Positions 1-64,000 of a stretch of DNA of 64,000 nucleotides are shown in pieces. The stretch comes from Cerrena zonata (lineage: Eukaryota > Basidiomycota > Agaricomycetes > Polyporales > Cerrenaceae). Location: NCBI GenBank assembly GCA_038087015.1, contig JASBNA010000071.1, positions 124,001-188,000 on the forward strand. Reading direction: 5' to 3'. Under the pieces are notes generated by a model. The model was not told the origin of the DNA, did no database searches, and saw only the letters and a list, made by a program, of their open reading frames with translations. The first letter of the stretch is position 1, and the number at the start of each line of letters is the position of its first letter. The position numbers and the translations under genes were made by a program.

Positions 1-1060
1 ACGCTAATTGATGATACTCTGGCTCGAAATGTTGCCGGTATGGCCTATGCAGGTCAGTTTTATTATTATCATCTGTGTATTCTCTTCAAACGTGCTAATA
101 TGTTGATATCGGTATCTTAGCTTCCTCCGATACGGTGTGTACATCAACGGCAGACCCAAACATAGGCTTATAGTGAATTTACTAGACGACTTCTGCCGCT
201 CAATCATGCTTAATCGCAATGACGCTGTATCCCGACGTCCAACGGAAAGCGCAGGAAGAATTGGATCGTGTCGTCGGTCCAAATAGGTTACCAGATTTTG
301 ATGACTATGACAATCTTCTATACATGAGAGCTATCGTCCTGGAGGCCATGCGTTGGATGGTAGTGCTTCCCCTTTGTCTTCCCCATCGTGTCATCCGGGA
401 CGATGAATACAAAGGGTATCTAATCCCGAAGGGTACAATGGTCACCCCGGTAAGTGATATGCCTACTCATGTTTCTGATATTTTTAATTATAACTTGCTA
501 CAGAATGTTTGGTTAGTCGTAAGCTTCTGTTACCTCTTTTTTTCCGAGATTCAAATCGCAGCCGTCTAGGGCAATGTTGCACGACCCTAAAGACTATCCA
601 GAGCCCGAGGTGTTCAAGCCAGAGCGGTTCATTAAAGATGGTAAAATAAACCCCGCCGTCCGTGATCCGTTTACTCTGGCATTCGGTTTTGGAAGACGGT
701 CAGTACTCCGTATGTTTTGACGGTCTGGCAGTAGAAGCTGAAACATCGGATGTTATAGGATCTGCCCTGGTCGCTATTTCAGCAACGATACGTTGTTTAT
801 GACAATGGCTTCCATTTTGCACACCTTCAATATTCATCCCATACTCGGGGAGGACGGAAAGAAATTTGACCCTGAGACTGAGTTGATCACGGGTCTCATC
901 TCGTATGTTCAAATTCTACTTTTTTAATTAACGAACCGAGCTCATTTCGAAACATACCAATAGTGCCCCAACCCACGTCCCGTGCACCGTTACCCCTCGC
1001 TCGAAGAAGGCAGAGGAGCTGATACGTCAACTGCCGTCGTTGGTCGGAGAAGTATCATGA
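1..1060 (+). CDS. Cytochrome P450, 3' part only (5' end outside window)
   Basis: Heme-thiolate monooxygenase, normally anchored in the ER membrane. The visible exons run from helix I (AGASSDTTSA, the oxygen-activation motif) through helix K (EAMR, the ExxR motif) and the PERF-like PERFI to the heme loop FGFGRRICPGRY, in which Cys is the iron ligand, and end at a TGA at 1058-1060. Introns at 53 onward, 450-503, 512-569 and two later ones restore one continuous frame. Between the second and third lies an 8-nt micro-exon at 504-511. The protein closely resembles the neighbouring minus-strand P450, and both look like the O-methylsterigmatocystin oxidoreductase (CYP64-like) type common in Agaricomycetes. 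The substrate cannot be told. No inactivating change is visible in the part present. Confidence 0.9.
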
Positions 1061-1236
1061 ATGAGCACAATCCACCTGATAGATTTAGAAATGTAATGTA
1101 CATTAACGTCACTTTCCGTCCTCAAATACAGCATCGCTGTGATTCTCAGTTTCTAAGGTCGTAAAAACCCAGGGGTATATTGGAATAGGTTTGGAGCATC
1201 GATTTCCACATTTCTGACGAGTTAAAAAAGACCATT

Positions 1237-3377
1237 TCATGACAAGTTTGCCTCTGAAGATATTTGACGTATCAGCAGTTCCGCAAGTTCGGACCGGGGC
1301 GTAACAGTGCAAGGAACGTGCTCTGGTGCCCTATAAGTCGAAACACAATCAGTCTCTACTTTAATATTATCGAAATGGGAGGGAATGGACATACGAAATA
1401 AGTCCTGTAATCACAGCGGAGAAAGGGTCATATTTCTTCCCATCTTCTCCTAGTACAGGGCTAACGTTGAATACGTGAAGGACTGATGCGATGAGGATGA
1501 ACAAGGATCCGTTGCTCAAGTAGCGACCAGGGCAAATACTGACAATGTGCACAATCTTGTAAGATGACGTATGGTTGAAAGAAAATAATAATCACGGACC
1601 GTCGACCAAAGCCAAATGCCACAGTGAGGGGGTCGCGAACGTCTGGATTAATCTTCCCATCCTTGATGAATCGATCTGGATTGAACATTTGAGGCTCCGG
1701 ATAATCTTCAGGATTATGGAGCATTGCCCTTGTTGGTAGTAGTAGATTCAGATAATGAGCGTTAAGGACTTAGAGCATCACCTACCAAGCATTCTATTCA
1801 GAAAACTGGTAAGCATCCAGTGTTCTGAACAATGGTAACTCATTCTTCACTCACCGCAGTAACAATCGCACCTTTCGGAATCAAGAAGCCCTTGTACTCG
1901 TCATCCCGAATGACACGGTGATAAAGACCTAAAGGAACAACCACCATCCAACGCATCGCCTCCAGTACGATAGCCCTGATATACAGAAGACTATCGTGAT
2001 CATCGAAGTCTGGTAGTCGGTTAGGGCCGACTACACGGTCTAATTCTTGTTGTGCTTTCTTTTGGACATCGGGGAAGAGCGACATGGCGATCAAGAACGA
2101 CTGAGCGGCGGATGTTGTCTGGAGGTAGGGTTAGTAGAAATTAGTATACCGTATATTCTGTACTCACAGTATCTGCGGCAGCTGCATATTTAGGCCCGAT
2201 TTCAGAATGAATCTGTCTATGGAGAGAAAGAGATATCTCACCTGCATAGGCAACGGCAGAAACATTCCGAGCCAGCTCCTCATTAATTGGGTTACGGTCA
2301 TGTTCTGACTTGCTGTGTAGCCGCTCGATCATAGAGGATGTCATAGACGGTGTCACGTTCCCATTCAGCTATAGGCACGAACATAGATATCAGATCTTGA
2401 ATAAATGAATTTGTGAGCTGACGTACCATGTTTTGTTTGATCTCGTCGAACGGTTTGTCGCGCATGCTCTCTACTATAGGTTTATAATACTCCGCCATCC
2501 TTTTGGAGTACGTCCCAGGTACCCAGCTTGGGATATATTTGAGGATAGGGAATTGTTCTACCCAAAATACTCCGGGTACAGTTGTTACACTAACCCCTTC
2601 GACGGCTTTCTGAGCCAAAAGGACATACTCATCGTTTAAATCCGCGATGTCCATGTTGTATGCAATCTTCAAGATCGTCCCCGTGAAAGTCCTGATCACA
2701 AAGTTTGTTTGGAGTAATTTCATTTTACGAGATTGTACTAACTTACTGTCGTATGTGTTGCCCCAGGTCGACAGATGGTGTTAGAACACGCCTGAGGAAT
2801 GCACGGCATTCCCGTAGTTGGATTGGCTGGTATTTCACGACTTCGCGCTGGTTGAAGAACTGGTGGAATTCTCGTCGGTGGTCACGCCACGTCTGAGAGT
2901 ATGGCATGAATGCAAGATTCCAATCCCAAGACATGCTGTAAGAAAAGGTTCCACGTATCACTATTGAGAATGACACCAGAGAATACGCTGACGACACTCA
3001 CAGTTGATGCATCACCGAAGTAGGCCTGTCGGAATATATATCTGACCGTTTATCCAAGAGGTCCGCGGCAGCTTGTGCCGATCCAAGAACAACAGTAGCA
3101 TTTCCAGGTAAGTCCAAGTACATCACGTCACCTAAAGTTTCATTCGACATCAGTCACTGTCAACGCATGTACACAAAGTTAAATACGAACCGTAAACCTT
3201 CGACCATTCTTGAAACTTCTTCCACGGCATTACACTTGGAACGTCGAGCATATTCCCGATAATTGGATAGCCTTTTGGGCCAGGAGGCAAAGGCAAGCTT
3301 GATTTGAACGACCTTCTCAGCCATCGGAGGAGTATGTAGGAGGCGAGTAGAGCAAAGCAAGTTAGGATCGGCTCCAT
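1237..3377 (-). CDS. Cytochrome P450 (CYP64-like), complete
   Basis: Full-length P450 split by many short introns. Order: N-terminal membrane helix after the start (MEPILTCFALLASYILL), proline hinge PLPPGPKGYP, substrate-recognition region, helix I segment, ExxR (EAMR), PDRFI, and heme loop ending ICPGRYLS. The last exon ends RSELAELLIRQI..NLS with TGA at 1237-1239. The start at 3377 was chosen because it gives the membrane anchor directly before the proline hinge; an upstream Met at 3399 is in another frame. It is a close paralog of the P450 ending at 1060, in convergent orientation with only 176 bp between stops. It has the same 8-nt micro-exon (1786-1793, encoding the core of Asn-Ala-Trp). 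Likely a secondary-metabolite or xenobiotic oxidase; the substrate is unknown. Confidence 0.88.
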
Positions 3378-5028
3378 CGCGGATGAGGAATCTATTCATG
3401 GTGCTCCCTATTTAAACCTGGATGGTAGCGGATGTTCGGTACCCGATAGCGAGCTTCCTGTAGAGATGGTATTGGTCCCAAATGTCTGTAAACGGGATGT
3501 TGCTGTAGAGAACAGGTCATAGGTCAAGTCTATGACAGATTTGCTATTGCACGAGAGACGTAGATGATGTAAAACGGGAAAAAAAAATTCCCCATGTTCT
3601 CATGAACGTCAGACGGAGGTGATAAGAGGTGATCTTATCGTTTCATGGTATTCACGAAGAGACATAGAAGTGTACTTCCATACCAACCTGTTGAAAATTT
3701 TGGGAGGATGCATGGAAAGAATACAGAGCCGGAGGGCCAGAAGTATGGGCAGCTTTCAATCGTTTACTTTGGTTCCCATGTCAAACAACGGCTCAGCGGA
3801 CAGGTATTGACTGCTGCTATAGCCGAGATGGTCATGGAGCTTGATTCCAGCGAGAATCATCGCAGTATCATTTGAGGTTAGAAGGGAATGAGGCTTCTTC
3901 CATGCTTTGACTGACATCGGTTGTAATAGACAGTTTTTAGGGTAAAACTTCACCAATGACAATAATTGAGTCTGAATTTGTAACACCCACATATGAAGAC
4001 ACGCGGAGTATAGTACGAGTCTCCGCGACTATTGCCGTCAGGCTGGCACATAGAATTTAGATTAGTTGTATAAAATTACGTCACTGCGTCATACCTCTAT
4101 ATTTGTGCACAGTTCTTCTACAAAAAATATGCATATCCAGACAAACCCCCAGTAATGTTGACTGATGTTAGCCTCTTCAAGACGGAGGCCGCCTCATAGG
4201 GCAATAGAGAGGGGGTTTGTCCCCTTCGTGGTAGTACGGTGGTACCTTCAAGAAAATATTGATCAATTTAACCATCGGGTGTCTTATATGAGTTATACAG
4301 CCAGCGAAAATAGATACACAATCAAACTTGAAACGTTGACATGATATCAATATTGAAATTTCAGCACAAATGTCAAACATAGAGGTTCAGAAGTAGCATC
4401 GGAGAGAGACGTGAGGGAGGGAACATACGGGCCGGTCAGGTGGCCGGCGCCAGAGCCGCCGAGTCCGTCCCATAACTTGAACTTGTTTACCATCTCAGCC
4501 ATGTTGGTCAAGGTCTTATGTAGAGTGCTTCATATCGACAGGGGAGAAGTATCCGATTACTAATAGAAGGTATCAAGTAAGCTGCTATAGCCTATGTTTA
4601 TTGATCCCTTGCACTGACATCTCGTACGTTTTCTTGCTCTTTGGTCGTCGTATTTATATCGCATTTCGACAACTTATTAGGCCACGATTTCTTTTATTCT
4701 AGGAATGACGAAAGAGCTCACTTGCTCCAAGTGTTCTAACATAACAGAATTATATATCTCCCAGTCGGAATTCCCGGATCGAAAATTTGTCCTCGTTTGA
4801 TTTGACACATAAGTATGTAAGTTGAGATACCCTTGCGCTATATTACATGTACACATAACTTTGTCTGAGGAGCCATTTTTATGTTTTCGACCTCACCACA
4901 GGGCCAGAATCTGGTGAACTATTTCTCTCGTTGTGTTAGTTGATCGTCATTCTCTCTGTCATGCTCTAATATTGATTGATGACTACTTTAGGAGATCCAC
5001 ACCATTCCCGGAGGTCGCAAATCAACAA
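3378..5028. other. Intergenic, no supported gene
   Basis: Probable promoter side of the minus-strand P450 (an AT-rich TTTAAATAG lies about 30 bp before its start) and upstream region of the GYxVS gene at 5029. Only short ORFs without recognisable domains or splice logic are present. An acceptor-like CTTTAG just before 5000 suggests the downstream gene may have an unidentified 5' exon here. Confidence 0.6.
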
Positions 5029-5726
5029 ATGGAGTCGTCTCTAGAGCCTGTTGAAGAGAGGCACCCCCTCTGTCCACCCTTGCGATCCGACGATCCTCGC
5101 ATCTGCCCAATGGTCTATGGTTACTGCGTCAGTGGGCAATGGCTCTTGCAATATGAAAGAATCATACACCGGCCCGAGGACACTCCTGGATGCGGCTCAA
5201 CTCTATCCAAATTCAGGCACCTCTTGCTCAAGAAATGTCGCGACATAGGTGACTATATATGGGAGCTCGACACAGTCGCAAAGGATTCTCAGGGCTATAT
5301 GAGCCTTAGGAAGACGGAGAGCGGCGAATATATCTCTGTGCTCCTCGATGTCAACAACCATGAACCTAGCGGTTGGATACTTTTAGGGGCATGCAACAAT
5401 ACAGACTATGAGTCGGCCAAGGATGCACTATGTAACCCTAAGCATGCAAAGGAGCTGAAGGAGCTATTCCGCATGCCAGAAGACCCTCAGTGGTTTTGGC
5501 TATATAAGGGGAAAGTCATAGCAGAGTATCAGCCTTGGACACGACATCCATCAAGCAAGATAGTGAAGAGGAGACCGTTTGAGGTTGTGGACGATCCAAG
5601 GGTGAGACACTTGGTCGAGTTACCATCAACACTGATCTCAAACTTCTGTAGGATGTCCGCGAAAATGTGGAGGAGTGGCGCTCACAAATTGAAATAAACG
5701 ACGACCAGGCCCATGATCGGGAGTGA
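5029..5726 (+). CDS. GYxVS-family orphan protein, copy A
   Basis: Orphan soluble protein of about 215 residues in two exons. The intron at 5602-5651 (50 bp) joins ..DDPR to DVRENVEEW. I chose ATG 5029 (MESSLEPVEE) because the frame upstream has no ATG and the inverted copy at 21570-22315 shares this ATG. Family hallmarks visible here and in four other genes of the window: GYCVSGQWLL near the N-terminus and a late block E-L-F-R-M-P-E-D-P-Q-W-F-W. About 97% identical to copy B by eye, but homology stops a little before the start codon, so copy A may lack the promoter of copy B. No signal peptide, membrane helix or known catalytic motif is seen. Function unknown. Confidence 0.7.
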
Positions 5727-6160
5727 ACGTTGCTGTCCACATCTTCTTGAATGACTTGTATCATATACTACAGTATGTAAGTATAAGGAGCATCGTTTTA
5801 CGACACCACATGGATGACTTACGTGTAGTTATGACGCATGCCACCATAGAAGTCGTATAAATTTGCTGGCGATCTCTATGACCTTCGAACTGCAGTCGCA
5901 ACTCTTTTAGATGGAGAATGCGAAAAATGCATACGTTTTACAGCATGTCTCCGCTTCATTCATCGCCAGGTTGAATTTGAACAAATAAATGGTATAAGAT
6001 CTTCGATCAATGGCGATTACAAGCAAACTACATATAAATACAGTAAGGATGAAGCGTAACGATCGTGCAATCATGAAAGAGTTCAATGAAAAAAAAACCA
6101 CATATTGCAAACACGAACCACAACCAACTCCCACAAACACAAACATCATATAGAAGTGCT
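5727..6160. other. Intergenic between convergent genes
   Basis: 3' flank of copy A and of the channel gene. AT-rich, likely holding both polyadenylation regions. No gene seen. Confidence 0.6.
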
Positions 6161-9100
6161 TCACTCCACATTCAGACCCGGAGGCGCTCCGGAAATATCC
6201 ACCTGTCCCTTCCCATCCATTTTCGCATTCTCTGTACTGACTTCGATACCCTTCTCCCTGATCGCATGGACCTCCGCCTCGGCAAGACCGAGTTGATCCT
6301 TGGGGAGCCAGATGATCCTTTGAGGTTCCACACTCGCAGGATGATAGAACTCCTTCGGGCCAGCCTCCTCATCGAGTGCTTTGATTGAAGGAGGATCGGA
6401 GGTTTTACTATGGCGAGAAGAAACAGCATCGGCTTCGGAACTTCCAGGGACATGCTCGACAGTCGCTTTATCAGACTTGCGCGTGTCCACAGCAGGATTG
6501 GGAGAGGTAGAGGCACCAGTTCCGACTTCGAGATCGGTATCAGCAACAGTAGGCGTCTTCTCGGGTTTGGATTTTGTTTCTTCGATAGAAGCCTGCTCGC
6601 TCAGTTTACGTTCTGCTTCCTCGCGGTTCTCATCAGGAAGAGAACCAAACGACTTGTCCGCAAGCGTCAGAGGAAGAGAATGGATCAGAGGACCATACGA
6701 GTTGTTGATGATGATATGGAAGAACGCCTACAATGATATATGTTAACAATCAAATTCCAAATTCGTTGGTTGTTGAATGACTTACGGTGAAGACGATCAA
6801 AACAATCATCAGAGCACCCTCGGGAATAGCAGCGGGATGGTCTTGATCATTCTGAGCGAGGAAGAACAGAGCAGCCAAACAGACTTGCTGGATGTACATT
6901 CCAACAAAGACGTGTTGAATCGCCTTAGGGAAGAAGAGACCGCCAGTTTCTCCTGAACGGGGTTGATCGAGTTGCCAGAGGAAGAGATATTTCCAGAGCT
7001 GGTAAAATAGGAAGAACGTCGCACAAGCAAGTCCGTTGATGATAGGTGAGATAATAGAGTAAGCGAGGGCTGAAATATAATAAAACGTCAGTTATGTAGA
7101 AACGAGGAAGGACGGGTGCAAGAACGTAAACGTACTAATGACGACGAGAAGGGTAGTCGCTGGCCACAATGTTCCCCATGCGACACTTCGTCCTGTGTAC
7201 TTGATTCCATAGATTGAGCGAGGAGTACTTCCGAGGATGAATAGTTTGACGTAGTAGAGGATGAGGGGGACAACTTGGAGGAAGCCAGCTGCGGTTCCGG
7301 ACAAGCCTTGCAATACAACGTAACTGATCGGAAAACATGTCAGCATAAAGGCATGGAGAGCGCAACATTAAACTCACGTCAGGAAGAAATTAGAGGCTTT
7401 GGGAAGATTTTGTGCAAGCAATGTAGGGATAGATGCAGGATTATTGACTAAGCCAGGGAGTGCAGCAATGATACCCGACGAAAGAGTAACAATCAAGAAG
7501 GAATGCTGTATGACAAAAAGTCAGTAATTCTTGTTGTTATTGAATCCAGGGAGCCACATACCAGTACTTGGAACAAGAAGTATCGAGTCATCAAACTTAA
7601 TTCCAGTCCAGTCCTCTGTTGTGTTCCTTCGAACCTCGCCAACAACCTCAGGACGATCGGGAGGAGCATCATCAAGACCGCCAAAAGGACGGGAGGTAAA
7701 ATACCAGAGATGATGCCCACGATCACTCCAGGTAATTTGCAAATCCATGCCAACCAGCTATACGTCGCACACAGACTATGAATATTAGAGACCACACCGA
7801 CAAAGGCAACAGGGAATGCCCAGAGGATGATCAAGCCCAGTGTCATGCCCCAACCGATAGCACTTCGTACACGAGCCTCGTATGGGTTCATGTTCAGGTT
7901 CGCCCAAATAATGTCCTCTGGAGCTACATTGGTGAATTTGACTGCCATGCGGTACGGTTCGTGGTGAGTGAGAGCTTGAGCAGCAAGGTGAGCAGCGATC
8001 TGTCTGTTAAAGAGCACGAAAGCACTGTTGAGGGGAGGATAAGTTTGGGATGAGGATTCTGGCTTGAGGGAGTCTGGCTCGTTGGTCTCTACGACGGCAA
8101 CACTAGAAGAACTGGCGACATCCTTAGCAAGTGTCCGCCTGCACTCCTTGAGCAATTTCGAAGTCTCAGCGATTTCCTCACGAGCCCAATCGATGGTGTC
8201 GACCTTCTGGCCCATGAGCGGCAGTCCGAATGGCAGGAACGAGAAGGGTGGCAGACGATGACTGGGACGCTTATCCTTTGGAACCAGTTTCTCGGCAAGT
8301 GGGATGTCTCCTCGTTCGGTATCAACGACACTGGGGGCAGTCAACGGTTGACCATCATTGACAGCCTCGTCACTAGCGGGTGCTTGTTTTCCAGACTTCT
8401 TCGCCGCTTTTGCGTCAGCTTTGAGTTTCTTGTTGTGAAGTTTAGCCGCAGTGTTAAGAAGTGCTGTCTCTGCTGATTCAAGCTTGGCACAGGCCTTGAG
8501 GCGGCGCTCGTGCAATTCGGGCATTTCCTTCAAGTCCCTACAGAGGAGTGAGCATACTTGAAACGGCTGGTGGCACGAAAACGTTACCTGTTGAGCCACA
8601 CCTTACGCACCCCACCAGGAAGCTCTTCGAAAAGCTTCGAGATGGCAGACTCCGTAAGATACCGTTGAGGAACACCTGTAAGAAGCACGGTATGCGCCTG
8701 AGCGGACGTCGCGTTCTTGGGGTCGATCAACCAGCGTTGTCGGGTGGTGATAAAATGAGCCATTTCGCGTTTGATATTGTACCATAACCAGACTGTATTT
8801 CGTTGTTAGCGATGTATTGCGAGAAAAAGGTGTTAACACTCACAAGTCGAGAACCATGCGAGGACCAGGTGCGCTGCATATCTCGCTGTCTTGTCCTTGG
8901 CCACATTACCAAAAGAGAATTTGTCGAGTCCGGCGTGACCCTCCACGGTTGTATTGACGGAAGTGATAGGGAGTAGGACGGCCCAAGAGATAAGCCATAT
9001 GGGGAGAAGAATACGGACGATCATTCGAAGGAAGCGGACAAAAAAGTAGGCATCAAGTCCATTCGCATCCTTGATGTCGTGGAAGTCAGATCGGAAAACG

Positions 9101-10297
9101 GCCCATGGCCATGTAATGATGTTAGAAGCTAAAGGTTTGATACGACGTCTATAGCAGAAGTTATTAGCGACTGCAATTGGAAAAGGGGGTAATGTCAGAA
9201 AGACGCCTCGTCACTTGGAAGTCGCAACACTATGGTGAAAAGATAGGCCGAAGAGTAGTCAAGAGGCGAAGTGGTGAATGACGTTGCATAGGGGCACTAG
9301 TAGCATTGGTTTCTCGCTCTGGACTTCGCTGACCAGAGTCACGATCAAATTTGGAGAACGCGTCCAACGTCAGATGTCGATTTAGCTCTATGACGCCATA
9401 AAATGGACATCTAGGTAGCACCAACCTGACGCATTCGATGCAATGGGTGCCAAGATCTACTCCCTTCCTCTGCAGCTGATCGCTCCATTCGAGCCCGTAG
9501 ATCTCACAAATGGTAGTGCGTTGTATTCCCCCCTTTCCTTCCCCCAAACTGGTCACTATGTTCTTCCAATGTAGGTAGAAGCAGTAGTCAAGACCATGTC
9601 GAGATCGGGTAAGTGAAGAACGAGGATTTTGTGATAGCAAAGTGCCTTCTCATTCTTGGGGGACCGTCATGTCATGACAGGAAGCGAGCAAGTAATAAGA
9701 ACGTAACATAGTGTCTGCAGAAATGAAGCCCCGAGAAGAGATGCTGTCGTGACCGGGTTCTAGGAATGTGGCAATGACAGCCGCAACAATTTCTCCGTGG
9801 CTGAGCTAGCGACAAGAAACATTCATAGATAACAAAATCGATCGGGCCCAGACCAGACTAGTAGTTGTAGTTCCGAGCAGTATAGACCCGAGCGTTGGCA
9901 GTCGGGGACGAGGCGTCGAGGGTAGAAAAATGGGAATGAGTACTCACTGTTCAGGAACTATGTATGTTCTGGGCTGGTATATCGCCGGGAAGTAAGGTCG
10001 TACAAGCGTAAAGGCGGCGAGCTCGATACCGAAAACAGCCAAATTGAAGACAAGAGCAGTAACGAAGGTGTCTGTCGATGCACTTGTCGCGCTGTCGATC
10101 GTCGATCCAGCACTGTCGGACGACCTGCAAAGAAGGCAAAATGGTTATCAAGTCAGTTTGAGATCGCTACGATGAACAATAACAAGAAAACGAACATAGT
10201 GGAGGGTGGTGGTGGTGGTGGTCAGAAAGAAAGGAACGTACTGAGAACCGGGATCCAGTCCTGGGAAGCTAAATCTTTGGTTTGTGCCCGCCTCCAT
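6161..10297 (-). CDS. CSC1/OSCA-type (DUF221) stress-gated cation channel
   Basis: Predicted calcium-permeable, osmotic-stress-gated channel of the CSC1/TMEM63/PHM7 family in a cell membrane. Exon 1 starts MEAGTNQRFSFPGLDPGSQ and is joined in phase across a 117-bp intron (10125-10241) to TM1 (VTALVFNLAVFGIELAAFTL). Later come NGLDAYFFVRFLRM, the cytosolic domain with LTGVPQRYLTESAISKLFEE and a long acidic/Lys-rich insert, then NMNPYEARVRSAIGWGMT, the entry to the RSN1_7TM pore region with about seven helices, and a C-terminal PHM7_ext-like tail (FYHPASVEPQRIIWLPKDQL) ending at 6161. The family identity is firm; which paralog is not. Oddity: the second intron (9149-9947) is about 800 bp, far longer than any other in the window. 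Start 10297 is inferred from splice phase. Confidence 0.9.
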
Positions 10298-13068
10298 TGG
10301 GTCTCAGACCGTCTCCACGGAACAGGGGGGTGGTGCGGAAGTTGGCGGCGTCTGCTAAATGCACACCCACTTTCTTCTTTTTTCGGCCATGTGCCTGCCT
10401 ATTCGGGCCCACCCTTGCTCTTGACGTCATTTTCCGCGCTGCACCTCTTGCTTATTGCAGATACATCCCGTCCCCTGTGCCTTGTTCCATACCGTCAGCC
10501 AAGAACACGGTCATAGATTGCACTTATCTTCTGATTCTTCAAGAGTATGTTGCAATACATATGGTATTCCGCCAGGACTAGTTATTCGGCTCCACCACCA
10601 TTCGCTACGCTTCATCCAGATTCACGCGTCAGCCACATACCAGCCTCCGGAGACATGCTTGACCGGGAAGCATCCTTTTCCACGAAGAAACATAGGGCGA
10701 TCACAATGCTGGGTTATTCTCATACTTTGGAGCTCTAGGGAAGTTTGAAATTAGGGACGATCATTAGCGAGATACACACCTCCCATCACCTGTCGCTCAC
10801 TCCTGTCCGTTTTGGACTACACCCCCCACTTTGACTTGAGACGTACTTCTTCATCATGTCTTTTAAGCTTGCAAAGTTAAATTTAGAGGGGTAGTTTGAC
10901 AGTTACTCCACGGAGATGGCAGACTTTATCTTCAAGATGTTTGTGAACGCGAATAATGTATGACATTGCAGGGCTTGCCCACGTATCCGTCAGATGTTAT
11001 TCAGTCCCGTATGTGCTCATTCTTGAAAAGATTGAAAAAGTCTATGTTCCTGAACATTCAAATAGATGAGAGTTTCGTCGCTAGCAAACGTATCATACCT
11101 GACATCATTTCCGTTAAAAATAGTATTAGCCCCACCTTCCGGCGATCGCCGTAGAGGTGTACCTCAATGTTCAAGTCGTGTTTTTTGAAGATACGGCATG
11201 GAAGTGTTATGAGGTATCTTTCCCGACGAATGTGAATGACGGTTGGCCTGGGCTGGTCAGAGAGCTTACTCGCAGGCCAGGCTACGCACCACATTATTGA
11301 GTCGGATATACATATTGACGGTTCCTCGTGATTTTCCATTAGTACATCAACGACACTTGCGTCGCCTTCGTGACTTCGTCTTGTAAATCAGCGTAAATGT
11401 CCCTCGATCACGTCGAGTTCATATTGCCACTGCGGAATGTGGCAGGACGGAGATAATTCCATCTATGTCCATAACTTTCATGTGATTTCGATGACATCAC
11501 ATGAAATTTCATTTGAGAAATTCCAAAGTTCGTCATGAAATCGGTTCCAACGAATATCTGCCTCTACTTACTGCAGAGAGGTCCGCCTATATCACGAACA
11601 GGATGTACTCCTCTTTGTACTGCAATAAGATCCACTTTAAACACTTACTCCAAGGTTCAAGGTGTTTGCCGCAGAAAGTGGTGACGCGCAGCTCCGTTTT
11701 GGTCGACTATATGCGTATGTTCCAGCAGCTATTCAAGGCTTATAAAGGTATGAGCGACCTCGAAAGTCATGAGATGTGTTTCAACATATGCAATTATCCT
11801 ATATAGCTCAAATTTTGCTTACACTGACTAGACCCGTATGTGTCGAACTTGATGATCGAGAATTAGGCGTGAGCCTGGGGTCAACGTTCGATATGTGTAT
11901 AGATCAACTTGGAGGTGGGAGGAGTGTTTACAACTCCTGCAAACCCTTTCCCTATACATCTGGTCATCGCCATTAGACCCTTCAGAGGAAATATGGAAAT
12001 GACCCGTACCTAGGGAGCAATACCGTGTTGCACCATCCGCTTCCAAATGTCTGTACTCACTTCCCTCAGAACTTGGACCTACTGCGTGCAGCTTGATTGA
12101 CCATATAGTGATATAGTAGCGGTATAATCCCATGCAGGGTCTATTCGGAGGGTTGTGGATTAGGAGGACTGTATACGCGTATGCATTTAAACGGTCCCTT
12201 CTCTATGTTCTCACTCATGTCTGAAGGGTGAGGGGGTTACGTGATGATGCTTATGAACCAGCGTCTATACTGACTCTTCCATTCCGATTTGCATCGACCT
12301 GCCACCTTATTCAAGTCTTTCTAGATGGATTGAAGGACCGCGAACAGCTCTATCACGCTTAGATGCATTCGCAGGAGAGATACTCGCAGTTCTAGCTGTT
12401 AAAATGTGCACTAAAGTCTGGTATATATTCCGATACAAAAGAGTAGAAATAACGAGATGTTAGCGCAGTGGGTTTACGATCTGTTATGGTCCAGACCAAG
12501 CTCGCCGTGGTTACCCCTGCGGAGGTCCTCCCCTACTCCTCTGTCGGTTCGAAGTATATCCTGGGCCTTCGACCGATACGAGGGGGGCTCTGACCGGACA
12601 AAGGGCGCTGATCGCATAGGACCTTAAGTGGGTGGGTCTGAGAGCTCGCGAGCATCTCTTTTTTCTTCCTCCTTCTTATTTTATTGATTTATGTTTATTC
12701 TCTTTTTAACTCTGGTGCCAAATGAACACTACAGCTTTCTCTTACGGATTCTTGCTTCAGTTCACTGACTTACCATTCATAGGCAATTCAATGTCTCATT
12801 TGAGAACCCTCTTACCTGCAAGTCTAGGATTTTTATTTCGTATGTCAAGAAGTTACAATGAAGTTCAAGTTGGTGTCATGAGCTCAACACATGGAAATAT
12901 ACACCTAATAGTATGTATATGATCGTCTGTCACCAAATCCATATGGCCTCATTTTGATATTCCACTTTTCACGTCTCCTAAGTAAATCATGACAAGTTCA
13001 AACCTCAAGCCTTTCTTGCGTTCGTGGCTACCATGACTGGCGCCGGTGATTTGCAATGAGCATAAACG
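10298..13068. other. Long intergenic region
   Basis: About 2.8 kb without a supported protein gene. The first few hundred bases are the pyrimidine-rich promoter side of the channel gene. ORFs of 60-100 codons occur on both strands but show no domain, splice pattern or composition that supports coding. A possible pol III-type unit at 12461-12664 is listed separately. Confidence 0.55.
12461..12664 (+). other. Possible pol III unit (tRNA-derived ncRNA or SINE)
   Basis: An A-box-like TAGCGCAGTGG at 12461-12471 is followed by a B-box-like GGTTCGAA at 12546-12553 and a T6 run at 12659-12664. The B-box segment also forms a hairpin (CGGTTCGAAG with CTTCGACCG). It does not fold as a tRNA and the B box is imperfect after GGTTCGA, so this could be chance. 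Confidence 0.22.
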
Positions 13069-13614
13069 AGGACCCCCGGCAATCCGCCATAATGTTATAT
13101 TCCAGGTGCGGACGGATTTGGTCAGTTTCAACCCCTTATGTTATACTCTTTTAAGGACAGATTGGCCGAATTTTTAGCCGATGTTATATCCATCACACCG
13201 ACGAAAGTGCCTTAGGTGGTCGAAGGTCGTATCCCTCGAAGGACGGATTGAGAGGTATATTGAAGTTTCCAGCACTGTCCTTCGGAAATGTTCTCTCGTT
13301 ACTATCGGCTCTGCTAGTGATGTAACCCTCTATCCAATGATGAGTGGCCGACATGATTGGATTGACCGTGATAAGGCCCATATTGTCAGCAAGCCTTCCT
13401 ATGATGCGCCGGTTTTGAGGTTGTATCCCATAAAAAGGACGGATGAACCACACTGTTGAGCCTGTAGTCCAATATCGGACGGAAAGTGTGCCAAAATAAG
13501 GAGGTATACCCCAATTCGGACGTTTGGACGCCGAAACGTAGAGGACGGATTGCCCCAAAAATTGAGTTTTCGGAGTATAACATTGTAGTGAGTTGCCGGG
13601 GGTCCTCATAAACG
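13061..13614. repeat. 8-bp target-site duplication CATAAACG flanking the MITE
   Basis: CATAAACG occurs at 13061-13068 and again at 13607-13614, directly abutting both ends of the inverted-repeat element. An 8-bp duplication is typical of hAT and P superfamily insertion. Confidence 0.85.
13069..13606. mobile_element. Non-autonomous MITE, 538 bp, hAT-like
   Basis: Ends are inverted repeats: AGGACCCCCGGCAA is perfect for 14 bp, then about 8 divergent bases, then AATGTTATA(T/C)TCC again in inverted match. The interior carries no credible transposase but repeats two short motifs many times near both ends, GGACGGAT/GGACAGAT and ATGTTATA, resembling the subterminal transposase-binding repeats of hAT elements. 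It lies about 590 bp upstream of the ERG6 start. Autonomous partner not visible in this window. Confidence 0.85.
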
Positions 13615-13934
13615 GTTATCACGTACTGTGAGAGAACGAAGGTGAACCGATCGGTTGAGTCGTGCTTATGTTCTTTTGAATGCTTAACCATGCTTTGAAT
13701 GTCTTGAATATATGGTAGCATAGATCATACAATCCTGAAAAACTTTCACGTATACTCTCTGAGCCTCTACAATATCAGTCTCATTGGCCTCACAAATCAC
13801 TATTTGCTGGCGGCTCGACTCGGCTTGATTGGTTCAATACGCTCCAAAATTAAGCGGGACGAACGTCTAATGTGATTGGCTAGAAGGCGAAATGGCGCCA
13901 AAATTATTCGTTGCATGTCGTTCGACTATGTTGC

Positions 13935-14187
13935 TATAAAAACCCATTCGCTGTTTCGTACACCTCACGCTCCTTCCCTACCCACCTCCTTCTTTACTCT
14001 AACGTCGCTTTGGTGAGTTTGTTGTTTTTATGCTTGAGTATCTTTATGGTACTCGTGATGAACATATGCAACTACGCGACGTATTCGTACGGATGAGTGT
14101 AATTCCCTCGGGAACCATTCAAGTCTCTGAAACTTTAACGTCTTGCCCTTGACACGTCGACAATTCATACTAATCAATGTTCTATAG
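13935..14187 (+). promoter_or_regulatory. ERG6 core promoter and 5'-UTR intron
   Basis: TATAAAAA at 13935-13942 is followed by a CT-rich leader. A probable 5'-UTR intron runs from GTGAGT at 14013 to CTATAG at 14187, ending 8 bp before the ATG. Confidence 0.6.
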
Positions 14188-14195
14188 TCTTGAAA

Positions 14196-15422
14196 ATGGC
14201 CGCTACTACCAACGGAAAGACCGCCGATGGTCGGGAACTTAACCGAATGGCCAAGTACACTGAGTTCTGGGACAGCGAACTCAAGAAGGAAGGCGAAGAG
14301 CACACCAACAACCGTCTCGCTCACTACGTCGACGTAGTCAACGGTATGCCCAAGCAAAATTCTCTCCTGAGACAGAGGGGTTAGACGCTGACAACGCATC
14401 ATCTCGTTCCAGGTTACTACGACGCTGCGACCCTCATTTACGAGTACGCCTGGGCTGGATCGTTCCACTTCTCTCGTTTCTACAAGGGCGAAGGCTTTGT
14501 TGCCTCTCTTGCTCGCCATGAACATTATCTCGCCGCCCAGATGAACTTGCGTCCCGGGATGAGAGTGCTTGATGTCGGTTGTGGTGTGGGTGGACCCGCT
14601 CGTGAAATTTCACGCTTTGCGGACGTCAACATTGTCGGTCTCAACAACAACGAGTACCAGATCACTCGTGCGACCAAACACGTCAAGTGGGCCAAGTTGG
14701 ATGACAGGATCACCTTTGTCAAGGGTGACTTCATGAAGTTGTCTGAGCAGTTTGGCGAGAACTCGTTTGATGCTGGTATGTAACGTAATTTTTTCGGTAT
14801 CTCACGGGTCACTGATACAAACTTCACGCAGTGTATGCCATTGAGGCTACCGTCCACGCACCGTCCTGGGAAGGTGTCTATTCTGAGATCAAGAAGGTCC
14901 TCAAGCCCGGAGGAATTGTAAGTTGCTTCATTCGTATTCCTATAAACGTCTCTGACCCAATGTTTTCAGTTCGGTGTTTACGAATGGTGTATGACCGACC
15001 GATGGGACGCAGAAAACCCTGAACATCGCGAACTCGCCAAGCAAATCGAGTACGGCAACGGTATCCCCGAGATGCGACCTATCCAGAAGGCCCGTGAGGC
15101 GTTGAAGAACGTCGGATTCGAGATCATCCACGAAGAAGATCTTGCTGAGCGTGACGATGACATCCCATGGTACTACCCTCTCGAAGGTGACCTGTTCAAA
15201 GCGCAGACTGCTTGGGATCTGTTCATGTGCTGGAGAACGAGCGCGAGCGGCAAGTTCGTCACTCACTACGGTCTGTGGGCGTTGGAGAAGCTGCACCTGG
15301 TTCCGTCAGGTACATTCAATGTCTGCGAGTCGTTGAAGGTTGCTGGTGACTCGATCACGGAGGGTGGAAAGCAGAAGTTGTTCACTCCGATGTATCTTGT
15401 TGTCAGCAAGAAACCTGAGTAG
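14196..15422 (+). CDS. ERG6: Sterol 24-C-methyltransferase
   Basis: SAM-dependent methylation of zymosterol at C-24 to give fecosterol in the ergosterol pathway, at ER or lipid droplets. Motifs: early [19 protein letters not shown] (the sterol-binding YEYGWG region), SAM motif [27 protein letters not shown] (motif post I), IEATVHAP, and KPGGI/FGVYEW. The C-terminal sterol methyltransferase domain follows, ending YLVVSKKPE with TAG at 15420-15422. Introns interrupt after DVVN, after DAG and after PGGI. ATG 14196 follows the 5'-UTR intron and gives the usual N-terminus (MAATTNGKT). It appears intact and is probably essential or near-essential housekeeping. Confidence 0.95.
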
Positions 15423-16604
15423 ATGTGCTCGTTTCTCTTTGGTCTTCTCGTCCTTTGGGATTTTTGTTTTTGGTCATGCTATACTCTCGATAAAGTACCG
15501 TAGTTGATACCCCTCGTAATATGACTTTGCTCTTGGATAATGGTTAACGTTATGGGTGTGAAGGCCGCTGAAATGTATCATTACAAACATTCTATCGCGG
15601 AAATATTGTATACGCAGAATTTCTCACCAAACCATCGCCAACTTGAATGTTGGTTCCTCGATATTGGTTTAACGCGGGTTTAGCGACTCCATAGTAAAGT
15701 CACCTAACACACGACTCGCATTTGAGAAACACCGACGATGGAATGGGTGCCGGTGCTTCTTGGAGGTGAGTTTTAGGCTCGCGTGCCGCATGATCAGGAG
15801 TCTTAGATCCCGCTAGTCCTACGTCCGCCACCGCACATTTTTCTAACAGAATCAAGGATCTTCGCCTCCATACCAAAACTATCGATTGTTGTGATCCACG
15901 TGTACCTCGAGTTAAGGTTCATCAAGATGTACACTTCGGACTAGACGAGGACCAGACATGGGCACATTTTCCAAGTCTTCCTGGGAATATGTCATTCTCC
16001 AACGTCTACTACAGCGTTCAACATGGTATCAGTCGGAGGAAGACCGTTGTCCACGGGGCGCCATGCCCCATAGAAATCATTCTGAACGCTCTAGCATTGC
16101 ATGACTTCAAGTTATGCGTGTCAATACATAGGTGCAAAGTGAGACCCGGCGTCCTCAGGTTCTGTATCACGCGATGGTTGTATGGCCTGAGGCGTAAAGG
16201 CGATGCTTAGGTACGTAACTTAGAAAGAAGTATCATAGATATTTGGCAACCTGACTGCCGCCTCTCGTGAAGATATACAGCCTCGTTGATTCGTTGATAT
16301 CGATATCCCGACCTGCTATAAGTTGCCGGTGATTTCTATCGAGGTCTGACAGAACTTCGGACGTCGCGTTGCGGATTACACCCTTGTGCACCTTTTCACT
16401 GTTACTGAGATTGTGAATACAGAACTATCGGCGAATACTTTCCTCCTGGGCCTTCTGTCACCAACTGTCACTTTCTGTTGGATCAGTTGCAGTTGTATAT
16501 CACTTACTCGCTGTCACCTCTGACCCAGGCTCCAGTTATAAAAGAAGGTTCTCGATAGTACCCAAAGATTCCATTTCCCCCCTGTCTACCAGAAACGAGA
16601 AACA
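15423..16604. other. Intergenic; promoter of the P450 fusion gene
   Basis: The ERG6 3' flank, then about 1 kb with no supported gene. A TATA box (TTATAAAAG, 16536-16544) lies about 65 bp before the next ATG. Confidence 0.6.
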
Positions 16605-19600
16605 ATGACGACTCCAATCCCATCACCACCCTCGATCCCCTTCTTGGGACATGCAGCACACATGGATCGAGAGATCCCATTTCGATCATTCCAGTTGTTA
16701 GCAGATCAATACGGAGAAATCTACAGATTGAACATCTTGAGTATGTCCCATGTATGCGTATGTCTCACTTCAAATCAAAGTAACATCCCCATCAGCGAGG
16801 AAAGCGATTGTAGTCAACTCTTACGATCTTGTCAATGAACTTTCGGATGATTCCAAGTTCTACAAAACTGTGCCTGCTACATTGCAAGAGGTACGACGAG
16901 CATTGGGTGATGGTCTATTCACGGTAAGTACATGACTATATGCGCCTAAAGGATACAGAAATCTATATCCCCTCTTGTAGGCTTTCAAGGAGGAACCTAA
17001 CTGGGGCATCGCACGTACGTGGAAGAGTTGTTTTGAATTACAGACGAACACTGATTCATACGTACATTATATTCAGATCGACTTCTCATGCCAACATTCG
17101 GAACTCTTCCTGTCCGTGACATGTTTGACGATATGTTGGATATCGCAGAGCAACTTATACTCAAATGGGAAAGGTACGCTATCCCTCACCGTATGCTACG
17201 CCCAGAACTCATCTTTTGGAAGATTCGGACCAACGTACACCGTCGATCCCGCCGAGGACTTTACGCGCCTTACATTCGACACCATTGCTCTCACAGCAAT
17301 GACGTACCGCTTCAATGCGTTCTATAGTGTATGTCTCAGTTAGCATCGTCTGTGCAGTTCAAGACCTGAATGACGTATGTTTTTAGGAAACTGCTCACCC
17401 ATTCACACAAGCGATGGGCGACTTTTTAGCTGAAGCTGCAGTTCGTGTCAATAGGCCTTCCGTTGTTCAGGCTTTGATGCGAGGAACCAATGCCAAATAC
17501 GAGCAAGACATCAAGACGATGGCCGATCTAGCTGATGAGAGTGAGTATTCTGACCTTATCTTTCAACATCTACATCAGCAACTCATATTTCTGACTTGAT
17601 CAAGTCATCGCTGAACGCAAGAAGAACCCAATAGACAAGCCCGACCTCTTGAATCGAATGTTATACCATGCTGATCCTAAGACGGGAGAAAAGTTGACCG
17701 ATGACAACATCAGGTATAATGTGAGTGTTGGGTAGCTTCTGTTTCGCTTCAAATGGTGTCTTATCGTATTCATGTTCTCAGCTATTGACCTTCCTCGTGG
17801 CTGGTCACGAAACCACGTCTGGTATGTCGTTACCTCGAGTTGTAATCTTCTCATTATTAAGGCAAACATCCAGGAACCCTCACATTTGCATTGTATCACA
17901 TTGTCAAGAACCCTGAGGTCTTGAGAAAGCTTCGTGAGGAAGTAGATGAGGTCCTAGGCGACGAAACGATAACCCGGAATGACCTAGGTCGACTCAAGTA
18001 CAATCAAGGTACAATACTTTCCCCTACATCTCATGATGCCGATATAGACTCGAACCCTTCGTAGCTGTGATCCGTGAAACACTACGATTGAATCCTCCAG
18101 CTTCATTCCGAACAGTTGCCCCATTGGAAGACTGTGTTATTGGAGGTGGAAAATACTTTGTCGAAAAGGACGTTAGTATTGTTATCAATTCGTGGAAGAT
18201 GCAATGTGACCCTAAGGTTTGGGGTGAGGATGTAAGTGTCTATCCTGCTCGAAAGTATCTTCTATTAATTGATCTATTTAACTAGGCTCTTCTTTTCAAA
18301 CCTGAGCGAATGATGGACGGAAAGTTCGAACAGTACCCGGTGAGTACACGGACAACTAAAATATAACAAACCCATTTATTTCGCATTCTAGCCCAATGCA
18401 TGGCAACCCTTCGGCTATGGTTCACGAGGATGTATTGTAAGTATCTATGTTTCCTTTACTCCTTTAGTATTAACGTCGTGTCAGGGCCGAGCATTGGCGA
18501 TCCAAGAAGCCCAAATCTGCCTCGCTTGCATCATCCAAAAATTCGACTTCGTGATGAAAGACCCTTCATACGAACTCAAACTCAAACAAACCATGACCGT
18601 CAAACCCAAGGACTTCTACATCCACGCCGTCCCGCGTACCGACAAAATCAAACGAGTCCCCCGACCTGTACCGAAGCGCACCGCATCGCAGGTAGCACCG
18701 GCTGTACCACAAGCTACGACGGTCCCGAGTTCTAGTCTACCGGAGAACGCACCTCCGTTGTATGTTTTGTATGGATCAAATTCTGGCTCGTCGGAGGGTT
18801 TCGCTCAGCGTGTAGCTTCGGATGCAGCAAGATATGGTAGGTTATGTGTCCCATGCATCCGTTTACTCGTCCTTTTCTCATCAACACGCTAGGATTCCGT
18901 GCTAGTTTTGCTACCCTCGACTCGGCGGTCAATGATTTACCAACTGATGGTCCCATCGTGATCGTAACAGCTTCGTTTGAAGGTTAGTTTCCTCTAATCT
19001 AATAATCGACTCTAACTCATTATTTAACGTCTAATACAGGCGAACCAGCAGACAATGCTGCTCACTTTGTAAATTGGCTTGTCAACTTGCATGATCAGAA
19101 GCTCGTCAATGTTCGATATGCAGTCTTTGGCTGTGGGAATAGAGACTGGGCCCGTACCTACCAGAAGATCCCAAGGCTTATTGACGAGACCCTTGAACAA
19201 CGTGGTGCACAACGTCTAGTCTCTCGCGGTGAAGGAGATGCATCATCGTTCGAATTTTTCTCCTCGTTCGATGATTGGTGTCAAAACCTATGGAAGATAC
19301 TCCCCGAGGTAGGTTGAGGGAATAAATGATACAGTAGCATACTCATGGATGAACTCTATTCGCACAGGAATATCATACGACTATTAATGAGGGTCAAGCT
19401 ACGTCCGGTATCGAGATCAAAGAACTCGATGCCGGTACTTCCAGAGCGACTGCATTGCGACAGCCAGACACTGCACTTGGTACAGTACTCGAGAATAAGG
19501 TACTCACAGCCTCGGGAGCGGCGACAAAGAGGCATATTGGTGGGCGATTTACATATTACTTAAGAGTCCAATATTTACTCTTTCCTTCTATTAGTCATTG

Positions 19601-20911
19601 AGCTGCCAGAAAATGCGCTCTACAGGCCTGGGGACTATCTCGCCATGTGAGTGTAATAGTTTAGTCTTATATCTATGAATTAAACTAATCTCAAAATAGT
19701 TTGCCCACGAATCCCCTTCGAAGTGTGCAAAGAGCAATTGCACGATTCGGACTCTCGCCAGAACAACAGGTTCGTCCTGAGAATTTGACCCATATCTCTT
19801 AAATCTAACCTTTTCATAAGATCACCTTGTCGTCCGTTGGACCAACATCGTTGCCCACTGACACACCAATCACTGTGTCCAGCCTTTTAAGCGGTTATGT
19901 CGAGTTGTCACAACCCGCTACCACAAGGGATCTCCACACCCTCTCACAAGTCGAAAGTAGCGAGTCGACAAAGCAAGCCCTACAAGAATCAATTGACTCA
20001 TACGAAAAGGTGCAAGCACAAAGACTCTCCGTCCTGGATCTTCTCGAGGATCACGCCGACATCAAACTTTCGTTTGGCGTCTTCCTGTCTATGCTTCCTT
20101 CCATGCGTCTTCGACAATATTCAATCTCATCTTCACCACTCTGGAACCCTACTCAAGTATCTCTCACCGTTAGCATTATCGAAGCACCTTCCATCTCGGG
20201 TCGCAAAGAACCTTTCCTTGGGGTCGCGTCTACATACATCGCTGGTTTGTGTCCGGGAACGAAAGTCCAGGTCTCCGTACGCAGCGCATCTGCAGCGTTC
20301 CACCCTCCAGCTGATCCCATGATACCTATGGTCATGTTTTGTGCTGGGACCGGCCTTGCTCCTATGCGAGGATTCCTCCAAGATCGAGCGTACCAGAAAA
20401 AGGCTGGAAGAGAGGTTGCAAAGTCATTGTTGTTCTTTGGATGCCGAAACCCCGGGGAAGACTACTTGTATTCCGAGTCTGATCTCAAGGAATGGATCGA
20501 AGCGGGAGTGGTAGATGTTCGCCCTGCTTTCTCCAGAAGTCCTGAATCTTCGTCGGACTGCAAGTATGTTCAAGAGTGAGTGCTGGATATTTATTAGCCG
20601 TTAACAGCATCATTGATCACCGGAATCCAGCCGCGTTTGGCAGGATCGTAAAGATGTGATAGAGATATTCGACAACGGAGCCAAGGTCAGCGACTCCGGA
20701 GTTATCTTCCTCTGTAATACTGCTAACATCTACTTCTTTCCTTGCGCTACTTCAGTGTTACACATGTGGCTCTCGTAAAGTCGCAGAGGGGGTCAGAGAG
20801 GTTCTCACCAAGATCATAAAAGAAAAAGACAATCTTGAGGACGAGAAGGCGGCGGCACTATTCCATAGAGCTGTTGAAGCCTCACGATACGCAACTGATA
20901 TCTTCGACTAG
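16605..20911 (+). CDS. Self-sufficient P450:NADPH-P450 reductase fusion (CYP505/P450foxy type)
   Basis: Single polypeptide able to hydroxylate fatty acids at subterminal carbons with NADPH. Order: P450 domain from SIPFLGHAAHMDREIPFRSF, helix I LVAGHETTSG, ExxR in IRETLRLNPPASFRTV, and heme loop FGYGSRGCIGRALAIQE with the Cys ligand. A Pro/Lys linker follows, then a flavodoxin FMN domain (VLYGSNSGSSEGFA; VFGCGNRDWARTYQ), a FAD domain (MRLRQYSISSSPLW, the RxYS motif), an NADPH site (FCAGTGLAPMRGF; FFGCRNPGEDYLY) and a C-terminal end at TAG 20909-20911. About 20 short introns; every domain reads in frame across them. No missing catalytic residue seen. ATG 16605 lies downstream of the TATA box. 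Chain-length preference cannot be read from sequence. Confidence 0.93.
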
Positions 20912-21569
20912 AAAAAACTGTTGGAGACAGAGCAATTATATATGCTAATCACGCATCAACCCTTTAGCGGAGAAGTCCTTGTAGACTTTAGCTTGTGTGT
21001 AGTCGTCGAAGTGCGCCATCCATCGGATTCGTCATCGTAACCTTACAGCATACAACCCTACCATTAGCAGATGTAATCGTTGAAAAAATCAAATCTCTCG
21101 TCTATGAATCCTTGTCTGTCGGTTCATGGCACAAACTTCACGATCTTGTCACAATCCGGCGTCCTCACTCGCTCACTCCATCACTGGGGACAAAACTCAA
21201 CATCGAGTGACCGCCAGTACTGTTGTGGCTCCATCAACATTCCATTATAATGACAACACAACCTATGAGGCATATATGTTTGGAATAGGGAGTGACTTCA
21301 TTTTATTGACGCTATTCTTCATTGATACTTACTACTATCCTTATCAAGAAAGGAAAGCTGAAATTAACACTCAAGCTTTACTTTCAATCAGCACCCAATC
21401 ATTATACAACCGAAGTGGTCTACCGTTGACTGCGACGCACTTTTGGCTAACAAGGGGAACAAAAACGTTGATAATTCATAATTGCTCTGTGCCAGTTCAC
21501 GCATTATATACATTAGGTATGACATCCCATTTGTAGGATTATCAGTACCAGAACGAACTCGTTTGGGAT
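20912..21569. other. Intergenic between convergent genes
   Basis: 3' flanks of the P450 fusion and of GYxVS copy B. A 136-codon ORF at 21126-21536 has no domain or homology I recognise. No supported gene. Confidence 0.55.
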
Positions 21570-22315
21570 TTATTGCTCCTCCGGCTCAGTATCACTAGGA
21601 GGAATCTCGGCATGGCCGTCGTTTATTTCAATTTGTGAGCGCCACTCCTCCACATGCTTGCGGACATCCTACAGAAGTTTGAAGTCAGTATGAGCAATGA
21701 TCACCCGACAGAATGTCTCACCCTTGGGTCGTCCACAACCTCAAACGGTCTCCTCTTCACTATCTTGCTTGATGGATGTCGTGTCCAAGGCTGATACTCT
21801 GCTACGACTTTCCCCTTATATAGCCAAAACCACTGAGGGTCTTCTGGCATGCGGAATAGCTCCTTCAGCTCCTTTGCATGCTTAGGGTTACATAGTGCAT
21901 CCTTGGCCGTGTCATAGTCTGTATTGTTGCATGCCCCTAAAAGTTTCCATCCGCTAGGTTCATGGTTGTTGACATCGAGGAGCACAGAGATATATTCGCC
22001 GCTCTCCGTCTTCCTAAGGCTCATATAGCCCTGAGAATCCTTTGCGACTGTGTCGAGCTCCCATATATAGTCACCTATGTCGCGACATTTCTTGAGCAAG
22101 AGGTGCCTGAATTTGGATAGAGTTGAGCCGCATCCAGGTGTGTCCTCGGGCCGGTGTATGATTCTTTCATATTGCAAGAGCCATTGCCCACTGACGCAGT
22201 AACCATAGACCATTGGGCAGATACGAGGATCGTCGGATCGCAAGGGTGGACAGAGGGGGTGCCTCTCTTCAGCAGGTTCTGGAGACGACTCCATTTGTTG
22301 GTTCGCAATCTCCAT
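21570..22315 (-). CDS. GYxVS-family orphan protein, copy B
   Basis: Near-identical inverted copy of the gene at 5029-5726. The intron at 21669-21721 sits at the same place, and exon 2 reads DVRKHVEEWRSQIEIND.. before ending EPEEQ with TAA at 21570. ATG 22315 (MEIANQQMESS) is used because it is the first in-frame Met; ATG 22294 matches the start of copy A. An acceptor-like CTCAG lies upstream, so a further 5' exon is possible. Unlike copy A it has a plausible core promoter: TATATAAAG on the minus strand at about 22504-22512. Differences from copy A are a handful of substitutions plus a divergent last exon tail. Function unknown; no membrane or secretion signal. Confidence 0.75.
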
Positions 22316-23097
22316 GGATAGGTTGGATGTCCTGAGGTGTAAATCAATCAATGTCTGAATATAACGGATGGAATGATGACCAACATTGAAGAAAATGTAA
22401 TGAATATGAATATAGTTGTTATCAAGAAGTTAGGAGTGGCTTGTTCAAAGGATTTGTGAACTTGAAGCAAACCTTTAAGTAAGCTTGAGAGGCTAGAACC
22501 CGGCTTTATATACTGACCTGGGGCCAAGCCGCTCGTCACTGTCAGAGATGCCGGTCATTTTTCCTATTGTCCCGATGACGCTTCTGATGGACCGTATTGT
22601 TACGCAATTGCAATCGGTAGATCTCAGAATCTGCCGGAATTCTGTTTCAAAACTGAGAGCTATTGTTGCACTGACGCAGTCAGGGACTCAGGCCGCAGGG
22701 TGCAATCTCAAACTTCTGGGCTCAACCATCAAAAACGGCATACTTAGTCCCTGTTCTATAAATGGTTAGATTGGAGTCTCATTTTGTGATATCGAAATTT
22801 CGTCGTATGCTTCTTCGACTTTTCATACAGTATAGTTTTCTGTCCCAGAATCGAGTAGAGCACAATCTCCGCTGTGATTGTTCGAGAAGACAGAATGGAA
22901 CATTGGAAGATGCGCCTCATCTAGATCATTCGTACTGCGATCTTATTGTTCACCCAAGCATTCTCACCGTCGAATTCAACTTCTCCTGAAATATTTTGAA
23001 TACAGTTCACGGCGGTTTGAGTATATAAGGGGCACCAATCTATATCTATCTATACATCATTCCCTTACTCTCGGGCCCCCTATCAATATCCTTCATC
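22316..23097. promoter_or_regulatory. Divergent promoter region
   Basis: Shared upstream region of copy B (minus) and the gene at 23098 (plus). Two TATA boxes point outward: CTTTATATA at 22504-22512 (reads TATATAAAG on minus) and TATATAAGG at 23022-23030, about 68 bp before ATG 23098. Confidence 0.6.
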
Positions 23098-24566
23098 ATG
23101 GCTGAGATGTACCCTCAGACGGATTTTACGCCACCAATCCCGAAGAAAAATACCGAGGACCTTAAGCTGCAACTTAGTCTCCAACTAGCTGAAGACCACA
23201 ACCTACACAATCGGGAGAGTTGGTGGTATGGACATTCCAATCAGCTCCAAACCCGTTTGTCGAGCGCACATTCCTGTACGATTGTCAACCCGCAATGCTC
23301 CGTTGTTGTAAAAGGATTTCAAGAAAAGCTCATAGAAAGGGACAACCAGCGCCGGGGGATCACCGACTGCGACCTGGAGGTGAAGAAGTCGGATAGAGAG
23401 TCACAATTCACAGTAATTCCGGACAGCATCGTTTTGCGCTGGGATGATAAGAAAGTGAGCGCTATTGCCATGACCGAGGACAAACGCGCAATCGACACCA
23501 AGCCAGGTTCCGTAACCTTTAATAGAGATTTGGTCAACGAATTGTTATCTGCACAAGAGGAGGTGGCGCGAAACGCGAGTTTCCTCTTCTTTAAGTTTTG
23601 GGGGCAGCAGGATGTTATCGTTCTGACCGTCCGAGTTGGACTATATTGGCAATATAACATCTTGCCAAAGAAGAACAGTGATTCCTTGGCGACCTCCATG
23701 TTGCGATTGGGCATGGCGAAAATGGCCCTCAGACAAAAGAAGAAATTGACCCTACGTGAAGACGACGCTGGTGACAGTGATATTGATGAAGATAAGCAAG
23801 ATATCTCCGGGACATATACAGATAACGACTCCGACTCGGAGTTGGACAAACGAGATGATCACGATACTCATCAAGAGGACATATTTCCCAAGGACGATCA
23901 TACTTCTACCACGAGTAGCGTTAACTATCAATTAGAATTGATAAACGAGGAGTATGAGCATCAGTGGGGTGCAGCCCCTGCAGCGAACGAAGTCGATCGC
24001 AACAGGAATCTATACAACCATTACTCCCAAGCGAACGAAGTTGAGATCCTAACGACGCCGTATGGAACATATGAAGAGATCAAGAACGCAGCCGCTAATA
24101 ATATTGGATCTTGGTCAGATATCTTTATCTACGGGACACCGTGTTCTAACCAACAGTTATGGTTCTTACATGGGGTCTATGATTATCTTGGGAGAAAGAA
24201 AGAGAACCTTCTCCTGAGAAATCAGAAATTGGACCGAAACCATGCTATGTGAGTATTTTGAGATTATACGTAGCGTGCATAGAGACTGATACTTCCTTGT
24301 CATCGATTAGGTTCACCTGGATCTTTAGTCCTGCGAGGACCTCTCCACTAGCCGTAGATCCGGCCCATAGCCCAACAACGCCCACTGTCCCGCTGGCAGC
24401 CTTCAGGACCCCACCTCCAGCTCAGTCGAACTTGGACGCACTGGGATCACCGTTGACACCACTATCACTACTACCAAGTCCGGTACAATCTAGGCATAGT
24501 CTCTATCACGCAGCTCCTGAAATTAGCCCTAAGAGGCTACGAGTTACCAAAAAAGCCCGAAAATGA
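23098..24566 (+). CDS. Orphan protein with possible PD-(D/E)XK nuclease-like core
   Basis: About 470 residues in two exons; the GTGAGT intron starting within the Met codon at 24250 restores the frame into a Pro/Ser-rich tail ending KRLRVTKKARK. ATG 23098 follows a TATA box. Residues about 120-190 contain IPDSIVLRWDDKK, then a hydrophobic strand and TEDK, then a helix with QEEVARN. This order (D, hydrophobic-E-x-K, later Q) resembles the catalytic core of PD-(D/E)XK nucleases seen in many fungal orphan proteins. That reading is inference; no family match could be run. Residues about 225-275 are strongly acidic (DDAGDSDIDEDKQ; DNDSDSELDKRDDHD). The basic C-terminus could be a nuclear signal. 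Confidence 0.6.
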
Positions 24567-26303
24567 ATATATGATATGCTCGCTGGCTAATTTCTCAATG
24601 TTCTTGTCAACCCCAATGTGACTTGTCTGAATAGTGACTCATACGAATTCAAATACATAACGAAGATTGTGTGTGATGTAATCCACCAGTACTATGATGT
24701 AGTAGCTTTCGCTGAAAAGATTCAATACAATTGATTGACGTTCAATAACAAGTGCGATGTGGGTTCAAGTTGGACTTGGTACAATGTAAGATTATTCAAA
24801 CAATGAGCGACTGAGTGGATAATACAATACTCGTAATAATACGTTCATTGCGACAGTTAAAACACCATAGTAGAGTTGCAGTTACATCCTCCTGGTTAGT
24901 GATCAGTAGCCGGTAATACTATGGGAGGATGACATTACCCACAGGATTCATTATAAGTAATACGTAGAGCTTTCCCGAGCTGCTACCGATGGACGACCGA
25001 ATGAATCAAGCTCGTCCTTATGCTCGAGCCTCCTACTCCCCACACCACAACCTTACTCGCAGGGATGTGTCTATAGCTGAGGTATTGCCTGGTTAACCAC
25101 CTAGTACCATTGTTGTTCCTCGTCCTCAGGTATGTGCAATACTTCCTTCAACTTCCTTGCGTGGTCGGGCTCGATTCCCACCTTAACACGCTCGTAGTTC
25201 TCGTCATCGCATACTCCACATACCACCGCAGGAAAATTATTGTGAGAGTTACGGAAAACGATTTTGAGATATCAGAGACATACCCACCGTTAGGGGTTGG
25301 AACCATATGCATGGAGAGGGGCGGCAGAGGCTATGGTTGGCTGACCTGATCGACTGTGGCTGAATTACCACGATGCCGGTAGCTAAAGATGGCAAGGCCC
25401 TCCAATATTAACTGACCAAAGACCTGAGACTAGCCATATATCATGTGGCAGGTTCGTCTACCGTCCCTTTGTGAGGTAGTGACGTTGTCACTGCTGATGT
25501 ATGTTTGCTTGTGACTTCTGATTTGGATGACTTCGGAAAGATGTCAATTATGAAATGGGACACGGTAGAGGAAAGGACGACGAACTTGAACATTGGAGTA
25601 CGGACACAAGGTTATGTACAGTCGACTGCTCCTTAGGGTTACGGTGATAGGCTCGAGTCGAAGCAGTTATTGTTCTGCATATGAATAATACACCACAAGG
25701 AAGACTTATGTCTTCACTCAGTCATGTATTACTAACATATATCGAGGCACGAATATGGCTCGACGTTGAAACAGCAAGGGAGTTCGAACCGTGACCCAAG
25801 GCAAGATAATTTTGGTATTTCTACATTTGATTCAGGTATTCGGTGTGCGGCATTGTTAGGACCCGAATGAAATTATCCGAGTTATTGTGTCTTCGAATCT
25901 ACGATACTTCACCCTTACGACAATATATCCTCCTAGAAGAAACGAGGAAATTCTAATACTTTATTCAAGCTAGAGCACGTACCATAGACAGTGTGTATGA
26001 ATGTGAAGGTGCATAAACAGGTCAGGAGGATTCCAAACCTAACAACCATTGGATACGTTGAGTGTGTAGGTTGACTCACTTGAAGAAGATAAGACGGATT
26101 TGGAAGATGATAGAACCGGGTCTTTGTCAGCTTTGAGTGAAGCGCGGAAAAAGTGCTCGTCGTCAGTGCGCGTCAGAGAGAGGGCCAGCAACTTTGTTTC
26201 TTACGACGATCAACTCGCCTCTCTTGGCCACCAGCACTCTCGGTCCTCCCACTCGACATCCACGGTACGCGACGCCCTTGCCCTGCATTCACCCCTCTCT
26301 GAC
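24567..26303. other. Intergenic, no supported gene
   Basis: About 1.7 kb with only short ORFs. A Met at 26100 is in frame with the next gene but the residues before 26304 are not NTF2-like, so this stretch is treated as leader. Confidence 0.55.
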
Positions 26304-28194
26304 ATGTCTACCAGCTTCGTCATGACCAACACCACTTCAGCCGTTAACCCCTCCGAAGTCGGATGGCAATTCGTTCCTCAGTACTACACTTTTGTCAACA
26401 AACAGCCCGGTCGTTTACACTGCTTCTACACTAAAGCGTCTACATTCATTCACGGTACTGAAGGAGAGGATGGTAAACCATGTTTCGGCCAACTGGTGAG
26501 TTGGCGTTTTTCTTCACAACGTGTGGCAAAAACACTCCTCGCTTCCGCCGCGCTCCATCTGCTGGAGCCTACGCGATCCCTTCGTATTTGGACCAGCTAC
26601 GTCAGGCTGTAAGGCGTGGCCTCTACCATTTCAAAGCGGAAACGCACTCGACTTGTAGGATCACTCTCGAGTGGCGTCCCGTTCCCACTTTCGAACCTGT
26701 TAGTAGGATCGCAGCTCACATTGAGTCTTCTGCTACTTAGCGCAGAATAGTTTCTGACTCAATTGACATTGGGTCTATGGCGCATGCCACTTACGTTATG
26801 TGCTATGTTCTCGATACGAATCAGCTTTTTGCTTCATTTGTTACACCCTTGCCTTCAAGATAACTACGTTTCTGACCTTGACATTGTTATTAGGAAATCC
26901 ACGAAAAGATCACTTCGATCGGATTCCAGGATTGCAAAGTCTTTATTCACTCCGTCGACGCTCAATCCTCAGCAAATGGTGGCATTATCATCCAGGTTAT
27001 TGGTGAAATGTCGAATAACGGCGAACCATGGCGTAAATTCGTGCAAACTTTCTTCCTTGCCGAACAACCCAATGGCTACTTCGTCCTTAATGACATCTTC
27101 CGATTCTTGAAGGAAGAGACTGTTGAGGAAGATCAGACCAGCGAGTTTGACGGTTCACAAGCCCAGGATGCACCTGTTGTTCAAGAGCCCGCTCCTCCTG
27201 CTCCTGTTACTCCTGCACCGCCACCTCCAGTAGAACCCGAACCCGAACCTATTCGTGCTCCTTCTCCTCCGCCATCTGCACCTGTAGAAGAGGAATCTGC
27301 TCCCGAGCCCGAGCCTCAGCCTGAGACTAATGGTATTCACGAGCAAGCTACTGAGCCAGCGCCTGAACCTGAACCCGCTGCTCCTGCTGCTCCTGAGCCT
27401 GTTGCCACCGCTTCTCCTCCACCCGTCTCTCCCGTCGCCGCTCCTCAACCTCTCGCACCTTCACCCGCCCCTCCCGCTCAGCCACAACCTGCTCAACAAC
27501 CTGAGCCGACACCTGCACCTCAACCTCAGCAAGCACCACCTCAACCTGCTGCGCCACCGAAACCCAAGTCATGGGCTAGTTTGGCTGCTTCTGGTTCGAA
27601 CAAGTGGGGTTCTGTTGCTCAAGAGTCAAGAGGTATCAGTGAAGTTCCAGCTTCGAGTAGCTCGCCCGCTCCCCCATCGCCTGCGCCTCACGCTCGTCCC
27701 ACTGGTAACCAGTCACCGGCGTTCCATACAGCTTCGGCAGTCAACACCGCTGAATGCTTCGTCAAGGTTTGTTCTTTCCGCCCCCCTTTCGTTGGTATTA
27801 TCAATATTTACTTTTTTCTTCTAAATTACAGGGTGTCATCGAGAGTGTTACCGACGCCGCCGTCAAAGGTGCACTCCAACGCTTCGGACCCATCAAGGAA
27901 ATCCAGATCGTCCGTAGCAAAGCATGCGCTTTCGTCGAGTTCAACACCGTAGACTCTGCTCGTCGTGCGATCATTGCTTCACTTCCTGTTAACATGGGTG
28001 GTGAGGGTGGTTTGAGGGTGGGTACGCCGCAGGAGGGGCATTTGAGGTTGTCGGTGGAGACTAGGAAGGAACGGGGTGATCGTCCACCGCCGAGGGGACC
28101 GCCTGTTAATGGAGGTGGGGAACGACGTGGGAACTTTAGGGGGAGGGGTGCTCCTGGTGGTGGAAGGGGACGTGGGGCTGGGCCTGCGAAGTAG
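26304..28194 (+). CDS. G3BP-like RNA-binding protein (NTF2 + RRM)
   Basis: Fungal counterpart of G3BP/Nxt3/Bre5-type proteins, cytosolic, linked in the family to stress granules, mRNA fate and deubiquitinase partnership. Exon 1 starts the NTF2-like fold (VGWQFVPQYYTFVNKQPGRL). Exon 2 (from 26894) continues EIHEKITSIGFQDCKV, and FVQTFFLAEQPNGYFVLNDIFRF completes it. A long Pro/Glu/Ala-rich disordered stretch follows, then a C-terminal RRM split by an intron (GVIESVTDAAVKGALQRFG; SKACAFVEFNTVDSAR) and an RGG-type tail (GNFRGRGAPGGGRGRG). TAG at 28192-28194. ATG 26304 gives the conserved NTF2 start. Oddity: the NTF2 intron (26496-26893) is 398 bp, long for this genome. Confidence 0.9.
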
Positions 28195-29053
28195 ATCTGT
28201 GTGGTGGTAGTTGATGAGAGTTGATGGTGGTGGTGTGGTGGACCCTAAAAGTACAAAAAATTCGCTACTGCTTTGTTGTTTTCCAACTTTTTTTCTTCTT
28301 CCATCTTGTCGTTTGTTCGCGCAATGTTGTTCTTTTATGACTGACATTTTATGATTTTTCTTTACCCCCGCCTCCCCCTTTTTTAAGTCGTGTCTGCTAC
28401 GTGTGTCTGTGTTGGTGTCATTCACGACCTCCTCTGCCCTCTTCTTCCTCATCTTCCTCCATATCATCATCCCCTCGACTATCCCCCATCATCCGCATTG
28501 TTTGCATGTTCCCGTCGTCGTCAATTGTCATTGCTTTTTTGTCTGCTTTTCTTTCATGAGGATCTTCCGTTGTTCCACAACTATGATTTTATGGTCATTA
28601 TGGACTTTCTTATTATCCAAATTCTGGGAAACTGACTGAGACTTGAGACCGAGGCAACGGCAACTACGCTTGCCTTTCTCAGTTGTGTACCATTTGTGGT
28701 CGACGGCGAATCGCCGATCTGTTGCTATTCCGTGATTGCGTTGGATCAAGCTATTTCTGAAATCTGGGTGTCAAAAGCTAAGATGGATCGGGATCGTAGT
28801 GTCTTGTACCCCTGGCTGATAGAGTTATCGATAATTGAATAAAGATGGTCAAGAAAAGCATAGATTGTCGGATGCACGCAACGTACAAATACAAGTGATG
28901 TGAAAACGAAACCGAAAACGAAGAACACATGAATCGAAAACAGTATCGAAAGATCAAAGCAGCATGAACACATAACATAGCAGATTTTTTCAGCACGGAC
29001 AGCACAAACATTGACTCGGAGCAGACGTGATCAACTGAGTTGGGGTTGAGTTT
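28195..29053. other. Intergenic between convergent genes
   Basis: 3' flanks of the G3BP-like gene (T-rich) and the PHD/chromodomain gene. No gene seen. Confidence 0.6.
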
Positions 29054-32000
29054 TCATCTCCAGCCCCAGTCCAACGCTTCTTGCAAGAGGATCGTAGGTC
29101 CATAATTCGATGGGTCGTGTCCTTCCTCCTTAGCCCGTTGTTCGAATATGGGGACCATATGGTCAGGTGTACCGTTGGAGAACGCGTCGGGTCGGATCCA
29201 GCTTGCGTCACTGACATTGTATCTATTGCGAATGCAAACGTCAACGTCAACAGGGTGTCTATGGAAAAAGAAGGAAAAAAAGATGGATGCGCACCCTTCC
29301 CATTTAACCAACCAGAGGAACTCTGTATCATCTGTCCCGTGATGGGGTTGTCGTCCAATGATGTATTCAACGGTGAAGATTTCGGCACCTGCGTCTGCTA
29401 ATGCGGGGTGGGGGCAATCTGGACGGGCACAGAGACTGTCGTCGACGCTTTCGAGTGTACGGGTCCGACCTGGAATGAAATTAGTCGTGTTAGTCATACA
29501 CATGTGGGTTCTGATTACGAGTGAAAGGGATGTACCATGGATTTCACTATACGACGAGGAATAATTAATCGATGTACAAGAGTAGAGGAAGGAGACATAC
29601 CGTGTCTTCTCACAAGGAGGACAGAAGAAATCGTTCTCTGGTTTCAAGCACTCATCGTTTTCAGTTATTCCGGCACAGGAAAGATGATACCATGAGTTGC
29701 ACCTAAGGAAAAGTTAATAACATGTTTTTTACGACGAGTGAGACACCACTAACCCGCTGCATTGTACAGACTACAATCAAAATCCTACCATGAGACTCGA
29801 ACGACAGAAGATACAATACTCGAAGACATACCATTCCCGCTTCCACATCCTCAACAAAGTCCGGCCATTCACAACCCACTTCAGGGTCAAACACCTCGAG
29901 AGTTGGAATTACAGGACTAAGAGGTTTCGTTTCATTCTTGCTCTTCCGGCCTTGACGCTTCTTCGTCGGTTGACTGCTACGCTCTCTCTGTCTCTTGCGC
30001 AATTTCCCCACTTGGGAAGTTGGGGGAGAGGCGATAGAAATAATAGAGGGCTCTTCAGAGACGATACGAGGACGGTTGGTCTGATGGCCATGAGAACTGT
30101 CAGAGAGGCTGGAGAGTGAGGACAATGAGTGCGTTCGTGATCGCGACCGTTTACGTCCTATAACAACAGCAAAAATCCCGTGAGAAATATACCTCTAGGT
30201 GTGGCATATAATACATACCTATTACAGGCGGGGGTGAAGGTGAAGGTGGAGGACTAGAGGCAGGGAGAGGACTAGGCGCAGGTAGAGGTGAGAGTATAGG
30301 AAGAGGTTTATGCTCAACCGCAGGAGTCGGTTCACCAAAGAGATCGACTGCCCAATCCGTTTGAGCAGGTTCAGGATCATTCAAATACACACCGGGTGCC
30401 TCAGGTTCAAGTTGGGCAGGGGGTGGTGGAGCCGGAGAACCATTCTGGGTACTGGTCTCAGACTCAGACTCGCTCGAGTTCACGTAACGGGCGGGCTCTG
30501 CGAATTGGGGCGGTAGTGGTCCCTGGAGCATGCTTTCTGTAGTTATCTCTCCGAACATTTCGCGACGTAGGATAGCAGTACGAGCACTGTTGTTGGGGTT
30601 AGTGGTTGTACGGTGGACGGGACTAGGACTCCGGATAAACTGAGAGGGACTGAATGGTTCGGCTTGGATTAGTGTTGAAGAAATGGAAACGTTGGAAGTA
30701 TGTGCTGCCTCGATTGCGGCTGGACGAGTTTGGGTCGCAATCGTTCGTCTTCGTGAAGCGGGACTCGGAGTGACAGGAAGGCTCATGCGTACTGAGCGAG
30801 CTGTGTCGAGATACATGAGTTTGAAAATCCTCGAGAGCTTGAATACGAGAACTAAACTTACACGGGGTGCGAGGGGTGGACAACTGTGGAGAAATGTCCC
30901 CTGAAAGTTAATGTTTTAGCACAGATTTTTTTGGTACACTCGAATATATTCACACTGACCATCAATCTGTGAGCCTTCGCGAGACCACTCGGCTGGCCGC
31001 ATTGTATCCCTTGTTAGTGGCGAGCTAGGAAACCTTGAAATCACCGCTAGATAGCGCCATCAACGACCTGCTCACAACCAATATATATTAAGTAACTTAC
31101 GAGGCATCTGGAATCCAGGTGCAGGTCGTGGTGGATCTGAGTGATAAAGGGGAGAGTCAGAGCGACCAACTTGCATTGCTATTTCTGAACGCGCTATCAA
31201 GGCTGGTGGGGCGGCAACCTCAATAGGCATTGTCTGAACCGACACTTCTAGCCCGTGAGGAGGACGAACATCCACAGCAGCATTTGCCATAACTGGGCAT
31301 GCTTGTATACCAACATCGACTCGAAGGGGAGGAGGAGGCGGCGGTGGTGGTGGTGGTGGTGGTGTAGGGGGGATGACTCGTGTCACTACATATTACTTGT
31401 CAGGTCATATATTTGCAGAAGAGAAAACCGAAAATACCTGGTCGCGGGTTTCTGCTTCGTAGGATCTCTGGGGTATGAACGTGAGAGAGTGTAAAAGGGT
31501 AGGAAATAAGACCATACCAGCATTCGTCTTATCCACAAGTTCGAGGATCATACCTTCCGTACTTCGAAGGCGATCCTTCAGTGACTTGTCTGTACCCACG
31601 GCTTTGCTTCCGGGAGGTAGGTCGGGTTCCTTGCCTATGGCATTCTCAATGCGATCCAACCTGCCTTGGAGACTTTGAAAAGACGAGGCGACGGCAGAAC
31701 GGAACTCCTCTTCGTGTAATGCGCTAGTTTCCCGAGAGTGTTCTTGGAGTGCGAGGCGATCTCTGAGGTTCACTTGTTCTCGTTGTATGACGCTCAGTAA
31801 ATCAGCAATGTTTTTGTGCGTCGCTGCGATGGCTCTCAAGTATAGCTCCTCTCGCTGATGATGGTTCATCTGCTCTGAGGCATAGTTTGGAAGGGCTTTC
31901 GTCTGTTCAGGTGGCGAAACTGTATGGGAAGATCCCCTGTCAGTGGGGGAAGCAGAACTGGAAGCGGACGCCGGCTGCTGTGTCGACGATGATGTATGAG

Positions 32001-32397
32001 ACGACTGGTGTACTAAGATATGACGAACAGGCACCTGAGGGACGGGATTATTCGTGACGTAATACGCATTGGCGTCATAATGCTGAGGGTGCTGTCGAAC
32101 AGGTTGGTACGGACGCTGATCATCTCGCTGTCGCACGAACTGCCCAGGAGGACCAGACGTCTGGAAGGCAGAAATTTGTGAAGCGGGTGCTGCAACGCGA
32201 TGATTGTCTCTCGGTGCGTAATTAGAGGTATGTGGGTAGTGGGAGAACCCCGCATCCTGAGGTGGGCGGTGTGATTGGGGGTGAAAGGGCTGGGAAGGAT
32301 CTGCAGGCGGTACAGGGTTCACCGTTGGATTAGGTGGCGGGTGGTTTGGATTGTGGTGTATGAAGCGTAACTGAGGAGGAGCGTCATGGGGGTGCAT
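29054..32397 (-). CDS. PHD-finger plus chromodomain protein
   Basis: Large nuclear protein, probably a histone-mark reader. From the N-terminus: a His/Pro/Gln-rich disordered region, a coiled-coil stretch around residues 200-280, a run of about twelve prolines, further Ser/Pro-rich disorder, a Lys/Arg-rich patch (KLRKRQRERSSQPTKKRQGR) suitable as a nuclear signal, then a PHD-like finger spliced across two introns (VQCSGCNSWYHLSCAGI..FFCPPC). A C-terminal chromodomain follows (FTVEYIIGRQ..FLWLVKWEGYNVSDASWIRP) with cage-type aromatics Y, W and W. TGA at 29054-29056. The upstream frame has no ATG, so ATG 32397 (MHPHDAPPQL) is used. Oddity: the first zinc pair of the PHD shows only one Cys (GCEWPDF). 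The exact orthologue is not recognised. Confidence 0.82.
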
Positions 32398-33478
32398 TGT
32401 GCTTAGAGATATGTGATCGAAAAGGCGGAGCACATAAGGAATCCGGAATAGGGGTGTCTAATCACAATGGCAATCGGCACCACGGTCTCAGGTCTGGATC
32501 CTTTGAAGACAAGATAGGAGTTTTCACTTTTAGTAACAGGGACCTAGAAAATCTACAAGCTGCTATTTAGTTTTGTCGTTGCTTAGACCAAATGAGGACT
32601 TCCGCCACGCCAAGCACACAGAATCGCGTCGATTTCAGTCAAAGAGACAGATAAGCAAAAAATTAAACATAGAAGTTCACCTTCGGTTTTTGGGATAATG
32701 GTTTTGTACTGTCAATCATACGTCAGTTCAGTGTATCCCGAAGGTGCTGAATGAAGGCTGCCCTTAGTTCGCATCGGTGTACACACGTTGTCACGTCGCG
32801 TAACAGAATCACGGGACCGTGACGACCGCATCGAAAAATGACATGAAGCAAAAAACATGTTTATATTTGTATACGTACTCGCCTTGCGACTTCAACGTCA
32901 ACTTACAACACGGTCCCTTTGACAATGATTCCGACTGCACTATGATTTTCACAGTCTTCGAAACTCATTCTCCATCATCGTCGTCGCGGGGCCAGGAGAT
33001 TTGAACGCATGCGCGCACGCCGGCGTTCATTTGGCGTTTCCTTATTCGTAGATTTAAAAATCCATGTTCTTTCCTACATATACTCCCGATGCTGCCTATC
33101 AAAAGTGTTGTCAGAGCTACATATAATACATCTGCATGATGTAGGTCATCAAAACCATCTATGAGAAAATCAAATTCAGTCACTGGTACTTACTACCATA
33201 TGTATAAAGCTTAAAGAGCGCCGTTTTACCAGGTGGTTTACTCACGTATATATGACACATGCCAGCATAGGAGTTATATAAACTCGCTGGCCATCTCTAT
33301 GACTCGACTCATCTTGTACCCTCTGAACTGCAAACGTAACCCCTCCAGGTAGACGATGTGAAGAACTTGTATATTTTGAGTCTTGAACACCGTGACTGAT
33401 TCCCCCCCAATATTCAGGGCCTCCTCTAGATGTGATCCTTCTGAGTCAGATAGGATTGAAATTGAAAAACTCCGCCAG
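32398..33478. other. Intergenic / divergent upstream region
   Basis: Lies between the PHD/chromodomain gene (minus) and GYxVS copy C (plus). An acceptor-like TATTCAG near 33415 suggests copy C has a 5' exon here. No independent gene supported. Confidence 0.5.
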
Positions 33479-34353
33479 ATGTCGATCCCCCGCATTCCAA
33501 TGTGGTGCGAGGATAGGAAGACGGTAACATTACTCCATGGATACTGTGTCTCTCGCCATTGGCTGCTTGATTACAATACGAAAATTCTTGGGGGTGATCC
33601 AGAACAACCCGATACTTGCCCCTCTTATATGTACCTCCGCCCTGTGGTCGGAATGCCTGTCGAGGAGGCCTGTCGTCGAGACACGTTGGTTCCGACTACA
33701 CAGATCTATACACATCTCGTGAAGACAGAGGACGGAGGATGGCGATCTTGCATGGACCCAAACGCTCGAGACAATCTCTATGGTTACGCTGAAGTCATAG
33801 GCTCGTCGTACAGTGAGTGTCCTGAGACGATGGTGGATGCAGTCTTCGATCCTAACCACGAATACGTGAACAAATTGAAAAAGATCTTGTTCATGGATAT
33901 GGGGACAGAGCCGCACTGGTACTGGCAGTCAGTTGATGAAGATTTCCTTTTGCCCCAGCCATGGACGCCGGATTGTGGCAAGATCGTGAGGTATGTGCGA
34001 CGCACTGCTAGCAGACGACGCGATGGGTTCAGACCCAAGGTATTTAAAACGCCAAAGGTCGAGTAGCTTCTTATGTCCCCATCAAGTGTATATGCTCACG
34101 CTAGAGTTGTATGCTGTAGGGTTATGCTGACGAGTACGATGAATGGCTGGCGTACTTTCACAGATGCATGACAGCGGGAGGAATAGGCAATTGGGATTTG
34201 GAACTTTTCCAGCCAAAGTCCCGCATCACATCAAAGGAAAACGATTATGAGAGCTGGGATGAAAGTGAGGATGAAATTGGGAGCGAGAATGAGAATAAGA
34301 ATGAGAATGAGAATGATAAGAGCAAGGAGGAAGATGTAGTGTTGCATAATTAA
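33479..34353 (+). CDS. GYxVS-family orphan protein, copy C
   Basis: Diverged member of the family of copies A and B. Visible: LLHGYCVSRHWLLDY near the N-terminus and KKILFMDMGTEPHWYWQSVD late in exon 1. The intron after FRPK (acceptor CTGTAG) joins to GYADEYDEWLAYFHRC, and the protein ends in an acidic Glu/Asn tail (SENENKNENENDKSKEE) with TAA at 34353. The first in-frame ATG after a likely acceptor is 33479; the frame is open further upstream, so a 5' exon may be missing from this model. The tail is specific to this copy. No known domain. Its splice site falls at the same place in the family fold as in copies A and B, which supports common descent. Confidence 0.7.
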
Positions 34354-35684
34354 TACTCAGTCATGTTACTCAGTAGTCCTCAGCTACTGTTGCCTGTTGA
34401 TCCAAGATCTATGTTCATCATTGATGCCGACATGAGTACACAGAGAAAAAGTCCTGTTATTGTTGTCATTATCTTATGCAGCAACATGCCCTATGCAACT
34501 GGAAAAAACTAACAAAGTGATGATACAACTTGAAGGTGTAAGATCCATATGCATTCGCTACTACCCATAGCACTCGCCCCGAGTCTTCCTAGCGGTAAGC
34601 CAGAAAGTCAGGTGAAACATCGAGTAATGGCGTCAAACATCGTAGGCAAAAAGCAATGACCAATACCGCAGTGATGACACTTGCGACCAACGTCGAGCAA
34701 ATAGGGGAGTTCAGATATGGGGGACAGACATGGCGCTGGACGTGGTTTCTGAACACCGCTATAGGATGTTACATGAGCATGTTCAAAAACTGTGTTCAGG
34801 CGTGTTCAGCGTTGTGTTCACCAATTCTGAACTCCCCTGGTAGCGACTCATTTAGGGAGTTCACTATGTGTAGACCAGAGGTTTTCAACGCAAATGTTGG
34901 TTCACTACCATGAGTAAAACCAAATACGTTACGAGAAAGGAAAGTCCAGCAGTGGTATATACCACCCATGCACGACACGGCACAAACGGAGAGAATCTCG
35001 ACGCGTCCCTTGTCTGGTTTGGGAAGAACGTTCCCTATCAGTCCAACCATGTTTGGAAGAAACCCTGGTCGCGACTTCCCTTTAGTGCTGCATTCTTGAA
35101 GTAGGATTCGATCTGTCAAAGCCCAAACCTACTAGTAATCGGTCGTTGCAGCTCGTGGGTAGACGATACCTATATTTCTATACATAAGAAAGGAGCCCAC
35201 CGTCGAGATTTGCACCTCAACTCACCTGAGCAGGAACTCCTTCGAAAGACATCCGGTGAAACCTGACATTGAAGTCGGAGATGAGAGTCTACTAGTGATG
35301 CTCAGTAAAGCCGAGATACAACATTGCAGGGGACAGATGAGCCTATAGATTCAGTAGAAAAGATCAATAACGATTCGGATGATAGAATGTATGGTCTGTA
35401 TCATGATGACAAGAGTTCTTTGACGGTACGGAGCGAAGGAGAGAAGATAGTGTGAAATTTGGAGATTTCGGAACAGCGAGCGCGGGATTCATCATGATAA
35501 TCAAATTACAAACTTATCATTCTTGCCTCCTTGCTCTTCTAGGGTGATAACTGTGTTCCAGGTTTAGGTTTTTCGAGAAAGTATACATACTGCGAAACTT
35601 GAGTCTTGAGACTTGAGATATCGCCCGTCTTGGTCGCGGCTGACTATGCTACTCTCATAATCCTGTAGGCGGCTTAAACCTGTT
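34354..35684. other. Intergenic, no supported protein gene
   Basis: Contains a perfect 12-bp inverted repeat, GGGGAGTTCAGA at about 34704 and TCTGAACTCCCC at about 34825, without target duplication. The short ORFs here lack any sign of coding. Confidence 0.5.
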
Positions 35685-35769
35685 GACTTTGTAGCTCAGT
35701 GGTTTAGAGCACACGATTGCAACATTGTTCTGTTATCGTGGGGTCCCGTGTTCAAACCACGGCAAGGTC
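35685..35769 (+). tRNA. tRNA-Cys(GCA) with 12-nt intron
   Basis: Folds as a full cloverleaf: acceptor GACTTTG/CAAGGTC (one G-T pair), D-arm GCTC/GAGC, anticodon stem CACGA/TCGTG, variable GGGTC, T-arm CCGTG/CACGG with loop TTCAAAC. The anticodon loop is TTGCAA, then a 12-nt insert, then A, which puts anticodon GCA at 34-36 and the intron after position 37, the canonical place for nuclear tRNA introns. The mature length would be 73 nt before CCA. Confidence 0.93.
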
Positions 35770-35912
35770 TCTATATTGTGGCAGCTCGTGATTTTGCTAA
35801 ATTTCTAAGAATAACCGAATTTCTAATTTTAGCAATACGCAGTCGTGGCTACCGCGATCGAAAGGAGCGCGTGCAACGTCTCGGACACCCAAACGCATCT
35901 TGAGTAGGACCA

Positions 35913-36931
35913 ATGCACTTACTCTCCTTTCCTCTCTGGCTTTTGCTCTCCATTGCTGGGGTACAAGCCTCAGTCTTGACCCTACAGTCCCCTCGTTTTA
36001 CCATCTCGTCGTCCAATGCTGAGCAATTGCGTTCTGAGCCGTATGTATACTTCAGTGTGATGATGACATTCGCGCTTACACGTAGTTGCTTGACTTAGAT
36101 TGTCATTAACGAAAAAGCCCAAGCCTCTGACACTCGGAGCCAGCGATGTGCTCAAATTGACATTCCAGGTTGTCGACAAGGAGGAGAGCAAGGGTGTGCA
36201 GCCCCACCAAACCTTCTTGAGGTTCTATGACGAAGTCACGGGAGAGGAGGGTATTCAGCCTGTCCGAGTGACTAGTGGTGGAAAGGCTAAATTCGAATTG
36301 GTATGTCCATAAACCTACTCAGTTGTCTGAAGGTTCTGACGTGCTTATTTCTTGTTACCTAGAATATGGCTCGCCCGCCAGCATCCATCCCACCCACCAC
36401 AGCTACCACGCCTCTCAAGGTCGAGCTCATCATTGGCTCCTTCGTGCACTCTCCTCTCAAAGTTGACTTATTTGACCTCTTATTGCCCGAATCCCAACCA
36501 GCACCACAACACCCTGACGAAGCATCGTTCCACCCGTTGCCTCCCATCCACCACACATTCCAACCGGAGCAGAAGCTACCCCCACGTATCATCTCTGCTG
36601 TCTCAGCTCTACTCGTTCTTTCACCATGGGTTGTTCTTCTCGGTCTCGTACGTCCTCATCCTAGCATACTCATACCTTCCCGTTGGATACTAATTGGTGT
36701 TGTGTTTTATAGTGGGGTTACATCAGCCCTAGCGTCCCTTACCTCCTCTCGCCCAACGTCCTTCCATTCATCACTACCCTCGGAGCATTCGAAGGTCTCC
36801 TCGTGTGGTACTGGATCGACCTCAAACTGGGACAAGTTCTACTTTATGGTGGTATTCTCGGTCTTGTTACCGCGCTCGCTGGGAGACAGGCTCTTGCTAC
36901 CAAGAGCGATTTGCGTACAGCGAGAAAGTGA
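35913..36931 (+). CDS. SWP1: Oligosaccharyltransferase subunit (ribophorin II / Swp1)
   Basis: ER-membrane subunit of the complex that transfers the dolichol-linked glycan to Asn of nascent proteins. A signal peptide opens the protein (MHLLSFPLWLLLSIAGVQAS). A luminal beta-rich domain follows (KLTFQVVDKEESKGVQPHQTF..FRMYDEV-type segment FLRFYDEVTGEEGI). Then come three transmembrane helices: LPPRIISAVSALLVLSPWVV, the helix around PNVLPFITTLGAFEGLL, and VLLYGGILGLVTALAG. The C-terminus is TKSDLRTARK with TGA at 36929-36931. Introns after SEP, after FEL and after LLGL restore one frame. The length of about 275 residues fits fungal Swp1. Housekeeping gene; not part of the surrounding orphan families. 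Confidence 0.92.
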
Positions 36932-37047
36932 AGGTCGAGGCTTTGCTCACACACCTTGTTTGCACAAAATGTATTGTGGCTGGCTGAATATATTATTCAT
37001 GACTCCGTGTTTTCGATTCTCAAGCTAGTCGTATCTGAGCTTCAAGG

Positions 37048-37310
37048 CTAAAACATTGCGACCACTGAAGGTCCTCGGGCATGTGGAATAACTCCTTGAA
37101 ATCTGGCGCGCATCCTTGGCGGTGTCATACATCGTTCTCCAACTTCACCGAGTGCAGGTATAGACTGAGGTATAGTGACCGACTGACCGTATCGAAGTCC
37201 ATTATATGAGTATCGATTTTGTAACATCTCCGAGTCTCCCTTGCTTGAGTCAAAGAGTGCTGATGCCAACAACTACTGCGGCTATGGACCATAGGGTACA
37301 TTCGAGCATC
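37048..37310 (-). pseudogene. Relic of a GYxVS-family gene
   Basis: Two collinear patches on the minus strand match copies A/B. The first, near 37290, reads DARMYPMVHS (compare DPRICPMVYG). The second, near 37060-37130, reads YDTAKDA and, in another frame, ELFHMPEDLQW (compare ELFRMPEDPQW). The frame changes and the middle and end are missing, so it is dead. It lies on the same strand as, and just downstream of, copy D. Confidence 0.7.
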
Positions 37311-37779
37311 GTACGATTACAACGGTGGACATATGTAGGAGGTCTCTCAAGGAGATACTGAGGACGAACCTCTCCCTTGATTCGTGACCTCCGTTCGGGC
37401 GCTTCAAAATGTTTGACAGTCAATGCCAGATGAAAGGACAACCAACATTCTGCCAACAAGTACAACGAGGGAGATAACCCACGAAATTCCAATACTCTGT
37501 AGTGTAGGATTCAATAAGGCATATGTATACTTCATCTAGCCACAAAGGTTCTGGTAAATGATATCTTGCGGCTACGGTTAGTACAACTTCGTAATCAGTT
37601 ACGATCAAACAATCACAGGTAGAAGTAGTAATAGAAGTACGACGATTGAAAAGGATACTATGTTACAAAAAAAGATCATGAGAGGACGTAGAGGAATAAA
37701 GCATATAAGGCTCGCTTCCGCCTCTAGTGCGTTTGAAAGTTGAACGTAACAATTGTGTTGGAAAACTCTGCCATCGTAT

Positions 37780-38369
37780 CTATCGTCCTCTCCGCTGTTC
37801 AGAGATACGTCAACATTTGTGCAAGTAAAACTCGAAAGAGAGGAAACAATTAAAAGACATACCAGCCGGGTCCCACTAAGATCACTAGGATACCACTTGG
37901 GCTCAGTGTCCGTGTCGAAAGCATCCTTGAACTTCTGGATCATCGCCTCGTCCTGAGCCGCATCTATCCCCCACTGTGCCAGGTTATGCGTAAACCAAAA
38001 CAAGCATCCGACCTTGAAGCCCGCTGAATCTTTCTCGATGAGTTTGACTTCGCTGAAATTACGGACCCCAGTGCTTTGACGAATGTAAGCTGCTGCGAGC
38101 CACAGTCTCCCGTGGCCGTCCTCGGGTTTGGCTTTCCCCTTCCTGACAGCTAAATCCTCTAGCCATGGTATAGAGACCGCATATCCAAAGCCGTATTTGC
38201 GGAGGCCTCCATGTTGGTATACTTTCACGCTGTCAAGGCCTGGCCTTATGACTGGCAGCGGTATTCTCTCAGGGGGGGAGGTAGAGGTTTCGGGCAAGGT
38301 TTGGCTAAGTCGAATAAGCAATCAGTTTATGTGGTGTCTCTGAGCCCGATGCGAGTAGACGTACCTCAT
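37780..38369 (-). CDS. GYxVS-family orphan protein, copy D
   Basis: Diverged family member in three exons. Exon 1 codes only ATGAG (38369-38365), then an intron with acceptor CGACTTAG; exon 2 begins after splicing as MSQTLPETSTSPPERIPLP, and exon 3 adds RRGR and TAG at 37780-37782. Family hallmarks: GLRKYGFGYAVSIPWLED and KFKDAFDTDTEPKWYPSD. The tiny first coding exon was deduced because copy E has exactly the same structure and both give a clean Met-Ser start. Copies D and E form a direct tandem pair with homologous 3' flanks (37395 onward and 39125 onward). Function unknown; a short basic C-terminus is the only obvious feature. Confidence 0.68.
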
Positions 38370-39546
38370 TATTATTTCGAATGGGTTCAACCCGAACGCG
38401 TAGACTTTAAGTAGCCTGCCAGTGGGTCACAGCGCCTCCATCCCAAATATGGTAATAATGTCTCCGTGATGACGTTTATATATGATCTCAGCCATATGAT
38501 CCAGAGAATCATGGGCAAGATCACTGCAGACCTTACCAATACTCCAGTCCGAGTCACTGTGTGCTGACTCGATGTGAGATAAACAACGGTGTGGCTACAT
38601 ACAAATCCGACCAGCTATCAGTTTGTGATATGGTGTGTCTGGAATATGATACCATACGCTTAAGCACACTACTACACCATCAAAATAAGTACTCTATACA
38701 TGTTGACCGTTGACTACCGACGATCATACACAGATGTTTAGGTGGGCTAGAATCTAACCTCCATTGTTCTCAGGTTGGTAATAGTTCAATAAAACTGCAT
38801 CCATTGTCCGCTAATCATGATCTGTCTCGATGAGAATCGATTACAAACACTTCTTCACCTTCTTCCACCCACAATACAAGCTTATTATGGACGATGACGA
38901 ATATAACGCAACTGGCATTCTTCGCGAAGAGAAGTTCAAGAGATCTGATCTCACCTCCTCCGTAATATCCCAGGGTTCAACGTTGGCTGGCAGTCCGTAT
39001 GATCATTTGATTCCTGATTTTGGCATTTTATGGATACCCTACCATCATGAGGGTAAAAGGAGATACTGATTACATATTTATCCCTTGCTTTGTAGGCTCC
39101 ACGGCTGGTTAAGGTGTTCTAAGATATTTGACAGTCAAAAGTTGGATATGACAGACGAAAGGACGACCAACATTGTAATTAGTACAGCGAGAGAGATAGC
39201 TCGCAAGAATCCAGAATTCTGCAGGGTGGGATTAAGGCCACGGTAGACCATTCCCCGGAGTCGAGGTCCAAGTTGTATCTGTATAGCGAAAAGGTACTAG
39301 CCACAAAAGTTTTAGAAAATGATATTCTGCGGCTATGGTTTGGCATTCTCATGTGCTTTCACAACCAGCCATGATCAAATAGTCGCAGATAGAAGTAGGA
39401 ATAGGATGACGTTTTAAAAGGATACTATATTACAAAAGGGGGATCATGAGAGGATGTGAAGGTATAAAGCTCGTTGGGTAAGGCTCGCTTTCAGCCTCTG
39501 GTACGTTTGAAAGGAATTATTGGGTAGGAAAGCTCGGCTATCGTAT
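38370..39546. other. Spacer between tandem copies D and E
   Basis: Holds the upstream region of D and, from about 39125, the 3' flank of E, which is similar to the 3' flank of D at 37395-37779. A 79-codon ORF at 38830-39069 has no support. Confidence 0.55.
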
Positions 39547-40149
39547 CTATCGTCTCCTCCTTGGAGGCGGCTGTGCAGGAATGCGTCAGCAAGCACGACT
39601 CGGAGAAAGAAAAATTGAAAGACATACCAGCTGGGCCCCACTAAGATCGCTAGGATACCACTTTGGCTCAGTATCCGTCTCGAAAGTATCCTTGAACTTC
39701 TGGATCATCGCCTCGTCCTGAGCCGCATCTATCGCCCACTGTGCCAAGTTGTGCGTAAACCAAAATAAGCATCCGATCATATGACCCTCCGGATCAGCCT
39801 CCCTGAGGTTGATATCGCTGAAATGACGGACCCCAGTGCATTGACGGATGTAAGCTACTGCGGGCCACAATTTGTGGTCGTCGTCGGGGTGGGCTTTCCC
39901 CTTCCTGACAACGAACTCTTCTAGCCATACTATAGAGACCGCATATCCAAAGCCGTATTTTCGGAGGCCTCCATGTTGATATACTTTCACGCTGTCGAGG
40001 CCTGGCCTTATTACTGGCAGCGGTGTTCTCTGAATTGCAAGTTGGGGGGCGGGCTCAGAGGTAGATGGTTCGTCGCAGGTTTCGCTAGGTCGGATCAGTA
40101 ACCAATCTATATAGTTCATCTAACACAACGGTGAATATACGTACCTCAT
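39547..40149 (-). CDS. GYxVS-family orphan protein, copy E
   Basis: Tandem paralog of copy D with the same three-exon structure: a 5-nt first coding exon ATGAG (40149-40145), an intron ending CCGACCTAG, and a last exon giving PPPRRRR then TAG at 39547-39549. The spliced start is MSETCDEPSTSEPAPQLAIQ. Hallmarks GYAVSIVWLEEFVV and TFETDTEPKWYPSDLSGAQL are present. Nearly all introns, flanks and coding blocks align with D by eye, so the duplication is fairly recent. No signal peptide, membrane helix or enzyme motif is recognised. Function unknown. Confidence 0.7.
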
Positions 40150-40339
40150 GATATCAAAGTTCAAGTCCAAGCTACAAATAAGATGAAGGTAAGATGATAA
40201 GCAGGTCCCACGCCTTTGACCACGACTCACCATCAGTCTCGTAAACCAGACGTAAGAATATAGAAAGTGACCAGTCGGACTTTAAAATTACATTGCAAAG
40301 ACCTTTTCATAGCCCTTCGCACTGGGTATAACCCAGTAC

Positions 40340-40925
40340 TTTTACTTAGAAAAAAATGTGGGTAAATTTATGTAAAGATGTTTAAACTGTCACACGCTTT
40401 ATGTAATTAAAAAATGAAATAAGATTCAAAAATTGTACTCAATCTTCTGAGCACCAAGACTGTTGAAAAACTCAAACATCATTTATGTTTCTTTCCCAAC
40501 ATCATAACCTGAATTAGAATCCCATTTTGTAATTTACAAAAGTGTATAAAAAACACATATTTCATTTTTGATTCATTTTTTGTGGCCTTAAAATTCTAGA
40601 CAAAATTCAAACTCTTGCTTCATAATTTAGACAGTAAGATTTATTCTAAAAAGTCAGAATTTTCTCAGCACTTGTCAGGTCTAAAGATTGTAGACAATGT
40701 TTAAAACTTTGTGCAGTTTTTAATCACTCAAAATTCTGATTCTTTAACCCATTTTTTGAGAGTAAAATATGTCCCTAATTGCAGACTTTTTACAGAGATA
40801 TTTGATTAAATTCACATAACATTGGTTCCTCAAAAGATTTCTACAAAAAGACAACATTTGGTCACACAATTTCTGCAAGATTTTGTTTTGCAACTATTTT
40901 AGAGTTTTGTCCAAAAGAAAATCCT
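40340..40925. other. AT-rich island
   Basis: About 590 bp with markedly low G+C by eye compared with both sides, rich in runs of A and T and near-repeats such as AAAATTCTGA and CATTTTTTG. No ORF of note. It ends where the GACT tract begins. Confidence 0.7.
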
Positions 40926-40926
40926 G

Positions 40927-41007
40927 GACTGACTGACCGACTGACCGACAGACTGATAGACTGATAGACTGACTGATAGACTGACTGTCGGACTGACTGA
41001 CCGACCA
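40927..41007 (+). repeat. Degenerate (GACT)n microsatellite
   Basis: About 80 bp of GACT/GACC/GATA tetranucleotides in the same register. Directly abuts the AT-rich island. Confidence 0.9.
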
Positions 41008-41255
41008 TACTCAGATAAATAGATTGACAGACTAGTTTGTTAGCTCGTAGTTCACGTAGAATACACGAAGAATCTAATTATAACAAAAGTTACATGATAT
41101 CCTGTCGACGAACAAATATCAATACGTGAGATGACACAAAGTCAATCTCTGACCAAAAAAACAAGAGCCCAGTTTACAGGAGAGGCCGACAAGCACAACA
41201 GAAGATGCGAAACTGAGTCAAAACATAATATTAGAAAGGAATAAGCAGGGATGTA

Positions 41256-41516
41256 TTACAGCTTCGACTTGAGCTCCAACAGTAAGTTGAGCAGCAGAGC
41301 AATCACCGTCGACAAGGCAATTACTACCCACCAATTCCCTCCCAGCTGTCCACCGGCTACACTCGGAGCACTATCTTCTTTCTTCTCTGGTCGTCAAGAG
41401 AACAAAAAAGACCCGTTAGTAATAAAGGCATATATTGAGCCTATGATCTTACCTTCCTCGAACAAGATAATCTTCTTCGATGTCGCGGTTACAATAAGGA
41501 ACTTGTCGTCATAAGC
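41256..41516 (-). CDS. 3' end of an orphan membrane protein with C-terminal SKL
   Basis: Two exons can be supported. The penultimate one (41453-41516) reads AYDDKFLIVTATSKKIILFE and splices in phase (donor GTAAGA, acceptor ACCAG) to the last exon (41256-41386), which reads EKKEDSAPSVAGGQLGGNWW followed by a transmembrane helix (VVIALSTVIALLLNLLL) and ELKSKL, stop TAA. Upstream exons are uncertain; a hydrophobic ORF starting near 42121 on the same strand (SVHDLVALAFRVLAIIMVV) may or may not belong. The terminal Ser-Lys-Leu is the classic PTS1 peroxisomal signal, but next to a membrane helix its role is unclear. Family not recognised. Confidence 0.45.
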
Positions 41517-42904
41517 CTAGGGATTCAGAGGTGCAGAATAGAGAATGATACGTTAGCGGACAGCCTACCACGAGTCAGTCTCACGATAAATAATTTCGCG
41601 GGTCGTGTCTTCGACAGAGGATACGGGGTGACTTGTTGGTTTCCTTCGACACACCGCGCTTTAGTGTTGCTAGATGAGAGTCTAAGCTACAGACTACACC
41701 AGGGTGGGTAATATATATTACGCACTTGTAAAAATAAAACTCGAGTTGTGAGCCGCGACACCTACAAGAAGTGTAGGTTTCCGAGTCGAAAGGTCAGTAC
41801 GAGAGAACGCGGGACAACCAGGTAGGCACTGATCTGGACATAGATTGTGACGGTTACAGGACAGGTCGAAGTTGTACCGATCTCGCGGTAAGTCGAGATT
41901 CAGAATGACAAATGCCAGTTCTCGCAGGAACACGGCATATCTTCGTGGTTGCGACTTGTAACGGGGAACACGGGGACTGAGACAGGAGTCATGATTTCCC
42001 CCTTGAGAAGAGGGGTGGACGTGATAGGAATGGTGACCACCATTATGATAGCGAGGACCCTGAATGCGAGGGCGACAAGATCGTGAACGGAACATGAAGC
42101 CGAAGGGGAGACGGAAGCCATGCTGAGCACAACAAGACAATTACTCAGACAGTGTCCGAATACAACGTTCTCAGCAATACGAGTGAATCATGGACCAAAT
42201 CGATCATGTGTATTGACTCGAGATCGCTTAGTTTCCGTCGGTCAGATTGAAATATCTCTGCATGATGAGGTGGAGGTTGACCTATGCAGCGATTCGAGTT
42301 ACCAATTCGCATTCTAACCGACCGTGTTAGCAACAATATGAGGTGATTCACGAGGATATTGCGTTGACCTTCATATTGGACTTCTATACACCTCCTGATG
42401 ATGCGGTCAGTCTCTCCGTTCTTCTATGCGAGATCGGGAGCGTTTCGGACTTCTGATGGCGAGCTTTCCTCGGTGAGCTCAACATGCATGTTTGCAAGCT
42501 AGCATAAAGGTTGAGCGGGATAAAATACAAAGTGTACCACTTACATAGTTCTCCTTGGGCTTATTTTCGAGTTTCTGCGCAGCTTCTACATGTTCTGATT
42601 GGAGATGCGATGCTCATGTTAGTACCTGCTGCAAGGAAAACCACCGAGTGAAAACGTACCGGAAGATAGGGTCTCTTCAAGGGTTTTACATAGGTATAGC
42701 CTACCACGTGTTGGTTCCTATTCATGGGATTAAAGACAGAAATAGAAAGGAGAACACTTACGAGGGGTGCCCACCGACAGCCAAACACAAGGCCTACGTG
42801 AGCGAGAGTGACGATACACGAAGCTCAAGCACGACTGACAATCAACTCGGTGGTTGAAGAAAATACGTGAGGGTAGTAGCTAGAAAGAAGTCCGAAACAG
42901 CGCG
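41517..42904. other. Region of uncertain gene content
   Basis: Probably contains upstream exons of the minus-strand gene ending at 41256, but no consistent chain of exons could be built. The hydrophobic minus ORF at 41900-42121 is the only suggestive piece. Confidence 0.35.
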
Positions 42905-43003
42905 TAAACAACACTAAGTCGTCCAAAGCCAGAGAGCGACAAGACGACGCACAGTCAATCTTGTCACTCTAGGCAAAAACGAGCCGCTAAGGTTTCCGCT
43001 GTC
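42905..43003 (+). repeat. Element R, copy a (three-hairpin repeat)
   Basis: Hairpin 2 at 42938-42965 pairs GACAAGA with TCTTGTC and GAC with GTC around loop GCACA. The linker GCCAGAG precedes it. The conserved loop CCGCTAAGGTT is at 42984-42994. Hairpin 1 (loop ACTAA) is weak. It lies 236 bp upstream of the tiny cationic gene at 43239. Confidence 0.75.
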
Positions 43004-43238
43004 GTGTACTAATATAACGGGCTGGAGAAAGCTGAAGAACGAAGGGAGAGGGTGTGATGTTGAGTGTTACGTTAAGCATTGAAACGATGAGGTGGAAATA
43101 GAGTTCGAACCGCCAGTGATAGCCTCACCTTCTACTCGCGCTTCCGGACAGGACCGCTGTTGTGTTTCCTTTCTTCCACTAGATCGATCACATTATATAC
43201 CCCATCTGTTTTCCACTGAGGCATCGTTTGGTCGCGCA

Positions 43239-43596
43239 ATGAGCAACTTATTCTCTTCTCAGGTGTGTCTTTCTTCTCTTCCCGTTTGCCGTTTGTCTCA
43301 CCGTGGGCAGGAAACGTTGGTCAACCTGACCGCCGACGAGGTCGAATGGCGTCGTACCTTGAACTCATCTTCCCGAGCCGGCAATACCGATGCAGCTGAG
43401 GTATGTGAACGTTTTCTTTGAATCCTTCGTGTGCTGACCTTCGTACTAGCTTGTCGACGCCGACGAAAATGGTCTCACCCTCCGTCAACGTATCTTGCGT
43501 CTTACTCGCGCTGTAAAACGTTCCGCCAAGCACCAGCTCCAATCCGCGAAACACGGACTCGTTAGGGTGGTTAGGCAGGTGGTGGGACAGTCATAA
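43239..43596 (+). CDS. Tiny three-exon gene, cationic C-terminus (paralog 1)
   Basis: Encodes 86 residues: exon 1 MSNLFSSQ (24 nt), exon 2 ETLVNLTADEVEWRR.. (43311-43400), exon 3 (43450-43596) with RQRILRLTRAVKRSAKHQLQ and GLVRVVRQVVGQS, TAA. All introns are phase 0 with good GT/AG sites. A TATA-like TTATATA lies at about 43193. The second half is strongly basic and could form an amphipathic helix; the first half is acidic. No signal peptide or transmembrane segment. A paralog with the same exon plan sits at 54068-54460, which is the main evidence that this is a real gene. Function unknown; nucleic-acid or membrane binding are both possible readings of the basic tail. Confidence 0.7.
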
Positions 43597-43688
43597 GCTG
43601 GGCTTCTCTTCTTACTTTTCTTGCTTTTCTTGATGTCGTTCCATTCTTGCTTGATATCGTTCGTTCCTTTCGTGGTTGATAACACTTC

Positions 43689-43754
43689 TTTCTTGCTATC
43701 TTGTTACTATCCCTTTCTTGCTATTTTGTTACTATCCCTTTCTTGCTATATCCC
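43689..43754 (+). repeat. 25-bp tandem repeat in the 3' flank
   Basis: Unit TTTCTTGCTAT(C/T)TTGTTAC followed by TATCCC, two full copies and one partial, about 90 bp after the stop of the tiny gene. Likely in its 3'UTR. Confidence 0.8.
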
Positions 43755-43950
43755 TCCTCATCCTGTGTTCTTTGGTTAGTCTGAAATCATTGCCGACTCG
43801 CATGTAAGATACTAGTCATACTCATACCACAAACCTTTGTGGGCGTAACGCATGCTTGGGACCAGACAAGTCAGTTGCTATCTATAGTGTGTAGCCTCGA
43901 CGATCACCGGCTAACACGTTACATTCTGAACTGGAGTCCATCACCTAAAT

Positions 43951-44660
43951 ATGCACTCGTGTGTCTCTACACAGAACCCAGGGTTACGTCCGCGCCAGGG
44001 ACTATCTGTGGAGAATGAAACTTTAGTAGTCTATATCAGTGGAGGATATAGCAACAAGAAGAGAGACATACCTCGTACAGCCTGTTGCGCATGGTTCGGA
44101 CACGACCACCTGCTAAATATAATAAAACGCATTGAAGTGGGTTCCAAACCAGCGGCGGATATAGCGGCTGTACTACTTGCAGTGCAGAGGGCCCCAAACT
44201 TCGCCCCCCTACACATCGTGACCACATCAGCGTACATTATGGAAATCTTCACCAAACACTAATGAAATGGGAGGCGAAAGGCTGGACCGACATCAAGAAC
44301 GAAACCCTGATAAGGGCAACACTGGCAAGGTTAAGACGACGGTCAGCGGTCACCACTTTCAAGTGGACCAAGAAGGATGAGGCTAGCCTCGAAAACGAAG
44401 AGGCTGCGACGCGAGCCAGAAATGCATCAACAGGCCAGGAGCGAGAGGAACTGGACACTTCAATCGCAGAGTCTTTCAACCTAACAGGCCTGGAATTAGC
44501 CACAGCGAGCCAAGCCCTCATATACCGACACATCCGCAAAGAAAAGAACCCTGAACCACGTATGGCTGTGGAAAAAAACATGGAATGAATTCGAGACGAA
44601 ATAAAGAAACGGACGGGGAGGACGCCGAATCACACACATATATGGAAATCACTCATCACA
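43951..44660 (+). mobile_element. LINE (Tad-like) relic, RNase H part
   Basis: Degenerate C-terminal part of a non-LTR retrotransposon ORF2: LVVYISGGYSNKK, CCAWFGHDHLLN, PLHIVTTSAYIMEIFTKH, then KWEAKGWTDIKN and IYRHIRKEK. The layout is that of the RNase H domain, but the catalytic acids are gone (YTDGS-type Asp to Ser, the later TDS to TTS), and a stop interrupts the frame at 44262. Reverse transcriptase and everything 5' are absent, as in a 5'-truncated insertion. Confidence 0.75.
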
Positions 44661-46260
44661 GCAGTCGTTCTATGGCTTTCGTTGATAACCTCGAGCCCAC
44701 TGTAAGCTCGTTCTAAAAGTTCTGGCATGACTAGGTTTGGCTCTAGCATAGCTAATAGTTGGAGAGCGCCTTGCGCATAGCTGGAAGAAAGAGGATCTTT
44801 GGCAAACATTGCGAGCAATGTAGGTGTACGAAGGGTGGTAATGAAAGCATGCCGGATCGCAGGTGTGAGTCGTCGACCCTAGAGATGGTTCGTCATGTGA
44901 AGGAAGGGTCGGGAAAAATTATGTTTCGGGCTTACCACAGGTGTTTTGCAGGTTCGGACTTTCTCTTCGTTCCACCTCTTGCAAAACTCCACAGCAAGCC
45001 GATGCACGAAACCCGTCAGCTATTTTATGGGTTAATACATACCCTAGAACCACCGCGTAACGACTCACAGCCAAAGTCCAATGTCCAGAATTCGATGGGT
45101 GGAAATACGATTCGGTACTTGTGATCAACCTATCGAGAGAGTCCATGGCACGAGAGCCCGCGAGGAAACCTGGGCTGGCAATATCAGTCCTTAAAGGCCC
45201 ATCGAGTGACATCGAAAAAACTATGATCTTCGCCAGTGCGTCTGCAAGTAGGTTTTAAGACGAAACTTTTCAAATGTAGGACGGAATACATACCGAACTG
45301 GCTGATGAACTTTCTGATTCTCAATGACTGACGATTTCCCATGGTATCGGCATGGGTAGCGGTCGTACTCGCACCCTAATGTCTGTGTTCGCAGATTGAT
45401 CAAGTTATTCAGAAAAAAGAATCTCACCTTGACGACTCCCACTGGTACATCTGGTACATTGTCAGCTCTCATCATTCTCCAAGTGAATGTTGAAATTCCT
45501 CACTCATAGGATTAAGTGTGTGGCCAATCAGGATGGACCACTCGGCCTCTGACCAGATACCAACATCCTTATAGTCGGCAGCTGCTTCACCAGCGTCGCC
45601 AGATTTACCTGCGACAAATTCTTCTGATAACACCCCGCACAGGTCGAACAATCGGTCATCAGTTATGGAGGAGTTAAAGGTTTCCCATAATCTAAAGAAA
45701 GTCGGCATGTAAAGATGCGGATTAGCAGCGGGCAAGGAGGATGTCATCACAGGTATCATAGTCAAAATTGTCTGAGATATATATATTAGTTTACCTCAAG
45801 AATAGCCTTGCACTACACGTACATCCTTTGTGACCATTGGAACGAACGCTGACAACATATTGGGGATTTCTTCAGTAGGGTAATATCTGCTACTATGTTC
45901 AGCTACGTAGAGAAGGATGTTGATCATATTCCGTCTACAAGATCTCAGATGTAATTTCATTGACTCAATATTTCAATGGTAAACGTACGAAGATTATTGG
46001 AACCGTTTCTTTGGCCAAAGTTCCTTTTGCAAGACTCGCCATAACGGCTCCCAGGGTAGTTGGTGGATTCCAATCGCCTCCTTTGATCGGCTTTGCTACA
46101 GAGAAGACGAGAGATCATGTCAGCCCAGCTTCTCACAACACGAGGCTCAAGCCCAGGAACAAGACAAAGCTCATAGTAGAGTCGAACAAGTTTGGCACGA
46201 ATGGCAGTCGTCATTGTGTAGCGTAATAATAGCCAGCTACATTCGGATGAATGGTTTAGA
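44640..46260 (-). pseudogene. BLM10: Decayed BLM10 (PA200 proteasome activator) fragment
   Basis: Minus-strand blocks match the HEAT-repeat middle of the proteasome activator Blm10 in collinear order: AKLVRLYYELCLVPGLEPRV, then (after a 1-nt frameshift) LPWEPLWRVLQKELWPKKRF and a stop. Next come IPVMTSSLPAANPHLYMPTF, DDRLFDLCGVLSEEFVAG, YKDVGIWSEAEWSILIG, SPGFLAGSRAMDSLDRL, and finally SSYAQGALQLLAMLEPNLVM with LLERAYSGLEVINESHRT. N- and C-terminal thirds are missing and frames are broken, so it is not functional. It sits between two pieces of one LINE reading the other way. Confidence 0.85.
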
Positions 46261-46265
46261 ATACC

Positions 46266-47200
46266 ATTCAGGACTTTGAGCGATACTTGTTGTGGCTTAC
46301 CAGGGACAAGGCTTTCAGCCGGCCCAGATCAGACTTCCTCTGGAAAATACTGCATGGTGCCCACAAAGTTCGAAAATTTTGGACGAAACTTGCCGGGTAT
46401 GAAGATAGAGGGATCTGCCTGAGATGTAAGATAGCTGAAGACATGGAACACATACTATTCAAGTGTAACGCTCCCGGACAGCGACTAGTATGGCGGCTTG
46501 CACAAATCCTGTGGAGCAGGACGAAGAGGAACTGGCGTGGCAGAAACTTGGGCCTCCTACTTGGAAGTGCGCTCGTACCCTTCCCACAACCACCAGAGAC
46601 AACCCTAGAAGCCAACAAACTCCATGAGACGGGCAGACAGCCAAAGGGGAAGAAAAAGAAACGACGGACCAACGATAGATCGACAACGAATGGCGCTCAG
46701 AGACTGTACATGATCCTACTCTCAGAGTCCGCGTACTTCATATGGAAGCTACGCAACGAGCGTCGCATCAAGCATGCATCCAACCCGGATTTTGAGCATG
46801 CCGCGACCGAGATCGAGAACCGATGGTTTAGCATGATTAACACCCGCTTGACGCTAGACAGAGCGATGGCGAACAAAAAGAAACTGGTAAACAGGCAATA
46901 GACCCCAACCTAGTTCTCAAAACACGGAATGGCGTACTCCATAGCGAAGACAGACTTCCAGACGACTGGATTCGTACTCCTGGGGTTTTAGTGGGTAGGG
47001 GGTATCCAGAGGCGGGCGTGAACAAGCACCGTTGATGAAGGGTACCAGAGTCCCACACTGTTCACTGAAAGGTGAGCGTGCGTAACTGCATTTTTCCCCT
47101 TCGGTAGATCGCCCGGTTACGCCGGGATATAGCTTGACCTCTCAGAACTAACCAAGTTAGTTTCTGAACGGTCGTTAATAGCTCTTCCAAACAAAAAAAG
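46266..47200 (+). mobile_element. LINE relic, C-terminal part and 3' end
   Basis: Continues the LINE interrupted at 44660. TRDKAFSRPRSDFLWKILHG and HKVRKFWTKL are followed by a zinc knuckle-like CLRCKIAEDMEHILFKC and the typical late block AYFIWKLRNERRIKH. After the stop at 46901, another frame still reads LPDDWIRTPGVLVG, the usual end of this ORF2 family. The 3' end is probably the A-rich AAACAAAAAAAG near 47190. Confidence 0.75.
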
Positions 47201-47336
47201 AAGGGCACTCGTGGTACGTGATATAATGGCAATCAATCCCCGGTCCCTCGAACTACAACCGCTGCAAAATCATAGAACTCGGAATTCTTACCAAACTCTT
47301 GTGACAGACGATGGAACAACTATTTGCCCAATTCCT

Positions 47337-48010
47337 CTAGAAAGGTCTTGCTAGTTGGCGATTTTGGAGTACGGAAGATAGCTCATTGATACTACGCTGG
47401 AATTGGTGTACAACGGTAGCAGCAGTCCCTGTAGAGGATATGTCAATAGCTTCCCCAAGTATCACAGTGCAATGACTCTCCTGAGGTATAAGCATGTCGA
47501 GAGACAAAGGGCTTACTGCCCCGCACTTCATCTGTATGAGGAATGACGAGGAAGTATTCCGAGCTAGAGCAACGAACTTACCTCGAACTCATACCTATTA
47601 GAGTAAGGAGGGCGTCGATGTCGATTACATCCGTATATGGACGCTGGAGTAGAAGATAGTCAGCAGGAAGCCTGACACGGTACCAGACGTAGACATACCA
47701 GATTTGGTTCATGGAACCTGAGCCAGATTGGGCGACAATGAGGGCCCATAGGGCATATTGGAACAGATCATTGGCAAGATTGAGTGTATAGCACCTCTAG
47801 CGGCTAATGATCACGGAGAGTTCGAATACCGAAGAACATCTTGTGAAAAGACCATATTTTGGCATGGCACGTCCTTGAGCGGTACTGTACCAAGCTGGTA
47901 TGATTCGAGTACGCGAAAGCCAGGCCATGAATGATGAGCGTACTAGCATCGTGAGCATTTCCGTAGATGTCGGTAGACGACGTATACATAAGCATCCACG
48001 CCAACATACG
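47337..48010 (-). pseudogene. Decayed MYND-finger gene (copy H)
   Basis: Collinear with the MYND genes at 52660 and 55232. The first zinc half survives as VCWRGCLCIRR and, after a frameshift, KCSRC. The second half reads LVQYRSRTCHAKIWSFHKMF, where two zinc ligands are lost (Cys to Arg in YCSRTC, Cys to Phe after HKM), followed by a stop. Further exons ALWALIVAQSGSGSMNQIW and MKCGAVSPLSLD..VHQFQRSINELSSVL match the family and end at 47337. Probably non-functional. Confidence 0.7.
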
Positions 48011-48043
48011 GTAGCATTTACACACCTCCATCAGACACCTTTG

Positions 48044-48200
48044 TCTTGGCGATCTGAACAACCAGTGAGGAATAGAAAAAGATGGAATCGGCAGAGGATC
48101 CGACTCGACTATCCTCGTCATTTCGGCAAGAGTAAGGCCATTTCCCGATGGTATAGGACCAGGTACCTGAGCTGTGTTTAGCTATGACGGACAGTGACTT
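48044..48200 (+). pseudogene. Relic 5' exon of orphan gene O
   Basis: The DNA here aligns with an exon of orphan gene N (56455-56600: LAIRTTSEEYKNR..PTQL..FRQE). The frame now contains stops (LAI*TTSEE*KK). It lies divergent from MYND copy H, as gene N lies divergent from the MYND gene at 55232. Confidence 0.65.
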
Positions 48201-48424
48201 TGATATGAATCTTCTGGCAGTAAACATGACTTCACCTGTGATCTAAATAAGAATACGGATTAATTTTGAAATTGGCGTTGGTCACCACGAGCTGCCACGA
48301 GTCAGCCTCGAGTCTGAGCCACTCCCGCCACTGATAGCTACATATATAGACACGGTGAGTGGGCCACCCGGTACATTGTAGAAACAGTTTCTTACCAGCA
48401 CTCCCTTCCATAAACTTTCCCGTC

Positions 48425-49193
48425 ATGCTACCAAACGGACATCGATTCCAACTCAGCTTCGACATCTCCCATGGGGATGCTCCTACGGTGGTTCAGCTCC
48501 CAATCATCGAATATGTGGCACAAGTGAAGGACGAGAAACTGCAAAAGGAGGTGGCATTCAGGTGGGTCACGCGAGCTTGGCCATATAGTCAGACGATATA
48601 CTGATTGAGATTAGGGATGAAAACTCACAAATAAAGACAGAAGTAGACTCCGATAATTCTTACGTCGATGACGCTGTAGTCGACGGTACACACCGCCACT
48701 CAGCTGTGTCCCCCAGACGTGCAGTGGCTCGGTCCTCTACACCTCGAGACAAGGGATCAGTCGGCCGTAACAACGAGGTGAGAGAAATGTCTTGAACAAA
48801 AGCAATACCGTCATTGACATTATTTGATAGTTCAAGAATGTTTCGTCTAGACAAGCGATCAAGATGAGAAATCTGAAGCATTGGATCCATTGGTTTCAGA
48901 CCGAAAGTGACGAACCAGCCCATATGCCGCCGCCTGGGCCTTGGCCCGCAGACAAAGGACTTCGATACCATGACTTGTATATGCAACGCGCGGAGAATGG
49001 CGCACTAAAGGTGTGGAGGTATCTCCCGAACAACACTGGCGAAGACGGTAAATGGGTGCGATTGAGGGTGGGCGCAGAGGTCGACGTACCTGGATTGGCA
49101 GGACCTAGAGTTTTTGTCATCAATAAGCAGGGCAAGCCATCTTTCGTTCTGCAGGGAACAGTAAATAAGCTATACAACGAGCTGGAGAAGTAG
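48425..49193 (+). CDS. Orphan gene O, 3' part (related to gene N)
   Basis: Three exons can be joined. First exon: MLPNGHRFQLSF..APTVVQLPIIEYVAQV. An intron from GTGGGTC to GATTAG restores AFRDENSQIKTEVD.. and a second intron (GTGAGAG..TGATAG) leads to a clean last exon with KMRNLKHWIHWFQTESDEP, LKVWRYLPNNTGEDGKWVRL and VNKLYNELEK, stop at 49191-49193. Without the first splice the frame ends soon after, giving an end similar to one form of gene N. The exon upstream is decayed, so the start (ATG 48425) and functionality are uncertain. No recognised domain. Confidence 0.4.
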
Positions 49194-49323
49194 TAGTAGA
49201 TGTGGTAAAGTCTTACCAAGCGGATAGCTAGTGTAAATCACTCGGACGCCGTACGACTAGACGGGTGTTAATAGATAGTGATCATGCGACCGGCGGGCAG
49301 ACTTGGAAGGGACACCAGCAGCA

Positions 49324-49422
49324 GAACGACACAAAGTCGGTTGAAGCCAGGAAACGAGATGGCGCAAAGCCAGCCTCGTGCGATGGAGCGTCGGCAGACC
49401 GCTAAGGTTACTGTCGACTGAT
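49324..49422 (+). repeat. Element R, copy b
   Basis: Hairpin 1 AACGAC/GTCG(G)TT, loop ACAAA. Linker GCCAGG. Hairpin 2 at 49354-49379 pairs ACGAG with CTCGT and GGC with GCC (GAC/GTC in other copies) around GCAAA. Hairpin 3 loop CCGCTAAGGTT at 49399-49409, with GTCGGCAG pairing CTGTCGAC. Confidence 0.85.
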
Positions 49423-50039
49423 ACCGGCGAGGACGTCCAGTAGATGGCACGAGAGAGATTGGAGATGTGGGAATAGACGGCCTTCATGAACAAACTAGAG
49501 TGCATACGGTGTCAGCAACCAAGCAAGAGCAAAATGGACATCTACAACATCCGAAACGAACATGATGTCACGGAGGATTGAAGGGTGAGTCGACAGTTAG
49601 CCATGCTTGAGGGTTGTACTCCTTGTTGCAGTGAGAACGACGACCGATGGGCAGGATGATGGCAATTGGACGACGCAAAGTCGCCCACGCCAGAGGACGA
49701 GACGACGCAAAGTCGGTCTCGTTCATTGCGGTATCGACAGTCCGCAAAGGTTACTGCCGACACCGTCAATACAGCCAGCAGCAGAGAGAAAAGAGAACGA
49801 GAGACCGGGAGAGAGAGACCAAGAGTTCAAGTTCAAGGAAAGCTAGACACGAGTCGTCGATTCGGACACGCCTGAGCCACGCCTGAGCACGCCACTAAGC
49901 GCCGCTTGTCCTTGTTGTTTTCTAAAGTAGTTACCTTTTATAGAAGCACCAGCTCACGACGGGATATAAATAATAATGTTATATACACAGACTCTCGGCA
50001 AATATTCTAGTACAACAAGTAATAAAAGAGTAATACTAC
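49423..50039. other. Intergenic with R copy c
   Basis: Apart from element R copy c, no gene is supported. ORFs crossing this stretch are by-products of the repeat and a GAGA-rich patch near 49800. Confidence 0.5.
49641..49763 (+). repeat. Element R, copy c
   Basis: The best-preserved copy together with d. Hairpin 1 at 49668-49686 (loop GCAAA), linker GCCAGAG, hairpin 2 at 49697-49722 (ACGAGAC/GTCTCGT plus GAC/GTC, loop GCAAA). Hairpin 3 at about 49728-49763 has CAGT/ACTG closing loop CCGCAAAGGTT and an outer stem CGGTATCG/CGACACCG. It differs from copy d at two positions over about 123 bp. Confidence 0.9.
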
Positions 50040-51903
50040 TTATTTCTTGGCCAAGCGGCGGGTATATTTCAACCACGGCGACCTTCCCAAGTCTCGAAGC
50101 GTCATCCTTTGGCCAGGATCAACAATCAGCAGCCCAGCGATTACTTGTTTGGCTTCGCATTACAACGCAATGTCAGGCGCGCATTCAAACTTAGAAATTA
50201 GATACATACCTTGTGGGCTTACTTCCTTGGGTAGCAAGTTGTACCGGGGGCGCCACCGATCCTTTTGTGGTACCTCGTCATGACGATCTTCAAACGGTCT
50301 CGTTCCAGCAAGCCTGCAATAGTGATCGTCAGTGTCTGACAAGTGAAATGCAATACGCGTACACACATGTTGAAAATAACGCATCCGAGACCCCAGCTAT
50401 CGACAGGGAAACCGTACGGTGCCTTTCCATACCGGATCTCCGGAGCCATGAAAGGGGGTGTTCCAACCATCGTCTGCGCTCGACATCAGTCGCAACCTTT
50501 GCCAGGTCAGTCAGAAGTAGACGCACCATATCTGTCGATACCGGCTTTGCCAATCCAAAGTCACCGATTTTGGTAATAAACGGGTTCAAGGAGAAAATAA
50601 GGATATTCTAATGCAACTCGACGTCAGTGTTCAGACTCTTGCATCGAGCTCCACCGATACATACACATGGCTTGATATCACGGTGGGCTATGCCCTTACT
50701 GTGTAAGAACTTGAGTGCATCAGTCGCATCCTTAGCCATAGCCTTTGTGAGGGGTTCCGCTAGCATAAGTTCATCAATTATTCTGAACCGACTTCTGCAG
50801 ACAGAAGACAAACTTACAGACGGTCTTGTTGTCCTGAATAAAGGTTTGCAAATTTCCGTACTCTGCCTTCTCCATGATCATATCTGGCAACAGCGTGTCA
50901 ATGTCAATAGAACGAGCGAAGCTAAAAACAAAATACGTACATATAGCGGTTGGTTCTTTCAGAATTTCGTAGACGGCGACGAGGTAATCCTTCAAGCGGA
51001 AGTAACTATTAGAGTCACAAACAGAGCACGTTTACCAACAAGACTCACGTGTCTGTAGGAGGTGGAAATCTCGCATTCACGCTCCACGTACACATCTTCT
51101 CCGATAAGAGAAGCGTTGTTGATAGTGATCTTCTTCGCTGCATACTGCTTGCCCACCGCGCGCTTCCTACAAGCATATACCTCTCCGAAGCCCCCCCTAC
51201 CGAGCCTACCGACGACATTCATAAGCATCAATAAAAAGAACATGTTTGATGAAATACTCACTCCTTCCCACAATCATATAGCGAATCGAACTAGTCCAAA
51301 GTCAGACGAAGGAGGAGGACAGTAATGATGTCATTGACGTACCGAACCCACTGCAAATTGAGTGAACTTGCCCTCTACAGATAGGAAAGATAAGGAACAC
51401 AATCCCATCCAGCAATAGCAGACTCACCTATGATCCCTTGTGAACCACCATTTCCAATGGTGATCATGGCGCCATGTACTAGCTGGCGCGAGGTATGGGC
51501 AGCGATGGCATGACTATCAACCTACTTATGTCTTAGGTTGCCGGAAGCACACTGAACCGATTGAATGCACTACTCACAAATGTGCCGTTGGAACTTCCGT
51601 GGTCAAAGACTGAGACATCAAAGCCAGACGCTGACAACGTCGACTGGATACCTAAGTGAATACCGCCTTTGAACGCATAAGTTGTCCGTTGCTGCATGCT
51701 AAGATACATAAAGTGATTGACTCACTGACAAAATCACACTCGAAGATGACATTGCAACGATTAGGATCGCGTCCAAGGGTATAGAGTGTCTGCAAGGCCA
51801 ATGGGACTTCAAATTTCACGAGAGAGTCATCCGTACTCGTTAGCTTGCCCACCAGTGGCATAGTAAGACGAGGGAGCGGTCGGATAGTAACAGAAGTAGG
51901 CAT
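50040..51903 (-). CDS. FHA-domain Ser/Thr kinase, CHK2/Rad53-like
   Basis: Predicted nuclear checkpoint-type kinase. The N-terminal FHA domain reads TLYTLGRDPNRCNVIF and FDVSVFDHGSSNGTF; the phosphothreonine-binding Arg and the Asn-Gly are present. The kinase domain has GRLGRGGFGEVYA (P-loop), YAAKKI (Lys), KFLHSKGIAHRDIKP (catalytic Asp), KIGDFGLAK, VGTPPFMAPE and VDSWGLGCVIF. A short end LIVDPGQRMTLRDLGRSPWL follows, terminating RRLAKK with TAA at 50040-50042. Many short introns. ATG 51903 (MPTSVTIRPL). The kinase core looks intact. Its C-terminus stops soon after the kinase domain, without the SQ/TQ cluster typical of Rad53 or Chk2, so it may be a specialised paralog. The FHA S-x-x-H could not be placed across the intron. 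Confidence 0.82.
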
Positions 51904-52659
51904 GGTTAGGCTGGAAGACGGGGGTTCAATGCTAGCAGAGAGGGAAATGGAGGTAATGGAATGAGAAGATGGAAGGGAGATTCGGGGAGCGAGGGGGATT
52001 TATGGTAAACAGAGCACAAAGAGCAGTGGCTCAGGCTATGCCCGTCGTCAGTGGCCAAAGGCCATCCTAGTCAATCACCGACATGAAAGGTAGGCCGGCC
52101 AAAAGCCAAAGCATCAGTGGCGAACAAGCTCACCGTTAACATGCGTACAGTATGTCAAAGCGAGAGGCATGGCCGCGATCCTAGTCTAGCAGCCCACTCA
52201 ACGATACGGAAATCCTTTGACCCATCTCCAGCTTTGTCGACACTGAGAAACGCGGCCATAGCGAATGAGAAAGAGGGCGGGCCGACTCAGAAGAAGGGGG
52301 CCAGTTCACGAGCAACAAGAGACCGACTGGCTTGTATTGTCACATGCATTTTCGCAACCTGTGCCTAAATCGAGATGAGATTCAACATCGGATGCGCGGG
52401 GACCCTAGAGATGTCACATCAGCACGCGGTGCACACAAGGCGTCGATATCACCTCTCGGAATGTTCGAGGAGTTCGCTCCGGATGCTATAGTCGGTTCAT
52501 CAGCTTCCCGTCCATTGTTCTGTTCTCTAGCACTCACACGCACTCACAATGCATTCGTGAATGGGCCACGTAATGATCGGATATCCACATTCAATTCTCT
52601 TCACAACTACAAATCTAACTAAATTGGTCGACGCCGATGAGGGCTACCGAAACCCACGG
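51904..52659. other. Intergenic, no supported gene
   Basis: Upstream region of the FHA kinase, then about 600 bp with only unsupported ORFs. Confidence 0.55.
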
Positions 52660-53478
52660 TCAGTAACGAATGACAGGCTGCAGAGCACCCTCGTGCCCTA
52701 GACGGTAGTGAAGCCTATCCACCCAGTGCATCTGCAACGTCTTGGAGAGTTTTCGGTCCTGGAGAGAGGGCGGAATCCTAGCCGGCAGAACGAACCGGAA
52801 CTGATGAGTTACGTGTGCCAGAATTCGACCATTGTTGTCTAGGTTGTTGAAATCCACGACAACGAGTATTGATGGGCGTCCCTCATACTGAGGTAGAAAT
52901 TGACCGCGACATTCAGGACTAAGAGCACGCACTCGCGTCTTGTACACATCCACCTAGAGACCATCTATTAGAGGGTTACAGAGAATCGACATACAACCTA
53001 CATCGAAACCACAGCGGGTGTGGTACGTGGGCGTAAGGCAAGTACACTTCGATACCAGTTGAATATAGATACTATACGGGTATACGGATTAGTCAAACTT
53101 GGGCCATTATAGAGACAGACAGACCCACTATGTTCGGGAGGTGATCCCAACGCCGAGTCGAGCAAGATCGAGTGACCAGATGGCGTAGCGGGACAGAACC
53201 GGCCTGGTTTTTTTTAGCCAGGTTAAAGACCGCCCCCACAGAGCGAGTGACTCCAAAGGCTGTAGTTCCAGCTCCAACGGCCAGCGCTTGCAAAACACCC
53301 GGTGTGTGGCCCACATCTGAATTTGACACTCTTCTGAACAATAGCTAACCGCACTGGGACTTGTTAATGAGGGTAAATATTGGTCTGTGGCGACTTACCA
53401 GCATCGTGAGCACTCGTAGAGTTTTTTTCCTCCCTTGCAGACAGAGGTGCATGCGAAGCATACGCGGCGGGAGGGCAT
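52660..53478 (-). CDS. MYND-type zinc finger protein (copy G)
   Basis: Exon 1 (ATG 53478) codes MPSRRVCFACTSVCKGGKKL and ECSRCW. After a short intron the finger finishes as YCSEECQIQMWATHRVFCK. The ligand pattern is C-x2-C, C-x2-C, C-x3-C, H-x3-C, a full MYND set used for protein-protein binding. Then RYAIWSLDLARLGVG and further exons end with KTRVRALSPECRGQFLPQYE and LQPVIRY, stop 52660. About 190-200 residues. It shares architecture and local sequence with the gene at 55232-56002 (RYAIWSL versus QYAIWAL) and with the dead copy H. MYND proteins are expanded in many Agaricomycetes; the role is unknown. Middle exon borders are approximate. Confidence 0.75.
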
Positions 53479-53752
53479 TGTGGACGAGAGGGCTATGATA
53501 TGGGAGAAATAATCGAGGAAAGAAATAGGGATGTACGCAGTTTACATATTATACCCCCGGTAGCTCTGTTCCCAATCCCAGATAGGAGCAAGAATCCTCT
53601 TGGAACGCATGCGTAAGCCATGAGTCGAGTATGTCTTCTTTCCAGAGACGCAAGCTAGAGGCACACCCCCGCTTCCAATCGATCAATTAAGGTGCCAGTA
53701 GGAGGTCAGTGGAGACCAACATGGTCAAAGATCCCTAGATAGTAAGAGTCCA

Positions 53753-53875
53753 CGACTGATGGGCAGGATGATGGCAATTGGACGACGCAAAGTCGCCCAC
53801 GCCAGAGGACGAGACGACGCAAAGTCGGTCTCGTTCACTGCGGTATCGACAGTCCGCAAAGGTTACTGCCGACAC
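53753..53875 (+). repeat. Element R, copy d
   Basis: Differs from copy c by two bases over about 123 bp, so a recent duplicate. It lies 193 bp upstream of the tiny cationic gene at 54068 and 275 bp upstream of the start of MYND copy G (minus). Confidence 0.9.
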
Positions 53876-54067
53876 CATACGGCCAAAGCTAGAGGGACAT
53901 GGAGGAGGATTCGAAGTTGAAGTCGAAGTCGAAGTCGGAGGGTTGACTCGGAGGTGAGACTGCGGTCGACATGAGTTAAGTCGAAGGCAGCGTGCTTGAC
54001 GCCAATACTTGCCACGCGCCTATCCGGACCGTTACCGCACCTGATCGATCACCCTCTACTCTGCACA

Positions 54068-54460
54068 ATGATAATACCCATTAAGGCAGTCATCGTTGAA
54101 GAAATGCGTTCCGCGTTTGCTTCCGAGGTATGTTTTCCTCGCTTTCTATTCGCCTGCTTACTCATTTTCCGTAGGAAACTCTCGTCAACCCAACAACGGA
54201 AGGACTCGATATCTTGAGCCCATCCCCTGTTGACGACGCCAATAATGTTCCAGTCACGGTCCCCAGCCTGAGTGCGTCGCTTTTCCCTCCTCTTGCGTGT
54301 TAATCGAAATCGTTTGCTTACCGACTCGTCAGACCGCGAACCCATTTCCCAGCGAATTCTGTACCGTACTCGCGCTCTAACGCAGTCCGCCCGGTGCCGA
54401 CTCCAGTCGATAAAACATGGCCTTGTTAGGGTAGCTAAAAAGGTGGTCGGAAGGGCCTAG
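54068..54460 (+). CDS. Tiny three-exon gene, cationic C-terminus (paralog 2)
   Basis: Three exons: MIIPIKAVIVEEMRSAFASE (54068-54127), then ETLVNPTTEGLDILSPSPVD.., then after GTGCGT..CGTCAG the basic end SQRILYRTRALTQSARCRLQ and KHGLVRVAKKVVGRA, TAG at 54458-54460. It shares with the gene at 43239 the three-exon plan, the exon 2 start ETLVN and the C-terminal blocks QRIL-RTRA and KHGLVRV-VVG. The N-terminal exon differs entirely (acidic-hydrophobic here). No signal peptide. Element R lies 193 bp upstream, as it lies 236 bp upstream of the other paralog. Function unknown. Confidence 0.7.
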
Positions 54461-54799
54461 GTTTTGTTACCATTTCGTTTTCTATAGTCTTTAATCACCT
54501 CTTTGCTATCACTCCCTTCTCTCCCTCTTGTTTTCTCATTTTTGTTTTCTTATTTCTTGTTGTCTTGGAGTTTGTTTCGTCCGTAATCAGTTCAAGATCT
54601 CGTTTTCTTGCTGTCATGCTCAATCGATCGCGAATCGTACTCGCTAGCATATGTTATTGTGTGTATTGCCCCATAATCATATCTACACCTGCTGTTCAAT
54701 CATGACGACCCCAGCGACCTGACACGAAGACTCTCAGCCGATCCTGCCTCATCCTCTCCAAGCCTCTCAGAACCTATGTGAGCTTATCAGCGAGACAAT
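54461..54799. other. 3' flank of the tiny gene
   Basis: T-rich sequence consistent with a 3'UTR and terminator, then nothing recognisable before the transposase relic. Confidence 0.5.
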
Positions 54800-55054
54800 C
54801 TAGTCACAAGATGAGAAGATATCATACCGCAACTTGTCAGCAGGGAAGTCTCCCTCAATGGAAACAAGCACAGGCCGGATGAGACGTCCATTGGGATGCT
54901 CGGTCGTAGGCAAGCATCGAACCCCAGAGTTCCACATCGACTCCAAATCTTCAATCAATGGGCCCAGGAGATGATCTAATCGATCGGCAGTAGGACGCAG
55001 TGGTGAGGCAAGTATACACACACGATGTACGTTATAATGATGTAAACCCGCCAA
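54800..55054 (-). mobile_element. Plavaka/CACTA (Tnp2-like) transposase fragment
   Basis: An open stretch of 84 codons reads HHYNVHRVCILASPLRPTAD, DHLLGPLIEDLESMWNSGV and GRLIRPVLVSIEGDFPADKL. The order (I-x-G-P-type segment, L-x-P-L-x-x-x-L, V-R..L-V-x-x-x-x-D-x-P-A) matches the part of Plavaka-family transposases preceding the catalytic core. Everything else of the transposase is absent, so it is a relic. Confidence 0.6.
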
Positions 55055-55231
55055 GAGATCGAAGTGCTATTATTTCATTCCCGACCGAAACGACATGGTG
55101 TGCTATTGTCCCCTTCACATACCTCACACTAGGTCGTCGGATCTCAGTCATGAGACGCAACAAACTGTGTGACCCAGTCAATCTACGCTCCCTCGATATA
55201 CATCCGCCGTCTGTAAGTAAACACGCACACA

Positions 55232-56002
55232 TCACCAAGTTTCGCGAGATAGACGATGAGCTAATCTGTTAGCCCAGTTCTTCTGGAGGATCCTTGTCAT
55301 CCGTAGATCTTGCAGTAATGGAGGTAGTTCGGTGATACTAAATTGAATTTGGTGCATAACGCATCCGGCCGGGGTGTTTGTCAAGGACATTGCACGAAAC
55401 TCAATTATTAGCAGAATACGAGCTACACCCTCTCGGCCCCTGTGCGTCCCTCCTGAAGGACGCACTACCCCACATTTCATCTGATTGGTGTGGATGATGA
55501 GAGAATATTCTGGAGTTGGAGTCGGACACTAACCTTAAACCTAGGGAACTCACGACGACGTAGAATATTGACGCAAGAACCGTCCATTTGGATGCATACA
55601 CTGAACACGACAGCTGATTATGAATGACAGCATAGATTATACCCGTATGAACATACCAAACTTCATTGGTCATACTTGCGCCAATGAAAGCAATGTTGAG
55701 TGCCCATATGGCGTATTGGGACAGGATTGGCCGTGCAAGCTTCAACCATCTGCGAGATTGTGCAAACAGTGCGAGCTCTAGTGACGATCTCTCGCAGAGG
55801 AATCGAGCACTGCAAAAGATCTTATGGCTTGACCACATTGTCCGCTGGCACGTTCGCGAGCAATACTGAACGAGGCTGATATAATGTAAGCACATGTAAA
55901 GATGGACTAGCGATTAAAGCCATACCGGCAACGGGAGCATTCTTTCAATTGGCGTGTCCCTCGTGGACAATGTGCACCACAATTAAAGCAGCGACGAGTC
56001 AT
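55232..56002 (-). CDS. MYND-type zinc finger protein (copy F)
   Basis: Exon 1 (ATG 56002) MTRRCFNCGAHCPRGTRQLK, ECSRC; exon 2 LVQYCSRTCQRTMWSSHKIF followed by Cys completes an intact MYND finger (C-x2-C, C-x2-C, C-x3-C, H-x3-C). The same exon continues WLKLARPILSQYAIWALNIA. A later exon reads FSVCIQMDGSCVNILRRREF (donor GTTAGT) and the last one begins MKCGVVRPSGGTHRGREGVA and ends RLAHRLSRETW with TGA at 55232-55234. About 220 residues. No catalytic domain such as SET is attached. Divergent from orphan gene N with 209 bp between starts. Paralog of G and H; copy F seems the best preserved. Confidence 0.78.
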
Positions 56003-56210
56003 TGAAGAGATGTTAGTAAGGCAACCAAGAGGGGCAGCAGAGGCCAGTATTTAAGTATACTGCGCTGTGGCTCTTTGACAGCAGGGTGGGTGATAACGAA
56101 AGAGGGAGTATCAAATATCGATGGCAGATATCCTGTTACCCTATAACTGTCGTCTGTCCGTATCCGATACTATATCTTTCAATCTGTTCATTCCCTTGAC
56201 CACGTCTACT

Positions 56211-57143
56211 ATGATGTCCAACGATCCCGCTATTTTACTTGGACAGGATCCGCAAGAGGCGCAAGCTTCCGTTTCTTCCCGATCCACCCATCATGAAGCC
56301 TCCGCTTGTCCCCGATCCACCCATCATGGGATATGGACAACAAACGACATTTACATCAGGCTATTGCAGAAGCTCAGTGACGGACAACGAGACTGTAAGT
56401 ATGTCTCATTATCATATTCTCCTATAACGCTCACCTCATCGATGTTAGATACTTTTGTCCTGGCAATCCGAACGACCAGTGAAGAATACAAGAATAGGTC
56501 TTCGGCCGATCCGACTCAATTGCCCCTGCCGTTTCGGCAAGAAGACTTATGTAGAGTGACCCAATGCCCAGGCGGTATGGGATCAGACCAGTGGCTTCCA
56601 GGGTTGGAAATTCCCATGGACTGTGCAGTTGAAGTGAATATGCAAGCAGTAGGTTGAGCTGTAGATAAATACAAAATCATTACTGACTGTTCAACAGTCG
56701 CCTGGAGAGCCATTACTGAGGTTTCCTATCAATGTCGCCCGGGAGTGTCCGTGGGATGAACCAACTGTCGAAATTACTATTTGTAACGAACAAGCGCATG
56801 AACTATGGTTCTCGTTCGTGGTGGAGGTATTAGCTGAAAAGGCCACTAACCTCGCTCTAGCTGAATCTATCAGATGGGATTGGATGTCAAGGCCTGTCAG
56901 CATTGAACAATTGGAGGGCTTGTGACGTTTACCAGCGATATGGGAAGTCTGAGACGGCCTCTTGGTGTAACTAGAAAAGACGCAATGAAAGTTTTATACG
57001 AACCGGAAGATTCTTCTTTTAAACATGGCCAGATATCCAAAATGCAGCAATATACCATTTCTCCGTCTCACCATCGATTGAGGGTCATTGCCGAGGGAGA
57101 AAGTATGACCAAAAGACCTCGGGCCAGAGACTCGGAAAGATGA
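56211..57143 (+). CDS. Orphan gene N
   Basis: Exon 1 MMSNDPAILLGQDPQEAQAS..WTTNDIYIRLLQKLSDG; intron with GTAAGT and acceptor GTTAG; exon 2 DTFVLAIRTTSEEYKNRSSA..MGSDQWLPGLEIPMD; intron from GTAGGT to CAACAG; exon 3 SPGEPLLRFPINVARECPWD..SIRWDWMSRPVS. Without more splicing it ends at 56925; with the intron 56922-56974 it continues KDAMKVLYEPEDSSF to TGA 57143, 2-3 bp before element R copy e. An in-frame ATG at 56121 exists, but a TATA-like ATACTATATC at about 56168 favours 56211. Divergent partner of MYND copy F. It resembles gene O. No recognised domain. Confidence 0.55.
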
Positions 57144-57144
57144 C

Positions 57145-57258
57145 CGGTGGGGGAATGGGATAACGCAAAGTGACCCCATGCCAGTGGGCGAGACGACGCA
57201 TAGTCAATCTCGACCGGGGTTGCATCGTGGACCGCTAAGGTTACCACTAATAATATCG
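57145..57258 (+). repeat. Element R, copy e
   Basis: Hairpin 1 is weak (AAC/GTG around GCAAA). Linker GCCAGTG. Hairpin 2 at 57189-57212 pairs CGAGA with TCTCG and GAC with GTC around GCATA. Hairpin 3: GTGG/CCAC around CCGCTAAGGTT (57232-57242). Begins immediately after gene N. Confidence 0.85.
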
Positions 57259-57793
57259 TTCTGTAACGACCAGAAATTGAAGAACATGATCATAAAGTTA
57301 GAGTCCGTAGTCTAATGGGCGTCGGCATTGCCCGCAAGGCCTAGCCCCAAAGCTCACACTGTCATGTGCCGCTACTCGGTAAGCGCCGAACCGGAGAATG
57401 AAAAGATACGTTATATTACCGTTCTCCACGTATTGTAACTTGTGACTCAGACGTGCACTGCTTTTCTGACTCTCCGCTCAGGTTTGCCCGACCCCCTCGA
57501 CGTCTGGTTTACGAGACTACTGTTACTCCTCCTCATCCCTAACAAGCTTGCCGCTATCTCTTAGTAAGTTAGTTTCTTCGAAACGTTTTACCTTATCGGC
57601 TTCAAATCCTATGTAAGTAATATTTAGCATCCCTCGAGCGAGAATAGATAAATAAATCCTCTTCATAAATATTAATGATGAAACGACTCGGAGGTATATG
57701 TACCAGCCCTCCTAGGCCAAATTAATATTATAGAAACTGGTATCGAAATGATTCCGATCTCATTCAAATCCACTAGCTTGCTATAGAACCCGT
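57259..57793. other. Intergenic
   Basis: Lies between element R copy e and the convergent gene K. AT-rich in its second half. No gene supported. Confidence 0.55.
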
Positions 57794-60175
57794 CTATCGG
57801 CGGTCACTTGGTCTGCCTCGTTCCGCAGGCAATGGCCTGTCATTAGGCCCTTTGACATGGGCGTAGCGTTTAGCATCACTAACTCGACTGGTCAGGTTCA
57901 GCACTGAGAAAGAAAGCAGAATATCGTACATTGATATCCTCTCCGGGATAGATAAATCGACCGGGGGTTGGATGTCAAGGTCTTCTAGCATGTTTTCGTC
58001 TTGTTCACGCAACCATGTGGGGTCGTAGCAGTTTCTGGGTAGGCCACGTATAGCACGTGAGTCTACCTCTAGGCTGCTCTCCACACGGTAACGAGGCCAA
58101 TTTCCGGCGGTGGCACGGCCTACTGAAGAAAAGCGGGATTGTAGATGGATGAGATCAAGAATTCGCATAACGTTTGTCAATTCGGGTGAGCGCCATGGCA
58201 GCTTCACTATCCTGTACCGTGGAGGAGTCAACGTTTTACCAGTTTTTCCTGTGTCAGTCTCGTCGCCACTTATAGCGCCTGTACCCATGGTGTCGAGAAG
58301 GTTGGAGAACTTCCTAAGAGCAGACATTGAGCTCGCGATATCCAACCGACGCATACCTAGCTGCATGTCCTCCGTCAGTGACACCTTTTCGTTCGCCACT
58401 TTCATATCACTCACACTTTTACATCTACTGTTCCTAATGTCCCTCACAAAGTTCTTCTCTAAACGTTCTTGTTGTCGTGGCTCCATGTGATCCACATTGA
58501 TGAGCTCATATTGTCTCACCAAGGCAGGAATATGTCGAAGAACCTGCTCCTGAACGACACGCACATCATCCGTGATGCAGTCCTTTGTCTCGACATACAA
58601 TCGCGCTAGAATCAGAGCGCCACGCTGGTTCCAGAGGCTTCTCTTCCTGTAGCCCATGACATCGAGGTTGAAGTTCTCCTTTGTGGGTCCCCCGCGTTTG
58701 GTCTTTTCTACTAAATCGACTTCCTTCTTGGTCGGCGGTTTGGGGAATGGCGATTTCTTGGTATCTCGACCCATAAGAAACATTGTCACTTTCCTCAGTT
58801 GATTCTACAGGTAACAGAGATAAGAGGTAAGCTTTCACGTAAAGAGAATCGACGAACCTGAAGAAGTTTAACCTCCAATGAAGCACTTTGCCTAGCGAGT
58901 CGTGGGGGCCGCCGGGTCTTCGGGACAGGTGCGTAGTCAAGGGTAACGGGCCGTTGGGGAGTCTGTCTGGACGAATAGTCCGCAACACTACCCCGCCGAA
59001 GGATTTCTTCCATTGCATGGTACAAGGGAAGGATATCCCGAGCCTCGAGAGCTGCCTTCTGGAAAACAATCCGGCTTCGTGACAACACTCATAAATAATC
59101 TAACATAGGGATGACATACTGGTTTACTCTTCTCAAGATGTCTCTGAGTACGGTGCTAGAGGTGCGATGAGTCAGAGAATTACCAGTAGTGAGGTACAAA
59201 ATCACTTACAAGCTGGACTTCAGGTACCATGTCCTCATCATCGCCCTCATTCTCATCATCACCGCATGATCCGTCATCATCATCATCATCATCATCCTGG
59301 TCATGGCGTGAATCGTCAGTATCATCATTATCACCACTCCCTTTTGTGGTTCTGATTCTGACTTTCTTCGCTTTCTGCCCCTGCAACGTACCGCGACGAT
59401 GCCATTCCTGCCTTACCGTTCCGGCGCTTCCATTCTTTGACGTCCCAATATGTAGTCAGTGGATGTCGATCATGCTTCCGAATCTACTGAAGATGACTTA
59501 CATCTGAATTATTGCCAGCTCGCTCGTCCTGTTCAGGAATTTCACTGTTGAAAAGATCTAGCTGTTTCTCTACCTCCACTGAGTCTGTTCTATCGACTGC
59601 TGCAGGATCCATAAGCACATCTTCGTCGGGATGTACTATATATACATGTAGTAAATGGTACTGAGTCGAAGCACCTTGAATTGTCGTATGATAGATAAAT
59701 ACCTTCCTCTCGAATACTCGGCTCCTCCTCGGTGCCACTACTGGCATCTGTAAGGATCGAAAATGTGAATCTCGTGTGATGGGTTCCTGAGTGTCATGCC
59801 ACTTACCAAAAATAGGTGCGACGGCTCCTCCAGTGCTGACCTGAAATGCCGACGCAGGTAGGCCTCCAGATCGAGAGGTCCGCCCCTCAGACATAGGATG
59901 AGCGGAAGATGGCTCAGAATTGCTTTCCGCGTCCATAGTATCCGAGTCTGCGAGTGACGTGTAGTAAGTACTAAGTAGAAGATAACTTAAGGCAAATACA
60001 CACTATCATTGTGATGTGAAGAGACTTCACTGTCAGCGCGTACTTTTTGGAGGATCTGGCTCAGTTGTTCAATAATGCTCTGAGACGACGAGTTTGCTGA
60101 TGGTCCGAGTCCACGCTTGAGAGCGTCATGGCGACGAGAGCGATTCGTACGCGTAGGTCTGTCGACTAGAGACAT
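57794..60175 (-). CDS. Orphan gene K, large acidic-linker protein
   Basis: About 610 residues over nine or so exons, all joining in frame from MSLVDRPTRTNRSRRHDALK (ATG 60175) to GRPSDRR (TAG 57794). The N-terminal third is Ser/Glu-rich disorder; a run of eight Asp sits in a long acidic stretch (HDQDDDDDDDDGSCGDDENE). The rest is helical and basic: LEARDILPLYHAMEEILRRG, a Pro/Lys block, MGYRKRSLWNQRGALILARL, ERLEKNFVRDIRNSR, then LPWRSPELTNVMRILDLIHL, GNWPRYR, GLPRNCYDPTWLREQDE and LDIQPPVDLSIPERI. This last part resembles, from memory, multi-copy hypothetical proteins of Agaricomycetes that may be transposon-associated; I cannot verify that. No known enzymatic motif. Confidence 0.65.
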
Positions 60176-60460
60176 AATGAGGGAGTGTTGCGTTTGTAGA
60201 TCCTCACCCCTTGCCTTATACATGTACAACGCCACTCGACGTTACACCCCAAGAAGTACACGCTTACAGATGCAAGATCTTGTCGTATGGGTCTGACTCC
60301 AGGTATCAACGCCAAACTGATATTACACTGCGCTTTGATTTCTACCCTGTATGGAGCTCTCCGCTTCCCAATGATCATCCCTCCCGCCCAGAATACACGC
60401 CTTTAGCGTGCCGTTCGTTCATGTTTACAAACAAGATTGAAAAATATATTTTAGCCCAAT

Positions 60461-60955
60461 TTAACGCCCAGACAATATAGTCAACGCTATCGCAAGAGTC
60501 TGAACAAAGAGGATTCCCAGAAGCCAATGAATCACGGTTGCCGACCACGGGCTAGCAGCACTATCAAAACGTTGTTGATCCTCGCCGTTGCTCCATCTCT
60601 TCACACATGAATCTAGACGTTTTACATCCGCCTGAAGGAAAGTTGTCAGAAACGCACAGACGCAGGTGCAACCGCATTACCTCAGTGATAGGCTGTTTGA
60701 TGCCATCGAGTGAGTTCAGGGAAGTCAGAAGTCTCTCGAGTATGATCGCTCGTATGAGGGCCTTTTCACGAAAGTTACGTTAGGTAGAAATTGAGAGAGA
60801 GAAGGTTTACCTACTTCATCGTCAATGGTTATCTGCCCCGCGGCTACTGTACGCATGCCGCTAGGGTCGCCTTCCGTGATTGGGTTGTTTCGGATTGGTG
60901 CTGAGTGGCGACCAAGGATCACAGTAGGGGGGAAATCAGCTCGAGGGGGGGGCAT
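60461..60955 (-). CDS. Orphan gene L, small tail-anchored protein
   Basis: About 137 residues in three exons: MPPPRADFPPTVILGRHSAP..ITIDDE, then ALIRAIILERLLTSLNSLDG.., then ADVKRLDSCVKRWSNGEDQQ and a single C-terminal hydrophobic helix (TVIHWLLGILFVQTLAIALT) ending ILSGR, TAA at 60461. Splice sites are canonical (GTAGGT and GTAATG donors). The hydrophobic helix at the extreme C-terminus suggests a tail anchor. Gene M next to it on the same strand also has one late membrane helix. Family not recognised. Confidence 0.55.
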
Positions 60956-61072
60956 CGTGTAACTTGCATCCGTCCAATCTCATGTGCTATTTACACCACA
61001 AAGAAAAATGTGAAGGTTGCACTTCACTTGATCAACAATGTCACGAAATTCTAAGATTATAACAACATGGAA

Positions 61073-61928
61073 CTAGAACGCTGTTCGAGCAGTCAACTCC
61101 GATCGTGCTTTGGTCCACAACGGGCGTGTATCGGCGTGTGGTGAATCAGATCTTACACCAGATCGCACGGTAAGCACAATGGCAGCTACGGCCATGACCA
61201 CAATACACGTAAACTTGATGAGAACACGATCAGGTGGTGACCAGAAACACCTTTGGAGCGTGTTTTCCATTTTTTGAAAGAACGCCCAACATTCCGACCG
61301 CAACAAGACAAATCTGTGGTGGATGACAGGTCGAATCAACGCTATGACGGAATCTTGACGGGGATTATTATCCAGTCTATCATCGATTGGAAGAGGAGTA
61401 TTGACTATCGTGCCGGAGAACGGGAGAGCGTCTTTGGTACGGACGTCAAGCCCTGGACAGTAGAGGAGTCAGCTGCAATGTCAGGCGGCGGATTGGCTAC
61501 TTGACCGACGAAACACGGCCATTCACGAGTGCTTACCATGCGGAAACGTTGCGATTGGACGGGAAAGGCCAGTCACCTTGTGAGAGACGTCGAGACGAGA
61601 CTGAAATCAAAGACGGATTGAACAGGAAAGTCAGTCTAATCATTATTAGGCACTCACCAATTCCGCCTTTACCTCGGCTAGTTCATTCATTAGGCTTGCT
61701 AGACCTTTGTTGAGAGTATCTATCTGACCCTGCTGGGTAGAAATCTCTGCTCGGAGATGAGACAAGTCCGTTTCATCTGATTGTCGTATTTCCGGACATG
61801 CTGCTACTGAACTTTTGAGTCGAATTCACAAGTATTCAATGAAAGAGCTTACCTGGGGAGCATGAAAGACCTTCTGCGCTCTCAATTGGCTCTATCAACA
61901 ACGGCTGGTCGTAGGTCGGAGAACTCAT
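61073..61928 (-). CDS. Orphan gene M, coiled-coil membrane protein
   Basis: Exon chain: MSSPTYDQPLLIEPIESAEG..SCSP; an exon with heptad-like DLSHLRAEISTQQGQIDTLN..LMNELAEVKAEL; two short exons; then SECWAFFQKMENTLQRCFWS and a membrane helix (VLIKFTCIVVMAVAAIVLTV) before a short tail ending ARSELTARTAF, TAG. Start 61928 is the first ATG and lies 230 bp from the divergent gene J. One splice uses a GTCCGT donor, inferred to avoid an in-frame stop, so the middle of the model is uncertain. Architecture (coiled coil, one late membrane helix) is like a small membrane tether. No family recognised. Confidence 0.45.
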
Positions 61929-62159
61929 TGCGGGAGGTCAGGAGAAGTAACCTGTGAGTACGTTTAGGTAAACGCACGGCTTGATAACGGACAGGAAATG
62001 AACACACGTGTATTCAACTCGCGTAAACAGCCTGCGTGTGATCAGGTCCTCGGGTGACTACACGCACTCACAATGAACCTCACGACCGAGGTGCGCATAC
62101 AGTGGTACTCGCACGAGCCTGCAGCACGTTACTATCATCAAGGTTGAAAGGATAAAATC
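61929..62159. promoter_or_regulatory. Divergent promoter of genes M and J
   Basis: 231 bp between two outward starts. No clear TATA box. Confidence 0.4.
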
Positions 62160-63436
62160 ATGACTTCGGGGTCAAGTTTCCATCAAATTTACAAACTGCT
62201 TTTCGATATGCGGCTTACCTATCGTCAAAGTAAGTCTCCCCCATCGTAAATAAGCCCTATATCTGTTAACACTCTCTAATAGAAGTGTGTACTCTTCTCA
62301 CTCATGTACCGCTGAACGAAGAGGGGGAGAAGACATTCAATCTTTCATGGGTGATATCACAAGGTAAGTCCTGAGCCCTGGATGCTGATTTGACCGATGT
62401 TGATTATGAGTAGTCGGGTCTCAGAACATCGGACCCTATGGTGTCACGTACATCAAGAAGGCCCTTGCGTCAGAGGTGAGCATCGCTATGCCTGTCATTG
62501 CTTATCTGTGTCTCATATTAGAGCAGACGATACAGGGTCATATTCAAGTCTTGAACGGTAGTGATTTCCGGGAAGTGTCCTGGCATGACGACGTGGTGTT
62601 TGGGGTAACAGCAAGCGGAGAAAACTAGTAAGTTGGCAGTCTGCTAGCATCAATGCACTCCTTAGTAATACGCGCTTTGAGTTTTAAGGAAAGCGAACAG
62701 TTAAGATTGACTCCCGTAGTGGAGATGGAAGTACCAACTCCAATTCAGGAAGAAGACACATTGACGGAGGAAGATGAAGACGCGACGGGAAATGCCCTTG
62801 AACTGGTGAGCTTTACAGAAATACATCGCCTCATTCGCTTACTGATTGAAGAATATTTCAGGATGTTGGTGGACCGTTGGCGAATGGTATACAGTCCGAA
62901 GACGCTTTGCTAATTTCACCAACATTGAGATACCCAGAATCGTTAGAAGAACTGGATCAGGTGGAGGAAGCTGCGATAACGGTGAGTACTAATAACGCGG
63001 CCATAAGCATAATGTCTAACCTTGTGCAGCAAACACTGGCAGTCGGTACGTTGTCCCTCATCGAGAAATATCTACGGGAAAGCGAAGGCAATCCCACGAT
63101 GATTACGGAGGCACTGAGGGCGGCGGAGGGAGAGGCTTTGGGAAACGGCGAGTTTCGTGAAGTCATGCTCCTTGTAGGTCCCGCCCGTTACTCAGAGTCT
63201 ATCTCTGTTTAACCTCCATTTATGTAGACCCTGCGAAACCTAGCACTGTCTCATGCACGGAAAGCAGCGGTAAGTTTTCATCAATCTTATCCATTTATTG
63301 CAAATTAAAAGAGAAGGTGCAGATGGAAAGGTTAAGTCTTCAGGTAAACGGTTACACGGCGATAATAGCATCGACGTTGCGTAGGAATGAAGAAACCATC
63401 AAAGACTTACGTCGGCACCTCGTTCCGTTCGAGTAA
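62160..63436 (+). CDS. Orphan gene J
   Basis: Multi-exon chain: MTSGSSFHQIYKLLFDMRLT.. (62160), KVCTLLTHVPLNEEGEKTFN.., VGSQNIGPYGVTYIKKALAS, QTIQGHIQVLNGSDFREVSW.., an acidic exon EEDTLTEEDEDATGNALEL, DVGGPLANGIQSEDALLISP.., QTLAVGTLSLIEKYLRESEG.., then LSHARKAA and MERLSLQVNGYTAIIASTLR..HLVPFE, TAA at 63434-63436. The join near 62635-62690 is not resolved. The C-terminal half looks helical. The N-terminal half looks beta-rich and slightly like C2-type folds, but that is a guess. Followed by element R copy f. Family not recognised. Confidence 0.5.
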
Positions 63437-63640
63437 GGGATACTTTGAGACGTCATTTGTGTATTTATGTATGGTTCCGTTGGTATATTATTCATTGCAT
63501 CGGGAAAGGATAGAGAGGGCGAGCTTGAAAAATAAAATTAGAATGAGCACTAACCGGGTCTAGAGTGCGAAAATGAGGTGATCAGAAGGTCTGATAAAAG
63601 ATATCGATGGTGCGTAAGTATAGGTATGAGTGACCAGGCA

Positions 63641-63751
63641 GCAGTTACGACAACACTAAGTTGTCTCGTGCTAGAGGATGAGACGACGCAGAGTCAATCT
63701 CATCTTATGGGTATCAGTGTCATGCGGGCCGCGAAGGTTACCGCCGATACC
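63641..63751 (+). repeat. Element R, copy f
   Basis: Hairpin 1 at 63649-63665: GACAAC/GTTGTC around ACTAA. Linker GCTAGAG. Hairpin 2 at 63677-63704: GATGAGA/TCTCATC and GAC/GTC around GCAGA. Hairpin 3: GCGG/CCGC around CCGCGAAGGTT (63729-63739) with outer GGTATC/GATACC. Confidence 0.9.
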
Positions 63752-64000
63752 ATCCTGGCCATTATTGTGTGCCCGGGGACGAGGAGGAACTTGAAATTGT
63801 CGAGTGCAAGGCAGAGCAGTGACGGAACTCAATTCGAAGCCTCTCGGATTGATGCCATCATATGGGCCCGGACAACACCGACCAACAACGTTCCTGGTGC
63901 TTATATAATATATATCCTTATATATACCCTCATCGACAAAGTACTACTTCTGTGTTCCTTTAGTGGTAACCTATGCGGTCCACTCTAAATTAAAGAACGG
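63752..64000. other. Right edge, possible promoter
   Basis: A TATA-like TTATATAATATATA lies near 63902 on the + strand, with no ATG-initiated gene between it and the edge. Spacing from element R matches that seen before the tiny cationic genes. Confidence 0.4.

Follow-up and report, generated by a model that had tools for sequence, protein, structure and literature searches.

A folded element of three hairpins, here called element R, recurs at intergenic positions within a giant transposon of the basidiomycete Cerrena zonata, and no RNA family tested fits it. The window, a stretch of 64,000 nucleotides of contig JASBNA010000071.1 (C71), holds six full copies of R, a seventh that is inverted and partial, and one lone hairpin. 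In our preferred, still tentative, reading R acts as a structured RNA belonging to a lineage of giant EnSpm/CACTA transposons, and its three hairpins bind one protein. Somewhat speculatively, giant CACTA elements of wood-decay fungi may carry such a multi-copy three-hairpin module, bound by one protein, punctuating the cargo and pointing to the ends, as a code written in RNA or single-stranded DNA by which that cargo is organised, expressed or moved; we know of no code of such kind for class II transposons. If true, covarying folded modules of conserved position would mean that eukaryotic DNA transposons can depend on an RNA structure or on a single DNA strand that folds, a dependence unforeseen by cut-and-paste models, and R offers a handle on how giant cargo-carrying elements of Basidiomycota, of which we know little next to the Starships of Ascomycota, maintain the order and expression of many genes.

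Copies of element R and their covarying fold

The six full copies of the original prediction are each matched by a covariance model, R1, at 83.1 to 90.4 bits (E ≤1.2e-15), namely a (window 42900-43005), b (49318-49420), c (49662-49763), d (53774-53875), e (57152-57253), and f (63642-63750), although R1's own alignment included five of the six and d is a near-duplicate of c. Covariance model R2 places them on the minus strand at 42890-43016 (a, 101.0 bits), 49308-49431 (b, 88.3 bits), 49652-49774 (c, 100.1 bits), 53764-53886 (d, 98.8 bits), 57142-57264 (e, 91.1 bits), and 63632-63761 (f, 96.2 bits); c and d form a 125-bp repeat, 98% identical, and are therefore counted as one observation. Copy g (63946-64000, plus strand, R2 24.9 bits), the first of an oppositely oriented arm, is cut by the window's end and entire in the next stretch of the contig (L030 946-1075, R2 78.5 bits), while the lone hairpin (41128-41149, minus strand, R2 21.6 bits) is of the middle-hairpin type and lies within the terminal inverted repeat. 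Loops and stems of the six window copies agree with the earlier description, but the linker GCYAG that it gave does not hold throughout: outside the window, many copies carry ACCAC, TCAGA, or others.

On the minus strand, the ~105-125 nt of R are drawn as three successive hairpins, each C-G closed around a five-base loop of type U-N-W-G-Y, and two of the three have an interruption on the 5' side (AA/AAA, UU), unpaired or wobble-paired, two to three pairs below the loop. In the preferred reading, this strand would form the three hairpins in a row and, given the similarity of their loops and the paired changes in their outer stems, each hairpin would most likely dock the same RNA-binding protein.

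Covariation over 20, 22, and 41 copies, all from one genome, supports the proposal that a folded single strand is under selection. The 20-copy alignment was chosen from a pattern list before any model existed, so its loops matched by choice; it leaves out near-identical duplicates, as well as copies that are truncated or score weakly (13.4 to 53.6 bits on R1), and the 22-copy alignment adds two copies from contig C77 (61.7 and 41.9 bits). With the minus-strand structure, 94.6% of cells in the 22-copy alignment are paired and both partners change in 18 of the 23 pairs; none of 500 shuffles reached the observed value on each of five measures, and the best slid control was 66.0% paired. Covariation is also present over the 20 copies with the plus-strand drawing. 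All 53 model matches, 41 of them distinct (the copy listing has 43 copies, 32 distinct), gave 93.8% paired and both-sided changes in 18 of 23 pairs, in an alignment fitted to the covariance model and hence biased toward it.

The original prediction had all six copies on the plus strand; they do share one orientation in the window, but minus is most likely the strand that folds, because inferred G.U origins outnumber A.C in the minus-drawn structure (36 vs 8, p 2.5e-5, one fixed U.G pair omitted) and A.C outnumber G.T in plus letters of the plus-drawn structure (26 vs 11, p 0.02). RNAalifold gave -22.2 kcal/mol for minus (22 copies with flanks) vs -12.6 for plus (20 trimmed copies), two sets that differ. 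Single-sequence folding of 10 copies does not separate the strands (mean z-score -2.98 minus vs -3.29 plus), and by eye the minimum-energy fold retains all three hairpins in five of the 10 (c, f, g, h, k) on either strand. This one-strand tolerance of G.T would also suit folded single-stranded DNA, and hence what we regard as the main rival, possible if on the unlikely side, in which R is a DNA site whose single-stranded fold is bound by transposase or a partner and joins the ends or times transposition with replication.

No Rfam family matches R in the stretches scanned, for which a known RNA family or ribozyme is rejected, and the original prediction had not recognised R as a known ribozyme, SINE, snRNA, or intron core. 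At gathering thresholds the window yielded one tRNA and nothing else; 501 bases with b and c, searched at E up to 10, gave three matches (two snoRNA-like, one viral UTR) far below gathering scores, and 501 bases with copy r gave none at E up to 5. A Pol III gene is likewise rejected, an A-box-like string being seen by eye in only a few copies.

A giant EnSpm/CACTA transposon as the carrier

Positions 40320-64000 form the left part of a giant EnSpm/CACTA transposon, identified by its terminus CACTGGGTATAACCCAGT, an empty homologous flank, and a tnp2 gene farther right. The transposon starts at 40320 (CACTGGG...) and runs past the window to the contig end, with its own right terminus beyond that end; we infer a total of about 51 kb. 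On contig C90, the homologous flank stops exactly at the 40319/40320 boundary and then continues without the element. Matching inverted ends on contigs C68 and C71 define the left terminal inverted repeat (40320-41530, plus strand): its first 1000 bases are 98.9% identical to the opposite end in C68 (1008 positions), and 41083-41530 recurs inverted at the end of contig C71 with 96.7% identity. The termini are of the CAC...GTG type with inverted repeats (CACTGGG at C71:164320, the opposite end at C68:177184), and within the terminal 801 bases there is an array of the GACTGACT type together with weak repeats. A tnp2 transposase (Transposase_21, PF02992, 5.3e-15) lies right of the window on C71 (L031:5313-6821), with homologues in C46 and C68. 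A 3-bp duplication, AGT, was found against an empty site at one 1260-bp derivative with the same ends, and pertains to this small derivative only, the giant element's right flank being absent from the assembly.

Whether R is itself a transposon end, a question raised with the original prediction, has a divided answer: the terminal inverted repeats do contain a lone hairpin of like kind, located ~810-820 bp from the end and pointing outward at three of three places seen, but the three-hairpin module is internal. Among the loci read, GACTNWGYGTC outside R copies occurs only in these repeats.

The pattern GCANAGNC-N20-50-CCGCNAAGGTT has 21 matches in 55.5 Mb vs 0 for the reversed pattern, more than chance accounts for, and 20 of them lie on contigs C46, C68, C71, and C77; the remaining match, on C14, is rejected as a copy (best R2 match 4.9 bits). 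With up to two mismatches allowed, 28 of 29 matches fall on the same four contigs, and neither the pattern searches nor a DNA search gave a clear copy outside them. Two looser patterns were uninformative, one without excess over its control (2024 and 2069 vs 2226 and 2279), the other with 41 matches vs 19, 20 of the 41 on C46, C68, and C71. The copies are thus not dispersed, as had been supposed: R is restricted to four contigs bearing giant EnSpm/CACTA elements, where it sits between genes, spread over tens of kb at a spacing of 0.1 to 12 kb. Segmental duplications of 97-99.9% identity account for much of its copy number, which is what one would expect of an old passive repeat (SINE, MITE, or satellite), segmentally duplicated and with hairpins by descent only. 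We consider such a repeat very improbable: loops stay constant and stems change on both sides across copies of two elements whose shared ORF stretches are ~28-72% identical, no clear copy was found beyond the four contigs, and the place of R beside genes A1, C, I, and J is common to the C46 and C71 elements. SINEs have a Pol III RNA-derived head and dispersed copies with target duplications, and a SINE is rejected for R, with no RNA-family match at the scanned copies and that concentration on four contigs. A viral origin is also rejected, two patterns giving 0 matches in IMG/VR.

Outside the window the orientation of R flips. On C71, C46, and C77 the copies are directed away from one switch point, and on C68 toward the terminus, with no exception among R2 matches in either case. 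This polarity would be expected of a transposition site, and the DNA-site reading also gains from the confinement of R matches to contigs with these EnSpm/CACTA transposons and from the outward lone hairpin at three places in the terminal inverted repeats. Weighing against it, cut-and-paste transposition is not known to us to need single-stranded DNA, two other tnp2 lineages have no R2 match in 10 kb of each (C85 and C34), and known CACTA subterminal repeats, of which R might be an enlarged, internalised form, are described in PMC8978399 as 10-20 bp long and near the ends.

Cargo genes and the placement of R

The structured-RNA reading, which we prefer, draws on how R is placed beside the cargo. 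In the window, gene E (50222-51999, minus strand) has kinase-like exons homologous to C46:30564-32104, where the C46 copy matches Pkinase (5e-9). Gene D (57794-58804, minus strand) shares 46-62% identity with C46:22445-23323, with no Pfam match for it or for the C46 pieces, and gene G (48831-49193, plus strand), also in the C46 element, is 52.5% identical over 120 aa and has no Pfam match. An RVT-like zinc-finger ORF at 46260-46901 falls under Pfam's cut-off. A LINE UTR element is rejected as an identity for R, an unsystematic look having noticed no RVT-like ORF beside most other copies.

In both diverged elements, the nearby conserved stretches of the transposase and of genes C, D, E, F, H, and J lie on the same strand as R's fold; gene K agrees with it in C71 and sits at the switch in C46, and several gene stretches (A1, B, G, Y) run opposite. 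Before gene C, a same-strand R ends 71 (C71) or 83 bases (C46) ahead of the presumed first ATG. TATA-like boxes stand directly before copy g, and one is found 20-250 nt upstream of eight of 25 distinct copies, near-identical duplicates included, vs 508 of 5000 random places. By eye, a TATA-like box also lies between R and genes I, J, E, and A2', so R is probably outside their main 5' UTR. The box AACAAGGACAAGCGGCGCTTA upstream of copy c (49896-49916, minus strand) recurs (0 to 6 mismatches) on the same strand, 73 to 199 nt ahead of copies c, n, i, v, and, as a weak case, o; four of its 12 matches are elsewhere, not upstream of an R. We infer that R, lying between genes, would be part of short transcripts, either leaders or promoter-associated RNAs, of the genes that face outward, and that it may mark or regulate transposon RNA.

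In 10 listed cases, R or the lone hairpin also comes after a conserved ORF stretch (gene D, E, C, F, J, or K), 249 to 1020 bases past its end and on the strand of that gene, as would suit a 3'-flank RNA element that ends, insulates, or stabilises the transcript of the preceding outward gene. This is improbable: AATAAA stands between gene and R after J (C46) and K (C71), so that R may there lie past the poly(A) site (the signal is weaker or absent in other cases), and R is closely in front of gene C in both elements.

The C46 and C71 elements differ in gene order, and C71:211457 and C68:181013 lack the 4112-bp unit that separates c from d, each with a single copy having c-left and d-right flanks; a junction in C68 and C71 also coincides with the hairpin of copy b that is third in plus order. 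R could on these grounds be a recombination junction for gene-module shuffling, with a logic comparable to integron attC, which we hold to be highly unlikely. Ordinary homologous recombination suffices for the loss of the c-d unit, given the 98% identity of c and d across 125 bp, and all rearrangements seen are compatible with it; other breakpoints (C71:179017, C68:181235) lie outside R, and no site-specific recombinase was noticed in an unsystematic look.

Comparison with known systems

In integron attC sites, as in R, one strand folds into imperfect stems with unpaired bases, the sites share an orientation, and gene modules lie between them; a tyrosine integrase recombines at a fixed point of the folded strand. 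R differs in being three separate hairpins in a eukaryotic DNA transposon. HDV-like ribozymes are structured RNA repeated inside retroelements, and hammerhead ribozymes are also described inside mobile elements, again retroelements, in PMC6431247. Unlike both, R has no Rfam ribozyme match in the scanned stretches, no conserved junction core that we could see, and a class II carrier.

Starships have a captain tyrosine recombinase as first gene; the transposase found in R's carrier is tnp2. Like the Starships of Pezizomycotina and the enlarged 16-20 kb En/Spm of Chondrus crispus (PMC6431247), the carrier is a large DNA element with several non-transposition genes; its tnp2, its CAC...GTG ends, and the 3-bp target duplication in one derivative do not make a Starship layout, and it has an estimated length of ~51 kb and contains R. 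Fungal EnSpm/Plavaka elements with TET/JBP genes have CAC..GTG ends and 3-bp target duplications according to PMC12730594, where the words subterminal, hairpin, and cargo are absent from the main text; the carrier shares such ends, and the duplication in one derivative, but a non-exhaustive Pfam scan of 29 distinct ORFs gave no TET/JBP domain.

Among the titles and abstract openings found, none describes such a module. The genomes in PMC8216456 are all Ascomycota, as that paper states, and PMC5640933, a search of fungal noncoding regions whose motifs number 15, lacks the words transpos and Basidiomycota. The subterminal repeats of CACTA elements, again from PMC8978399, are direct and inverted units within several hundred bases of the ends. 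R resembles them as a repeated, end-oriented site in a CACTA-type element with a like hairpin in the terminal inverted repeat; it is rejected as one of them, being internal and far longer, covarying as a fold, and lying between genes over tens of kb.

Copies of element R across the genome

Element R, a module of three hairpins with covarying stems, had been claimed to occur in six copies (a to f) in the window, and all six are present as matches to the covariance model drawn on the plus strand (R1), with c and d forming a single 125-bp repeat at 98% identity. A wider search took in the 171 contigs (55.5 Mb) of the genome that the window (C71:124001-188000) comes from. In it, a two-hairpin pattern gave 21 matches against 0 for a reversed control, 20 of them on contigs C46, C68, C71 (the window's contig), and C77; the match on C14 is not an R copy according to the minus-drawn model (R2). 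With as many as 3 mismatches allowed, the hairpin 2 core matched 45 times genome-wide (control 0), with 38 matches on these four contigs and the remaining 7 carrying 2 or 3 mismatches. Scanning 19 loci with R2 at an E-value limit of 1 yielded 53 matches, a count that includes partial copies and takes the overlap between the window and locus L030 twice; at this threshold, none fell in L046 and L047, which bear other lineages of the tnp2 transposase. Four copies (C46:18647, 33176, 40729, and 46713) have the first hairpin, in minus-strand order, altered or cut and the other two kept.

Fold, covariation, and strand

On 20 distinct copies aligned on the plus strand, the plus-drawn structure leaves 87.5% of cells paired, with both-side changes at 14 of 23 pairs, and four of five measures were reached by none of 500 shuffles, while further pair types were not above shuffles (345/500). 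Its A.C cells outnumber its G.T cells (37 vs 13), the opposite of what is expected of plus-strand RNA. On the minus strand, with two C77 copies added (22 copies), RNAalifold returned three hairpins at -22.2 kcal/mol, compared with -12.6 kcal/mol for the plus-strand alignment, which has fewer copies and shorter flanks. This minus structure is 94.6% paired, with both-side changes at 18/23 pairs, no shuffle (0/500) reaching any of the five measures, and 66.0% for the best slid version; across all 41 distinct model matches, in an alignment fitted to the model, the values are 93.8%, 18/23, 0/500, and 58.8%.

In minus-strand order, the first hairpin has the stem tip ACC-UUAGC-GG and is followed by a variable linker, the second reads GACGAGA-UU-GAC-UUUGC-GUC-G-UCUCGUC and is also followed by a linker, and the third is GACGAC-UUAGU-GUYGUY; the loops share the form U-N-W-G-Y with a C-G closing pair. 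Independent origins inferred on a tree number 36 for G.U and 8 for A.C in the minus structure (one fixed U.G pair excluded), which was selected on the minus strand and is hence biased toward it, and the oppositely biased plus-drawn structure still gives 26 A.C against 11 G.T origins (p 0.02). Single-copy folding does not separate the strands (mean z -2.98 minus, -3.29 plus; 10 copies each). The original prediction had drawn R on the plus strand; the counts on both drawings indicate that the folded strand in the window is most likely the minus. Its proposal that the fold is under selection is well supported within one genome, by covariation in both alignments and in all 41 distinct matches.

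The giant CACTA carrier

R is carried by a giant EnSpm/CACTA element. By ORF comparison, C46 and C71/C68 have the same set of genes in diverged form (about 28-72% identity per ORF stretch) and in different order. Pfam matches comprise a tnp2 transposase (5.3e-15), a kinase (5e-9), a SUN domain (6.6e-9), and a MYND finger (2e-5), with DUF4218 adjoining the transposase and WD40 repeats below curated cut-offs; no transposase was seen in the examined part of C77. The cargo of the elements that start at window 40320 (C71:164320, running to the end of the contig) and at C68:177184 includes kinase, SUN-domain, WD40-like, and MYND genes as well as unknown families, and LINE-like ORFs lie within the element at window 44136-46901 (zf-RVT 0.0017, under the Pfam cut-off). 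For gene C, a protein search gave 8 relatives: three reach 52-62% and come from contigs of 3.5-4 kb, and the others, among them sequences from Fomitopsis and Athelia, are weaker. The genome also has tnp2 genes of other lineages, about 32-40% identical, at C8:76443 and C8:118335 (two copies in inverted orientation, separated by 42 kb) and on C16, C26, C34, and C85, the last with a distant SUN-domain-gene relative about 16 kb from tnp2.

Comparison of duplicates revealed the transposon ends. At C68:199801-201060 lies a palindromic insertion of 1260 bp, not in C71, with the ends CACTGGG...CCCAGTG and an AGT target duplication; it is a fold-back form derived from the end of the giant element, and paired ends of this type also occur on C11, C90, C21, C26, C51, and C62, the terminus having 18 matches in the genome. 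The window's element opens with the CACTGGG end at 40320, as does the C68 element at 177184, the two being 98.9% identical over 1008 positions. In C68 this end adjoins gene F, which in C71 lies at the right end of the element, so both ends carry this terminus; as C71 stops inside the right terminal repeat, the window's element would be about 51 kb in full. A different end, CACTGGATCG..., is common to C46 and C77 and lies at the point where their sequences diverge; it also belongs to an abundant family (333 matches at up to 3 mismatches), and many listed matches are paired about 0.69 kb apart, as in a MITE-like family. The left end of the C46 element was not found.

C90 contains a stretch 97.8% identical to the host flank up to window 40319; this stretch continues without the element, into sequence found in C90 only, and is probably the other allele. 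Just left of the insertion, tandem paralogous stretches (window 37603-38269 and 39373-40031, about 82% identity) are duplicated in C90 as well. A tRNA gene at window 35685-35770 probably has an intron, given its 86 bases against a 71-position model.

REARRANGEMENTS: C71:211457 and C68:181013 each have one copy flanked on the left as c is and on the right as d is, which means that the 4112-bp unit separating c and d was lost or gained, an event for which homologous recombination suffices; one junction lies inside copy b, at the third hairpin (plus order). Large inverted duplications within the giant elements (C71:173381-179017 vs 192954-198591; C46:30076-33569 vs 48756-52249), at 99.8-99.9% identity, are possibly recent or possibly assembly effects.

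Placement of R and the nature of the folded molecule

The folded strand switches along three of the carriers. In C71, every copy as far as 187.75 kb folds on the minus strand and every copy from 187.96 kb onward on the plus. The change comes between 46.8 kb (minus) and 48.9 kb (plus) in C46, and between the minus copies at 53.5-57.0 kb and the plus copies at 69.2-70.0 kb in C77. All C68 copies are minus and face the end at 177184. Inverted duplications partly account for this pattern, so the copies are not independent in this respect. A DNA reading, in which R folds as DNA, is kept alive by this polarity toward the transposon ends and by an R-type hairpin in the terminal repeats: in about 240 kb, the 11-base GACTNWGYGTC is present 60 times within R and 3 times elsewhere, and all three of the latter lie in terminal inverted repeats, pointing outward (rough chance expectation 0.5).

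R lies between genes, and in the C46 and C71 elements alike gene C, the transposase gene, and gene J each have a copy ahead of them on their own strand, and gene A1 has one beside it. A recurrent box lies 73-199 nt upstream of copy c and of copies n, i, v, and o outside the window, with 8/12 of its matches upstream of R (duplicates of c and i included) and 4/12 elsewhere. TATA-like boxes are commoner near R (upstream of 8/25 copies vs 508/5000 random places), an excess that is weak evidence because the copies are related and the random places include coding sequence. Judged from sequence, we put first the reading that the folded molecule would be RNA, ranked above DNA since R follows the orientation of the majority of the conserved genes, precedes some of them, and apparently has signals upstream of it.
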